From assembly GCA_030407315.1 (NCBI GenBank), contig JALQPE010002569.1, positions 1 to 64,000 on the forward strand: a stretch of DNA of 64,000 bases, written 5' to 3'. The translations under genes and the position numbers were made by a program. Positions 1 through 64,000 of the stretch are shown piece by piece. Origin of the DNA: Asparagopsis taxiformis. Taxonomy: Eukaryota; Rhodophyta; Florideophyceae; Bonnemaisoniales; Bonnemaisoniaceae. Within the stretch, counting starts at the first letter, position 1; every line of letters begins with the position of its first letter. The notes under the pieces were generated by a model that did no database searches, had not been told where the DNA came from, and saw nothing but the letters and a program-made list of their open reading frames with translations.

Positions 1-205
1 CCTCTCCCGCCGTGGAGGGAAGACTCGACTCGTTTGTCGTAGTATTCCACGAAATCGTCGCCGGACGTTCCGCTCCGCCGAGCGAAGCGGGAATACGAAT
101 TACGAAGGCTCGCGCGCCTAAACTCGCATCCTCCCCGCCGTTCCGGGATGATACCCAACCAAAGCACCCGTTCCCGCGACCCCGCAACACTACGGCGTTC
201 GATCA
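1..205. other. Flank left of element A; no gene
   Basis: GC-richer sequence than what follows, with no convincing coding region. A near-copy of the element terminus (CACTACGGCGTTC, 188-200) lies just before the true left end at 206. It may be a remnant of an earlier insertion or a duplicated end. Confidence 0.5.
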
Positions 206-227
206 CACTACGGTGTTGAGAATGAAA

Positions 228-545
228 AAAGACAGTAAAAATTACTGTCTGGCCAAGACAGTGCGCGGAGACAGTAAAATTTACTGTCTGGAAATTTCAG
301 AATACTGCTGCAGCAGTAAACTGGCACGAAATCTGGACAGTACCAAAAACAGTAAATTTTACTGTCCGGAAGTGTTGCCGCCAGACAGTATGTGCAGACA
401 GTACATTTTACTGTCTGAGGCAATGCATTGTATTGTATTACTGCACTGTCTGGGTAAATCTGTAGACAGTAGTGTAGATAGCAAATTGTATTGTCTGCGG
501 GTAGTACCGTGCATTGGTTCACAACACTGTCTGGTGGAGTGGACT
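228..545. repeat. Subterminal palindromes, left end of element A
   Basis: Short palindromes of the form GACAGTAAAATTTACTGTC recur about ten times with sequence drift (for example at 231, 271, 348 and 400). A near-identical inverted copy of the whole 206-620 block lies at about 35110-35590. In known CACTA (En/Spm) elements, subterminal repeats bind the transposition proteins and are a target of methylation control. That role here is inferred. Confidence 0.8.
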
Positions 546-565
546 TGAGAGGAAATATGGAGCAT

Positions 566-1074
566 AGTGTTGGTGTGAAGGTAAATATTGGAATGGTGTG
601 TGGTATACGACTATAGTAATTGTGATGGTGCTTTACAGATAGTTGGGTGCAGGGAAGCTAGATGTTGAATAGGACGTAGAATGAAAGATTGGGAAGATTG
701 AACATATCTCGTTTGTCTCACCGTAAGGAGAGAATGTACAGAGTAGCTATATTATGTTGAGTTTAGCATTTCAAATTATACTTATCTATCTTTGCATTGA
801 AAGTGTCGAGTAGGAGACGTCAGTCTGGTAGCGAGGTGTGGTATGCACAGGACGTGGGTGGTGGCAAAGGAAAGAATACGCACCATCCACCACTAAATTA
901 TGAAAAATAACCGTTACGGAGCACTGGGAAGCATTATTATTATGTAGAGTAGAACAGGATGGATGCATCCACTGGAATGATATTTGCTACAACACTGCTG
1001 TACTAAGCGTGACATCCTTCCTTCAAAGCACTTCTCCACTTCTCCTTTTAGCAAACTCCAATTGCAAGTTCAAC
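566..1074. other. Region upstream of gene 1, element A
   Basis: AT-rich, with no convincing reading frame. It must hold the gene 1 promoter if the gene was ever active. No clear TATA element can be assigned. Confidence 0.3.
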
Positions 1075-2558
1075 ATGAATCCCGAAACCTCCGTAAGCAT
1101 CGCCGCATTTTCCGAAATAACGCGTGAGGGCTTTTCGAACATCACTGCAGAGCTGAAAGCCCTGAGTGATAAAATGGATGCCGTCGAGAAGAGCACCATT
1201 CAATTACGCGAGACTCTCGGAAATGTCGCCAAGACTGTCTCCATGCTAAACACCGATATGCAGGAGGTCAAGAGCATCGTCGATGGGCTTCTGAGCCAGG
1301 GACAAGGACATCCGAAGAAGATCGCCTCCGAGAAGGACAGGGAACGTCTCCGCATTGCGCAGGATGCGGAGAAATCGTTCACGTTCGAAATGGTGTGTGC
1401 TGTGCTGTGTGCTGTTGTTCCAACGTACACGAAGGCAATGGTGGATAAGAGGGATAGGCATTTCAACGGATGCCAGCTAATCAATACGCTGATGTTCGCC
1501 AGGCAGAGCAATGAGCGAAAGGATGTGTTCAATAGGACGCTTGCCGGCCGGAACCACATTGAATTGCGCTGCCGAGTTGTGACCTCTTTAATCAAGAATA
1601 CGTGTCAAAACAATTCTTTCAGAGAGGGAGGAGACCGTTCCAGCTCCAATGGAACGTCGGAAGGTATCGAACGGTGGAGGGCGCGGGGGTATGTGACTAC
1701 CGGGACCATTGAGGAGACAATTCGCGGAACGGACTCTGCTCGCATGGATGGAATGCATGGGACGTCCGAGGGAAGTGATGGGGCCGCTCGAAAGCAGAAG
1801 CGAAGAAAGGTTGGTGACAATGGGCCGTTGCACAGAAAGGAGGTAGGCATCACTGTGACGAAATCGGCACTCACGGCAGTGACCGGGTTTATGAACAAGT
1901 CCAGAGATCATGTGCGAAACCGGTTCATCCGAGATCTTGGATTCGTTCTATACAGTGGGTTTCAAGGTTCAGTCCGAATGGAGCATCATTTGCACGACGG
2001 TGGGCTGGACATTGAGTCAGTTCCAAGTCTGTACTCGGCGCAGAGGAAAATGAATGCAGCGGAGCGTGCAGCAATGGATGACAAGAATATGAAGATTCTT
2101 CGCGACTTCATTGCGTGCGAAAAGAAATGCTATTCAAAGTCGAGTACGAAGTTCAAATAATTGGAGAACCGGACAAGAGGTTTTTGACTAGGAGGATCAA
2201 TTTAGTAGAGGTTGCACTGAACTTTGCAGTCGCCTACACGCAATGTTCTGATAAGAACATGTTCCTGCGACGTTCAGAATACTCCTTGCAATTCATCTAC
2301 ATACTTGCATACGGGTTCCGAACGATTTTGAAATTTCAAAGTGGAACAGAGGTGGAAGGAGCGCAAATCCGGGAAATCAATGAAGCAGTGAAACTGCTTC
2401 TTCCCGGGGAGCGGGTGAGTAGTCGGTTCATGAATGAGGAGGTTTTGACTATATCGCGTGATAGATATGAAGAACTGAATGTAGACGATGGGGGGAATCA
2501 GTGCTGGAGGAGAGCTTCAGGTCTATGGAAGAGGACGGAGGAGATGCAGAATATGTGA
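1075..2558 (+). pseudogene. Gene 1 (element A): coiled-coil/DNA-associated protein, frameshifted
   Basis: The start is placed at the first ATG (1075), because upstream in-frame codons lack an ATG. The N-terminal ~70 residues show heptad-like spacing typical of a coiled coil. A conserved block follows (S/T-D/E-KDR-RLRI-Q-AE-SF), then a middle region with a basic nuclear-localisation-like run (RKQKRRKV, near 1790-1815). The C-terminal part (RRINxxEVALN, FLRRS) is read in another frame after about 2112. Against the intact copy at 43137-44660, a single base is missing between the codons for FIA and RKEM. The frame then stays open to 2558. Function is unknown; by position and conservation it is a core element protein, possibly DNA-binding or part of a transposition complex. 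No DDE, HUH or tyrosine recombinase motif is evident. A sequencing error cannot be excluded as the cause of the shift. Confidence 0.7.
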
Positions 2559-2874
2559 AGGTATTCGTCGATGATGAAATCGAGAATGAAGGGGAGTAGT
2601 ATCGGATGAAACCAGTTTCGGTGTAGTAGACGAAGAATGAAGAAATAAAATTTCTGTTGAGTTGAATTTTGTAATAGATGGAAGTAGATAGATGCGAGAC
2701 ATCAGGAAACCAGTCAGACGATAGTGTCAAGTCGAAGGAAAAGCGCAGAGACAGGTAGTGGAATAGTCGAAGTAGGAAGGGGCGAGGGTATCCGTCTTTA
2801 CTAGAAATTGATGGCCACAGGAGCTCTAGAATGGAATACCCAGGAACAGGATAACTACGGATAGGTGTGCTTTA
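2559..2874. other. Convergent 3' interval, genes 1 and 2 (element A)
   Basis: Short AT-rich spacer between the converging ends of gene 1 and gene 2. An AATAAA motif lies 86 bases after the gene 1 stop, and no palindrome cluster is present here. Confidence 0.5.
2644..2649 (+). terminator. Candidate polyadenylation signal, gene 1 (A)
   Basis: AATAAA on the coding strand downstream of gene 1. The intact copy in element B has the same signal at a similar distance, which supports eukaryotic 3'-end formation. Confidence 0.5.
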
Positions 2875-4236
2875 TCATTTTTGCTCCGGACTGCAGGTGG
2901 CAGGTGGAGGAGAGGGTGGGTGGGTAGTGTCTGAATCCGCATTGAAGCCAAGACGAGAGATAGCCTCATAGCCAATGTCTTCAAGCTCCTGGCATGTAGT
3001 AGTACCACTGAAAATACAGCAAGGTAAGCGTAGATGTAGTGTACCAAACGTCTCTGCGGTTGATAGAGGCTGGAAAGTGCTGTAACAAGCTCGGCGCTGA
3101 ATACGTCTCCACAGTAACGAAAACGTTGCTCCATAGGTAACAGTAGCCTTATCACGTAGGTGGAAAGAGTCCACGATGCTAGACTGTGATAGTTGGCTAA
3201 GACATAGGGGATGTAAAAATGTATTGTTGACATGGTCAAACTCGTAGGAGTCTCTGCAAAGAACTGTCATACGTTGGTCTGGGCTGGACAGGACGTAAGC
3301 AGATGAGCCGACGAGAAATGCGGAAGAAGGAGCATCATGAGAGCAATCAACGTCGACTAGATTTCCTAAAATTCGGACAATCGATGAGCTGCCTCCATCG
3401 CGTTCCGCCCTGCTCTTCACCAATATTTTCTGGAACCCGTGTTGCGAGGTACCTATGGAGTCACATAGTGCCTGAAAGGTGGGGAAAATGATGGAAAGAT
3501 CCGACTCATTTCCAGAGGGAAAGGTGATGTCCTCAAAGGACGGCTGGAAGAGAACGTCACGATTCTCTTTCGCCTTGCATTGAATGGCAATAGTGCGGAA
3601 TTGAGCAAGGGAGCAGTCAGCCTGTACTCTGATTTCTTCTTGCGATGTTTGTCGCATTCCCCTGGAGTGCTCGGATTTTGTCATCCGGAGGGAGAGGGGC
3701 TTGTCCGTGTACACACCAAGCTTCTGAAACAGAATGCTACATACAGTCAGAGCAGAGGAGGTCATGGAGCTGTTGGAATCGAATGGAGGGGGAAGAGGAT
3801 GTTTGGCAGCTGACTCCAGCTTTTCCAATCTTGCCAGCATTTCTGCTATGGTCTTCTTCATTTGATCCGCAGTGCAATCTTGAAGGATGCCGCGGTGGCG
3901 GTGGCGAGTGTGGTCAATGCCGTAGTCCGGGTCTCTCTCTGCTGGGGATGCAGGTGAGTCCATACTGCGAAGCTCACCACTTCGCCACGGGAGAACCCTT
4001 CCGGAATCCTTGTCGACGAGCTCGTTACGATCTGAAATCTTGACTTGAGAAAGGGTAGAGTCGAAACCATATTCAGCTTTGTATTCGAGCAATGCATGGA
4101 GGAATGGGTCTGTTTCAGTCTTGACCTGAGTAATTTCCTTGACGATTGCAGACCACCACACAATTTTTCGTTTCCTCCCAAACGGCCGAAGTTCCCATTG
4201 AACTTCTATAACGTCGTTTGGAGCGAGAGGAAGCAT
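2875..4236 (-). CDS. Gene 2 (element A): Tudor-like N-terminal domain protein, 453 aa
   Basis: Intact frame from an ATG at 4236. The first ~75 residues (VIEVQWELRPFGRKRK, then VWWSAIV, then a conserved EYGFDS) have the small-barrel look of Tudor/chromatin-reader domains: a hydrophobic strand pair with paired tryptophans around a basic loop. This is a resemblance, not a confirmed family. A short coiled-coil stretch (KKTIAEMLARLEKLE, about residues 125-140) follows, then a conserved C-terminal region with VRILGNL and CCIFSGTTTCQELEDIG. It matches the 462-aa protein at 45266-46654 along its length. It is divergent from gene 3 and probably shares a bidirectional promoter with it. The inferred role is binding chromatin or a partner protein for the element's modifying enzymes. 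It could equally be a structural transposition factor. Confidence 0.65.
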   Translation of the reverse strand: MLPLAPNDVIEVQWELRPFGRKRKIVWWSAIVKEITQVKTETDPFLHALLEYKAEYGFDSTLSQVKISDRNELVDKDSGRVLPWRSGELRSMDSPASPAERDPDYGIDHTRHRHRGILQDCTADQMKKTIAEMLARLEKLESAAKHPLPPPFDSNSSMTSSALTVCSILFQKLGVYTDKPLSLRMTKSEHSRGMRQTSQEEIRVQADCSLAQFRTIAIQCKAKENRDVLFQPSFEDITFPSGNESDLSIIFPTFQALCDSIGTSQHGFQKILVKSRAERDGGSSSIVRILGNLVDVDCSHDAPSSAFLVGSSAYVLSSPDQRMTVLCRDSYEFDHVNNTFLHPLCLSQLSQSSIVDSFHLRDKATVTYGATFSLLWRRIQRRACYSTFQPLSTAETFGTLHLRLPCCIFSGTTTCQELEDIGYEAISRLGFNADSDTTHPPSPPPATCSPEQK

Positions 4237-4749
4237 GTTGGGATAGCTATGGGATAGAATTGTTGTATTAGTGAAAGCCTAACCGTTACCTTCTGCTAAA
4301 GAGTAGTATATACTAGGAGGATTGGAAAGGTCGAGAAGAGATGTTTAGGTGGTGTAGAAATAGAATGGACAATTGACAAAATTGACACGTCAGTGTGGAT
4401 GATGTCTGCCATGAACTGATTGCAGCATAAAATTTGATGTGAATAATCGTTCTAGAAGTGAATGTCGGATGCATACGATTGGACTACAAAGATACGTTTA
4501 GAGATGTTACGGGGCCCAATAAATTGCATGGAAAAATATTTTGAGTATTACTTTAGTATTACATTGATTATTGAGCTAACAGTCGATGTAGTTATCTTGT
4601 AAAGGTTCGGACAGGGGTGGAAAGGAAACAGCCACCGAAGTGCTACCACTCGCTGACACTTTGTTTTAAACAACCAACTTCTGCTTTGCGCCACCCTGGT
4701 CAAGCAGCAACCAACTATCCCTTTCTTAAAAACTCTACCTTTGTTCGCC
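4237..4749. promoter_or_regulatory. Divergent intergenic region, genes 2 and 3 (element A)
   Basis: About 510 bases separate the divergent starts, so the two promoters probably lie here. The sequence is AT-rich with no palindrome array, in contrast to the 3' intervals. No single core promoter element can be named. Confidence 0.45.
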
Positions 4750-7700
4750 ATGGAAGGAACGTTCCACAATCACGGTGAAAAGCACGACGGATGGGTGTTC
4801 ATCGACCCCAATCAAGTCAGCAAATTCGTATCGATTCGCGATGTTGATGCAAGTCATGTGGAAGCGCTCATGGAGAGCATTCGCAACAGCGGTTATGACA
4901 CAGCTCATCCCGTGACTGGCAGGTTTCGAGAAGGCGTTCTGGAGATATTGGATGGAGCGCACCGCTGCATGGCAATTGTACGTGGAATGGAGAAGGGCGT
5001 CTTTCCTCCTGGCGTTACGATTCCTATGCGAGAAGAGTCTATCGTGGCGGACACCAACAGCAGTACTGCTGTTGTGCTGGACCGTGTGAGAGCGACGACA
5101 TCCAACGACATTGCAGGCCTGCAAAGGCGCATGATGTTTGTTGAGTATCTGATGATCGCCGTTGATCTCAGAGACGAGTACTGGGTCCAAAACGGAAAGG
5201 ACAAGTACGCTCATATTTCGTCTGTGAGGATGGCTGATGTGTTGGGCTGGATCAAATCCTGCGATCCAAGCGGCCAAATTGCTTCAAGCCTGAGTGGTAA
5301 ACCGCAGTACAGCTCATGCATGTCTATCCTGGCTGTGCTTCGGCCGTATCACCGAGCAGAAGATTCGAGTTCGATTGATTTGCGTCTGTGGCAAATGTTT
5401 TGTCATGCATGGGGACTCAATGCAGAGATGGGTGATTCTCCGAGGATGGTTGAGTTTCCGAAACAGGTGGGGGTGACTAGTTCTCGTGCCGTCGAAATGT
5501 TTGGCAAGACACCCCGCGGAGAATTGTCCTCTCCACTGAACCGCGAACTGCTTTCGAGCAGGTACTTTCTGGACGGCGCTACATCCGACATGCAAGATTC
5601 TTTGCAGGCTAGCCAGAAGCGGTTCAGGAGGCTGATGGTTATGATGTGCCAGTGTATCTTGGCTATTCGCAGTAAGGAGATGGGCAGTGTGCCATCTAGG
5701 CGGGCCAGAGCCACATCCGGGGCCATTGGTGGTGGTGGAATGGTTGGAATTGCAACATCCAGTGCGCAAGCCAACCAGCTTGGATTTGTTGTCGACCGTG
5801 TGTTAGCTGCGTGGGATACCGGGGCAAGAGTGTTGGGGTATGAGGATGTTGAATCGATGTGCTGGCCGTTCATGGTATTCGATCCTGCGAGCCTTTGCTT
5901 CAGGTCACTCCCGAATCGGTCTGATGGCTGCGCGGTCGAGGAGCATCGGAAAAACCTGACCATTGTCCCGAAAACTGTAGACAGTGAAAACGGGTTCTGT
6001 GCCGACCTTCCAGTGGCTGTGGATGCAAGGCTGCGATCATTGACAAGCGCCTTCCTGCTGTCGATACGCCAATGTGTCACTGAGGTGAATGTGTTCGCCG
6101 AGCGTGGTCAGCTGATGCAGAGACTTCGAGCCTTGCTTTTCGACACTCCTGACAAGTTCGGCTTGAACTCGTTCATGCGAGCCAAGTTGAACACGTCTCA
6201 TGCCCTGGATGGTCAGAGGAGGCTGAAGGCTTGGTTATTGCGAACCCGAGAGCAACGAAAGCTTCCTCTGACCATGGATGAGTTGCACAGTCTTGAGGAT
6301 ACGCCCGAGCCTGGCATCCTTGAAGGTGCACCTGCGCAGATGGAAATATCCGCAGCAGTGCCAAACAATGGCAGCGAGGATATAGAAGAGGATAGTCTGG
6401 AGCCACAGAGGAAGAAGGCTAGGCTGGAGCGCGGTGGTGGAGAGGACGATAATGCGGCGGTTGCTAGCGAAACAGCAACAAGAGAAGGTGCGGCCGAGGA
6501 TGACGCTATGGAGGTTGACACTGTATCGCCTACAGAAGCACCGCTCGTTGACGTCGGAAAGGAAACCAAGCCAGAATATGTCACCAAGCTGGAAGCTGTG
6601 ATGGGGCGTTACATTCACACTGTGAATTGTGACGCCACTGATGTAGCCAAAGAGGTGGAGGACAAAATTAGTTTCCTGGAAGATGGCGTGTTGGAGGACA
6701 GTGTTCAGCTTGTGCTCACTGATCCTCCATTCAACACGAGGCGGGAAGGCGGCAGAGAAAACTCGGAGTACGATATTCTGGAGCCGGAAGAGTTGGCGAG
6801 TGTTGCGTGTGAAATAGTTCGAGTTCTTCGGCCTGGCGGTCATGCTCTAATCTATTCCAGCGTGCGCCAACTCGTGGCATGGATGGATGCAATCAGAAAT
6901 GCCGAGCCTGGCAAGATGATTGTGGACAGTGTTCCAGTCGTGCTATCTCGCCGACCACACAGCTTTACGTCCAATCCATCGACGAAAACGTGCACACTGC
7001 ATAATATGCACGATTTCGTTATCCATGCGTATAAGCGGGGGAAGGGTATGGCTGCATACGATATGGTGGATTACAGGTTGCACAATCCGGACATATCGAG
7101 GCACCCTGGGTTCACCAACGCGATTGACAACGTTCCGAGGTTGTCGGCTGGTGAAGCTCAATACGATGGGCAGAACAACCGACTGCGCCATGAGCAGAAG
7201 GCGTTGACCACTCTTCGTGAGCTTCTGGAACGATTTTCGAAGCAGAACGATATCGTGATGGATTTCTTCTCGGGAACATACAGCACAGCCATAGCGTGTA
7301 TGACGTTGAGGGATGGTACGTATCGTCGGTTCATTGGGTGTGAGAAGGAAAAAAGGTGCCACGATGCATCGCAGGAGTGGATACTGCATGCTTTCGTCAG
7401 TGAGGTGAAAGCCGGGCGATATGGGGGGATCTTGCAGCGTGAGGTGGAGAGTATTCTTGGGGACGAGTCGGTACCGGTCACAGGAAAAGCTCCAAGGCTT
7501 CGTCAGAAGCACATCTCAGATGCACCAGAAGGTTTACCTGCTGTGACAGCATTGCCGAACCATCTGCTTGTGTTCGTTGCGTCAATGAAGAAGGACGGGT
7601 CTATGCTTCACAGATTGAGCGGGGTGCCTATGGACCAGTGGCCGGCCGAGGACATGCACTCGTTTTGGAGCATAGACCCGGACGCGATTCTGGCTGCTGA

Positions 7701-8217
7701 TGCCGCATTCTACGGTGTCTATGTTTCGCAATCGGAGGTAAGAGGTGGTGGGTTTGGCGTATTCGCGGCGAAGAAACTGAAGAAGGGGACGGTCATTGGC
7801 TGGTACAATGGGACGATTTTCTATGCGAAGATTCGAGACTCAGAACCGCAGAGATCAGTGATGTACGGCCCGGAAGGATTTGGGTGCACAGGAGAGAGGT
7901 TCCAGGACTACAACATGGAATTGGAAACCACGTACATAGGGAGGGGTGCACCTGTTCGGAAGGTCTGGCTCGTTCCAGCGGTCTATAATTGTACCAGCTA
8001 CCTCAATGATTGTCGGGTCATTGACGGAACGGAGAAAGCGACCGAGGTGAGTCGAACACAGTCAGCCGAGTTTCGACAAGGCGATGCCATAGACAAACCG
8101 GACTTTGCTTCAAATATCAAGAATCCCCATGCTGTCAAGGTCGTTCTGACCAGAGACGTTGAAGCTGATGAGGATATATTTGCTGACTATGGTAGAAAAT
8201 ATTGGCCAGCTAACTGA
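4750..8217 (+). CDS. Gene 3 (element A): ParB-like / DNA amino-methyltransferase / SET fusion, 1155 aa
   Basis: The start is the ATG at 4750 in a strong context (CGCCATGG). The N-terminus is a ParB/Srx-like domain with the DGAHR motif at residues 68-72, then a long conserved helical region, then an acidic, low-complexity linker (about 525-610). A beta-order amino-methyltransferase follows: catalytic motif IV TDPPFN (DPPF at 658-661) comes before the AdoMet motif DFFSGTYS (838-845) and GCEKE. DPPF suggests N6-adenine, though N4-cytosine cannot be excluded. The C-terminus is a SET domain: GGGFGVFA from about 998, NCTSYLND ending at 1087, and DIFADYG ending at 1148. ParB-methyltransferase fusions are common in phages and bacteria; adding a SET domain is a eukaryotic step. 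It probably writes both DNA and protein (histone) methylation in the nucleus. The frame is intact, unlike several neighbours. Confidence 0.9.
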   Translation: MEGTFHNHGEKHDGWVFIDPNQVSKFVSIRDVDASHVEALMESIRNSGYDTAHPVTGRFREGVLEILDGAHRCMAIVRGMEKGVFPPGVTIPMREESIVADTNSSTAVVLDRVRATTSNDIAGLQRRMMFVEYLMIAVDLRDEYWVQNGKDKYAHISSVRMADVLGWIKSCDPSGQIASSLSGKPQYSSCMSILAVLRPYHRAEDSSSIDLRLWQMFCHAWGLNAEMGDSPRMVEFPKQVGVTSSRAVEMFGKTPRGELSSPLNRELLSSRYFLDGATSDMQDSLQASQKRFRRLMVMMCQCILAIRSKEMGSVPSRRARATSGAIGGGGMVGIATSSAQANQLGFVVDRVLAAWDTGARVLGYEDVESMCWPFMVFDPASLCFRSLPNRSDGCAVEEHRKNLTIVPKTVDSENGFCADLPVAVDARLRSLTSAFLLSIRQCVTEVNVFAERGQLMQRLRALLFDTPDKFGLNSFMRAKLNTSHALDGQRRLKAWLLRTREQRKLPLTMDELHSLEDTPEPGILEGAPAQMEISAAVPNNGSEDIEEDSLEPQRKKARLERGGGEDDNAAVASETATREGAAEDDAMEVDTVSPTEAPLVDVGKETKPEYVTKLEAVMGRYIHTVNCDATDVAKEVEDKISFLEDGVLEDSVQLVLTDPPFNTRREGGRENSEYDILEPEELASVACEIVRVLRPGGHALIYSSVRQLVAWMDAIRNAEPGKMIVDSVPVVLSRRPHSFTSNPSTKTCTLHNMHDFVIHAYKRGKGMAAYDMVDYRLHNPDISRHPGFTNAIDNVPRLSAGEAQYDGQNNRLRHEQKALTTLRELLERFSKQNDIVMDFFSGTYSTAIACMTLRDGTYRRFIGCEKEKRCHDASQEWILHAFVSEVKAGRYGGILQREVESILGDESVPVTGKAPRLRQKHISDAPEGLPAVTALPNHLLVFVASMKKDGSMLHRLSGVPMDQWPAEDMHSFWSIDPDAILAADAAFYGVYVSQSEVRGGGFGVFAAKKLKKGTVIGWYNGTIFYAKIRDSEPQRSVMYGPEGFGCTGERFQDYNMELETTYIGRGAPVRKVWLVPAVYNCTSYLNDCRVIDGTEKATEVSRTQSAEFRQGDAIDKPDFASNIKNPHAVKVVLTRDVEADEDIFADYGRKYWPAN

Positions 8218-9400
8218 GCTACTTTGATAGATTTGATTAAACACGCATTGACAGAGACAATAGACTGTGCATCATCTTCCAAGAGCGCTAGATATTATAG
8301 ACTACACTACAACAATCGTGACATGACTGCAGGAAGGCATCTGCGGCCTGGAGTGCAAACTATCCACTTTTCTACTGCTATACCTATGGATACGAAAAGG
8401 AGAGAAACTAGAAAGATGTGAGTGCGAAATTGTGTAGCAACGCAGCATGTAGAACACCAGTAAGACAGCGATGTAGGAGAAGCAGTCACCCCATTACAGT
8501 GCGGGCCGTTTACCGGGGATGCTGACAGCAAAGTCATCGTTACGATGACTTTGCTGTAAGAAAACAAATCATTACAGCAGCCATGATTTCTTTACCAGGT
8601 AAAAAAATTGTAGCCGCTGTAATGAAACGTTTTCTTACAGCAAATCATTACAGCGGCCACAATTTTTTTACCCGGTAAAATTTCTTGCTGATTTTTTACC
8701 CGGTAAAAAATTCTTTGGCCACTGCAAGGAAACGGTTCCTTACAGCAAAGTCATCGTTACGATGACTTTGCTGTAAGAAAAGAAAACATTACAGCAGCCA
8801 CGATTTCTTTACCGGGTAAAAAAATTGTGGCCGCTGTAATGATTTGCTTTCTTACAGCAAAGTCATCGTAACGATGACTTTGCTGTAAGGAACCCTGGTA
8901 AACGGCTTCGGCTGTAAGCAGCAGGGAGTTTCGTCCTTCTCCCATCTTGGTAAAGGTGAGAAGCGAAGTGTGAAGTCGGGAAAATTGCTCAGCAAAGGTC
9001 TGTACGGCTGTGAGCAGCTCTCAGGAGTATTTTACCTCACGTGGTCTCTGTTCAGGGTATACCCTGTATCCTGTATATATATAGGTAGCCTAGTGTAGAT
9101 GGGAAGATAGACGAAAATTCTACCAATAATTTATCACAGTGACGGCTCTCGTACTCGAAATCTGCGCGTTGTCAAGGGTTGAAACTAGTCTCCCCCTACG
9201 GCCTAGCTAGTAAAATCATACAACGTTGTAGACTAATATTAAAAAGTAGCAAGCAATCTGCTGAGTAGCACTAAACTATGAGATGAAGGACAGATGTATA
9301 GATGAGAATTGAAAAGTGGGCTAAGGTAACAATGTTGAGATGAGAAAGACATAACTTTATAGCAGGGAACAGTAGTATAGGTTTTAATACTTCTGATATG
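8218..9400. other. Convergent 3' interval, genes 3 and 4-alpha (element A)
   Basis: Contains the palindrome cluster at 8510-8900 and its conserved outer flank (to about 9000). The rest, 9000-9400, is AT-rich 3' sequence of gene 4-alpha that is also preserved in inverted form after 25660 in element C. There are no genes. Confidence 0.6.
8510..8900. repeat. Palindrome cluster P1/P2, element A copy 1
   Basis: Three copies of palindrome P1 (arms TTACAGCAAAGTCATCG, about 37 nt) lie at 8524-8561, 8740-8778 and 8851-8888. They are interleaved with palindrome P2, whose arms (ATTACAGCNGCCA...) surround a TTTACCCGGTAAA or TTTACCGGGTAAA centre. Outer arms (GTTTACCGGGGATGC and its complement) make the whole cluster a large inverted repeat. 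The same cluster type recurs at 13270, 18240, 26085, 27685, 28585 and 30610. Confidence 0.85.
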
Positions 9401-12400
9401 CTATCTATTGCTCCTATCGTACTTGTAATATTCGACGGTGTGGATGTGGTCCGTGAAGACGTCCTTCTCCGTCTTCAAGTAGATGTGGCCGCGCGTGAGC
9501 AGGCCATAGACTAGCTTTTCGCCCGCAGGAATATCTCCGCGCTTGAAGCCGACCCCGTAATGGTAAAGGTCACCGCGACCAACCAATACGGAATAGGGTG
9601 GCACATACAGCCTATGAATGGGAACCTTCCACATATCGGCGTCCGGATTGGCCAGGCATACATGACTATAAGGGGCAGCTACTATAGAGAATCCATCTGC
9701 TCCGCTCGACATCATGAAATATGATGGAGACTCGGTAGGTCCTGCAACACGACTCGTTGATACCTTGAAGTCCGTGTGCCCATCCTGGTCCGCAGCCCCA
9801 TCTGCTGTAAGAAGCAGCCGCAATCCTGTCTTCGGGAAGAAGACAGGATCATCACCCTCCATTCCCAGCTTCAAGAACTCCGCACAAACACCAAGAGCAA
9901 GCTCTGCCACCAACTTGTTCTTGTACATATCCAGATTTTCCTCCTCCAGCTTATCGCACAACTCACGCCGTGGCAGAGAGAGGCGCCCACGACCACCATC
10001 GATGCGGCCTGCCGCAGCACCCACGTTGTGGATGAACTGCCACGGCGAAGGATCGAAGCCGGGCTTTGCGAAAGCTGGCGGCTCGTCCTGTGGCTCCCTG
10101 TCGTCATCGTTAGAATCAGACTGCTGGGAGGGGTTTTCAACCTCCTCAACCAGCGGGAACTGCCTAGCGAAGTGACCGAACAGCTCATGCGTCGCACTCC
10201 CAGCCGTGGACGATTCCAACAAGCGTTCCAAAACAATAACCCCCAAGTTCTCCAGCAACGCCCGCTTCACCGCAAAGTACTGTTACACCACCGTTTCCTC
10301 GGCTCCCGGCGATGCAGCTACCTGGAATGCTGCCGCCCTCATTTCCGCCCGAACCGTCTCCACCGTCGTACTTTCCATATAGTACTTCATCCGGCTGCCA
10401 GACGCAATTGCGCTGGGGAGAACGGCGGCCACATTCTCATCGACGATGCTGTCGGGAATGGGATTCTCCTGGGCGTCGTCGAACTGGAGAACCGGCTCCC
10501 GAGAGCGACCTCGGGAAGCCGACTTGGATTTCTTTGACGACGACTTTGATGAAGTCTCACCGAGCCTTCTCTTTTTGGTAGAAGGCTCGGGCGTCGCAGA
10601 AGGCGCATCCAAGTTACGCTTCCCGAGGATGGAGTTTTCACCCGCATCCTCGGGGGCGCTCTCCAGCTCGACGACCTCCACAGCACCACCCGCCGTTCCA
10701 CCACGACCGGAACGACTCGCTTGCAGGCGGGTACTCCTTCTGGGCATCACTTTCCTCCCAGAAGTTTCCACTCCGGGCGGTGCAGAATCACTGACTTCAA
10801 TGACATCTTCGTCAGGATCTGCACCGCTCTTCGCACTGCTGCCCTCGACCACATTCTCGGGAGTAGGGCCCTCCGTCGAAATCCTCGCAACCGTCTTCTG
10901 TCCAACCCCACCGGATGGTGAAGGGACGAAACTGTCATCGCTGGAGCTTCCCGAACTGCTAGCAGATGCAAAACGGGAAGCTTCGGCAGCGGGGGCCGGA
11001 GCAGCAGGGTGCTGCTCGGCAGCCGGAGTCGCAGGCTCAGGCTGCGAAGCCGGTGAGACCTGCTCCTGCGCGGCTTGGACAGGACGGTTGGGGGTACCAG
11101 TCCCGGCGTGGGAAACTGGACCAGAGCGTTCGCTGCCATCCTGGGGACCACGCGCAGTCGGCTTGACCGGGGTCACCGCAGGGGAGGATGCCGACACGGC
11201 AGGGGTAGAGACAGGAACAGGGGCAACCTCGGAATCGCTGGAAGATTCCAGTTGAGGTGGTGGGGGCAAAGGAATGGAGGATGAAGGGATGGGCAAGGAA
11301 TTGGAAGAGGAAGGGATGGGGGCATCATCACCACATGTGGCTGGGAGCGCAGCATGTGGGATGTCTGGGTACATCGCGTGAAAGCGTTTCCGCATAAGCA
11401 TGTCGCGGTACCCAGTGACGCGCAGGAGCATTTTCCTGGCGTCCTTCCCGAAGACAGACTTCTTACGGGGAAAAATGTTCTCGGACTTGTAACCATCGGG
11501 GGGGGCCTTCCTTGGGACGGAAGTCTGCCCAGCACCCCTTCTTGGGGACCATCTGAGCAAGAACTTCGACAACGCGCGAGCGAATGTCGAAGCTCTTGCT
11601 CGGGTCACCCACGCTGGGAATTGAGCCATCCAGCATCCTCATCACATCCGACAGGTTCCAGTACTCGGCCACCTCCTTCACGTACCCGAAGATTTCCAAC
11701 AAACCAGCAATCCATTCCTGCCCAATGGTACCAACCGAGTACGGTTTCAGCCCGGCCGACCGACGGCTACAAGTGTAGCGCGCCGTCATCTCCAGGATGA
11801 AACACTTCTGCACATCCAGAGCACTCCTGAACGACCCATTGAACAACAAGTTCACCGTACAACCAGCCAGATCCTCGGTCGAAGAGAACTGCACGAACTC
11901 CGGCCTGTTCGGAATACTCGACCAGTACTTGAAAGCAGGGCTTTCAATGGTCTTGAAACCTTGGGCGATGGAGACGTAGCGCATGAGCTGTCTCGGACGA
12001 ATCCAGCTCAGCGCTTTCCGTTCTTTGATGTATTGAACGGTCGGCTCGATCTTCTTCTTTCCCAGGCGGTGGATATTGATGAACTCCATCACAGAGCACA
12101 CATTGTCAGCAACTGTTACCTCGCTGACATTGTGGGTGTGGAAGTTCATCAGCCGTGAAAGCGGGAGTACTTCTTCGGAGCAGAAGACATCCCGGCCAAG
12201 CCGAGTCGGTGGGAGGAGAAAGTCGACTGGAATAGTTCCAAAGCGACGGTAGATGTCAGACTTGACAAACTCCTCCCACTCTGGACTGTCCTTCGCAGGA
12301 GCAGGTCCAGCCGACTCGAGAATGGCTTTCAACGCGGTCACTCGGTGAGATCCATCGACGTATTGCAGTCGGACTTTGGCATTGGAATCAATCACCTCGC

Positions 12401-12920
12401 AGACGGACACGCGTGAAGCAATCACGCAAAATCCCTGAGTGAGAAACGTTTTCTTCAACTCATCAACGCGATGCGGCCTGACCACCCTGGACACGACTAC
12501 CGGAGGAGAAACATCCAGAGGGGAAATGAAGACTGGAATGTTTCGGCAGCTCTCCGGACTTATGTCATAGTCCACATCCACCGGGATGGGCACTGTGCCA
12601 GGGTAGGCCAGCCTGGTGCTGCGGAGAGGCTTGTTCGGTACGATGTCACGAGCGTTGTGATCATCGACCTTCTCCGCATCCTCTGCCAAGTCGCTGCCGG
12701 ACGCGATGATCATGTCCGGAGCAGGCGAGCTAGGCAGAGGAGCACCAGATCCCTCGACGGCTGGCGCCGCTTCGGCAGATTGAGCCGGAAGCGGAGTTGC
12801 GGGAACGCCAGCGTCGATTGTCGGGACAACCGCGGGATCGGAAGCGGAAGGGGGAGAGGGGACGGGCTTAGGTGCTGGGCTGAGCTGGGTCAGCGCTGCA
12901 GCAGCTTCGCAAACGTCCAT
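9401..12920 (-). pseudogene. Gene 4-alpha (element A): ParB-like + 2OG-Fe(II) oxygenase, disrupted
   Basis: Reads from the ATG at 12920. A ParB-like domain (DGSHR at residues 189-193) is followed by alpha-type signatures (MRYVSIAQGF, LAGCTVNLLF). A Ser/Pro/Ala-rich disordered linker comes next, then a conserved junction motif (QENPIPD, then SRMKYY), then the oxygenase, with HTD, a distal H in RGDLYH and an R in TRGH: the HxD...H...R ligand set of Fe(II)/2-oxoglutarate dioxygenases. There are two lesions. A run of eight C (coding strand, near 11500) has one base too many, shifting the frame. A TAA stop at 10283-10285 sits where 4-beta has CAA. An upstream ATG (13040, MAQQSP) is out of frame through a simple-sequence tract and may be the original start. 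The likely ancestral role was oxidation of a modified base or methylated protein; the substrate is unknown. Confidence 0.75.
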
Positions 12921-13264
12921 GGGGACAGGGGGGGCCAGAGAAGGAGAAGGAGAGGGAGAAGGAGAGGAGTGGGAGAATCGTTGTCACGGCGGCTGGCAGA
13001 GCGCACCTGGCGGTCGAAAGCGTTGGGGGATTGTTGAGCCATTGCTGTGGTGAAGAAATGAGGAAAGAAGAGTGAAAGATTGAGAAAGAGAGAAGAAGAT
13101 CTGAACGACAAGCTGTTTTGCTGCGTAAGCTGAGTAAGATAGGCGAAACTTAGAGAACTGACATATTCCTATTAGTATACACCCTGGTAATGATATTCAG
13201 CGGTTGACCAATCCGAACCTTCCACATCACTTTTCGTTGTACGACAATTACAGCTCAGGCAGTT

Positions 13265-13435
13265 TACCAAGGATCCTTACAGCAAAGCCATCGTTACGAT
13301 GACTTTGCTGTAAGGAAACGTTTCATTACAGAGGCCAGGAATTTTTTTACCGGGTAAAGAAATCATGGCCACTGTAATGAAACCTTTCCTTACAGCAAAG
13401 TCATCGTAACGATGACTTTGCTGTAAGCATCCCTG
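13265..13435. repeat. Palindrome cluster P1/P2, element A copy 2
   Basis: Two P1 palindromes flank one P2 with a TTTTACCGGGTAAA centre. The outer arms are CAGTTTACCAAGGATCC and GCATCCCTGGTAAACTGC. It is a compact version of the cluster at 8510-8900. Confidence 0.8.
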
Positions 13436-14023
13436 GTAAACTGCTCCATCTGTAAGCCGTTGGTCTCAACCCTCGCTCTCATTTCTGTTGTCCTCCATCA
13501 TCTCGACCTACCTTCCCCCTTCACACCACGTCTCTAATGTCACTCTGCCCACCCTTTGGTGCATGAAATATTTTCTTACCACTGCCATAGTCTACACATA
13601 CTGCTGCCTTCATACTTCTGCATGCCTACCCTTCAATCTTTCTTCCATCTTTCTCTACCGTGCTAGGCTTAGACCATGCTCTGTGCACATCTGACTTACT
13701 TAATATCATTGTATAGTTAGAAACTACAATAATAATTACATCACTAGAGTACACTGCAAATGTTAGTAACTATGGTTGGTGTGGTACACAACACCCTACC
13801 TCCTTCATGAGTAAACTTTGCGCACAGAACCGTTCAATACCAGGTAGTGCAGCCAGCGCAAACCAGGCTTGCACGACGCAGAGTGCTCCCCAGAGCCGTC
13901 AACAGCCGTCCAAACCATCGTTGTACGATGTTCCCGGCTCCACACTTCCCTTCTCACCCTTCCCAGGGTGGGAGACGGACGAAACTCCCAACCGCTTACA
14001 GCCGAAGCCGTTTACCCAGGATG

Positions 14024-14061
14024 CTTACAGCAAAGTCATCGTTACGATGACTTTGCTGTCA
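14024..14061. repeat. Solitary P1 palindrome
   Basis: One P1 copy with the usual outer flank on its left (CTTACAGCCGAAGCCG, then GTTTACCCAGGATGC). The P2 partner is missing, which suggests a collapsed cluster. Confidence 0.75.
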
Positions 14062-14312
14062 GCACCCCAGCGAAACTGCATCATCTGTAAGCCTTCCTCA
14101 CCTCAATGTTGCAACCAAAGACGACTGCGATATTACCTTGTTCTATTCTAGTAGTGCCCGCCATAGTTCCCTCCCCTTCTCATATTAAATTGAGTATTGT
14201 ATATCTCCTGACCCGTCTACATACGCAAACGTCATGTACTAGCCTAGCTTTCATCGTTTACTTGAAGGCGGCCTTGATGCCTGCCATAGAATGCTATTAA
14301 GAACTAATTTCA

Positions 14313-17300
14313 TCAGATATCTAAACGCTCCCAGTAGTTGACATTGAAGGGAGGCTGTAGCAACTTCTCCCTGGAAGTTCGCAGTGATAGATGGGACCGG
14401 ATAGGATGCTGGTACCTCACCGAAGAACGACCCTCCGCGAATCCCATTCCTCCGTGATACACGTCCGTTCGGCATACAAGCAGGGAATACGGTGGGATGC
14501 GCACGTTCGTCACTGGCACGCGGTACTTGTCTTTCGCTGGATGACTTAGGCACACATGGCTGAACTTGGCGATACGAATGATGAACCCATCCGCACCAGC
14601 AGCCATCATGAAATATGATGGCGAGTTGAGAGGACCAGTTCCAGTTCCCTCACGGACGGGAACATCGGTATGCATAAGTTGCTCCTGACTACCTTCTGCG
14701 GTCAAAATCAGACGAAGACCCGTTTCTGGAAAGACCACCGCTTCTTCTCTTCCAAACCCGAGCTTCAGGTTCTCCGCACAAATCGCCTTACCTAGCTCCA
14801 GAATCAGCTTGTTCCTGTACTGCCGCGCGCTTTCTTGCTCAAGGTCATCGCAGATGCTTTTCCGGTCCGTCTTGAATACACCAGTGCTGTCTTTCGGTCG
14901 AAGTGATTTCCACGGGTTCTTCTGACTTGCACTTGAGCCACTTGTAGTACCTTGGAATGTGCTGGCCATCTGTGTGAATAACGCGTGCGTAGCTGCTCCC
15001 ACTGTAGTAGAAGAGAAAATGTCTTGCAACACCACGTAACCAAGCTCGTCGATCATTCTCCTCTGGTAGCTGAAGTATTGTTGGCTTTCACAAGAACCGA
15101 GGGGACATACCAAAGTAGAGTAGCCTGCAGCTGCTTCCATTATCTCCGTCCGGATTGTATCAATGTCTTCTTCTGTGATATAATACTTCATTCTCGAGTT
15201 GGAAGGAACGCATAAAGGCAGCTTCTCAGGTATCTCCTCTGCGAATGTGCGGTCTGGAAGGGAGTTTTCTTGCTCGTCAGTGAAGAGTGGTGCTTCTTCT
15301 CCAGTCGTTCGTTTTCTTGCATTGACTCTACTCTTCTTTTCCCGGGGAGGCCCAATCTCAATGTTGTCATCCGGCGTATTGGGCTCAGAAAACTTCGCGC
15401 TAGTATCTTCCCTTCTTCGCTTCTTATGCAACCTGGACTCGTTTTCATCGCCGCTTCCACCAGAGCTCCTGCTTCTTCCCGAATTCTCCTTGTCCACTTC
15501 GGCCGGGCTAGTGCTGTTAGTTTCTGGTGTCCTGATTCGAAGTTTCAATATCACAGAGCGGTTCTGCGCATCTCCAGCTTGTTTTCCAGGCGTGTCTATG
15601 TCCATGCGACCACTATTGTCCAAGTTGATATCCAGACTTTGCGTATCGCCGCTTTGTTTCCTTCCCTGAGGAAGATCTTCTCTGACAATCCTTCCCGGCG
15701 AATTATCCCTGGCACGACTTTCCCGCTCTGCCCTTGAAGCTGAAAGACGTTCCTGTTCTTTTTGGAGAACAGCAAGACGTTCTGCTTCCCTCTTCTCAGC
15801 TGCTGCAAGACGCGTGGCAGGACGTTCCTGTCCTCCCTCTTTTGATGCGGCAGGACGGTCTTCTGCTTCTTTCGGGGTGCTCAGAGGTGCCTCTTCTATT
15901 GCTTTCGTCGCGACAGCAGGAATCACTTCTTCAGCCACCACATTTGGAGTAATTTCCTGTTCTTCCTCCACAACAGCAGAAACTTCCTGCTCTACTTGGG
16001 CTTCGGCAGATACTCCTTCTGCTTGAACAGGACCAGGAGTTTCCACCGTTTCCTTCTCTGTAGAATTATTTCCCTGTTCTGCGGCAGTAGGTGCTTCTTC
16101 CTCTTCTGCTTTGGCGCCAGCAACAAGTGCTTTTTCTATTTCTCCGGGGGTCATGCGATTCCGTTCCCTCTCCTCCTCCGCTTTCGTCTCCTGCATTGCC
16201 TTTGTCCCGGTAGCATATTCCAGTTTGTCGTAAAAACTGTTTGTAAACATCCCGTTCTTGGTTCTCAGACTGCTTCTGTCTACCACGTCGTCATGAAAGT
16301 CGACAAGGACGAATACAATGCGCTCTCCAATGCGATGATCATTATCCCCGACCTCCTTCGCGTTTTCTGCTGCCAAATCCGTTCGCACGAATTCCTCCAT
16401 CGTTGCAGAGTTCAACCATTTGCGGACGACCTCTGCCATATCATAGATGGCCAACAGAGCCAGTAGTCAAGTGCGCATCGTGAACGGACTTCCGCTTCCG
16501 ATATTTCTGACAAGTCCTCTCTTCCTCCTCATCCTTGTCCACGACGCTGTCATCTCGAGCACAAACCACTGGAACCACTCCTTATCGCGCGTCCCGCGTC
16601 CGTCCGTGCCATTGCGGAATATTGCGTTATTGACAAGATCGAGCACGCACCTGTACATATCGGCAGAGTCAATTCGAGAAAAGTCCGGATCTCTTCCCTC
16701 GGTTCTTGCATCCTCGATTTCTCTGTTCCTATCCAAAGCATTGTAAACGCTAGGGATAGAGCTCCAGTACACGAAAGCAACGCTGTCTGTGGGATTGAAC
16801 CCCTTCGCAATGTTGATGTACTGCCTATACGAGTTCTCCGAACGGTTCCTGTCGGACGGCAGAATATAGCTCACTTCTTTCAGAATAGGAATAAGCCGGA
16901 CAACAGGAAGATCCATCTGGTTGGAAAACCTGAGAAACTCTATGACCGCACAGACATTGTCGGCAATGCTCACAGAAGCGACATCGTGAGTTTGTATATT
17001 GGCTTCGAGAGACAGTTTCAGAACCTCCAGCGCGTCGAAAATTAGACGCCCGTTCGGCGCAATCAACTGTTGTACCCAAACCAATTCCAAGGAATCCCTG
17101 TGCTTTCCTGAGTACTTCTCCAGGCATAGTTGCAGAGCAGCTATGCGATGAGAGCCATCGATGCAGTAAAACTCGTCTCCTTCGTTATCTTCCATTTTGC
17201 AGACTGTAATCATAGTTCCAGTGGTAGAGAAACCTCTATCCATGAAAATGCTGGCCAGTTCGTTTACACGACCCGGTCGCACCAAACGGGAGGTCACTGT

Positions 17301-17432
17301 CGGAAACTTCACTTTGCGAGGATCAACTTGTACTTTAGAAGAGCTGTACTGAGCAATAGTGATGCTTTTCTCTTCAGCAGAAGGAGAATTGCTCTTCTCC
17401 GCTGTAGTATTCATGATACTATTGTCTCCCAT
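14313..17432 (-). pseudogene. Gene 4-beta (element A): ParB-like + 2OG-Fe(II) oxygenase, one in-frame stop
   Basis: The start is the ATG at 17432 (MGDNSIMNTT). The ParB-like domain has DGSHR at residues 92-96 and beta-type signatures (INIAKGF, then DMYRCVLDLV). An in-frame TGA at about 16467 splits the gene; the same frame resumes at once with LLALLAIYDMAEVV, so only one codon is affected. The rest holds an acidic coiled, low-complexity linker rich in Glu, Ala and Arg. The conserved junction follows (DEQENSLPDR, then SRMKYY), then the oxygenase with HTD, RTDVYH and RSH. It is the closest relative in the window to the 989-aa protein at 52382-55351. If the stop is real, the downstream half (from 16454) could be made only by reinitiation or readthrough. 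Confidence 0.75.
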
Positions 17433-18750
17433 TGTAATCCCTGCAATCTCAGTTCGTTCAGTCGGTTCTCTGTTCAAATGTTGTGTAGACGATGAAATCC
17501 ACAATTGTGGTACCTCCGAGTGCGCTTCCCGTCTCTCAGCTTCCTCTCATATACTGTCCGGACAAGACATCCCCTACCTACCTTCAGTCCTGATGAACCT
17601 TACGCTGCACCCGCTCAGCACCTCTGACTCTACCTGATCCTGATACCTCCACAAAGCGTTTAGCCCTTTCCATCAATCTACACCTAATAGTATGTACCTC
17701 TAGCGCATATAATGCAATCGAACCCGTTTACCTCACCACGTCAATTATCATTCATATTCCAACAACCTATTTCATCCACACTCTCCACCTCGCTTCTTCT
17801 TCCGTACCATTGATTCCTATCAATCGATTCTACGTGAGTTTTATACATTTACTACGATCCACCTCTCCTACAAGTCTGAAAAATTCATTTCTACACTAAC
17901 TTTTGCTACTCACAAATAAACGGTTCCCGTGCAGGCCACTGCTTGAATTTCTTCCTATTGGCGTACTCGGCTGCAAAGGATTCATTGACTATTTAAACGG
18001 TGATCATATAAATGGTTTTCAATGTGCTCCAATGGACAATACACCAAAGAACATCAATATGAATTCATTTCAACTACCTATTCACTACTGCGATTCAGCT
18101 TTCTTGCATACCAAATCTCATTGCGTTCCTACCCTAGTCGATTCAAAATGCTTCCTCTTCGTCAGTTGATCAATATTCCTTACAACGAGCAGGTCCTCTG
18201 GACATCCTAAAGGTGGTTACTTAACTTTAACAATCGATGAATTTGCTGTAATGAAACGTTTTCTTACAGCAAAGTCATCGTTACGATGACTTTGCTGTAA
18301 GAAAGCAAATCATTACAGCGGCCACAATTTTTTTACCGGTAAAATTTCTTGCTGATTTTTTACCCGGTAAAAAATTCTTTGGCCACTGCAAGGAAACGGT
18401 TCCTTACAGCAAAGTCATCGTTACGATGACTTTGCTGTAAGAAAGCAAATCATTACAGCTGCCACGATTTTTTACCCGGTAAAAAATTCTTGGCCACTGT
18501 AATGGAGACGGTTCCTTACAGCAAATCATTACAGCTGCCACGATTTTTTTACCCGGTAAAAAATTCTTGGCCACTGTAATGGAAACGTTTTCTTACAGCA
18601 AAATCATCGTAACGATGACTTTCCTGTAAGCATACCTCCCTCCATCCTCTCAGATCCTCTCCCCACTACTTTGCACCAATCCACCAACGCCCTAGAGTGT
18701 ACAATTCATATGTGATGCATCTGGTTATTCATTTTATTCTTCCCTAAAAA
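17433..18750. other. Interval between gene 4-beta and gene 5 (element A)
   Basis: From 17433 to about 18230 is AT-rich with no convincing frame. A palindrome cluster follows at 18240-18630, then a short 3' spacer to gene 5. Confidence 0.55.
18240..18632. repeat. Palindrome cluster P1/P2, element A copy 3
   Basis: P1 palindromes at about 18264-18302, 18402-18440 and 18593-18630 (the last with drift) alternate with P2 palindromes centred on TTTTTACCGGTAAAA or TTTTACCCGGTAAAA. It closely resembles the cluster at 8510-8900. Confidence 0.85.
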
Positions 18751-19212
18751 TCATGCAGCCCTCGGTGGAAATCCGTCTCGCCTACATAGTGCATATATCT
18801 CTCCACCCTCCAGCAGTCCGGGTCCGTGCCTTACCTCCCTCATGTTCTCATCATATTCGCATACACTCCCATTGCAATAGTGCATACCAAACACCTCAGT
18901 AACTCCCTCACTCATCTCCACAATTACTGTTCGTCGCCTCTCTTCGACCTTGAACACTCCTTCATCAGTTTTTTGCAAACCCAGGCAAACTCCATAAGCT
19001 GTACCTTGCTCATCTCTCGCACTCTCGTTCCTCAGGATAAAGAACGCTAGAACAATAAAAAACCGCGGTTCATAATTAATTCTTCCCCGCATTATCTCTG
19101 ATGTGAGACGAGACGCCGGGTACAGAATCGTTTGTGAAGTTGCACCATCCTCACATGTCATCTCTTCAGGGCAAACAGCATGGATGATAGCTCCTGATTC
19201 TAGAGAGAACAC
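18751..19212 (-). pseudogene. Gene 5 (element A): C-terminal fragment
   Basis: About 150 residues match the C-terminal half of the 298-aa protein at 63070-63966: SGAIIHAV, a hydrophobic FFIVLAFFIL run, the VEM-EGV-EV strand, CNGSVCEYD, and the terminal GGEIYALCRRDGFPPRAA. The frame stays open upstream of 19212 to about 19255 without an ATG, so the listed start is not trusted. The N-terminal half is missing, and the homology ends where unrelated sequence leading to the Sel1 gene begins. It is probably truncated at the decayed right side of element A. Confidence 0.55.
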
Positions 19213-19595
19213 TGATTTCGGTATGCACAGAATGTACTTTCGAAACCAGAATCTGAAAATTTTTTGATGTTGATTGACTAATCATAAGTTGATTGAATTG
19301 TGGCCAATGAGACGAAGACATTGACTGACTGAGTGGTATTGTGCTGACAGTTTCAAGTATAACCCCACGTGTCCAGCAGTTAGCGAAACACATACACAGA
19401 CGTCCGTCTCTGTGCAGCGGTCAATTTTTATGCCGCACAACGCAACGCGTCGACTAAAGTACAATGCAAACCGACGCATCATCGGAATACATTTTGCATC
19501 GATCCCGACCATATCAACTGCACAACAATCATGTTAAAACGATGCCAAACCGACGAAAGCAACGCCGCGTTATCGTTGGCTAGCGTGCAAGCACC
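19213..19595. other. Junction between element A and the Sel1 gene
   Basis: No gene is seen. It should contain both the breakpoint of element A and the upstream region of the Sel1 gene. No CACTA-type inverted terminus is present. Confidence 0.4.
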
Positions 19596-20840
19596 ATGTT
19601 TTCCATCGCGGAAAAACTACAGCGGTACAGTTGTCCCGGCGACAATCTGCGCGTCGCAACCGACATGTACGCCGCCGAGCAATTGTACGAGCGCTGCGTC
19701 GAGGAGCACAACCACATCGGAGCCATGTATCGTCTCGCAACCATTCTACGCGTCTCCGAAAACATGCACGACGGCCGACGCCCCATGCAACTGTCCCAAC
19801 GCTGCGTCGATGAAGGCAACCATCCCGGCGCCATGTTCGATCTGGCACGCATGTATTCCGACGGTAAGTTCTCCGAGCAGGATTTCGTACGAGACGTCGA
19901 TCTGTATCAACGCGCCATACAACTAGACAACGACGTGTGCGCGATGTTCGAGCTGGCAATGATCTATGACGTCGGCGAGAAAGACGTTCCAATGGACGTC
20001 TTGCGCGCGATGAACTATTATCAAATGAGCATTGACGTCGGCCAGCATCTGGAGGCAATGTTCTGGCTCGCTCGATTACTCATCTCCGATATCATGCGGC
20101 CGAAACGCGATGTGTCGCGCTCAAAGCGTCTGTTCACCATGTATGTCGAGCGATGTGAAGAGCCGATGCCGATTATCGAGATATGCAACGAGCTGATGTA
20201 CGGATCGTCCAGTCTCCCACGAGACGCCGCACTAGCCGCGTGCTTGCTACAGGCATGCGTGGAACGATGGGACGAGTGTGATGCAATGATACCACTCGCG
20301 GAAATCCTTCTGAGCGGCGCTTCCGGTGTCGCCAGAGACGCCACGCGTGCAATACGTCTATGTGAACGAGCCGCCAGTGTTCGCTGGGAGTATTCACTAT
20401 CAACGGCTGTGTTGGCGCGCAAAATCGCCTATGGATCATCGCAGATTCAGGCCAATGTGCAGCTCGCTGTGTATCTGTGTCAGATGAGTATTGCGAGGGG
20501 GAACGATGCGGCCGCTATGCTTACATTGTCTGAACTGCTGTTAAAGGGCGCTCCGGGCGTGGAAAAGGACGTGGATTGTGCGATGAATTTGGTGGATAGA
20601 GCTTTCGGAAGTGATTGTGTCAAGTTTCAGATGTCCAAGATTATACAGCTTGCAAACGATATGGCACATGGAAAGGGCGGAATGGCGAGGAATCCGTCGT
20701 TTGCCGTTTTGTTGTTGGAGAAATGCATGAATATGAAGGATTTCAAATCTGAATCGACACTGGCTCTTGCGGATGTCGTGCTTCAAACGAAAGCAGTTTT
20801 GGATATTGAGCGGGGCATTCAACTATGTCGTCAGTTGGTT
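19596..20840 (+). pseudogene. Sel1-repeat protein gene, 5' half (split by element C)
   Basis: Reads from the ATG at 19596 (context CACCATG) as a run of about ten helical Sel1-like/TPR-like repeats of about 35-40 residues. Each has the pattern A-MF/MxLAxxL, G..G...D...A..L. Sel1 repeats are solenoids that mediate protein-protein contacts. Codon use is strongly C/G-ending at the 5' side, unlike the AT-richer element genes. The coding sequence stops abruptly after QLCRQLV at 20840, where a CACTACGGTGTTG terminus begins. The missing half is at 35591-37058. Confidence 0.8.
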
Positions 20841-20862
20841 CACTACGGTGTTGAAAAGGGGG

Positions 20863-21600
20863 CCTCAGACAGTACTGCGAGACAGTGATTTTTACTGTCT
20901 GAGACAGTAAAAATCACTATGCGGCAAATGAAAATTAATGCCACACTTGGAGACAGTGATTTGCACTGTCTGGCAGACAGTACGGAACACTGTCTGCAGA
21001 CAGTAAAAAACACTGTCTCACAGTACTGTCTGAGGCAGTGAATGGAGACAGTAAAAATTAATGATTTATTCAATAGTTGGATATGATGTAATTTACTGTA
21101 CTGGGCAGTGTTGGCGGATAGTGTTTTGTATTGGCCAAGGCAACATGGCCGGATAGTGAAATACGCTGCCTGGGACAATAGATGGAACCAACACGGTGCA
21201 CTGTCCTGGGCAGTACCTGGAGACAGTGATTTTCACTGTCCTGGGCAGTACCTGGAGACAGTGATTTTCACTGTCCTGGGCAGTACCTGGAGACAGTGAT
21301 TTTCACTGTCCTGGGCAGTACCTGGAGACAGTGATTTTCACTGTCCTGGGCAGTACCTGTAGACAGTACTTTGTGCTGCCCTGGGCAGTACCTGTAGACA
21401 GTATTTCGTGCTGCCCTGGGCAGCACCTGTAGACAGTACTTTGTGCTGCCCTGGGCAGCACCTGTAGACAGTACTTTGTGCTGCCCTGGGCAGCACCTGG
21501 AGATAGTACTTTGTGCTGTCCTGGGCAGCACCTGGAGACAGTATTTCGTGCTGCCCTGGGTAGCACCTGGAGACAGTAAAAGTAGTGTCCTGATATAGTA
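20863..21600. repeat. Subterminal palindromes and 35-bp tandem array, left end of element C
   Basis: It opens with GACAGTGATTTTTACTGTC-type palindromes. From about 21200 to 21570 it becomes a tandem array of about ten units of roughly 35 bp (CTGTCCTGGGCAGTACCTGGAGACAGTG...), drifting to CTGCCCTGGGCAGCACC in later units. The CTGTC/GACAG elements match the subterminal motif of elements A and B. Confidence 0.85.
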
Positions 21601-23305
21601 AAATTCGGTGTCTGGGAGTGGTGGATGAGATGGAGCGTCACGCTGTCGTGGGCATCTTTCTGGGGTAGAGGAAGGCAGTTCTAGCGCTATGAGGATGGGG
21701 CATGGACGGTATTCATATGGGAATGGACAGAATAGTACGGCTAGGAATTTTTATTTCGTAGTGACTATGAGCTAGCGAGAGGTATACGCGGTAGGATAGG
21801 TAGCAATCTAAGAGGGTGCGATATGGGAAGCTTCACTCTGGATTTGTTTATTTGCGCAGGCTACATTGAGAATAAACAATCCCTATGTTAAAAATGCTAC
21901 TACAACTAACACTATTCCGACGAGTAAAACTAAAACTACTAGAAAAGTCTAGAAATCTATCAACTGATTGAGCTGCATGAATAAGCTAGGAAATGAAGAG
22001 AAGAAGAAAAAATGATGTATAGAAAGGAAACAAGTTAGTGACGTTGAATTGGAGAGGGAAATTGATGGTGATTAGGAGACTAACGTACCTTAACAAATAC
22101 CATTGCATCCCAAATTGAGATATGTACTCACAGGCAGAAAAGAAAATTAGTGGAGAAGTGGTAAGAGAGAAAGATAAATGAAAGTAGAAGTGGAACACTC
22201 ACCGACTGGAAACCTGAGAAAGAGAAAACGAATAGAAAACTGGGTTAGTGGCGTGAGTTGTGGAAACGTACCATCATGGTTCATATCCGTCGGAGACAAA
22301 GCAACAACTTTGGCCTTGGAAGCCGTATTGATGATCTAAAACTTACGCTTTGGAAGCAGTTTAGATGATCTATACGGCTTCCACGGCCAGGGTTGTTGCT
22401 TTGTTTCCGACGGATATGAAGATGGAAACAGGGATTTCCAGAATCTTTCGTTTAAGTAGTACTCTACGGGCGGAAATGACGTGTAGGAGAACAATAGAGG
22501 GATGAGTTTGAAACGGAGCGGTGCGATGGGAGGCCCAGAAAAACGATACCTAGGCTGCGAATTACGCTTGGAAGCACATGATCTGGCAGAGGAGGCGCAC
22601 ATTATCGTATCTTCTACCGCCTTTTATTGTCTAGAATGACGTCATCACTACAGAAATATAGGAAAAACACTAGCATATGGGGCCTACAGGACAGGCGGAG
22701 GTGAAGAGTAAGAAAAATGGCGCACTTTCCTGGACGAGGAGTCCGCGCTTCCAGTGATGATGTGGATGGTATATATCGATAACGTCATTGTATGCTCCGA
22801 GTACACTTGGCAGGCAGTCAAAGCGGGCCACGTGGATGGTGGCGGTTAGGAAACAGCAGTGTCGAAGAATTTTTATAATTTTCATGTTTCAAGCGAGCAG
22901 TGAGTCTGCATTGCAATATAAAAATGTATCCTAATTTAAGATATCACACCGAGTACGATTCAACGAGACATCGTGTTTTCACCTTGTGAATAGGGCCGAG
23001 AATATGGTAGAGTATACGAGTAGGAACTACGTGCATGAGAAAATCAGATTCAGTATTAGTGCTTAGAGCATCACTGCGTAACAAACGGAAGTGGATACGT
23101 CTTGGCCAGGATGGTGTTTAGGGAATGCGATACAAGATAGCAAAACGATATTGAGTAGGTCGAGCCCGGATGAAATAGCAATCATTGTGCATAAAGTAAT
23201 GAGCATAGGACAAATCATTGTGGTGAAACAGTTCATTGGATCGAATGAAAGCCAGGAAAGGTTTCTTAATGGTTGAATTTAGTGGCGGAGAAATATAATT
23301 CTGCA
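21601..23305. other. Non-coding part of element C
   Basis: AT-rich, with no credible gene. Its one clear feature is the long inverted repeat at 22280-22420. Confidence 0.5.
22280..22420. repeat. Long imperfect hairpin
   Basis: Arms starting TTCATATCCGTCGGAGACAA and ending with its near complement pair over about 60 bases each, around a short centre. This is a possible miniature inverted-repeat element or a hairpin transcript source. Confidence 0.75.
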
Positions 23306-25660
23306 CTATAGCGGAGAAGTAGCGGAAAAGAGTAAATCTCCTTCAGCAAGCGAGACATGCATCAATATTGCCCAGTATAGTTCGTCTGAAGTGCAAGTTG
23401 AACCTCGCAAAGTGAATATCAGAGGTCGTTGGCTAGTGGTTGAAGAAGTCTGCAACGATGGAGCAATTCTTGAAAACGGATTTGGCTGCAGAAAACTATT
23501 CCGAACAGGCCAGAGTTCGTGCAGTTCTCTTCGACGGAGAATCTGGCTGGGTGTACGGTGAAATTTTTGTTCAACGGATCGTTTAGGGGTGCTCCGGACG
23601 TCCAAAATTGTGTCAACCTCGAGATGACGGCGTACTACACTTGTAGCCGTTGGTGGGCCGGGCTGAAACCGAACTCGGTTGGTACCATTGGGCAGGAATG
23701 GATTGCTGGTTTGTTGGAAATCTTCGGGTACGTGAAGGAGGTGGCCGAGTATTGGAACGTTTCGGATGTGTTGAGGATGCTGGATGGCTCCATTCCCAGC
23801 GTGGGTGACCCGAGCAAGAGCTTCGACATTCACTCACGCGTTGTCGAAGTTTTTGCGCTGATGGTGCCCAAGAAGGGGTTCTGAGCGGACTTACATCCCA
23901 AGGAAGGCCCTCCCAATGGCTCCAAGTTTGAGAACATCTTTCCCAATCGGAAGTCTATGTTTTGAAAGGACGCCAGGAAAATGCTCCTGCGCGTAACTGG
24001 CTACCGCGACATGTAAATGCGGAAACAATTTTACGTGGTGGACCCACACATCCCACATGCTGCGCTCCCAGTCACATGTGGTCATGATTCCGCCATCCCT
24101 TCCCCTTCCCCTTCCATTTCCCTGACCATCCCTTCATCCTCCATTCCTTTGCCTTTGAAGAATCCAATTTAGGTAGTACCACCTCAATTAGATTCTTCCA
24201 GCTATTCCGAGGCTGCCTCTGTTTCTGCCACTACCCCTGTCGTGTCTGCATCGTCCGGAGTGGAAACTTCTGGGAAAGTGATGCCCAAAAGGAGTACCTG
24301 CCTGAAAGAGAGTCGTTCCGGTCGTGGTGGAACAGCGACGGCGGGTGGTGCGAGCCCTGTTCAGGTCGTCGAGCTGGAGAGCGCACCCAAGGATGCGGGT
24401 AAAAGCTCCATCCTTGGGAAGCGCAACTGGGAAACCGCTTCTGCGACGCCCGAGCCCTCTACCAAATTTGGTACTTTTAAAAGAGGAAGCTCAGTGAGAC
24501 TTCATCAAAGTCGTCGTCAAAGAAATCCAAGTCGGCTTCCAGAGGACGTTCTCGGGAGCCGATTCTCCAGTTCGACGACGCCCATGAAAATCCTATTCCC
24601 GACAGTATCGTCGATGAGAATGTGGCCGCCGTTCTCCCCAGCGCAATTGCGTCTGGTAGCCCGATGAAGTACTACATGGAAATTACGACGGTAGAGACGG
24701 TGCGGGCGGAAATAAAGGCGGCAGCATTCCTGGCAGCTGCATCGCCAGGTGCTGAGGACTCGGTGGTGGAATAGTACTTTGCGGTGAAGCGGCGTTGCTG
24801 GACAACATGGGGGTGGTTGTTGTGGAAGGCCTCTTGCAGTCGTCCACGGCTGGTAGCGCGACGCATGACCTCTTCAGTCACTTTTCTCGACAGTTCCAGC
24901 TGGTTGAGGAGGTTGAAAAGCCACAGAAACCCTCCCAGCAGTCTGATTCTGATTATGAAGACAGGAAACCACAGGACGAGCCCCCAGATTTCGCCAAGCC
25001 CGGTTTTGATCCTTCGCCGTGGCATTTCATCCACAACGTGGGTGCTGCGAAGGACCGCATAGATGGTGGTCGTGGGCGACTCCCCCTGCCGCGGTGTGAA
25101 TTGTGCGACAAGCTGGAGGAGGGGAATTTGGATATGTACAGGAACAAGTTGGTGGCAGAGCTTGCTCTTGGTGTTTGTGCGGATTTCTTGAAGTTGGGAA
25201 TGGAGGGTGAGGATCCTGTCTTTTTCCCGAAGACAGGATTACGGCTGCTTCTTAAAACAGATGGGGCTGCGGACCAGGATGGGCACACGGACTTCTGAGT
25301 ATCCCAATTTTGAGGAGTCGGACCTACCCAATCCCCATCCTATTTCATGATGTCGAGCGGATCCGATGGGTTCTTTATAGTAGCTGCACCTTATAGTCAT
25401 GTATGCCTGGTCCATACGGACGCCGACATGTGGAAGGTTCCCGTTAACCACTTTTATGTGCCACCCTATTCCGTCTTAGTTGATCGCGGTGACCTTTACC
25501 ATTACGGGGTCGGCTTCAGGTGAGGAGATCTTCCTGTGGGAGCAGAATTTAGTCTATGGTCTGCCCACGCGCGGCCACATCTACTTGAAGACTGAGAAGG
25601 ACGTCCTCACGGACCACATCCACACCGTCGAATATTAAAAGTATGACAGGAGCAATAGAT
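23306..25660 (+). pseudogene. Decayed gene 4 chimera (beta N-terminus joined to alpha body) in element C
   Basis: Residues around 23340-23420 match the start of 4-beta of element A (IAQYSSSEVQVEPRKV), and 23455-23495 match a later 4-beta segment (SATMEQFLKTDLAAEN). From 23515 the sequence switches to 4-alpha (QFSSTENLAGC, then EWIAGLLEIFGYVKEV) with high identity. It continues through the KYY junction (24665) and the oxygenase (HTDF at 25289). It has many lesions: a TGA at 23882, several frameshifts, and a TAG at 24772 next to where 4-alpha of element A has its TAA. Homology to element A runs past the stop into 3' sequence to about 25900. It is consistent with a deletion joining beta to alpha in an A-type parent. 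Confidence 0.8.
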
Positions 25661-26019
25661 AGCATACGAGAAGTATTAAAACCTATGCTATTGTTCCCTG
25701 CTATGAAGTTCTGTCTTTCTCATCTCAACATTATTCGCTTAGCCCACCTTTCTATTTTCATCTATACATCTGACCTTCATGTCATAGTTTAGTGCTACTA
25801 AGCCTATTGATTGCTACATTTTTGTATTAGTCTACAACTTTACATGATTTCACTAGCTAGACCGTAGGGGGGACTAGTTTTAGACCTTGACAACCCGTGA
25901 GGTTCGACTATAAGAGACGTTGCTGAGATAACACATGACACAGAATGCTCCTGGAAGCCACTCACAGCCGTACAAACGTTCTGCTGAGCCATGTTCCTGA
26001 CTTCCCAATTCCTTGCTCA

Positions 26020-26550
26020 CCCTTCCCTAGGTGGGAGGGGGACGGAACTCTCAGCCCCTTACAGCGGAAGCCGTTTACCGGGGATTCTTACAGCAAAGTC
26101 ATCGTTACGATGACTTTGCTGTAAGAAAGCGTTTCCATTACAGTGGCCAAGAATTTTTTCACCGGGTAAAAAAATCATGGCAGCTGTAATGATTTATTTT
26201 CTTACAGCAAAGTCATCGTAACGATGACTTTGCTGTAAGGAAACGTTTCCATTGCAGTGGCCAAAGAAATTTTACCGGGTAAAAAATCAGCAAGAATTTT
26301 TACCGGGTGAAAAATCGTGGCTGCTGTAATGATTTATTTTCTTACAGCAAAGTCATCGTTACGATGACTTTGCTGTAAGAAAGCGTTTCAATTACAGTGG
26401 CCAAGAATTTTTTTACCGGGTAAAAAATCATGGCTGCTGTAATGATTTATTTTCTTACAGCAAAGTCATCGTAACGATGACTTTGCTGTAAGCATCCCTG
26501 GTAAATTGCTTCCGCTGTAAGCGGCAGGGACTTCCGTCCTTTTCCGACCT
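26020..26550. repeat. Palindrome cluster P1/P2, element C copy 1
   Basis: Four P1 palindromes (about 26089, 26201, 26341, 26460) alternate with P2 palindromes centred on TTTTTCACCGGGTAAAA and similar sequences. The outer flanks (TTGCTCACCCTTCCCTAGG and AGGGAAGGGTGAGGAAGG) are inverted copies of each other, so the cluster is a large inverted repeat of about 530 bases. Confidence 0.85.
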
Positions 26551-27680
26551 AGGGAAGGGTGAGGAAGGAATTATGAAGTCAGGAAACAGGGTATAGGAAT
26601 GGTATGGACGGCTGTAGGCGGCATTAGGTAACACATTGTGTTGTTTACACCCGGTTTGAGCTGGGTGTTGTGTCTAGTATGGTTGGAGGAGTGTACGAAA
26701 TTTCTACCACGTGGTCGGAAATGGTTCAATTTTCTCACGACAGAGATTCTGACTTTCGAAATTCAAACTCGTTAAAGTGGGCTGGAGTTGGTGTGAACAC
26801 CTCCAGGACCTCTGGGAAGGATCTGGTAACACATGTCCTGTGACTGCACGCGGTTATCCTCTCTGAAATCAACCATAGATTATCGGAGGGCAAAATCTAC
26901 TCTTGGTGCCTTGTGGCACATTGACAATACAAAACCGTCTGTTTCCAGTTTTTATATACTTTACTCTCGAGTAGATAGGATTTCAGCTGTCCAAGTAAAG
27001 AATGGGCCATATAAATGTTTCATTTCAACACAAGCATTGTGCAATTCAACCTCTTCCAGGTCCAAAAACTTGTCCAGAGTACACTTCCAGGCCATCGCCT
27101 GGGAGCGTACTCTGGACAATTTTTTGGACTAAGTGCACTTTCAAGTGCATGCACTTGGAGGCATCCAGTCCAAATCTACGTCGTTCCGACAAAGTTGAAT
27201 TTTGGCCATGGCCGAAATTCATCATATCTGCAGTTGTGAGAATCTGATGACCAAAAATCGATGCATTCTGCCAGCCCTAATGCGCAAGCCAGAAGCTTTA
27301 CGGACAGATAAAACACCTTTCTGTACTCCCCAGAGCCACTCCAGCCCTTATACACTACGGTGTTGAAAAGGGGGCCTCAGACAGTACGGTGAGACAGTGC
27401 TTTTTACTGCCTCACTGTACAATGATCTCCAGGAAGTAGGATATTCTCTAAGCCTAGCACGGGACAGAAAGATTGAAGCGTAGGCATGCAGAAGTATAGA
27501 GGCAATAGTATGTGTAGACTATGGCAGTGGTAGAAAAGTATTTCATGCACGAAAAGGACTGGTAGAGTGGCACTAGAGAAGTGATGCTTAGCAGGAAGGG
27601 ATGTGGAGATGATGAAGGAGGACAACAGACATGAGATCGAGGGTTGAGACCAACGGCTTACAGACGGAGCAGTTTACCAG
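26551..27680. other. Repeated spacer block and isolated CACTA terminus in element C
   Basis: Holds sequence duplicated again near 28000-28350 and 29050-29400, a 21-bp-arm hairpin at 27062-27127 (arms CCAAAAACTTGTCCAGAGTAC and near complement), and a 13-bp terminus CACTACGGTGTTG at 27353-27365. That terminus is followed by about 50 bases matching the left end of element C. No gene is seen. Confidence 0.6.
27353..27415 (+). repeat. Isolated internal copy of the element C left terminus
   Basis: CACTACGGTGTTGAAAAG and the following bases match 20841-20903 with few changes, but no matching right end follows. The downstream sequence is instead homologous to 13480-13690 of element A (inverted). This is a truncated, nested element end. 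Confidence 0.75.
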
Positions 27681-27684
27681 GGAT

Positions 27685-27860
27685 GTTTACAGCAAAGTCA
27701 TCGTTACGATGACTTTGCTGTAAGAAAACAATTCATTACAGTAGCCATGATTTTTTTACCGGGTAAAAAATTCCTGGCCACTGTAATGAAAACGTTTTCT
27801 TACAGCAAAGTCATCGTAACGATGACTTTGCTGTAAGCATCCCTGGTAAACTGCCTCAGC
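27685..27860. repeat. Palindrome cluster P1/P2, element C copy 2
   Basis: Two P1 palindromes flank one P2 (TTTTTTTACCGGGTAAAA centre), with outer arms GCAGTTTACCAGGGATG and CATCCCTGGTAAACTGC. It matches the cluster at 13265. Confidence 0.8.
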
Positions 27861-28584
27861 TGTAAGCGGCTGGGAGCTTGGTCCCTCCCTCACCTTGGGA
27901 AGGGTGAGCAAGGAATTGTGAAGCCGTAAAACATGGCAGAGGGATGGTTTGGACGGCTGTTAGCGGTGTTGGGGAGCACTCTGCGTCGTGCTAACCCAGT
28001 CTGGGCTGGGTGCCCTGCCTGGTACGGCGGGAGGAGTGCACAAAATTTCAAACACAATTTCCTCAAGAGTGAAATTCTGATTGTCGAAACTCAACCTCCC
28101 TAAAATGAACTAGAGCTGGCATGAGCACCTCCAGGACGTCTGGAAAGGTACTGACAGCACATTTTCGGAGCATTGGCGCAGCTGTTCTCTCTGAGATCAA
28201 GCATAGAGTATCCGTGGCCAGATTCTATTCCTGGTGCCGTGTGGCACAGTGACCACACCAAATCGCCCTTTTTAGCAGACTGTAGATTTGAGTTACTAGG
28301 AATCTAGCTGCCTTCAATACGAACATAGTTGGTAAGTAGGCTAGCCTAGGATTGTAGGAAAATCAGGAAGGATGGGAGGGTAGGTATGCAGCAACATGAA
28401 GGGGATAGTATGAGTAGATTATGGCGGTGGTAGAGAAGGATTGCACTCACTGAAGGGTCGGCTGGAGTGACACCGGAGTCGACATAGAAGGGAGGTTGGG
28501 ATAGGCTGGGATGAAGGAAGACAAGAGACATGAGAGAGAGGGTGAAGCCAGACCGCTTACAGCTGAGGCAGTTTACCGCGGGTG

Positions 28585-28925
28585 CTGACAGCAAAGTCAT
28601 CGTTACGATGACTTTGCTGTAAGAAAAGAAAACATTACAGCAGGCACGTTTTTTTACCCGGTAAAAAAATTCTTGGTGATTTTTTACCCGGTAAAAATTC
28701 TTCGCCTACTGTAATGTTTCCTTTTCTTACAGCAAAGTCATCGTTACGATGACTTTGCTGTAAGAAAACGTTTCATTACAGTAGCCACGATTTTTTACCC
28801 GGTAAAAAAATTCTTGGTGATTTTTTCACCCGGTAAAATCCTTCGCCCACTGTAATGTTTTCTTTTCTTACAGCAAAGTCATCGTAACGATGACTTTGCT
28901 GTAAGCATCCCTGGTAAACTGCCTC
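28585..28925. repeat. Palindrome cluster P1/P2, element C copy 3
   Basis: Three P1 palindromes alternate with P2 pairs (TTTTTTACCCGGTAAAA centres), and the outer arms are of the same kind. The flanks are a diverged duplicate of those at 27860-28000. Confidence 0.8.
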
Positions 28926-29640
28926 AGCTGTAAGCGGCTGGGAGCTTGGTCCCTCTCTCACTTTGGGAAGGGTGAGATAGGAATTTTGAAGTCGGGAACA
29001 TTGTGGAAGGATGGTTTCGACGGCTTCGGGCGGCTTTGAAGAGCAATCTGTGTCTTGTTCACCCGGGCTGAACTACCTAAAAAGTTCAGTATTGGGAGAT
29101 CAGCACGGTAAATTTCGACCACCATTTTCTCACGACAGAGATTCTGGCGGTCGAAATTCAAACTCGTTAAAATGGACTAGAGTTGGTGTGAACACCTCCA
29201 GGACCTCTGGAAAGGTACTACCTGCACATTTTCCGAGGCTACAAGAAGCCGGTCTCTCCAATATCAAGCATAGATTATCGGTGCGCAAAATCTACTCCTG
29301 GTGCTGTGTAGCACATTGACTATACAAAACCGTCCGTTTTCCGTTATAATAAACTATACTCTCAAGTAGGTAGGAATCTAGATATTCACCTTACATCGAT
29401 GGTTATGAAGTAGGTTAGCCTAGGACTGAAGGACAGAAGGTAAAGGATAGGATGGTAGGCATGGGGTAAAATGAATGTGGTGGTATGAGTAGAATACGGA
29501 AGTGGTAGACAGGTATTTAATGCACAGGAGGGGCGTGTGAAGTGACACCAGAGGCGCGGTGCGTCACAGGAAGGAAGACTGGAATGATGAAGGAGAACTA
29601 GAGGCATGAGAGATAGGTTGTTGAGGCATGCTTCTAGCTC
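28926..29640. other. Repeated spacer block in element C
   Basis: Diverged duplicate of the spacers at 26551-27000 and 27860-28350, with no gene. Together these blocks show that a unit of cluster plus spacer was multiplied at least three times. Confidence 0.6.
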
Positions 29641-29819
29641 TATTATATAACTACATTGCTCCTCTATAGGCTACGCAATCCATTCCAGCAGTTCTAGTTA
29701 AAAATGGACTATATGAATGTTTCATTTCAATATCAGCATTGTGCAGTTGAGCCTCTTCAAGGTCCGAAAACTTGTCCAGAGTACGCTTCCAGGCCACTTG
29801 AAGGCATCCAGAACACTTG

Positions 29820-30500
29820 CACTTCGTTCTTGCAAAGTTCAATTTTGGCTATCACATCTCCAGTTGTGGGAGTCTGGTGACCAAAAGTCGATGCATTCTG
29901 GAATCCCTACCACGCAATTCAACAGCTTTACGGACACATAAAACACTTTTCCGTACTCCCTAGAGCCACTCCAGCCCTTACGGATCACTTACACTTCGTT
30001 CCGACAAAGTTCAATTTTGGCCATCACATCTCCAGTTGTGAGAATCTGGTGACCAAAAATTAGTGAACTCCGGAAGCTGTACCTCGCAAGCCACCAGCTT
30101 TCAGGGCAAATAAAACCCATTACAGTACTCCCCAGACCCACTCCAACCCTTACAGACCACTTGCACTTCGTTCCGACAAAGTTCAATTTTGGCCATCACA
30201 TCTTCAGTTGTGGGAATCTGGTGACCAAAACTCGATGCATTCTGTCAGCCCTAATGCGCAAGCCAGCAGCTTTACGAACTCATAGAACACTTTTCCGTAC
30301 TCCCTAGACCCACTCCAACCCTTACAGACCACTTGCACATCATTCGGACAAAGTTCCATTTTGACCATCACATCTCCAGTTGTGAGAATCTGATGACCAA
30401 AAATCGATGAATTATACCAACCCTTCCACGCAAGCGAGAAAGCTTGAGTGCAATTAAAACAAGTTTTAGTACTCCCTAGAACCACCCCAACCGTTTCAGA
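29820..30500. repeat. Minisatellite of about 165-bp units in element C
   Basis: Four tandem units each contain a CGACAAAGTTCAATTTTGGC box, then CATCACATCTCCAGTTGTG, then a CTGGTGACCAAAAxTCGATG segment, ending in CCCACTCCAACCCTTAC. A related single unit occurs at about 27175-27350. Confidence 0.8.
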
Positions 30501-30604
30501 CCACTTTGCAGCCTTTTTCGCGAGGTCCGAAATCGTCTCCTTCTTCTTCCCGAGTGAGAAACATCAGTCCCTCTCATATGCTTACAGAGAAGTTGGTTTA
30601 CCAT

Positions 30605-30925
30605 GGTTTCTTACAGCAAAGTCATCGTAACGATGACTTTGCTGTAATGTTTTGTTTTCTTACAGCAAAGTCATCGTTACGATGACTTTGCTGTAATGTT
30701 TTGTTTTCTTACAGCAAAGTCATCGTTACGATGACTTTGCTGTAATGTTTTGTTTTCTTACAGCAAAGTCATCGTTACGATGACTTTGCTGTAATGTTTT
30801 GTTTTCTTACAGCAAAGTCATCGTTACGATGACTTTGCTGTAATGCTTACAGCAAAGTCATCGTTACGATGACTTTGCTGTAAGCAACCGGGGTAAACTG
30901 CCTTTGCTGTAAGAAAACTGAATAG
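30605..30925. repeat. Tandem P1 palindrome array, element C copy 4
   Basis: Six P1 palindromes in direct tandem, separated by a constant spacer TGTAATGTTTTGTTTTCTT, with outer arms GTTTACCATGG and CCGGGGTAAACTGC. No P2 element is present here. This is the most homogeneous array in the window and suggests recent amplification. Confidence 0.9.
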
Positions 30926-33479
30926 CAGTTCCGACAGCTTGTCCTGAGAAAGCAAATCCGCCTTAACGATGACTTTGCTGTAAGAAAACACAGTAATTAC
31001 AGTTCCGACAGCTTGTCCTGAAAACCCGTCCTCCCACATAAGTTTATATTCTGTTACCTACCCTAGAGCTCTAATGACGTGCCCAGTCCCAAGTTTCGTA
31101 CCTGGTGCTGGGCAGAATGGCTAATTAGCGTACTTCATTCTAAGGATGAAGTCGACATTCTGTCGCGTCTGCAGCCATAACATGCTGTTGGCGCCGATTA
31201 CAGCGGTGATTACACCGTTTGTGACGTAGCCATCGGCGCCGATGATTTATGCGCCGTAACACTTCAACGCGCCTACCACACACGCAATGTACTGTCATAT
31301 TAGGTTTTCTCAAATCCTCGTCCGCCCACACGCTCAATTCATGCATGCATTCCCTCACCGCCTTCCACTCGCGTCACACGCACCCTTTCGCCCGTCTAAA
31401 TGCCCCCTTGCCTTGACATCCCTCATATATCAACTGGTTCGACTCGCACCGCGTTGGTCCACTTAGCATGACCATAGTCGCCGCGCCCATTCTTCGACCA
31501 CATTCGCCGTCCAGTCGCGCCCAATCCCAACTGCCGCACACATACATAAACGAGCTTCCCATGATCACTTCCGCCCGGGCTGTCCCAACGGGCATACGAT
31601 GCCATCCATACTCTGTCCGCAGATGAGCTCAACTCCCTTGTGCCAATCACTTGACGCCATTCGCACCTTCCACACACCCACCTCGCTGTTTCTTACTATC
31701 CTTCACACACACCTCGCTCCTGCCCAATCACATCTTCCAGTCTGTCACACTCGGTGATGCCAATCCGTCCCAGTAACGAGGTCGCAATATCGTCGACCTC
31801 GCTATTGAGACAATGTAAACAAAGAGGTTTTTCACCACACCCTGTGATCCATGACTTGACCAACTGAGACCGTGAGCCGGATAACGTTGAAATGTTTATT
31901 CTTGAACTGCATCTTGAGATGTATTGAACACTTGCGCAGCAGTCCCCCATCCCTGGACAGCGAGCCAGTCGTTGCACTCGGGTGTCAATCAAGTGAATGC
32001 AGTGTGTCAACGTGCCTTGTACAAAAACTTGGACCGGCTCTTGCGCCCCTGCCACTGCTCAAGCGTATCCAGATACTTGAGTGTGCCAGTCCAGAGTCTT
32101 AATATTCAGGTTGATGCATGTGAGCTGCCAAAATAGTCCAAATGGAACATATGACGATTTACGCCGAACAAACATGTTGTCCTGCACAGCGTTGTTCTCT
32201 AGTGTTGCGCACTACACCATCTATCCCTTACTATCTAAACGAACAGCTTAAAAATGCTACATCTACAAGCACCAGTGGTGGACTGGGCTCGTCTGTCTTC
32301 CAAGAGTTTCCAGAATGGGATGTGGATATGGTTATGACTTCAACGACAACAGCGTGTGGTGAATGATGAGCGAAAAGTTTGTTTACTCGTTGCTTTCACT
32401 CGCAGTCTGCCCTGCGTCATGGTGCAATGCGATACAAATTGCTACTGGGAAAGAAGCTTTACAGAGTGAGGCAATGGTAAGGTGTCGGATACATACCGAC
32501 GCTTCTCATACAAAGCTATATTTGTAAAAGTCAGTAGTATACAGTGTACGTGAGCATTGCATTGCATCGCATCTAGTAAGCGCGCACACGAACGCACAAA
32601 TACAGATGCACGCACTGGCGATTGATTCACAACGAGCGCAACTAGTCCACAACAACCATTTGATTGAAGCTCTCCGGGTGATTCTAGCAGCAACGCATCT
32701 GCAATGGTTACGACACTAAGCTGTTGGAAAGGACCTGCAAGCAAGTTTCAAACACAAGGCCACACCAGCAGCAGAAAGAAAAAGTACATTTGTAATGAAA
32801 TGCCACCGATATATTGCCTCCATCTTGGTTTCAGTGTTAGTTTGTGTAGAGCTGCCGCTGTGGTGAATAAGAGCGTTCCGTGTTTCAACAAGCGTATTAA
32901 GAAATACATATGTGACTGTGAGCGACATGCGGTGGCATGTTGTTGCGTTACAGACGGTTAGATGATGATGTGAGGGAAGCAGCGATGCAAGAACTAGGCG
33001 CACATGTAACGCCAACAAAGATGCACACTGTGTTGCATTGAGAGTGCTGCGCGATGTTGGGGCGAGAGAGGAGGTCGACGTGGTGCAGACATCACACATC
33101 ATTCCATTCAATTATATTCCACCAATACCCGTCAGGTGTATAGAAACTGTATGATTTCTCCCCAGACTCATCTCCCATCACTCCAGTAATCCCACTATCA
33201 CCATTCCCACTCACGTTTCCATGGTACTCATGTACGTCACACATAGCGTAACCCGTCATCTTCTTAGGACCAGGATTGGACAAAGCAGTGGCGTCTTGGA
33301 GTCACCGGGACACCATCTGAGAGGTAGGAGTCTCCCCGACTGGTACTGTGACGAATGTGAACCACATCGGGGGTCATCGTAGTTGACTGTGTAGAGCTCA
33401 TCGCCATCCCCTCGCTTAGTATCGAGCATAGCTTGTGAAATTCTAGGAAGCTTACTTGAATTAGATACATTTTTCAGTC
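30926..33479. other. Degraded region in element C; no supported gene
   Basis: Short open frames occur on both strands, but none has a coherent conserved pattern. The region may hold remnants of captured host sequence, as does the adjoining 33480-34323 interval. Confidence 0.4.
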
Positions 33480-34323
33480 CTAATGTTTGTCCATAAAGCT
33501 AGGCTCCTCTTCGGCAGTAGGCACGAGACCGAAATGGGTGAATTGACTCGTGAGAAAGCGAGCAGACGTATCAATCTTTCCGTAACTAGTGACATCGTAA
33601 TCATATCGTTGAAATAACACGTGTGAGATTAATGGTGTGACCATGGTCACACCATTAATCTCACATAATCTCCTACTGCAGTAAAGATGCATGTACAAAC
33701 GGATTGCAATGACAGTTGGAAGAACTGCCGGGTCGCTCGAATAGGCCTTCCAGGCTTGCAAAAAAGTGAGAACGGCACGCGCATTACGCAACGCCGCACG
33801 GTTGAGACAGGCGGGAAGATTGACATGCAAAATGGCCAGCATAAACAGGGAGGTCTGCAGAACAACGTGGACATTTTGTGCACAAAAGCGGTGCAAAAGC
33901 TGTGTCTCGGCGTGTCGAAACTCGAGCACGACCGCCGACATGACGTGAAAAATGTGCACGTGTTCCTCAGAGAAGACGCGACGGAGGTCGAGCCACCTAG
34001 AGTCGCGCAGTGACGATCACACATTTGCCATCGCAAAGTGGCACGCGTGCGCGAAGAAAAAGAGCCCGGAGGTGGTGAAGGGGGAGCGCGAGCGCGAGAA
34101 GCGGGATTCAAAAGGCGTCAATGCGCTGTGCGTCATCGGTGAACATCAACCAATCGGTTTGGAAGCGACGATGCAGCGTGGTAGCGACGAACAGAAGCGC
34201 GTGTGGCGTCGCATTGGTGTCAATCAATTGCGTGCGTATGGACTGTGCGGATTGCCAACTACGCAAGGCGATGAGATAACGATCCGCTTGCGATACTTGT
34301 TTGCCACGGTCGAGTGTGGTCAA
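33480..34323 (-). pseudogene. Possible importin-beta/transportin-like fragment captured in element C
   Basis: On the minus strand 34323-34108 reads SWQSAQSIRTQL, then ALLFVATTLHRRFQTDW, then LTDD-like residues. That order resembles the N-terminal HEAT repeats of importin-13/transportin-3 relatives (W..LQ.S..A, then FAA.TL..KIQ.D). After a stop and frame change, 34020-33480 reads SLRDSRWLDLRRVF and a helical, Leu-rich stretch. The family call rests on pattern resemblance only. Capture by a CACTA-type element would explain its location between the C termini. Confidence 0.3.
33625..33667. repeat. Near-perfect palindrome
   Basis: Arms GTGAGATTAATGGTGTGACC and complement meet at CCATGG with no loop, over about 43 bases. 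It cuts across the importin-like fragment, suggesting a later inverted duplication. Confidence 0.8.
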
Positions 34324-35109
34324 TTGACCACACTAGCATTAATGCTACTTGCACATTGGCGAGAGTGAACTGATGATTGGTTGTCATGAATTGTGGTTGG
34401 CGGCTTGATCCATGAAATTTTTTGTTGGATATATTGTTGAAAGCGTGTGTTTTGTGGCGTGAGGCGTTTGGAAAATCTTGCAATCAGCCTTTCTGTGCGC
34501 CAGAAAAACCCATTTCCGAACAGCTGTCTCAACACACGTTCTGCTCGACAATTGGCTGTTTCGCATACTGGCGATGTTCACATTGTCAGCATCTCTCACA
34601 CATGTACAAGTCGCAGGATTCAACATGGAGACGGCACCAGAGGAGATAACAGCTGTTTACGCTTTGGTTCACTCGGCGCATCGCGACTATGATCGCAAAT
34701 AGCTCTCGAATTGAGAAAGTAATCAACTATGGAACACTCTTCCGTATCTGTTTCAGTTCCTTCACGGAAGCCTCAGTGATTAGCTCGAAAAGCTCTTTCT
34801 GCACCAATTTTGTGCATCGCTGCTCCCATTCGTGAACTCCTATTTATTCCCAACTTCCGTTCGGAAATTGAGGAATATGACGTCACATTCCTCAGCGATT
34901 GCAGGCCCTTCAGCACGATTCTAATTGTCATCGCACTAAAATCGATAGTGTCATCTCCTATCCCAACTGACATAAACATGATTCTATTCTCTATTGGCAG
35001 AATAGGCTTCACTGAGACTAGAAACCTCAATCCCATTCTAGGTCGGTCGATCTGCTATCCTCTTTCATTTATCCTCCCTCGTACTAACTTCGCTACCTAC
35101 AAATATCTG
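34324..35109. other. Right internal part of element C; no supported gene
   Basis: Several short frames on both strands, none convincing. It is not homologous to the corresponding internal part of element A (620-1074), so shared sequence ends near 35110. Confidence 0.4.
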
Positions 35110-35577
35110 TAAAGCTCGACCACAATTACTATCTTCGTATACCACACACCATTACACCATTCCAATATTTACCTTCACACCAACACTATGCTCCATATTT
35201 CCTCTCAAGTCCACTCCACGAGACAGTGTTGTGAACCAATACACGGTACTACCCGCAGACAATACAATTTGCTATCTACACTACTGTCTACAGATTTACC
35301 CAGACAGTGCAGTAATACAATACAATGCACTGCCTCAGACAGTAAAATGTACTGTCTGCACATACTGTCTGGCGGCAACACTTCCGGACAGTAAAATTTA
35401 CTGTTCTGGACAGTAAATTTTACTGTTTTTGGTACTGCCCAGATTTCGTGCCAGTTTATTGCTGCAGCAGTATTCTGAAATTTCCAGACAGTAAATTTTA
35501 CTGTCTCCGCGCACTGTCTTGGCCAGACAGTAATTTTTACTGTCTCAGACAGTAAATTTACTGTCTTTTTTCATTCC
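35110..35577. repeat. Subterminal palindromes, right end of element C
   Basis: Reverse complement of 218-640 at the left end of element A, nearly base for base, including the TACTGTCTG/CAGACAGTA palindromes. One extra palindrome copy is present near 35400-35420. Similarity to the element A left end is far higher than to the C left end. Confidence 0.85.
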
Positions 35578-35590
35578 CAACACCGTAGTG

Positions 35591-37058
35591 TTGGTTTGGA
35601 ATCATATTGTGAAAAGCTCGAGGATCTTGCAGAGTCGATTGAATTTAGCGATGCGGGTAATGGTGCGCTCGTGATGCGTCTGTTGGAACTGTTCATCGAC
35701 AGTAAACATGGCGCAGCCGCTATGGTTACACTTGCGGAATATCTCATCACTGGAGATATGGGCATTGCAAAGGACAGTGAACGTGCCGTATGGCTCTGTG
35801 AACGTGCGTTGGAGAAGAGCAGGGACTGTAGCGACAAAGTGGTCGGTATCGCAAAACAAATGGATTGTGCGAAATCGTGCAAGCCAACGGACACTGCACT
35901 CACGATTCGTCTACTACAAATCTGCGTCGACAAATCCAACAACACAGAGGCCATCGTCATGCTCGTCAAAAGTACTGTGTTCAAACAAAGCGAATCGTAA
36001 CACGGACCACGCACTACGGCTGTGCGGCAAACTAATCGATAGCGACGTGTCTTGCGACAGAGCGCTTCATCTCGCGGAGGAAATCGGCAAGGGTACGACG
36101 CGCGTCGCCAAAAACATGCCATTGTCCATAAGAATCTGCGAAATGTGCATGGAGAAATGAGACGATCCATGCGCGATCGAAACTGGCGTGGAAATCATGT
36201 GCGGTTCCACAGAAGCTAGCGACGTAAATCGCGCAATCCGTCTCTGCGAACGCTATGTAAACAACAACATATGCTGCGAGATCATCTGCATCGCGCAAAA
36301 AATCTGCACCGAAACATCTCAATACGTACACAACTCATCCATATCGCAACGTCTACTAAACGTCTGCCTCAGCGCACGACACGACCTCTCCACCATATTC
36401 CTGCTCGCACAAATCCTACTGCAAGGCGTACGCGGGGTTGCATGCGACCCCGCGCGCGCCATGCAGCTATGCGCGATGTGCATACGACACGACGTGTCGT
36501 ACATCGCGCGGCTGCGACGCGTCGCGGGGCAACTCGGGGGTCAAAGCTGCGACAAGAAGCTTCTACATCTTGCGATCGCGCTGTGCGAGCCAGCGCTCGC
36601 GCACGCGGACGACACGCGCGTCATGGTGCTTCTGGCCGAGCTGCTGATCCGTCTGGATTGCGAATTGCACGGAAGAAGTGATATTAGAGGCGAAACGACA
36701 AGCCGAAGGGCTTGGGAATAGTGCTGTGTTTTATATTGCATCTGATATGTATAATCACGGGTGGAAGGGCGGAGAAACGGCGTCGATTCGTGCTTATCTG
36801 GCGACGAATGCGACGAAGAAAAGAATTTCAGAAGAGTTGAAGACAGTTCATTGGTTTAATCCAGAGGAGTTTGGAGTAAGTCAAGATGCAATGGGCATGT
36901 CGAGATTGGTAGACGCGGCAATGTGCGTGCAGGCGGATCGATTTGTTCATGCACTGCCGTCGAATTTTGGGAGTTGGGTAGCGGGGCAGAGGGCGGGCAA
37001 GGGGAAAGCAGAAACAAAGGTATTGAATTGCATTGATCAAAGCTTCATAGACCGATGA
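35591..37058 (+). pseudogene. Sel1-repeat protein gene, 3' half (split by element C)
   Basis: Continues the Sel1-like repeats of 19596-20840: GLESYCEKLEDLAESI, GALVMRLLELFIDSKHGAAAMVTLAEYL and so on. It has further lesions: a frameshift near 35975, an in-frame TGA at 36158-36160, and another frameshift near 36680. Reading then runs to a TGA at 37056-37058, with the last repeat being NSAVFYIASDMYNHGWKGGE. The whole gene would have encoded roughly 900 residues. The extra lesions on this side indicate that the gene decayed after the insertion. Confidence 0.75.
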
Positions 37059-37704
37059 AGTAGCGCGGTTGGGTGGATGACAATCAACATTTTTGCAATG
37101 GCGGTCGGTTGAATTTTCCATCGACAGCATGGTTGCGAAATATATACTGAGCGGAGATCAGCGACATTATGGTTCCTGCACGGGCACTAGAGTTGGGATG
37201 TGGTCTCATTACATGGACATCCTGACTCCTCACGTTTCCTCTTCGCAGCATGTCTAACATTGCTGCTGCGCAACTGCTATCTACACCACTTTTTATTGTT
37301 CAATTTCGGGATAAAGCTGGTATACTTAGCGTACTGCGGTTACCACACCAGTCACACTGGACATGTGGGCTAATAGTCTAAGCCTAAGTAGAGTTGCAAA
37401 TACGGTACTTCTGAGGACATGCTACACTACCATAATATATTAGGGTGTATGGGTATCTAGGAATGGGAATCTACTGGTGGATTGCGAGCTAAGACCTGCC
37501 TGCTCTGGCAAACAGAATTTCGGTGCATCAGATTCGCGCGCGCGAAGCGCGCGCCAGCGCGTAAAGGGAACTTGTACCATCACATAACCTTTCCTATACA
37601 AATGTAGCTTTGACCGGCACTTAATTAATCCACTCAAACACGTAGCCTCCATTTCCTCTCTCTCCCTTTATTCTATTCATAGCCGTGACTACATCTGTAA
37701 TATG
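37059..37704. other. Non-coding interval
   Basis: No convincing gene. A short alternating CGCGCGCGAAGCGCGCGC inverted repeat lies near 37533-37552. Confidence 0.4.
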
Positions 37705-38235
37705 CTATTCCATGTAGTGAGCTCCGAGGGTAACCAGAAATCCCGTGAACGAAACTTGCACAAGTAGTGGTCGTAACGCATATAGTTCAGTTCTTGCACC
37801 CTTGGTATAACCGTAGCAGTTCTCGATCACATGTATTCCATCATTTGTAACAGCCTCTGTTGATAGTTTTGCATACATTGCGGACGTGTCCCGGAATTGA
37901 TCTGCTTCACGCTCAATTTGCAATCTCCAAGTCGACTGGTCGGACGATGTCAGAGCATAACAGCGGCATTCTAATATGGTGCTATTATTTTCTCGATGTC
38001 TTGCGATCAGGCAAGTCATGCTTCCGACTAGTTGTTGCAGAGCATTGCCGATTTCGTTGAGAATATCCTCAGGGAAAACAAGCCCTAGCTCCAGCGAAGA
38101 AGCAAATCGAGGCACGCTAATGTCTTAATATCCAATTCCGTAGCAGCTAGACATGCACGCATTTCTAGCTTCGCAAGATCCCGGGCAAATCGCCATGAAA
38201 GTACGGAACGCGTCTGCAGCAAGATCATATCAACC
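37705..38235 (-). pseudogene. Unrecognised protein-like remnant
   Basis: The minus strand from an ATG near 38233 reads MILLQTRSVLSWRFARDLAK, then KLEMRACLAATELDIKTLACLDLLLR. After a one-base shift near 38100 it reads LELGLVFPEDILNEIGNALQ and continues to a stop at 37705. The amphipathic, ordered look of both parts suggests a former coding sequence. I do not recognise the family. Confidence 0.35.
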
Positions 38236-38491
38236 CAGATCTCTTAGCTGCACAGCAGATAGCTGGGCAACCTTCTGCGGAATATGATGGAGATGCGAAA
38301 GATGCAGTGTTGACGAATAGTGTGCATCGGAATTGTACAATGGATGAGCAGGGTGTGGGTCGGTAGATTCGGTGTAAGCGGGCATGAGTTTTGAGCTTGT
38401 GGTATAATTAGGACGCGAATAGCCGGAGATGGCATATCGTTGGGTTGCAAAAGCGCATGTGTGTCTGTGAAGTGCAACGCGGCAGTCTAGA

Positions 38492-39608
38492 TTATCTGTG
38501 ATGTTGAAGTTGTGAAGCGGAGCGGGTGCAAACGTGTGTTGAGGAGTAGTAAGTGATTGCTGCTGATTGTAGACTCTGACGACATTGGAAGGGCATGATC
38601 AAGTAGCGCAGAGCTATGGGTCCGAGAAAATTGAACTTGTCCTTGAGCTGCAGGACTGCGCCTTTCTTCAGAACCGTTTTGCGCATACTGTTTTGGAGCC
38701 TCAGTTTCCGCAGATATTTGACTCTGATTTCCACTAGTAGTACCTTTTTCAAAATACAATGGAGAGTCTGTAGACTCTCCAAACAGAGCGTCTACCGGCA
38801 ATTTTTAGTTCATAGTCGGTAGCGTTGCTTAGACTCTCACATTGCAGCTTTTGTGCATAGAGCTGTGGTTGGTACTCAGAATTCGGGTGATGCCCAGCAT
38901 GTAATTCATTCGCCAGAGATGGTTGATAAGAAAGCGGACGGTGCTCCCTTCCCAGAGCTGTTCCAAACAGTCCTTGTAAATGCAGCCGTGATATTTTCTT
39001 AGGGTCTCTTCCCAGGGATTCAGGTTGCTGACTAGAGCTTAAACAGTATGCAATGAGCTGAGACATTTTTTGTCGTGCAGCAGCATGTTACCTTGCCAGT
39101 TCTAGTAGATCGGATCGCCTGAGCGACACCACAGAAGCTTGCAGCGTATGAGTACCAGATTTTCTGGCAGGATAAGGCAGTTCCCAGTCGAGCCGATGTA
39201 TTCATAGATGCAACCGCGAGTTAGTAGGGCGCGGAGAGTTTGTCTTGTTTGCATACCACCTCGCAAATTTTGCGAAGCTGAGGACTCTGCAAACTTCCGT
39301 TGCTCCAGCACATTGTAGTGAATCGTCTGCGCCTTTCGACAGCGTTTTGATGGGCTATGCATCGGTAATTGATTTGTCTGAAAATTCTTTTGCACATTGT
39401 TTGGTTGAGGAGCCACTTGGTTTTGCTGCATTCGCTTTATCAACACGCTTGCCTGTGGTTCTTTCAGTATCAGCAGGGAGTTTGTCAAATGTTGTTGGTG
39501 CGCTAGCCGGGCTTCTTGTGGCTGTACATTTTGCTGACCGACAGGACTTGATTGTGGTTGAACCATTCTAGTACCATGCTGCTGCGAGAAGCTTCTATTC
39601 TGCGACAT
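38492..39608 (-). pseudogene. Gln-rich protein remnant
   Basis: The minus strand starts at an ATG (39608, MSQNRSFSQQ) and runs Gln/Asn-rich for about 120 residues. Further Gln/Ser-rich frames occur at 39066-38749 and 38801-38492 in other phases. This is typical of a decayed low-complexity transcription-regulator-like gene. No domain can be named. Confidence 0.3.
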
Positions 39609-41344
39609 CTGTTACGCATTTCATGCGTAATGAATGAAGGATTGACTGACGGTTGATAGCGGCTCCGGATGAGTTCTGGCTGGAGTAGTATTCAAATGAA
39701 GCCAGAGGTTCACATGAAGGCGGAAGTCCACATCAGTACGTTTGGTTGTGGGCGAGCGACGGAGGTCTATTTTGCTTCTACGCTTTTGGCTTTTGGCAGC
39801 GACGCGTGAAAGCGATGCTGCGCCCCGTATCGTATGCACGCTTAGTAAGCGCTTATGGGTAGCAGACTGTGCGATTTTCAAGTGAATTCCAACGAGTCCG
39901 CCAGTCGTTACACAGCCTCCCCTTCCACTTCTGTCCGATAGGAGCCCCCATGTACATCACGTTTTCGCCGAGCAGTTTAGTGTTGGCTTTTAATGTATTC
40001 CAGTTGGACAGAGGCAGTTGCTGTAGCAACGCGCTGGATGTATTCATGGTACAGACCTTATGCAAGATCAGCATGTGAGTGTCCGTAAATTAAAAGATCC
40101 AGTTGAGGAATTGCTCTGCACAACTCGATCACTGAGGTGATTTACTGCGATGACGGGGCAGATGCAGCCAATGGTTGAGAGCATTAAGTGGTTCAACGCG
40201 CCAATGAAATCGTCATTAATCAAGCCCGTCGACGGATGAAACGCGCGAAAAAATTGTTAGCAGTGCCACAATTTTGATAACGCATAGACTCAGAGCGTGA
40301 TCGCAACGATGCGCCCAGAATCCGTGAGGGGGAAATGGATGAGTAGGAATGTGTATCGGGATTCAGAGTCGCAGATCGATATTGTTAGAAGTAGGAAAGA
40401 ACAAACCGTCAATGATAGAGAAGGGAGCGCGCAAACCATACTTTGATGAATGCGAGCGGAAGGAGGGTGGTACATCATCTCGTGGATATTGTGGAGGGAG
40501 GTGTTGAAGAGTGTGCGCCGACGTTCTGACACATTGCGAGAGACCCTTAATAGTAATCAAAACTTGTAAATATAAAAATGTGCACCACGTGGCGCCATAT
40601 GCAATTGTATGGAAAAACGTGCGTTCATCTCTCGCTTCGCTGCCTCAACTGGCCTTGCGTGCTTACTGAAAGCTCAGACCATTGGTTCCCATCGTCCTCG
40701 AGCCCGACCCGTCATCTTTGCTCTCCATATTATCACCCTTTCTTGATCCTCTCCTCTACATTGCAATTCGTCTGGTGAAACCGCACACAACGGAACATGC
40801 CACCAGACCTAGACCTGGACTGCAACCCTGCCCATCCTCTTCCCTATTTCCCAACTCACGAGCACCACCCTCAATCCTCGATGAACTAGATGCGCCAGCA
40901 CACCACGATGGTGGCAATGGTCTGTGCGAGTCCTAAACCAGTCCTCCCGTCCGCCCTGACGTGACTTCCCTTGGAATACGTCTCATGTTACTCGCATTCA
41001 ACGCACAAATTCATCCTCTAACGCTTCTCCGCGACCAAGACGCACCAAATCGCGACAATGTACTTCGCGTTCGTTGCGCGTGGTGTCGGCACTTTCTCGC
41101 CCATCGCGACGCGTCACAATCGCGCTTTCGTCACCACGCACCACAAAGCCCCCGCATCCTTCGACGCCCTGTTCTGCGTGCGATCCCTGGTTGTGAACAT
41201 TCCGCGCATATTCACGAATAGCACTTTATTTACTACGTTCAGTTTGCCATGAACTGTTCCAATAGCGATGCGTTCGCCAGACAACAATTGCATGCATCAA
41301 TGCATGTCAAATTTGACACACAATAGAATGGTCTCCGCAATATA
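39609..41344. other. Host-like interval without a supported gene
   Basis: Short frames only. The stretch 40680-41250 is C-rich and has several overlapping short frames on the plus strand, including a 64-residue ATG frame at 41058. None shows a recognisable domain. Confidence 0.35.
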
Positions 41345-41935
41345 TTAGACTTCGCTCGCAACGGTTCTCAACGTGGCATCATTATGTTTGATGTTATGGT
41401 CACTTAGCTTCTTGAGATTACATATGACCAATTTGAACGGCTCTTCACATTCAATAATTGTTGATCTTCTGAATCCAACGATAGTCAGTGCCCAGTTGCA
41501 TCGCCTCATCTGTCCTATCCGTACAAACAAGAGGCCATAAGACGTTTTCCTCGACGTAACATTCAGCGATTTCATTGTCGCATCGTGTCTATTGAATATC
41601 GTAATCCTGCGTATTCTTAAACTCCTCTCCATTACTCTCCAGCATTCGACCATACCACGTGAATATCTGCGTCTACTTTCTCGCCAACCTTCGCCTACAT
41701 CAAGCACCAGGTCATGAACGCCCAATACGTACCACTTACTACCCGCACCGCCCACCTCCCTATCAGTGGTCACTAGGCAGTTGTTCTCCAGCATGCCTAC
41801 AATCGCCTTGATCTCTTCCTTGCACACGCACCATATCCTCCGCAGTGTGTCCATGGGAATGTCGGTTCGTCTCCTCACGACGTAACAATGAGCGGAACAT
41901 GTCGGGTGCACTTAGTTGTCTGCAGTGCAGATAGA
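41345..41935 (-). pseudogene. Possible TFIIE-alpha-like winged-helix remnant
   Basis: The segment EIKAIVGMLENNCLVTTDRE followed by KWYVLGVHDLVLDVGEGW and RRRYSRGM has the order of a winged-helix recognition helix, wing and basic linker, as in the N-terminal domain of TFIIE alpha. A preceding MFRSLLRREE piece lies in another frame just upstream, so a frameshift is likely. This is a resemblance only; other winged-helix proteins are possible. Confidence 0.25.
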
Positions 41936-42071
41936 CGCACAGTGTGACTCTGAGTGTAGCTACCGGAACAGGTGGGAAGGAAATAGACACGTTTTATCGT
42001 TTGAATTGTGTTCAGTATATAGAAGGGATAGAAGATGAGATATTTTCTTTCTTTGTCTCATGCGAAAGTTA

Positions 42072-42438
42072 CTATTTGTCCATAGTGAATCGTAGCAGAC
42101 CTTCTTTGATACGTGTTATGTCCTCTGCAAGAATTGTTTTGTCATCAGACAAGTTTTTGAATGTCGTTAGTATAGACGATGCGGCAATTTCCGATGTCCA
42201 GGGAGAATCTGCTCCACTGTTTGTGAGCCTATTAAGATTTTTGTACTTGCTTTTGTACGTATCGTCTCCCTCTCTTCCGTACCACGCAACAATCAATCCC
42301 GAAAATGATTTGTTTTCAGTATGATGAGAAACAATTCTGGCTAGCCAGAATGGTTCTTTTGAATCACATTGGTCTCCAACTACGGCCACGAAGTGGTCTC
42401 TGATGTATACATGATCCATGAAATTACTTTCAAGAGTT
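42072..42438 (-). pseudogene. 3' part of a gene interrupted by element B (small-barrel domain)
   Basis: The minus-strand frame is open up to the element B terminus at 42439 (TLESNFMDHVYIRDHF), so translation of the original gene probably began beyond the insertion. The visible part carries FVAVVGDQCD, then EPFWLARIV, then IVAWYGRE, a strand pattern resembling BAH/Tudor-type barrels, and ends at 42072. The family is uncertain, and it may itself be transposon-derived. The 5' part should lie past the right end of element B, outside the window. Confidence 0.45.
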
Positions 42439-42464
42439 CACTACCGAGTTTGAGATTAAAAAAT

Positions 42465-42830
42465 GTAGTAAATTTACTGCCTGAGGCAGTAAAAATCACT
42501 GCCTGAGCAATGTAGTGCCTGAGGCAGTAAAATTACTATTTTAATTTTTTCAGTTCTAGTGCCGCAGGCAGTAAAATACAAAATTTCCTGGCAGTACGGT
42601 ATGTAGCAGAATTCAGTACTGTACGATAGCAAATTCTAGTAATTTTTGCTGGTACCACAGGGCAGTAGTGCAATGCAGTGATTTTTGATGATTTCTGCAA
42701 TGGAATGTACTGCCGTACAGTACTGCCCTGGCAAATGACCTGGCATTAGAATCAGGCAGTAAAATATACTGGCTCCGGCAGTGAATTGTACTGCCTGCAA
42801 GTACTGCCTTGATAGTAATTGGTGATTGGT
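42465..42830. repeat. Subterminal palindromes, left end of element B
   Basis: Repeated CTGCCTGAGGCAGTAAA and CAGTAAATTTACTG-type units in both orientations, with drift. They are positionally and in sequence the counterpart of 228-545, with CTGCC/GGCAG replacing CTGTC/GACAG. Confidence 0.8.
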
Positions 42831-43136
42831 ATTTTCTGAGATTCAATGTTGCAATAGTTGTCCAGGATAGGGTTGTACAATGTGTTCGCATGTGAGTTCA
42901 AGTAGAGAAGAGAGGAAACTATTCTGAAGCTACTAGTAGTGAGAAGTGTAGAGGATGCATGGTCACATGGAAATGACCGTTACAAAAAAGGTAGGAGAAA
43001 ATCGGTCGTTTTCCGAGGATATGAGTAGAGTAGTTGGCATTATTTGTTACTATTGCTAGCATTCTAGTTCCAGGAAAAGCGTTTGGAGTGACACTCTGCG
43101 ATTGGAACGAGAGGCGAAGGCGAATTTTGACGGAAG

Positions 43137-44660
43137 ATGGAATCTCAGCGTCGTGAGGAAAATCCAAATGACTGCCTAGCAGGGATTATTCGAGAGGGAT
43201 TCAGGACAGTGACTGGGGAAGTTCGTCGTATTGGGGAGAGGATGGATGAAATCGACGATGATCGAACGTCCCAACGCCAGCAAATCGAAAAGCTGATGAG
43301 TCGCGTCGAGTTTATTGTAACGGAACTACAGGGTGTGAAAGACATCTGTGATGGTTTATTACAGCAGAGTCAGGGCACTTCGAAGAAGGGGATGACTGAC
43401 AAGGACAGGGACCGTTTGCGCATCTCGCAGTCAGCAGAACTATCGTTTTCTTACAATTTTCTGTGTGCAGTATTTGGAACTGTTGTACCTTTGCTGGTCG
43501 ACAAGATTGATGCTGGGGCGACAATTTACACCAACCAAGGAATCTACGACCTCCGTGGTTGCAGGTTGCTCTCTGCAATGATGTTTGCGAAGCAGAGCAA
43601 TGACAAGAGGGATGTGTTCCAATCAAACACCGGGAAGAACAACATCGAGCTTCGATTCCAAGTGGTGATGTCTCTCCTGCGGAACATTCAGAAGGAAAAG
43701 TCGGGTACAGGCCGTACAGTGGAAGGCTCGAGCTCTGGACGCGATTCGAATGCGTTCAACGTCTGGAAGGAGAACAAGTACATTCCGGACAAAATAATCG
43801 AAGAAGTTGTTTATGGTGCCACTGGCGATGGCCGAAACCAGCCTGCAGGAAGCATTGACGGAGGGGCTAGGAAGCGGAGGAAAACAGATGGAAATGGTGG
43901 ACAGTTGAGCAAGCGTGAAATATCTTTGGCTGTTACGAAAGTTGCGCTGACAAAGGTGCTCGGTTTCCTGAACAAGTCTAGAGAGCAGGTGCGCCATCGA
44001 TTCCTTGTCGAACTGGGGTTCGCTCTAGTGTTGGAAACGGACGCCTCTATCACTTTCGAGTTTCCAACTCACGATCTCATTCGAGATATGGATGTTATCC
44101 CCGATACCCGTGTGACCAACGGAAATCTAAGGCCTGAGGAACGGAAAGTTGTGGATGACAAGAATTCCGAGATCTTGATACAATTCATCGCTGAGCGGAA
44201 AGAGATGGTTGTCATCATTCAGTACGAAGTCGAGATATCGGGATGTGTGGCCAAAAGGATGATTCGAAGGAGAATCAATATCCTGGAGGTAGCCCTGAAC
44301 ACTGCAATTGCTTTCCTTCAATGCACGAGTAGAATGGTTTTCCTGCGACGTTCCTGCAATTCACTCAGATTTGTCTATGCAATCGCTTCCGGGATTCTAG
44401 GAATTTTCAAGGTACAATCAGGTCAGACCTTCGAAGAAAGTGTACAAGACGAGCTCAAACAATTAGGAAAGGCGATGTTGCCGAGTGACCGAATCTGTAA
44501 GAGGCATCTCTGTGAAGATGTACTGACAATTACTAACGAAAAATTCGATGAACAACACTTGGAACAGCGTAGTACCGCGTTTGAGGAGGATAGCGGACAT
44601 GGAAATGAAGAAGATGGGAGTGAAAGCTACGTTGAAGTTTTCCTTGATGAGGAAGATTGA
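43137..44660 (+). CDS. Gene 1 (element B): coiled-coil/DNA-associated protein, 507 aa
   Basis: Intact frame from an ATG at 43137 (MESQRREENP). The predicted coiled coil spans about residues 15-85, then TDKDRDRLRISQSAELSF, then a conserved middle with CRLLSAMMFAKQSNDKRDVF. A basic run (RKRRKTDG, about residues 242-249) looks like a nuclear signal. The C-terminal region has RRRINILEVALNTAIAFLQC and FLRRSCNSLRFVYAIASG, ending in an acidic tail. It matches element A gene 1 throughout and lacks the frameshift found there. No known enzyme motif is visible. A role in DNA binding or in assembling the element's proteins is inferred from its first position beside the subterminal repeats. Confidence 0.8.
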   Translation: MESQRREENPNDCLAGIIREGFRTVTGEVRRIGERMDEIDDDRTSQRQQIEKLMSRVEFIVTELQGVKDICDGLLQQSQGTSKKGMTDKDRDRLRISQSAELSFSYNFLCAVFGTVVPLLVDKIDAGATIYTNQGIYDLRGCRLLSAMMFAKQSNDKRDVFQSNTGKNNIELRFQVVMSLLRNIQKEKSGTGRTVEGSSSGRDSNAFNVWKENKYIPDKIIEEVVYGATGDGRNQPAGSIDGGARKRRKTDGNGGQLSKREISLAVTKVALTKVLGFLNKSREQVRHRFLVELGFALVLETDASITFEFPTHDLIRDMDVIPDTRVTNGNLRPEERKVVDDKNSEILIQFIAERKEMVVIIQYEVEISGCVAKRMIRRRINILEVALNTAIAFLQCTSRMVFLRRSCNSLRFVYAIASGILGIFKVQSGQTFEESVQDELKQLGKAMLPSDRICKRHLCEDVLTITNEKFDEQHLEQRSTAFEEDSGHGNEEDGSESYVEVFLDEED

Positions 44661-44729
44661 TAATGGAGGCGTAGAAGTAAAGTTTCATAGCCTTTGAAGG
44701 GAACCGACTACTACGAGAGACTTAAGAGA

Positions 44730-44735
44730 AATAAA
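44730..44735 (+). terminator. Candidate polyadenylation signal, gene 1 (B)
   Basis: AATAAA about 70 bases after the stop codon, in the same relative place as in element A. Confidence 0.55.
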
Positions 44736-44974
44736 AACCTTTAGATGTGAAACTGTCTAGGATGTGCGTGGAAAAGGTGCACCGCAGCATGCTACGTACT
44801 ACATGGTGTACTGGAAACAATAGCTATCGTTCTTTTTTTTCAGCTCACTCTGCGACTAGAAAGCGTCATGTCTACTACGGTTAAGAGTTTTACCCTGTCA
44901 TTGAGCACGCCTCTAGTACCTTCGGGGCCTGTGCAGTCCCATCCAATGCCGTAGCTCCACCTGGCAGAGTAGTG

Positions 44975-45125
44975 CGGAAAATAATACCGGGTATTATTTT
45001 GAGGAATATTTTGCCAAGTGGAGGGCAATCATTCGTACCGACTACAGGCGATCCCTGGACGAAACCTAAGAATAATACCCGGTATTATTTTCAGGGATAT
45101 TTTGCCAAGTGGAGAGCAATCATTG
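44975..45125. repeat. Two-unit palindrome array, element B
   Basis: Two units of about 90 bases, each with AAAATAATACC(C/G)GGTATTATTTT followed by AGGxATATTTTGCCAAGTGGAG. These share the core found in the three large arrays of element B. Confidence 0.85.
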
Positions 45126-45265
45126 TTACAGAATGCAGACAGTCCCTGGACGAAGGAACAGGCCAGAAAGATACGGAGCATGTATCGATGGATACCATCG
45201 ACTTAATCGAGGTTGACTAACTCTAAACAGTCTTGTAGACCCATCTAGAAAAGATAGAAAACGTT

Positions 45266-46654
45266 TTACTCGGAGGCGACATTGTGTACGGTAGGATGAG
45301 GTGCATCGACAGGGGAACTATTCTGTCCAACGATAACGTCATGTCCAATTGTGTCTAGCTCGCTGCAGATGGTGTGTCCACTGAAAATGCATGCTGGGAG
45401 GTTCAAGTATGCAGTTCCCAACACAACATTCTTGAGAACGCGCTCGAAAGTTCCATATGGACGAGGGCCTTGAACAGGTTTCCAGGTCAGTGAGAACGAG
45501 TTGGCCAGTTTGAAATTTTTGCTGTCCGGCAGCTCAAAGTTCTCTTGCATTTCTCGACTTGAGAGGAAGCGAGCTTCCAAAGGATACGAATAGCTGCAAT
45601 TGACATAGTCGTACTCATCAGATTCTCGAGTAAGAACGACAGTACTACTCATGTTTTCAGATCTCCTGTATAAAGAGGAACCAACAAGAACAGCCTTTGT
45701 AGATGGAATAGAATCTTCTGAAGCACTGTCTGCTAGAGTTCCCAAAACTCTAATGACAGAAGACCCAGAATCGTGTCGTGTTTTCTTCCACTTGAGGATA
45801 GTAGAGTTCGTGCATGTAGACATGGAAGGAGCTAAAGTATTGCAGAGGTCATAGTATGTTCCAAAGTGGATCGATAGCTCTTTATCTCTCCCAGTTGAAA
45901 TTCGAACCGCCTCGACGCTCGGCAGGAAAATTGTGTTTGGGTTGTTCTTCTCTTCGCATAGCCTGGAAAGTTGTAAAAACTGTTCAAGCGAGCAATCTGC
46001 TCTTGCCGTCACATAGTCTTGCACCAAGGAGCTCACTTCCCGGCCTGTTTCAGACTTCGTGATTTTGGAGGACAGGGGTTTGTCCAGTTTTAAGCCAACT
46101 CTCTGGAACAGGTAGTCGCACACAATGTTTCCGAAGATGGGTCCAGTAGCGCTTGATGAACCGCGACAGTTGAAAATCTGCCTTTCGAGGTAGGATACCT
46201 TTTGAAACAGCTTGGATATGTCCTCATTGATGTTAGGACCAGGAGGACTCTCATCGCAAACTAAGCGCGGCTCGGACTTAGATCGACTCAACATGTTTTC
46301 TTTGCAGTCTTTTTTATGGAAACTGTCTTCACCCGCCGACGAGATCGTCTGCTCTAGTGCTAGTTGCTCTCCAAACCTCCAACGTAGCATGTTTCCAGAG
46401 TCAATGTCCAGCAGCGAATTGTTCTTGAATAATTTTGCTGTAGAGACTGACTGGTCGAAACCGTGTTCAGATTGATATTGCAGCGTAACAAACAAGTTTC
46501 CAGTCAAACGATGTTCTCCGGACGCGTCCGGCTTGGCAGTACTCAAAACTTTGGCGCCCCACCAAACCTTTTTCTGTTTCCTTCCTCTCGTTCGTAAACT
46601 CCATTCTACTTCAATGACTGATCCTTCGGAGACAAACTCTGTTGGGTCTTGCAT
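45266..46654 (-). CDS. Gene 2 (element B): Tudor-like N-terminal domain protein, 462 aa
   Basis: Intact frame from an ATG at 46654 (MQDPTEFVSEG). The first ~85 residues (VIEVEWSL, RGRKQKKVWWGAKVL, then LQYQSEHGFDQS) match the N-terminal Tudor-like region of the element A copy. A short coiled coil lies at about 145-160 (ISKLFQKVSYLERQ). The conserved C-terminal part includes VIRVLGTLAD, LVGSSLY and PACIFSGHTICSELDTIG. The two copies agree in order and length, so the protein is under constraint as a single unit. It is divergent from gene 3. A chromatin-reader role is plausible but unproven. Confidence 0.75.
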   Translation of the reverse strand: MQDPTEFVSEGSVIEVEWSLRTRGRKQKKVWWGAKVLSTAKPDASGEHRLTGNLFVTLQYQSEHGFDQSVSTAKLFKNNSLLDIDSGNMLRWRFGEQLALEQTISSAGEDSFHKKDCKENMLSRSKSEPRLVCDESPPGPNINEDISKLFQKVSYLERQIFNCRGSSSATGPIFGNIVCDYLFQRVGLKLDKPLSSKITKSETGREVSSLVQDYVTARADCSLEQFLQLSRLCEEKNNPNTIFLPSVEAVRISTGRDKELSIHFGTYYDLCNTLAPSMSTCTNSTILKWKKTRHDSGSSVIRVLGTLADSASEDSIPSTKAVLVGSSLYRRSENMSSTVVLTRESDEYDYVNCSYSYPLEARFLSSREMQENFELPDSKNFKLANSFSLTWKPVQGPRPYGTFERVLKNVVLGTAYLNLPACIFSGHTICSELDTIGHDVIVGQNSSPVDAPHPTVHNVASE

Positions 46655-47385
46655 AATGGGTATTCCCAGGAAAAGAATGGAAGAGGTATCGACTGAGGAA
46701 ACAGGAAAGATGACGAAACTGTACAGCTTGTATCCGTGTGGAATGATAGAGAGAAAATTGGTAGGTTACTATTTTTATACTTGCATAACTCGTAACGGTT
46801 ATAAATTACTAACACCTGTCCCAAGCGACATGGGAGACCAACATCGTGATGATCATCTCTCTTGAACATTCATCACCATATAATAAAGATCTTATTCCGA
46901 GCTGCTCGAAGCCATTACCAGTAGATTGGGTGTATTTTTCGCTGTGGCAATATAACGGAACCTAGACGTGTATGTATAAAGAGACGCAGGGATCGAGAAT
47001 GATGCAGTGAAATCAATGTGTATATTTATATACTGGTTGTAAGAACGAGTCTACAAGTTCGAACAGAAGATGAAGTCCTCTCAAGAGATTGGTTTTGAAA
47101 TCTCCGATGGCAGATTTCAAACTCAATCTCTCGAGGGGACTTCAAATTCAAAACAAAAATGGAAATGTCCGTTGGCGAAATAATTGTATTGAAAGGCCGC
47201 CGAAGAACCTAATTATTCCTCATTACGTACCCTACCTAGCCAAAGTATACCTGAAAATATTCAGGTTAACTCTTTAACTGTGCATTTAAGGTTTATCAAG
47301 ATTGTTGCCGAAGGTTTTTAACGCCAGGTAGGAGAGAAGATTGTTTTCTGCTGGTGGCTGATTGAGGTGAAGAATCTATTTCTCG
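46655..47385. promoter_or_regulatory. Divergent intergenic region, genes 2 and 3 (element B)
   Basis: About 730 AT-rich bases between divergent starts, which must hold both promoters. It contains a strong hairpin at 47072-47142 but no tandem array. TATA-like stretches such as TATATTTATATA occur near 47020. Confidence 0.5.
47072..47142. promoter_or_regulatory. Hairpin in the divergent promoter region
   Basis: Arms AAGTCCTCTCAAGAGATTGG and its near complement (about 32 paired bases with few mismatches) surround an 8-base loop. The position, about 250 bases before gene 3, suggests an operator-like site or a short hairpin transcript. Confidence 0.65.
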
Positions 47386-50300
47386 ATGGCCTCTGAGAAG
47401 AGAAATCCAGCGAGCACCTCTGGGCGTCCCCTTCATGGTGAGCGGCGCAATGGGCTATTGCACATCGACCCATTCAAGATCAAAAGATATGTCGAGATTC
47501 GAGAAATCGACTACAGGCACGTCGATGTTATTGCCGAGAGCATTCAGGTTTACGGCTACAATGACAACAACCCAATTACCGGTCGGATCATTGACGGTGA
47601 TGTACAGGTGCTGGATGGTGCGCATCGTTCGAAAGCTGTAATCAAGCTCATAGAGAACGGTGAGCTTCCGCGTGATTTCACTGTTCCTATGATTGAAGAA
47701 GAAGTCGACATATCTCCGATTACAAGTGCTGCTTTCCTTCTAGATAGTGTGAAAGCATCAAACGCGAACGATATGGCATCCAGGCAGAAGAGGATGACTT
47801 TCATTGAGTACCTGAATCTTACTTTGGATCTTAGAGATGGGTACTGGGAGCGAAACGCAGGTGAAAAACAAGGGAGCTCAAGCATGGTTACAATTCGCGA
47901 CGTGAATATGCCATCCATTAGGCGATGGCTCGCCGTGGGATCTCAGCGCGAAGATTTGGCAGAAACTGTGCTGAGGCAGCCACAGTACGAGAGTTGCTTG
48001 TCAATTCTTCGTGTGCTTCGCCCCTACAGTCGCATAGAAGAACCCAATCCCAAAATGGTTCGCTGTCTGTGGCAGTTGTTCTGTATTGTATGGGGAAGGC
48101 CGGTTGAAGTTCAGAACAATTTTGCGATGAAGGAGTTTCCCACATCTCTCGAGAAAAGAGCATCAGTCGGCGAGCAGTTGTTTGGGATGTCTACAAGTGG
48201 TGAAATTGCTTCTCCATTGTGTCGCGAAGTCCTCACCTGTGAGTATTTTCGTTCTGGAAGAAGTGCACAGGGTAGAACATTAACAGAAGAAGACAAAGTA
48301 TTTGGAAGGCTGATGTTTATGATTTCATTTGTGCACATTGCCCTCACTAGACGCAGAAATGCACCCATTCGCCGGGGTAGGAAGCGTCGTAGAACTGGGA
48401 GGGATACAGAGACTTCTACATTCGCCCCTTTCCAGCGCACAAGAGCAAACGGAGAGTCTGTGGGTGTCGTTTTGGAAAGGGTCATGTCTGCCTGGGATAC
48501 AACAGCGATGATTCTGGGCTTCGAAAGCGCCTACATGATGTGTCGCCCATACATGGTTTTCGACTCTGAGAAATTCCAATTCATCTGTCTTGCTAATCGT
48601 ACTGACGGGTGGGCACATCCTGACCACTACTCAGATCTTCTGCTTCCGTCCCCGGTAGTGAAACTCCGCGAGAATGCAGGTTATCCAGGCACTTTGGATA
48701 TCTCTGTTGATGCAAGGTTGAGGTCTTTGACAGAAGCCGTACTAGTGTCTGTGTATGACTGTATGATAGGCATTGATGTATTCGGATCAAGTACGAACCA
48801 GATGGAAGGGCTGCGCACTAAATTTTTCCATCAGCCTGACCGGTTCGGATTGAACGCCTTCATCGAAGCAAGAATAGAACAATCCATCGCATTGGATGGT
48901 CACGAAAGACTCAAGGTATGGAAGAACTGGAACCGTGAAATGCGTGTGAAGCCAGTTGATGTCTGCGACTTGAAAATTCTCTACGAGACTGAACAGCGCA
49001 ACGCAGCATCCAGATCTCTTTCTCGAGAAAGAGATCGTCTTGAGTCGAATGAATCAATGCAGCACAGCACTCGCCGTTTAGGTACAGGTGGAAGGAAACC
49101 TACCAATGACTCTGGATCCCAGTATACATCCAGCATGGATGGGAGGGCTTCGTCCGCAGTGGACACGGTTATGCAAGATGTTGCGGAGGATACACCGTCA
49201 GCGGAGGCAGTGGGTGAGGAAGAGGGGGTACCGGATCATATTGTGCAATTGAAAAAGGTCATGAAGAGATTTTGCGTGGCTTACAACTGTACAGCCTCGA
49301 GGTTAGTGCACCGGGTTAACACTGATTCCATTGGCATGCTTTCAGGGAATACTATTGATGGACAAGCACAACTTGTGCTCACCGATCCACCCTTCAACAC
49401 GCGGAGGGAGAAAGGCAAGACCAATTCAGACTATGATGACATCAATAGCGCACAAATGTTTCGTACTGGAAAGGACATTTCTCGAATGCTGCGCCCTGGA
49501 GGACATGCCCTGATATTTTCCAGTATCAAACAGTTGGTTGGGTGGGGAGAAGCTCTTCAAAATGCAGAAAGCGGGGAACAATCCATGCGTACAGACGATG
49601 TTCCTCTCATTCTAAGCCGTCGTCCCTACGTATTCATCCAAAACCCAATGAACAAATCGTGTTCATTACACAACATTCACGAGTTTGTTGTGCACAGTTT
49701 CAAACGTGGGATGGGAGCTGCCGCGTTTGAAATGGTTGATTATTCTTTGCATAACCGTGACCTTTCACGACATCCAGGGTACGTGAACGCAATCGACAAC
49801 TGCCCAAAGCTCGGACCTGGTGAGTCATTGAACTTCGAAGACAAAAGGCTACGTGCGGAGCAGAAGCCTCTGTCCATACTTCGAGAGCTTATTTCAAGGT
49901 TTTCAAAGCCAGGAGACATTGTGGTAGATCTATTCTCCGGAACGTATTCTACTGCAATAGCTTGCATGACAATGAGAGATGGTCTGTATCGCAAGTTTAT
50001 TGGATGTGAAAAAGACGCCACATGCCATGGATCAGCTCAGCCGTTGTTGCTGGATTGCTTTGTTAGGCAAGGTCGAGATGGAGTTTTTGGGGAGGCAACC
50101 AAAAATGACATATCGAGTATTCTCGCTAACAAAGAATGGAATTACTCGATAAGGAGCAATGTAGGAAGTGAAAGACTTCGACATCGAAGTGATGCGCCTG
50201 ATGGATTCCCGTCGGTATCTTCACTACCACTGCATATGTTGCGATTTGTCTCCTCTGTTGCGCGGGATCAAAGCATGCTCCGAAGACTTGCCGAAGTCCC

Positions 50301-50895
50301 AATGAATGAATGGGGCGTAGAAGATTTAGGCAAGGTTTTCTCCGTTGACCCTGAGATGATGCTTGCAGTAGATGCCTCCTTTCACAACGTTATTGTTGCT
50401 GCATCGACAGTTCGAGAGGGAGGATTGGGGGTTTTTGCCGCAGAAGATTTAGAGAGGGGCTCTGTTGTTGGATGGTATAATGGGACAATTTTATACGGGA
50501 AGATTGGGGAGAATGAACCGCAACGCAGTCGCTTGTACGGACCGGACGGGTTCGGTTGTACTGGTGAAAGATTCCAAAACTTCAACATGGAGATGGAGAC
50601 CAGTGTCATCGGAGAAGAAGCACCGGTCGACAAGATATATCTTGTACCAGCGGAATACAATGTCTGCAGCTACCTCAACGACAGTAGGACCATTGACGGA
50701 ATGGAGAGAGTTGCAAATGTGCAACGCAGAAAAAATGCAGAGTTCCGAGTTCACAAAGACGTCAATCCTACTTGCGACTTCAAGTATGCAGTAGCAAAAC
50801 CTGATCTCATCCTAGCGCAGGTTGTAGTAGATGTTCGAGCTGGGGAAGAGATATTCGTTGACTATGGATCGCGCTACTGGACTGCAGAGAAGTAG
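47386..50895 (+). CDS. Gene 3 (element B): ParB-like / DNA amino-methyltransferase / SET fusion, 1169 aa
   Basis: Starts at the ATG at 47386 (MASEKRNPAS, context CGATGG). It has the ParB/Srx-like domain with DGAHR at residues 77-81, a conserved helical middle, and a low-complexity linker near 545-620. The methyltransferase has DPPF at 667-670 and DLFSGTYS at 848-855, followed by FIGCEKD. The preceding LRELISRFSKPGDIVVD is the usual lead-in to motif I in beta-order enzymes. The SET domain spans about 1000-1169, with GGLGVFA from 1012, CSYLND ending at 1099 and EEIFVDYG ending at 1161. All catalytic landmarks present in element A are kept. It is likely the central enzyme of the system, with the ParB-like part perhaps directing it to the element's palindromes (inference). 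The stop is followed by AATAAA at 50940. Confidence 0.92.
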   Translation: MASEKRNPASTSGRPLHGERRNGLLHIDPFKIKRYVEIREIDYRHVDVIAESIQVYGYNDNNPITGRIIDGDVQVLDGAHRSKAVIKLIENGELPRDFTVPMIEEEVDISPITSAAFLLDSVKASNANDMASRQKRMTFIEYLNLTLDLRDGYWERNAGEKQGSSSMVTIRDVNMPSIRRWLAVGSQREDLAETVLRQPQYESCLSILRVLRPYSRIEEPNPKMVRCLWQLFCIVWGRPVEVQNNFAMKEFPTSLEKRASVGEQLFGMSTSGEIASPLCREVLTCEYFRSGRSAQGRTLTEEDKVFGRLMFMISFVHIALTRRRNAPIRRGRKRRRTGRDTETSTFAPFQRTRANGESVGVVLERVMSAWDTTAMILGFESAYMMCRPYMVFDSEKFQFICLANRTDGWAHPDHYSDLLLPSPVVKLRENAGYPGTLDISVDARLRSLTEAVLVSVYDCMIGIDVFGSSTNQMEGLRTKFFHQPDRFGLNAFIEARIEQSIALDGHERLKVWKNWNREMRVKPVDVCDLKILYETEQRNAASRSLSRERDRLESNESMQHSTRRLGTGGRKPTNDSGSQYTSSMDGRASSAVDTVMQDVAEDTPSAEAVGEEEGVPDHIVQLKKVMKRFCVAYNCTASRLVHRVNTDSIGMLSGNTIDGQAQLVLTDPPFNTRREKGKTNSDYDDINSAQMFRTGKDISRMLRPGGHALIFSSIKQLVGWGEALQNAESGEQSMRTDDVPLILSRRPYVFIQNPMNKSCSLHNIHEFVVHSFKRGMGAAAFEMVDYSLHNRDLSRHPGYVNAIDNCPKLGPGESLNFEDKRLRAEQKPLSILRELISRFSKPGDIVVDLFSGTYSTAIACMTMRDGLYRKFIGCEKDATCHGSAQPLLLDCFVRQGRDGVFGEATKNDISSILANKEWNYSIRSNVGSERLRHRSDAPDGFPSVSSLPLHMLRFVSSVARDQSMLRRLAEVPMNEWGVEDLGKVFSVDPEMMLAVDASFHNVIVAASTVREGGLGVFAAEDLERGSVVGWYNGTILYGKIGENEPQRSRLYGPDGFGCTGERFQNFNMEMETSVIGEEAPVDKIYLVPAEYNVCSYLNDSRTIDGMERVANVQRRKNAEFRVHKDVNPTCDFKYAVAKPDLILAQVVVDVRAGEEIFVDYGSRYWTAEK

Positions 50896-50939
50896 GACAG
50901 TATACGCGTCCAATTACAGATATCAAGAGTACCATCAGC

Positions 50940-50945
50940 AATAAA
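50940..50945 (+). terminator. Candidate polyadenylation signal, gene 3 (B)
   Basis: AATAAA 45 bases after the gene 3 stop. Confidence 0.6.
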
Positions 50946-51049
50946 AAGTCTTGCATCTGAACTCGTACAACGTTGTAGTACTACAATCTACCTGAGCGAT
51001 AATAACAGACTTTCATTTGCTGAGCGGTGCCAGTCAGCCCACGCCCAAT

Positions 51050-52060
51050 GATAGTGCTGCACCTGGGCTTTGCCATACCAAAATAATACCGGGTATTATT
51101 TCGGGTGTGGCCAGCCCAAGTGCAGCTCTGCCATTGGCTGTCATGAACGCAGCGGCAGCCAATGGAATTGCTGCACCTGGGCTTTGCCATGCCAAAATAA
51201 TACCGGGTATTATTTTGGGTGTGGCCAGCCCAAGTGCAGCTCTGCCATTGGCTGTCATGAACGCAGCGGCAGCCAATGGAATTGCTGCACCTGGGCTTTG
51301 CCATGCCAAAATAATACCGGGTATTATTTTGGGTGTGGCCAGCCCAAGTGCAGCTCTGCTATTGGCTGTCATGAACACAGCGGCAGCCAATAGAATTGCT
51401 GCACCTGGGCTTTGCCATGCCAAAATAATACCGGGTATTATTTTGGGTGTGGCCAGCCCAAGTGCAGCAATTCTATTGGCTGTCATGAACGCAGCGGCAG
51501 CCAATGGAATTGCTGCACCTGGGCTTTGCCATGCCAAAATAATACCGGGTATTATTTTGGGTGTGGCCAGCCCAAGTGCAGCTCTGCTATTGGCTGTCAT
51601 GAACGCAGCGGCAGCCAATGAATTGCTGCACCTGGGCTTTGCCATGCCAAAATAATACCGGGTATTATTTTGGGTGTGGCCAGCCCAAGTGCAGCTCTGC
51701 TATTGGCTGTCATGAACGCAGCGGCAGCCAATGGAATTGCTGCACCTGGGCTTTGCCATGCCAAAATAATACCGGGTATTATTTTGGGTGTGGCCAGCCC
51801 AAGTGCAGCTCTGCTATTGGCTGTCATGAACGCAGCGGCAGCCAATGGAATTGCTGCACCTGGGCTTTGCCATGCCAAAATAATACCGGGTATTATTTTG
51901 GGTGTGGCCAGCCCAAGTGCAGCTCTGCTATTGGCTGTCATGAACGCAGCGGCAGCCAATGGAATTGCTGCACCTGGGCTTTGCCATGCCAAAATAATAC
52001 CGGGTATTATTTTGGGTGTGGCCAGCCCAAGTGCAGCTCTGCCATTGGCTGCCAGGTTTG
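51050..52060. repeat. 114-bp tandem palindrome array, nine units (element B)
   Basis: Each unit centres on AATAATACCGGGTATTATT. Around this core lie GGCTTTGCCATGCCAA on one side and TTGGGTGTGGCCAGCCCAAG on the other, and outer arms GCAGCCAATGG and CCATTGGCTG. Each unit is therefore a nested palindrome. Units are nearly identical; one lacks a base (period 113). Some units swap the outer arm orientation (GCAATTCTATTGGC at about 51466). Because 114 is a multiple of three, long spurious open frames run through it on both strands. Confidence 0.95.
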
Positions 52061-52381
52061 CATCTCAACTACAGTTAGTATACTAAGAAGAACAATTCAA
52101 GACCTTGGTTACTCGAGTGATGTGGAATTGTGGCAGTCTTGCAAAACTGTGCCATGCATGTAGGAAAGGAAAAGAGATCAGTCTGTACGATGTAGGTGTA
52201 GAAGCTATGCGGGGTGAGAGGTAGAGGAACTCTAATAGTGCAGTAGACTGACCGTGCTAATATTTTCAAAGTCGTGAATAGGAGTAGATTTAGTTGTGGT
52301 AAAGGAAGTATACTACCGAAGCTAGCTTAGGATTGGCAGATGCTGCCTGTAGAGGGAGAGGCAAAGCAGTATTCTTGCAGA

Positions 52382-55351
52382 TTATCGCGCACTAGGTGCA
52401 TCCCAGTAGTTGACTGTTTCGATAGCATCCGCCAATTCTTCTTCGTCACTTAAAAGGTAGAGATGAGAACGAACCGGAAGACCATATGTTAGGCGATTTT
52501 CCGCTGAACTACTGAATCCCTTGCCTCCATGGTAGAAGTCACCACGACCGATGAAGAGAGAATACGGTGGCACGTAGATGTCCATAACAGGCGTCTTGTA
52601 CTTCTCAGCGTCTGCACGCGTCAAACAGACGTGGCTGAAATACGCTCCACGAAGCCAGAACCCATCAGCCGCGCTTGCCATCAGAAAGTACGATCTTCCA
52701 GGTGGGAAATCGGAATCATTGATGACCACCGGTAGGTCTGTGTGCAAGTCTTGATCTGGAGCACCATCAGAGGTCAGCAAAAGACGTAAACCGGTTTTAG
52801 GAAAGGCCACAGGCTCATGGATTCCTAGGCCCAAGTACATTAGCTCGGCACAGATTGCTTTGCCGACCTCGAGAATCATCTTGTTCTTGAATTGATGTTC
52901 ATCCATCTGCTCGAGATCGTCGCAAATCTTCTTCCTTGAGATAGAGAACCTTCCCAAACGAGAGGCCTGTTGCTCTGCTGTTACCTCACCCTTGTTTCGA
53001 ATCTGATGCCAGGGATCATTGGAACTGTCTTCAGCAGAAGAATGAACAGGTTTGAACTTCTGGGCGTAGAACGTGAACAGTTCATGTGCTGCGTTGCCCA
53101 CAGTCGAAGAACGGAAGATACCACTGAGTACATGGGCACCCAAGAGATTGAGAGTTGACCTAGCTGTTGCAAAGAACTTCTCTGCACAGCAAGCTGGACC
53201 ACTGCACGCTATACAATTCATATCGGCAGCAGCTGCACTCAAAATCTCCTGTCGGATTGTTTCGTACAGCTTGCTGTCGATATAGTACTTGACCCTAGAG
53301 TCTGACGGTATGGTGTTCGGGAGAATATCCATAATCCGTTCATCGACTACCCTGTCGGGGAGGGGATTTTCCTGCTCATCGCTGAACAATGGAATCTCCT
53401 CGGTTGAACGTTTCACCGTACGGTTAGCTTCCAGTCTTCCGCGCTTCGGAAGGGGCTCTTCGGACTCTTCTTCTACCTCCGACTCTGCCTGACTGTCGCC
53501 GCCAACCCGTAGACTCTCCGTTCTCTGCCGTTTCGACCTGCGAAGTGTCTCGACTGGCTCATTCACCGCAAGCGGTGGTGCATTGAGAGGGAGACGGAGG
53601 AGAACAGATCCCAATTGCTTCTCAGAACCTGCCACAGTGGCATCAGGGGTTCCTTGAGCCTGCTCAACTGCAGGAACGGAAGTGGCAGGAGCAGGAGGGG
53701 TAGCAGGAGGGGTGGAAGGGGCGGGAACGGAAGCGGCAGGAGGAGGGGTAGCAGGAGGGGTGGAAGGGGCGGGAACGGAAGTGGCAGGAGGAGGAGGGGT
53801 AGTAGGAGCAGGAGTAGAAGGGGTAGAAGGGGTAGAAGGGGTAGAAGGGGTAGAAGGAGTAGAAGGGGTAGAATGAGCACGAGGAGCAGGAGGGGTAGAA
53901 GGAGCAGGAGGGGTAGAAGGGGCAGGAGGAGTAGGACCAGAACGGGTAGAAGGGGTAGAAGGCTCATCTGATTGGGGCGTAGATGGCTTCGGCGCATCTT
54001 CAGATGGCTGTTCATTGTGAACAATGACCCTTTGGTCTTCTTCCATGTCCACAACGCCCGTGGAAAAGCGAAGCTGCTCATACATTTCGTCGGAGACGAG
54101 AGCATGCTTCGTACCGCTGTTATCGTCGGTATTGAAGTGCAGGAGGGTCTCCGCGATACTGTTCGCAATAACAGTCTCCTTTCCTGACCCAGTGTTCTTG
54201 AGCTCGGAGTAGAAATGGTCGAGCGGAGGCTCCATCATTTTGTGAGCAGCAACCGGCTCGGACATCTTGAACACTTCAATCAAAACACGAACGAAAGGAT
54301 TACCAAATCCTCTTGTCGTCCTACTCAACTGACGCAGATCTCGCATGCGTGTCCAGAGAGCTGTTATGAGCAAGATGAACCTTTGCTGATACTCCGAGCC
54401 GCGACGGAAGTCTGCCATGAAAACGAGATCCATGTTGCAGCCATACATGTCTACGGACTGCTTGAAGACATCGTCGTTGATGTCACGGCCTTCTTTAACG
54501 GCCCTTTCCTGTTCCGCAGCGAGAATTTCCTTGGTGAACATGCTCGGTACGGAACTCCAGAACTCAAGCGCTTTGTTGTTCACAGTCCGGAAGCCTTTCG
54601 CAGCAGTCACGTGCTTGTTGATGGCTTGGTAGCCCAGTTTCGATATCGACAACTGGCTGTCCATGATGACCTGAATGCACTTCCGATTCGGTTCACCCAA
54701 CATGTCCTTGGTCGTGAGCAGTTGGACCACAGAACACACTCGGTCTGCCAAAGAAACAAGGGCAACATCATGCGTGAGTGTGTTTGCTTGAATGGACAGC
54801 CCGAGTACTTCAAAAGGTGTGAAGTACTCATCGGAAACTTCTTCTGTCCCTGGGCGCCTGATCAAAGCCACATCGATGTTCCTGAATGACGCAGCATACG
54901 GATGTTGCCCTTCCGGGTCTTCACGAATGCACTTCTGGAGAGCCGCAACGCGATGGCCACCATCGATGTAGAACGTTTGAAGGGTGGGGGTTGTGCTGCC
55001 TTCACTGGGAAGGAGCATTTTGCAGGCAAGGATTCGGGAGATTGAGGAGGTGAATCCTTCCCTCAGGAACTTCTCCTTCAGCTCAAGCACTCTCCCTTCC
55101 CTAATATGACGAGAGAATAGGGGGGGTCTGTGCAAATCCAAGGGAGACAGCCTGTGGTCAGCTTTGGGACAGTCTGACAACTGAACCTCGGCGGTGACAG
55201 AGTTATCGTGACCAGGGCTGCGAGAAGGGGCGCGAGAGCGAGAAGGGGCGCGAGAGCGAGAAGGGGCGCGAGAGCGAGCGGAGGCCCGACCGCGAGTCGA
55301 AGCGCGAGCAGGGGCGGGGGCAGAGGGTTTGGAGCGAGTGCGAGGAGCCAT
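52382..55351 (-). CDS. Gene 4-beta (element B): ParB-like + 2OG-Fe(II) oxygenase, 989 aa
   Basis: Intact frame from an ATG at 55351. The N-terminus is Arg/Ser-rich (repeated RAPSRS), then a ParB-like domain with DGGHR at 130-134 and beta-type signatures (VTAAKGF, then DMYGCNMDLV). A disordered linker at about 465-590 is a run of Ser/Thr-Pro repeats. A basic segment (RRSKRQR) follows, then the conserved junction DEQENPLPDR, and SRVKYY about 30 residues later. The oxygenase follows: H870 and D872 (HTD), H941 (RGDFYH) and R961 (RSH), matching the HxD...H...R ligand set. Substrate is unknown; oxidation of a methylated base laid down by gene 3 is an attractive guess. It is the intact counterpart of 14313-17432. 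Confidence 0.85.
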   Translation of the reverse strand: MAPRTRSKPSAPAPARASTRGRASARSRAPSRSRAPSRSRAPSRSPGHDNSVTAEVQLSDCPKADHRLSPLDLHRPPLFSRHIREGRVLELKEKFLREGFTSSISRILACKMLLPSEGSTTPTLQTFYIDGGHRVAALQKCIREDPEGQHPYAASFRNIDVALIRRPGTEEVSDEYFTPFEVLGLSIQANTLTHDVALVSLADRVCSVVQLLTTKDMLGEPNRKCIQVIMDSQLSISKLGYQAINKHVTAAKGFRTVNNKALEFWSSVPSMFTKEILAAEQERAVKEGRDINDDVFKQSVDMYGCNMDLVFMADFRRGSEYQQRFILLITALWTRMRDLRQLSRTTRGFGNPFVRVLIEVFKMSEPVAAHKMMEPPLDHFYSELKNTGSGKETVIANSIAETLLHFNTDDNSGTKHALVSDEMYEQLRFSTGVVDMEEDQRVIVHNEQPSEDAPKPSTPQSDEPSTPSTRSGPTPPAPSTPPAPSTPPAPRAHSTPSTPSTPSTPSTPSTPSTPAPTTPPPPATSVPAPSTPPATPPPAASVPAPSTPPATPPAPATSVPAVEQAQGTPDATVAGSEKQLGSVLLRLPLNAPPLAVNEPVETLRRSKRQRTESLRVGGDSQAESEVEEESEEPLPKRGRLEANRTVKRSTEEIPLFSDEQENPLPDRVVDERIMDILPNTIPSDSRVKYYIDSKLYETIRQEILSAAAADMNCIACSGPACCAEKFFATARSTLNLLGAHVLSGIFRSSTVGNAAHELFTFYAQKFKPVHSSAEDSSNDPWHQIRNKGEVTAEQQASRLGRFSISRKKICDDLEQMDEHQFKNKMILEVGKAICAELMYLGLGIHEPVAFPKTGLRLLLTSDGAPDQDLHTDLPVVINDSDFPPGRSYFLMASAADGFWLRGAYFSHVCLTRADAEKYKTPVMDIYVPPYSLFIGRGDFYHGGKGFSSSAENRLTYGLPVRSHLYLLSDEEELADAIETVNYWDAPSAR

Positions 55352-57414
55352 TGAAGGATGATGGAAAGCAGGAATGGAGAGAAGCTTGATTGAGTGTACG
55401 ACCCCGATAACGACGATACAGAGACGATTAAGATAGATTTATTTCGCTACTGCAGTCTGATAAAGGATCAAACGTGAACAATCCGTTTCAACTCTGATTT
55501 CAATTTTTTGTTTATTTCTAGACCACTTGACTCAGATCAAGAGTAATACTCGAAATTCAGTTAATTTCTGCGGCCAAATACAATCGCTATACGACGAGTT
55601 CACACTCAAAGTGGCTAAACAGGTACGAGTTGGTCATGGTGATTACCCCAAAACCACTCAAGTAATAACTACATAATGCTGAAGTCACATACTTCCCAGC
55701 ATTTTGCACCAACTCGTGGAGCTGATGCGTACATACCAAATGCATCTGTATTCAACATGAACCACGAATAAGTGGGCTTCGGCCAATGAGTGCACTGCAC
55801 CTGGCTTGAGAAACTAGGAATAATACCCGGTATTATTTTGGCCTCCCAAACGCCAGGTGCACCAACGCCATTGGCCGGTGGTAGTTTGGACAACCTCGGC
55901 CAATGGGGTTGGTGCACTTGGTCTATACCGACCCAAAATAATACCGGGTATTATTTTGGCCTCCCAAACGCCAGGTGCACCAACGCCATTGGCCGAGGGT
56001 ATCCGGCTACCACCGGCCAATGGGGTTGGTGCACTTGGTCTATATCGACCCAAAATAATACCGGGTATTATTTTGGCCTCCCAAAAGCCAGGTGCACCAA
56101 CGCCATTGGCCGGTGGTAGTTTGGACAACCTCGGCCAATGGGGTTGGTGCACTTGGTCTATACCGACCCAAAATAATACCGGGTATTATTTTGGCCTCCC
56201 AAACGCCAGGTGCACCAACGCCATTGGCCGAGGGTATCCGGCTACCACCGGCCAATGGGGTTGGTGCACTTGGTCTATACCGACCCAAAATAATACCGGG
56301 TATTATTTTGGCCTCCCAAACGCCAGGTGCACCAACGCCATTGGCCGGGGTATCCGGCTACCACCGGCCAATGGGGTTGGTGCACTTGGTCTATACCGAC
56401 CCAAAATAATACCGGGTATTATTTTGGCCTCCCAAAAGCCAGGTGCACCAACGCCATTGGCCGGTGGTAGTTTGGACAACCTCGGCCAATGGGGTTGGTG
56501 CACTTGGTCTATACCGACCCAAAATAATACCGGGTATTATTTTGGCCTCCCAAACGCCAGGTGCACCAACGCCATTGGCCGAGGGTATCCGGCTACCACC
56601 GGCCAATGGGGTTGGTGCACTTGGTCTATACCGACCCAAAATAATACCGGGTATTATTTTGGCCTCCCAAAAGCCAGGTGCACCAACGCCATTGGCCGGG
56701 GTAGTTTGGACACCCTCGGCCAATGGGGTTGGTGCACTTGGTCTATACCGACCCAAAATAATACCGGGTATTATTTTGGCCTCCCAAAAGCCAGGTGCAC
56801 CAACGCCATTGGCCATTGGCCAATGGGGTTGGTGCACTTGGTCTATACCGACCCAAAATAATACCGGGTATTATTTTGGCCTCCCAAACGCCAGGTGCAC
56901 CAACGCCATTGGCCGAGGGTATCCGGCTACCACCGGCCAATGGGGTTAGTGCACTTGGTCTATACCGACCCAAAATAATACCGGGTATTATTTTGGCCTC
57001 CCAAAAGCCAGGTGCACCAACGCCATTGGCTGAGGTTATCCGGAGTACCCCCAGGCAATGGGGTTGGTGCACTTGGTCTACACCCACCCAACTTTATACC
57101 CGGCCAGACTCCTGTTCTCAGGAACTGAAAATTTTACCGGGGATAGTAAACGATGTATTATAATACCAGGTTTTACTATCTGCTATCGTTTCTCGCATCT
57201 AATGAAGAGGTTTAGAATTTGCAGCTCTTGTAGCTAGAGCTTTCTGTGGAGAATAGCTTTCTGCATGTGGTGTTTGTTACATTTGTGAAGTTGATCTGAC
57301 TATATAAAGAATCCATGCAGTATCTCTTTTATCATGTTCTATTGGAATTGTGTTTATTACTCTACGGATTCATACCCAACTAAGGCTTCAACACGGCTGG
57401 ACAGATGCCCTTCA
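55352..57414. other. Interval between gene 4-beta and gene 4-alpha (element B)
   Basis: Contains the 117-bp array at 55795-57085. The flanks 55352-55790 and 57090-57414 are AT-rich and without genes. Confidence 0.65.
55795..57085. repeat. 117-bp tandem palindrome array, eleven units (element B)
   Basis: Units centre on AATAATACCGGGTATTATT (the first has ACCCGGT), flanked by ACCGACCCAA and TTGGCCTCCCAAA. Outer arms (GGCCAATGGGGTTGGTGCAC and GTGCACCAACGCCATTGGCC) pair with each other. Two subtypes of the segment between arms alternate (GGTGGTAGTTTGGACAACC and GAGGGTATCCGGCTACC), with one short unit near 56810. The core is shared with the 114-bp and 103-bp arrays, but the flanks are not. Confidence 0.95.
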
Positions 57415-60400
57415 TCACTTCAATTTCGAATTGCCCTCCCAATGTCCAACGACATATTCTCCTTCTTCACTTTGATGCTGCTCAGTTTTGAGGAATATGT
57501 GAGATCGGATCGGGAACTTGTATTGAAGACCCTTATTGCTCTCAAATCCTTCCTCGTGGTGATAAACATCCCCTCGGCAGACAAGAACAGAATATGGTGG
57601 TACTTCACACCTCTTCATTGGAACTCTGTATAACTCTCTGTTGGGATGGGATAAACAGACATGACTGTAGGGTGCAAGCACGAGGCCGAATCCATCTGCG
57701 CCGCTTGACATCATGAAGTAGGATGGCGGAGAAGGGGGACTGTTAACTTCATCGATTCCCACTTCATAGTCTGTATGTCCAGCACGAGGTTTAGTCCGCT
57801 CTCCAGTCAGCACTAAAGTAGTTCCAGTGCTGGGGAAGGCCATCGGGTCCTTCCCACTAGTCCTCAATTCCAAACATTCCGCACAAATACCTAGACCGAG
57901 CTCAACAATCATCTTCTTCCGATAGAGATTATTATTGTTATCCTCGAGGTCATCACATAAGCTCTTCCGCTTTGTTATAAAGATTCCTCTGCCCTTCTCA
58001 CCTTCTTCATCAGAGTTTTTCCCATCCATCATAGCCATGCACCACGGTGTCCAGTCCGGATCTCTGCGGGTGTCACCGGATTCAGAGTTCTTCTTGGCAT
58101 CCTCGAGACGTTCCTCAAACAACGCAGAAAAATGAAGGAGCAGTTCGTGGATCGCATCTGCAGTAGTAGAAGACTTGAATATTCCGTCCAGAATTGTAAA
58201 CCCAACCAAGTCTATTTCATTTCGTTTCTCTCGGAAATAAGCCCTCGAGAGAAACTCAGCGGAAACATTTTGTGCCGAATAGGCACTCGCTGCTGCTTCA
58301 GCGACCTCGGCTCGAAGCGTATCGACCAGTTTCCCATTCACATAGTATTTCACTCGACTGTCGGGATGAATGATAACAGGCAGTTTCGCTTCTATACCTT
58401 CCTCCACATCTTTGTCAGGGACATCATTTTGTTGCCTGTCCGAATACTGACCTCCTTGAACCGCGTGGACTGCAGCGTCTTTGCCGGATTGCAAATTTGC
58501 GTCTTCACGCATCTTTTGCTTCTTCTTCTGCCGCGGCCTGCTGGTATCCTCTCCCACCAGGTCAATAACCTCTTGAGGGGTGACATCCACCAATTTCCGT
58601 TTGGATCGTAGAATCATTGGCGGCGTCTCCGTATTCCTCGGCTTTGCCTTTAAGGGCACGAAACCACTGCTGTGCTTGGCTGTCATCAACTTCCTAGGCG
58701 TAGAACTGGTAACAGGTGTTTCCGTGTCCTCCAGCTCAGGTAAAACAGGTAGGCCGACATCCGCTGTAGATAACATAGCGTCTCCAGTGCCATCACCCTG
58801 ATTTCGTACACCTTTCATCGGGTCCTCCGTTGTCCTTCCAGAAGAATGTTCGGGACATTCTTCGCGGACATCTTTCGTTCCAGACCCATCGCTCTTCCTA
58901 GATTCAGGACCTCCTTCACCATCTCGACCAGTTCTTGGATGACCAACTGACATATTCGCCGGCGACTTTCCACCCTGCTCTGGTCTGAGCGTGGCACTTC
59001 CGGCTGCCACTGGGCTAGGTGATTGTTGCAGGTCATTTTCATCACCGTGGTCATTTCTTCCTCGATTTGCACCAGCTGGTTCAAGCTCTGGAGTTCCTAC
59101 GTTCTTCTGCAACACATCCCCAACTTCACAATCTCCAGGTTTCGAAGAATTGTTCTCGGTAGGCGCAGTAGGCACTGCGCGGTCCGTTGTAACCTGCTTT
59201 GCGCTTTCGGAATCTGCCGCTTTCCCTGTCGCCTCTTCACCAACCTGTGTTGCAGCACCGACCTCAGCGTTAACACGATCCGATATTTCCAGACTGCCCT
59301 GTGTCTGCTGTTGGGTAAGTACATTTGGACTCTGTACCACGTCCGAGCGATCAATGGCAGCATTTGAAGTATCACCATACGATGCGGATTGTTGTCGTGG
59401 TTGAGGTGCAGTATTCCCTTCCAAGGATTTTCGCCTAGTCCGCCTTTCCTGCACACCTATTTCAGGCGCGACGGAATGGTCGAGAGAGTCATCCGATAGA
59501 ATTGGGCCGTTGAAAACCACATAACGGATTTCTTTCATCATAGACCGCGTCAATGCTGCACGTATACCTCTCCCAGTTGGTGCGTCGGAAGGATAGAAAT
59601 CTTTGAGGACAGTCAAAATGCGATATCGTATGGTTTTTCGTGTTCGTCCACCTGGCTCCGGTACTTCATGTAACTTCCTGAAACATGGATGAGGTGAGGA
59701 ATGCCAGGAGTTTTCTTTCCGTACAGCTTTCTCAAGTATGTCATATATTTCACACATGCTGTAGCACCACTTTTGCGCGCATGTCTTTAGACTTATACCA
59801 CCATCTCCTTTCCTACGTTTCCACATCGTCCACATTGCAGTGAGCTCTAGAATGACAAGTTTGGTGTCCACCGAAGCTTTTCGAAACGCAGAAGCGAATA
59901 GGACGTCCACAGTGCATCCCTGCATATTCTTCGAGTCTGGCGGACTAGTTTCAGTTGCAAATCGACTTGGGATAGCTGACCAATGTTCGAACGCCGGGTT
60001 ATTTACGTCTCCGAAGCCCTGCGCAATCGAAACGTACTTCATCATGATTCCTTCCTGACAACCTGGAATGACCTTGTTCTCGACTACAACTTTTGTGCAC
60101 ACATTTACCTTCGCCTTCATCAAGCCCTTCATCATCATGAACTTCATGACCGTACAGACGTGGTCAGCAATAGAAACTTCTATCACGTCATGAGTCTTTT
60201 CGTTCAGCTTCTGCGATATTCGCATCACTTCAAGAGGATGAAACATTTCACGGGTTCCAGGTGGTCGGATGAAGTCAACGCTAATGCTCCTCAGTCTCCA
60301 TCGATCAGCAACTGTCGGTTTGTTTTCCACAATCGACTGCAAAGCGCTGATACGATGACCTCCATCAATGCACTGCAGTTTCTTCCGTCCGTCTGACCCC

Positions 60401-60939
60401 ATTGTTTCACAGATGGTCATTCGGGTGCCAGTTTCCAGAAACCCCTCGGTAGATATTTTGCTGACCAGATCGCGCACTCTGGCCTCCTGCACAAGACGAG
60501 AAGTTGATTCCGGTTTGGCAACATCTAGCGGATTGATCATTTTAGGTTCAGTCCTGCATTCGACAATGTTGATGTCAATCCCCATCACAGACTCTTCTGA
60601 TGCTTCCATGCCAGCAGGACTCCCCTCGCCTTCACGGACGTTAGACCTCTCCCTGTTTTTCGATTTCACCGTCCCAGGAGTAGATGGAAAGCGTAGAGTG
60701 TTTTTCCCAGATGGTGATATATCACCAAGGGTTTTTGCTGCCTCTATCATGGCAGCGTCTGCTCCCTGAATGGGTGTCTGGCTATCTGCCGTCTCCCTTC
60801 CCGCTGCAGACGGAGTCCCTCCATCACCAGAACCTCCGGAGGGTGTTTTATCACCGCCTACCGTCGTTGCAAGTCTCTCTGCAACGCTTTCGACGGTATC
60901 CTTTGGTTCCGCAGCGCGCTCAGTGTCGCTTCCGGCCAT
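57415..60939 (-). CDS. Gene 4-alpha (element B): ParB-like + 2OG-Fe(II) oxygenase, 1174 aa
   Basis: Intact frame from an ATG at 60939 (MAGSDTERAA). A disordered N-terminus of about 140 residues precedes the ParB-like domain with DGGHR at 192-196. Alpha-type signatures follow (MKYVSIAQGF, NPAFEHWSAIPSR, then GCTVDVLF). The linker from about 490 to 870 is long, charged and disordered, with basic runs (RQKKKQKMR). The junction has SRVKYY, and the oxygenase has H1055 and D1057 (HTD), H1127 (RGDVYH) and R1145 (RSH). It is the intact counterpart of the broken 9401-12920 gene. Its retention beside a beta paralogue in both elements argues that the two forms are not redundant. It probably acts in the nucleus; the substrate is unknown. 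Confidence 0.85.
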   Translation of the reverse strand: MAGSDTERAAEPKDTVESVAERLATTVGGDKTPSGGSGDGGTPSAAGRETADSQTPIQGADAAMIEAAKTLGDISPSGKNTLRFPSTPGTVKSKNRERSNVREGEGSPAGMEASEESVMGIDINIVECRTEPKMINPLDVAKPESTSRLVQEARVRDLVSKISTEGFLETGTRMTICETMGSDGRKKLQCIDGGHRISALQSIVENKPTVADRWRLRSISVDFIRPPGTREMFHPLEVMRISQKLNEKTHDVIEVSIADHVCTVMKFMMMKGLMKAKVNVCTKVVVENKVIPGCQEGIMMKYVSIAQGFGDVNNPAFEHWSAIPSRFATETSPPDSKNMQGCTVDVLFASAFRKASVDTKLVILELTAMWTMWKRRKGDGGISLKTCAQKWCYSMCEIYDILEKAVRKENSWHSSPHPCFRKLHEVPEPGGRTRKTIRYRILTVLKDFYPSDAPTGRGIRAALTRSMMKEIRYVVFNGPILSDDSLDHSVAPEIGVQERRTRRKSLEGNTAPQPRQQSASYGDTSNAAIDRSDVVQSPNVLTQQQTQGSLEISDRVNAEVGAATQVGEEATGKAADSESAKQVTTDRAVPTAPTENNSSKPGDCEVGDVLQKNVGTPELEPAGANRGRNDHGDENDLQQSPSPVAAGSATLRPEQGGKSPANMSVGHPRTGRDGEGGPESRKSDGSGTKDVREECPEHSSGRTTEDPMKGVRNQGDGTGDAMLSTADVGLPVLPELEDTETPVTSSTPRKLMTAKHSSGFVPLKAKPRNTETPPMILRSKRKLVDVTPQEVIDLVGEDTSRPRQKKKQKMREDANLQSGKDAAVHAVQGGQYSDRQQNDVPDKDVEEGIEAKLPVIIHPDSRVKYYVNGKLVDTLRAEVAEAAASAYSAQNVSAEFLSRAYFREKRNEIDLVGFTILDGIFKSSTTADAIHELLLHFSALFEERLEDAKKNSESGDTRRDPDWTPWCMAMMDGKNSDEEGEKGRGIFITKRKSLCDDLEDNNNNLYRKKMIVELGLGICAECLELRTSGKDPMAFPSTGTTLVLTGERTKPRAGHTDYEVGIDEVNSPPSPPSYFMMSSGADGFGLVLAPYSHVCLSHPNRELYRVPMKRCEVPPYSVLVCRGDVYHHEEGFESNKGLQYKFPIRSHIFLKTEQHQSEEGEYVVGHWEGNSKLK

Positions 60940-63069
60940 TGCAAAGATTTGGACGCGTAGAGAAGCCGTTCAGGATGACAAAGACACCTTTTCTCTCCGA
61001 CTACACGATCAAGAGATATTCCTCTTTCAAGGTGGTATTTGGCGGGAAACGATCTCCCTACACGTTTAAACGTGAAATATCAGTTATTGATTCACCTTCC
61101 ACGCGCTCCAATTGTATTCGGCCATCTGTCATTCCTCGACGAAGGACTTCCCACACACAATTCCTTCGTTCCCAAAACCATCCCATTGCCATGAATCATA
61201 GTACTCCACTTGTCACTGGAGCCAGAAACTATACCGGGTATTATTTTCCACTGCATTGGCCAGGTGCCGGCTCCCCATTGGCAGCAGACAGCATCAGTCA
61301 CAATACTCCACTTGTCACTGGAGCCAGAAAACTATACCGGGTATTATTTTCCACTGCATTGGCCAGGTGCCGGCTCCCCATTGGCAGCAGACAGCATCAG
61401 TCACAATACTCCACTTGTCACTGGAGCCAGAAAACTATACCGGGTATTATTTTCCACTGCATTGGCCAGGTGCCGGCTCCCCATTGGCAGCAGACAGCCA
61501 TCAGTCACAATACTCCACTTGTCACTGGAGCCAGAAAACTATACCGGGTATTATTTTCCACTGCATTGGCCAGGTGCCGGCTCCCCATTGGCAGCAGACA
61601 GCAATCAGTCACAATACTCCACTTGTCACTGGAGCCAGAAAACTATACCGGGTATTATTTTCCACTGCATTGGCCAGGTGCCGGCTCCCCATTGGCAGCA
61701 GACAGCCATCAGTCACAATACTCCACTTGTCACTGGAGCCAGAAAACTATACCGGGTATTATTTTCCACTGCATTGGCCAGGTGCATTGGCAGCAGCAAT
61801 CAGTCACAATACTCCACTTGTCACTGGAGCCAGAAAACTATACCGGGTATTATTCCACTGCATTGGCCAGGTGCCGGCTCCCCATTGGCAGCAGACAGCA
61901 ATCAGTCACAATACTCCACTTGTCACTGGAGCCAGAAAACTATACCGGGTATTTTTCCACTGCATTGGCCAGGTGCCGGCTCCCCATTGGCAGCAGACAG
62001 CCATCAGTCACAATACTCCACTTGTCACTGGAGCCAGAAAACTATACCGGGTATTATTTTCCACTGCATTGGCCAGGTGCCGGCTCCCCATTGGCAGCAG
62101 ACAGCAATCAGTCACAATACTCCACTTGTCACTGGAGCCAGAAAACTATACCGGGTATTATTTTCCACTGCATTGGCCAGGTGCCGGCTCCCCATTGGCA
62201 GCAGACAGCAATCAGTCACAATACTCCACTTGTCACTGGAGCCAGAAAACTATACCGGGTATTATTTTCCACTGCATTGGCCAGGTGCCGGCTCCCCATT
62301 GGCAGCAGACAGCAATCAGTCACAATACTCCACTTGTCACTGGAGCCAGAAAACTATACCGGGTATTATTTTCCACTGCATTGGCCAGGTGCCGGCTCCC
62401 CATTGGCAGCAGACAGCATCAGTCACAATACTCCACTTGTCACTGGAGCCAGAAAACTATACCGGGTATTATTTTCCACTGCATTGGCCAGGTGCCGGCT
62501 CCCCATTGGCAGCAGCAATCAGTCACATACTCCACTTGTCACTGGAGCCAGAAAATATACCGGGTATTATTTTCCACTGCATTGGCCAGGTGCCGGCTCC
62601 CCATTGGCCAGCAGACAGCCATCAGTCACAATACTCCACTTGTCACTGGAGCCATTATACCGGGTATTTTTCCACTGCATTGGCCAGGTGCCGGCTCCCC
62701 ATTGGCCAGCAGACAGCCATCAGTCACAATACTCCACTTGTCACTGGAGCCAGAAAATTATACCGGGTATTATTTTCCACTTCATTGGCCAGGTGCCAGC
62801 TCTCCATTGGATTATGCGAACTCAACTTTGTGGAACTAGGAGTCCTGCAACTCGCGGCTCCATCTCTAGTACCAATGGCATCATACGTACGTAAGTGCGT
62901 ACGCTCTTCGCAAAACACACTTTATTTGTGCGCATGGAACAAAATCCCACACTATTCTTCAAACGACATGTACAAATTTTGTATAGCATTTGTTGGAAGA
63001 CTTGATCAGGACTGCTGCTAAATGAATTACGAAAGTTTACTGATGTATTAAACACTGTGCTGGAACACT
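60940..63069. other. Interval between gene 4-alpha and gene 5 (element B)
   Basis: Contains the 103-bp array at 61195-62815. The stretch 60940-61190 upstream of gene 4-alpha should hold its promoter; 62820-63069 holds 3' sequence of gene 5. There is no gene. Confidence 0.6.
61195..62815. repeat. 103-105-bp tandem palindrome array, sixteen units (element B)
   Basis: Units contain ACTATACCGGGTATTATT between CACTTGTCACTGGAGCCAG and CCACTGCATTGGCCAGGTG, then CCGGCTCCCCATTGGCAGCA. Arms CTGGAGCC and GGCTCC, and CCATTGGC and GCATTGGCC, again give nested pairing. Small length changes (CAT/CCAT/CAAT, loss of ACAG, GTATTTTT in place of GTATTATTTT) break any constant frame, so units differ by one to several bases. 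Core placement matches the other two arrays. Confidence 0.95.
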
Positions 63070-63966
63070 CTATGCTGAACGTGGTGGGTATCCATCTTCT
63101 CTAGTTAAGACGCTCACTTCACCACCAGAAAGAATATCACTATTGTGCTCTACAATGCCACTTTGTCTATCGTATGAACAAACTCCTGACTCGCAGTTAT
63201 GTACGTGCAAAACTTCTCGGACCCCGTCGTTCATTTCAACGTGAACTATAGTATCATTCCCACCTTTCCGGTACATACCGTCTCCAGTGCATGTCAAGGG
63301 AATGCAGACAGCATATGGAGTTTTCTGCTTCCATTTCTTTGCCTTCTTCTCCTCTCCTTGCCCTACCACAATAAAAAAGGACAATGTGACGAAAAGGACA
63401 CGTCTGGAACATGTGAATTCCTCCATGCTCGTCCTGCTATGGGCGGGTACTACTATACCAGCATCATACCATCCATCTTTGCACACTGCTTGAATGATGC
63501 TTCCAGGTTCAGCACGCCCTAACCTCGATTCGCTCTCAGATCCCTCATGACTAGTGCGCACTCTTTGTGCAGCAGTGAGCCACCATAGTCGTTCACCATG
63601 TTGAGACCCGTTTACCTGTCTGGTTCTGAGAAAAGTTTCAGAAGCTTTACGTATCCTTGCCATCATGACGGTTTCTTCTGCCGGAACATTTTTCGCGTCT
63701 TCAACAGATTCCCCTCGCCACCGCGTGATTGGACAGTGGGTGCTCACCATAGTACTGCTCCTCTCTGATATGAGATGGAATACAGGACTTAAGAAGCATC
63801 TTTTTGCTGCCTCTTCTGTCGCATGTGGACTCTCCGAAATTCCTTTTCCTAGTGCAAAATACACGCGTCTGCAATCGGCAGACGTCCATTGTTTTGTATT
63901 GTGACCTACCGCACCCAGCGTGATGGCTATTCGTGCGAGCCAGTCATCGGCCATGATGAGCTCCAT
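63070..63966 (-). CDS. Gene 5 (element B): conserved element protein of unknown function, about 298 aa
   Basis: Reads from an ATG at 63966, but the frame is still open to the window end, so the true start could be upstream. The N-terminal part is helical (WLARIAITLGAVGH, then TSADCRRVYFALGKG). The C-terminal half begins near GSIIQAVCKDGWYDAG and has a hydrophobic strand FVTLSFFIVV, a basic loop (EEKKAKKWKQK), VHVEMNDGVREVLHVHNC and a terminal GGEVSVLTREDGYPPRSA. The same C-terminal half is kept in 18751-19212 of element A, including the conserved Cys pair and the PPRxA end. I do not recognise the family. The strand-rich C-terminus could be a small reader or binding domain. Confidence 0.65.
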   Translation of the reverse strand: MELIMADDWLARIAITLGAVGHNTKQWTSADCRRVYFALGKGISESPHATEEAAKRCFLSPVFHLISERSSTMVSTHCPITRWRGESVEDAKNVPAEETVMMARIRKASETFLRTRQVNGSQHGERLWWLTAAQRVRTSHEGSESESRLGRAEPGSIIQAVCKDGWYDAGIVVPAHSRTSMEEFTCSRRVLFVTLSFFIVVGQGEEKKAKKWKQKTPYAVCIPLTCTGDGMYRKGGNDTIVHVEMNDGVREVLHVHNCESGVCSYDRQSGIVEHNSDILSGGEVSVLTREDGYPPRSA

Positions 63967-64000
63967 TGATGACAGATGTTCATTCTTATGGTTCGAGTTT

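Follow-up and report, generated by a model that had tools for sequence, protein, structure and literature searches.

We found that a six-gene cassette in a 64-kb window of red algal DNA (the whole stretch analysed) is the main part of a CACTA-like DDE transposon, autonomous and roughly 27 kb long, which has recently multiplied in its host. Termini, an internal transposase-like gene, near-identical copies and a co-linear sister family document this element, referred to as element 2 (Table 1). Our best explanation for its accessory genes, which we regard as about an even bet, is that they make up a sequence-targeted chromatin kit that may serve self-directed anti-silencing.

Table 1 Elements, genes, domains and arrays located in the window.
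Feature	Position	Strand	Description
Element 1	206–19212	+	Older, right-truncated relative of element 2; gene order shared
Gene 3, element 1	4741–8217	+	1,158 aa, open; ParB-like + methyltransferase + SET; PF01555 2.3e-16, PF00856 5.6e-5
Element 1 spacer	8218–9400	.	3 TACCSGGTA palindromes; more at about 13349, 18362, 18474, 18551
Host Sel1 gene, interrupted, 5' part	19596–20840	+	Resumes at 35591
Element B	20841–35590	-	Probable relative of element 1, inverted and with an internal deletion; sits in host Sel1-repeat gene
Element 2 left terminus	42439–42830	+	CACTACCGAG..., then subterminal CAGTAAA/TTTACTG repeats
Gene 1	43137–44660	+	507 aa, coiled-coil-like N-terminus; element 1 homologue 1009–2558
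Small tandem array	44980–45154	.	Period 91; 2 TACCSGGTA palindromes
Gene 2	45266–46654	-	462 aa; element 1 homologue 2875–4236 (33%)
Gene 3, element 2	47386–50895	+	1,169 aa; ParB-like module + N6_N4_Mtase + SET in a single protein
Gene 3 ParB-like module	47497–47778	+	DGAHR motif; phrog_1033 1.5e-6, residues 38–131
Gene 3 beta-class DNA methyltransferase domain	49369–50022	+	DPPF precedes FSGT
Gene 3 SET domain	50422–50868	+	Pfam PF00856
Tandem array	51055–52051	.	Period 114; 9 TACCSGGTA sites, 8 being CAAAATAATACCGGGTATTATTTTG
Gene 4a	52382–55351	-	989 aa; ParB-like module, low-complexity linker, oxygenase-like domain H870-T-D872 ... H941 ... R961
Tandem array	55819–57091	.	Period ~117; 11 TACCSGGTA sites, 10 being the 25-bp palindrome of the 51055–52051 array
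Gene 4b	57415–60939	-	1,174 aa; gene 4a paralogue
Tandem array	61188–62810	.	Period 104; 16 TACCSGGTA sites, arms partly different
Transposase C-terminal part	63070–64000	-	Includes "gene 5" (63070–63966); gene runs on to contig position 66771 (L046:121-3822)

The preliminary description of this DNA had proposed a giant mobile transposon, and copies across the genome bear this out. The 141.5-Mb host genome contains phycobilisome genes, which makes it red algal and probably that of Asparagopsis. In it we detected 229 matches to the left terminus of element 2 at ≤2 mismatches and 0 with a reversed control. With mismatches allowed, 17 of 20 fetched left-side loci contain the left end (11 of 20 by exact pattern); 15 of these adjoin flanking DNA that differs in every case, and two lie at a contig end. 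The loci without it are L019, L030 and L026, the last being a short fragment from the end of a contig. On the other side, 10 of 11 fetched loci (all except L038) stop matching exactly at position 69,380 with ten different flanks beyond, and five of the ten are identical over 3.4–4.3 kb. Element 2 spans 42,439–69,380 (26.9 kb) with CACTAC...GTAGTG ends; the left limit proposed earlier stands, but the right end lies 5.4 kb past the window and not at 63,966. Most CAGTAAA repeats in the contig (34/40) fall in the five terminal stretches counted. Searching the window with Rfam yielded zero matches.

Copies of the element also keep their gene order. Gene 4b lies downstream of gene 3 on the opposite strand in 31 of 40 gene-3 copies and is in register in 42 of 49 transposase copies; among the nine copies of gene 3 that lack it, three (C9, C2027, C1983) sit ≤6.3 kb from a contig end. 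Gene 3 is full-length and open in 40/40 among the copies listed, and the C-terminal domain of gene 4b has at least 127 genome copies at 98–100% identity. Conserved order across the genome had been predicted, and loss of that order, or single-copy host genes without termini, had been named as findings that would overturn the proposal; neither holds.

Target-site overlap at element 2 was 1 bp for the C75 pair, judged against paralogous unoccupied sequence, and 2 bp for C2275-left with C1754-right. Among seven same-contig flank pairs compared by eye, two share an identical 2 bp (C337, TG; C2142, TA), with about 0.4 expected by chance. A 3-bp duplication at one of the seven, C2588, was discarded, as the left and right flanks of this copy map to separate places in the target; contigs crossing 27-kb near-identical repeats can be chimeric, as this example illustrates. 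Pattern searches for partner junctions returned none.

The window holds a sister of element 2 with the same layout. As the preliminary description had reported, an ordered gene set occurs at both places, each behind a CACTA-type terminus (CACTAC at 206 and 42,439). All six element 2 genes are matched in element 1 with order and orientation conserved, at 29–46% amino-acid identity (gene 1, 38–43%; gene 2, 33%; gene 3, 43%; gene-4 pieces, 29–46%; transposase C-terminus, 36%). By best match, the two gene-4 paralogues come in opposite order in elements 1 and 2, which may reflect either a swap or independent duplication in each. Element 1 has decayed: its gene-4 open reading frames (ORFs) are split into separate frames, only the end portion of its transposase was found, and no right terminus was seen near 19.25 kb.

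Element B, whose inverted gene-4 repeats and ends point to kinship with element 1, is bounded by CACTAC...GTAGTG and flanked by a 2-bp TT target duplication. We tested removals of 0–6 bp, and only 2 bp gave an identical duplication while putting Sel1 back in frame, which lengthens it from 430 to 550 aa; a 6-bp duplication was rejected as it does not restore the frame. A third family (L062) encodes a Plavaka transposase (Pfam Plavaka over cut-off, 1.1e-14) and a methyltransferase-SET protein. No ParB-like module was seen in that protein, and the 9 kb read contained no TACCSGGTA palindrome; targeting in this family must therefore work differently. Several related families co-occur in the host genome, of which DNA transposons make up 33.5% if the species is that of PMC12115072.

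The transposase is a single ORF of 1,233 aa (63,070–66,771); the "gene 5" of the preliminary description is a genuine ORF but corresponds only to its C-terminus. An excerpt of PMC12730594 defines the CMCT clade by 5'-CA...TG-3' termini (CACTA in EnSpm), a 2–5 bp target-site duplication, and a DDE transposase with C(2)C between the second D and the last E and an H(3-4)H motif. Elements 2 and B have such termini at both ends and element 1 at its left end. All 26 aligned transposases share D418, D504, C523-x2-C526, E815, E832 and E836 (P0019 numbering), which supplies the DDE and C(2)C features, with any of the three glutamates a candidate for the catalytic one. No conserved H(3-4)H was seen, some such string occurring in 6/26, and for this reason we name the transposase CACTA-like and not EnSpm proper. 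On the 26 proteins, Pfam Transposase_21 and Plavaka gave nothing over cut-off; the scores below it (Plavaka in 2/26, best 0.11; Transposase_21 in 1/26, 0.055) are near chance level, because eight unrelated families score in the same range. A single-sequence search with the transposase gave nothing useful.

Gene 3 joins three modules in one protein. The DNA methyltransferase and SET domains recognized earlier were upheld by Pfam in element 2 (PF01555, 1.2e-13; PF00856, 2.2e-5), with 52 and 60.9 bits for N6_N4 methyltransferase in elements 2 and 1 (cut-off 26.7) and 25.3 and 24 bits for SET (cut-off 22.4). The methyltransferase motifs DPP(F/Y) and FxG(T/S), in beta order, are conserved in seven aligned proteins, with DSPW in P0007. 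The canonical SET motif is NHxCxPN, and in all seven aligned proteins NH is replaced by ND or NG. At the N-terminus, four weaker ParB-like PHROGs (0.039–0.21) accompany phrog_1033, and the top match for gene 3 is a family of unknown function, phrog_4272 (8.4e-9). Pfam ParBc matched none of the gene-3 or gene-4 N-termini tested, the gene-3 homologue P0003 has no ParB PHROG, and a solved-structure profile search with the gene-3 N-terminus returned chance-level matches only. The ParB-like part of element 1 gene 3 was assigned by alignment with element 2. In genes 1 and 2, no reader domain scored over cut-off, the nearest being Hva1_TUDOR (E 0.16, element 1 gene 1).

Genes 4a and 4b probably pair a ParB-like module with an oxygenase-like domain. 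Their N-termini carry DG[GS]HR in 4/4 cases and align to the gene-3 ParB-like module (hhalign 82%, E 1e-5), the profile link through which we call them ParB-like; no ParB PHROG matched those tested. At the C-terminus, the HxD...H...R pattern that had prompted the earlier oxygenase assignment is conserved in 5/5 gene-4 sequences and suggests an oxygenase-like domain. Family membership did not follow: Pfam, NCBIfam and PHROGs gave zero oxygenase matches, the two element-2 C-termini and the L010 relative had no Pfam match, TET/JBP included, even at E 10, and an AlphaFold model (mean pLDDT 34) is unusable for fold. Solved-structure profile searches with both gene-4 ends returned chance-level matches only. 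A single-sequence search with gene 4a gave nothing useful; its four protein-database matches (coverage 3–7%) were discarded, as the low-complexity linker probably swamped the search. The ParB-like modules, the transposase and the palindrome arrays described below are all additions to the preliminary description.

Scanning viral contigs with gene 3 gave 12 loci, of which two were inspected: L047, a lone methyltransferase, and L048, where ORF 171–1478 (435 aa) reads by eye as a ParB-like N-terminus followed by a methyltransferase. The transposase and the gene-4 end found zero viral loci. The L048 fusion and the chimeric contigs illustrated by C2588 would fit a repeat that is a large endogenous virus, or that arose through misassembly, in place of a transposon. 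We consider this barely credible given the sharp CACTAC/GTAGTG ends, the transposase-like gene and the related element B, which interrupts a host gene and is flanked by a 2-bp duplication; moreover, no scanned protein matched a capsid or polymerase family above cut-off.

The gene spacers contain tandem arrays built on a palindromic core, TACCSGGTA, with 38 sites in 4/7 element-2 spacers and 7 sites in 3/7 element-1 spacers. The core is absent from 31,476 bp of coding DNA and from the 6.8-kb non-element stretch at 35,601–42,438, and it is unique among 512 odd 9-bp palindromes in being present in three or more spacers of each element. Genome-wide, the central 23 bases of the palindrome from element 2 match 1,786 times, against 0 for the reversed control. 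Each array-bearing spacer has at least one gene 3' end and 5'-only spacers have no palindromes; the element-1 spacer 2,559–2,874 lies between two 3' ends, yet has none. With that exception, this placement is what transcription-end or insulator elements would show, in which case the arrays would be unrelated to the ParB-like proteins and the enzymes passengers with diverse targets. We think this improbable, as 9 to 16 sites per large array exceed the need of an end signal and the core recurs in the sister family with otherwise different arms. The arrays might alternatively act in 3'-end formation or in transposase binding.

Under self-directed anti-silencing, ParB-like modules of gene 3 and both gene-4 proteins would recruit the enzymes to the palindromes arrayed in the spacers of the element itself. 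There the enzymes would methylate DNA and lysines and oxidise bases or proteins. The net result would most likely be that element genes stay expressed despite host silencing, comparable to VANC on VANDAL. Running counter to this, palindromes are lacking in spacers with only 5' ends, a plausible location for an anti-silencing site. Tentatively, we can also imagine that a phage-type ParB-targeted modification module was captured, fused to SET and joined by ParB-targeted oxygenases and co-evolved operator arrays. The product would be a self-contained, sequence-addressed epigenetic system, making and removing marks unlike the host's and carried through a red algal genome as the element spread.

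Two further readings assign the kit other tasks. The accessory proteins could serve transposition, with ParB-like proteins and arrays organising or marking a 27-kb transposition complex and methylation flagging the donor, or DNA that has just been replicated, to the transposase. Other elements are known to transpose in a methylation-dependent way, TnpA-type proteins act at CACTA subterminal repeats, and element 2 has a separate subterminal CAGTAAA set. The whole gene set is retained in both sister families, and the element exceeds the 16–20 kb of En/Spm families termed enlarged in an excerpt of PMC6431247. We still find a transposition role unlikely, since the TACCSGGTA arrays sit between internal genes and not at the ends, and family 3 combines a Plavaka transposase with a methyltransferase-SET protein in which no ParB-like module was seen. 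Outward action, in which the element would use DNA and histone methylation to shut down rival elements or genes of host defence, strikes us as a long shot. Writers with SET or DNA methyltransferase domains often act repressively, and the co-occurring families and the DNA-transposon share given above are in keeping with it, but the palindromes lie in the elements' own spacers, with none at 35,601–42,438 or in 9 kb of family 3.

Transposons are usually viewed as targets of chromatin silencing. If self-directed anti-silencing is correct, a methyltransferase, SET, an oxygenase-like domain and matching DNA sites would together constitute a natural, complete epigenome-writing device. Such a device could carry bacterial-type DNA methylation into a eukaryotic nucleus and could be part of the reason why red algal genomes become filled with DNA transposons. 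The idea lends itself to direct testing in the living alga, as the copies are recent and near-identical.

The preliminary description had considered the architecture undescribed. This has to be qualified, since En/Spm families of enlarged size in red algae, and SET or TET/JBP genes on transposons, were already known. No transposon combining methyltransferase, SET, oxygenase-like and ParB-like domains was found in the literature searched. Excerpts of PMC12730594 describe TET/JBP genes on fungal EnSpm, Plavaka, KDZ and other transposons, where the oxygenase is thought to counter silencing. These share with element 2 a DNA transposon and a putative oxygenase, and among the transposase groups considered, EnSpm and Plavaka come closest; unlike the fungal elements, element 2 has an oxygenase-like domain that lacks a Pfam match, is joined to a ParB-like module and is accompanied by DNA methyltransferase and SET. 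The same excerpts report SET proteins on Phytophthora HarbingerS and MuDR elements, which differ in transposase superfamily and for which they mention no ParB-methyltransferase fusion. Bdelloid rotifers bear 4mC, a bacterial-type mark in a eukaryote, as the element's candidate mark would be; the PMC8885841 excerpt does not mention a transposon-borne gene. Viral ParB-DNA methyltransferase fusions share the module order of gene 3, by eye in L048 and through the PHROG matches of gene 3, but L048 stops soon after its methyltransferase, with no room for SET, and the context here is a eukaryotic transposon. In an excerpt of PMC5735166, the Arabidopsis VANDAL21 protein VANC is shown to bind a 9-base motif in tandem arrays of the element's own non-coding regions. 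Element 2 likewise pairs element proteins with arrays of a 9-base motif in its own non-coding DNA; VANDAL is MuDR-type with another motif and no protein relation seen (judged without alignment), and array binding by element 2 proteins is putative. Closest in host and form are the enlarged En/Spm families of the red alga Chondrus crispus, at 16–20 kb with 4–5 ORFs (Kojima 2013, as cited in the PMC6431247 excerpt). These families are likewise CACTA-type and oversized with multiple extra ORFs, in contrast to the 26.9 kb and six genes of element 2, and the two possibly belong to the same broad group.

Element 2, the giant transposon at the right of the window, belongs to a mobile, multicopy family with a conserved gene order. 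Its left 27 bases matched the genome 229 times at ≤2 mismatches (reversed control, 0). Of 20 left-side loci fetched, 17 contained the left terminus, and 15 of these had flanks, all different. On the right side, the terminus was exact in 10 of 11 fetched loci; five showed 100% identity with the window copy for 3.4-4.3 kb, and in the remaining five exact loci identity was 98.4-99.6% across 1.1-2.7 kb. All 40 listed copies of gene 3 were full-length, open and 100% identical as printed, although these are the best 40 of 3,786 candidates and therefore biased toward good copies. Scored copies of the transposase N-terminal 923 aa (49/49, from 1,935 candidates) were 99-100% identical, and those of the gene-4b end (127/127, from 3,443 candidates) 98-100%, with an internal stop in six. 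In 31 of the 40 listed gene-3 copies, gene 4b lay 4.5-9.5 kb downstream in opposite orientation, and 42 of the 49 scored transposase copies had it in register at 4.1-5.7 kb; the variable spacing probably reflects tandem arrays differing in length. Many copies sharing one order is what the preliminary description had predicted. The subterminal repeat CAGTAAA falls within the five terminal stretches counted in 34 of its 40 occurrences in the contig. Beside the left terminus, a short minus-strand ORF (42072-42419) includes the stretch EPFWLARI, presumably reminiscent of BAH or Tudor-type domains.

Coordinates of the elements, spacers and related genes
Feature	Location	Description
Element 2	42,439 to contig position 69,380	26,942 bp; starts CACTACCGAGTTTGAG, ends GACACAGTAGTG
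TACCSGGTA spacers of element 2	44,661-45,265; 50,896-52,381; 55,352-57,414; 60,940-63,069	38 copies in total
Element 1	206-19,212	
Element B	20,841-35,590	
Third gene-4-like protein	contig 70964-75079 (L009:6964 to L010:1079)	right of element 2; other element family
Third family	contig C348, fetched stretch L062:542-9000	methyltransferase-SET protein, 403-aa coiled-coil protein, Plavaka transposase

The gene order reported to occur twice does recur: element 1 keeps all six genes in sequence at 29-46% amino-acid identity to element 2, and the spacers of the two have few words in common. Element 1 is an old copy, as its right end was looked for and not found and its gene-4 frames are broken. The methyltransferase-SET protein of the third family, 1,067 aa long and lacking the ParB-like module, is encoded next to a Plavaka transposase (1.1e-14), so methyltransferase-SET fusions stand beside at least two transposase types in this genome. 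Among the 150 matches scored, of 1,661 candidates, in a genome SET search, most had near-identical scores, the C348 match was the third-family gene, and element 2 of the window was absent; the equal scores suggest that the remaining near-equal matches are third-family members. The right flank of the window copy (contig position 69381) lies inside a third-family methyltransferase-SET gene, as does the left flank of the copy on contig C9 (L013), and thus these giant elements are nested, one inserted in another.

Element B, which we read as an inverted relative of element 1 that has lost part of its sequence, disrupts a host Sel1-repeat gene. If one TT of a 2-bp duplication is deleted, the Sel1 frame is restored (550 aa versus 430). 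Candidate 1-bp and 6-bp duplications there are identical, but their removal leaves the frame unrestored; removal of a 5-bp candidate restores it, but the duplication is not identical. Evidence for element 2 is weaker. Set against a paralogous sequence that lacks the insertion, the C75 flanks overlap by 1 bp; the left flank from C2275 and right flank from C1754 fit a single target with a 2-bp overlap. Seven pairs of flanks, each pair from one contig, were compared by eye: 2 bp were common in C337 and C2142, with ~0.4 expected by chance. A 3-bp duplication in another of the seven, C2588, was rejected, since its left and right flanks map to different places in the target. The flank mismatches may stem from chimeric joins within these near-identical 27-kb repeats.

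The window spans the first 64,000 bases of a contig 77,172 bases long, in a 141.5-Mb genome of 3,156 contigs. Of the 13 phycobilisome-family matches in the genome, 11 lie on a single 224-kb contig, adjoined by atpB- and atpE-like ORFs recognized by eye, and this contig therefore looks like a plastid genome. Among the three chains matching its beta-phycocyanin at E <= 1e-90, the nearest is 5y6p_c4, which we attribute to the red alga Griffithsia; together these make a red alga the most likely host. PMC12115072 gives the Asparagopsis taxiformis genome 33.5% DNA transposons, mentions Sel1-repeat proteins and describes a PacBio/Canu assembly.

Gene 3 encodes a single 1,169-aa protein with Pfam matches to N6_N4 methyltransferase (1.2e-13) and SET (2.2e-5). 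The N-terminus resembles ParB-like phage partition proteins (phrog_1033, 1.5e-6; four weaker ParB families, 0.039-0.21); its top PHROG match, phrog_4272 (8.4e-9), is a family of unknown function, and a Pfam search there gave no ParBc match. Five database homologues (986-1,212 aa, 24-33% identity) align through the methyltransferase and SET parts, two carrying a precomputed Pfam SET label; of the five, only P0003 also aligns to the ParB-like part. That the motifs persist in such distant proteins suggests that function has been under selection. Activity of the predicted SET domain is uncertain, because the canonical NH of NHxCxPN is absent. By eye, ORF 171-1478 of viral contig L048 encodes a similar ParB-like and methyltransferase fusion, but of 435 aa and, unlike gene 3, without SET.

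The N-termini of 4a and 4b align to the ParB-like module of gene 3 (hhalign 82%, E 1e-5). H-x-D, H and R, in 2OG-Fe(II) oxygenase order, are common to all five gene-4 C-termini: 4a, 4b, those of element 1 and the third, diverged relative right of element 2, which also has a ParB-like motif near its N-terminus. The proposed oxygenase keeps these residues, but family models gave no match to these C-termini, and we regard the domain as only putatively 2OG-Fe(II) oxygenase-like. The N-terminus of gene 2 (45266-46654) contains KVWWGAKV, by eye a faint Tudor or PWWP-type reader look; Pfam and NCBIfam searches of gene 2 gave no match. Gene 5 of the preliminary description is present in the ordered set, but as the C-terminal end of a 1,233-aa transposase rather than a separate gene. 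With 25 further database relatives (E <= 1e-3), the 26 aligned sequences share invariant D residues of the D[DG]F and GDYPA-like motifs, C(2)C and late glutamates. They show no conserved CMCT-clade H(3-4)H motif (some such string in 6/26), and Pfam gave nothing over cut-off, with Plavaka (2/26) and Transposase_21 (1/26) below it and eight other below-cut-off families that look like chance. We therefore call the predicted transposase CACTA-like rather than assign it to EnSpm proper.

The spacers carry palindrome arrays. Eighteen of the 38 TACCSGGTA copies in element 2 sit in an exact 25-bp CAAAATAATACCGGGTATTATTTTG, palindromic except for the central base; the last array has 16 copies with partly different arms, and the repeat period of the three large arrays is 104-117 bp. 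Element 1 has seven copies across three equivalent spacers, with differing arms close to GATTTTTTACCGGGTAAAAAATC. Coding sequence (31,476 bp) contained no copy of the palindrome and three of its 7-base core, and the core was absent from the non-element stretch 35,601-42,438. Among 512 odd 9-bp palindromes, TACCSGGTA is the sole one in at least three spacers of both elements; 2,000 Markov shuffles of element-1 spacers never gave more than 2, the shuffles ignoring repeat-unit duplication inside element 1, whose seven sites are not independent. The genome has 1,786 matches to the inner 23 bases of the palindrome from element 2 (reversed control, 0). Every array-bearing spacer includes a gene 3' end, and spacers with 5' ends only have no arrays; element-1 spacer 2,559-2,874, flanked by two 3' ends, also has no palindrome. 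A known N4-methyltransferase of the BcnI type has, we believe, CCSGG as its target. A second palindrome, CTTACAGCAAAGTCATCGTTACGATGACTTTGCTGTAAG (39 bp, perfect except for the central base; 8522-30913), belongs to a 24-copy repeat family found in the spacers of elements 1 and B.

We propose that the ParB-like modules would bind the palindromes, the attached enzymes would modify DNA or chromatin there, and the element would escape silencing. The strongest rival explanation is a role in transposition. If palindrome-directed escape from silencing holds, element 2 is of high interest. Its architecture had been put forward as undescribed. Titles and abstract openings in the open-licence literature, which leaves most subscription papers and Repbase Reports outside its scope, yielded no transposon combining ParB with methyltransferase-SET or with an oxygenase, but other parts are already known: enlarged En/Spm families of 16-20 kb with 4-5 ORFs in Chondrus crispus (as cited in PMC6431247), and, in PMC12730594, Harbinger and MuDR elements that carry SET as well as eleven transposon lineages with TET/JBP. 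PMC5735166 describes VANC proteins of VANDAL elements, which bind a 9-base motif tandemly arrayed in the non-coding DNA of the element and reduce its methylation. As far as we can tell, VANC and element 2 apparently do not share descent, but the two systems are alike in logic.
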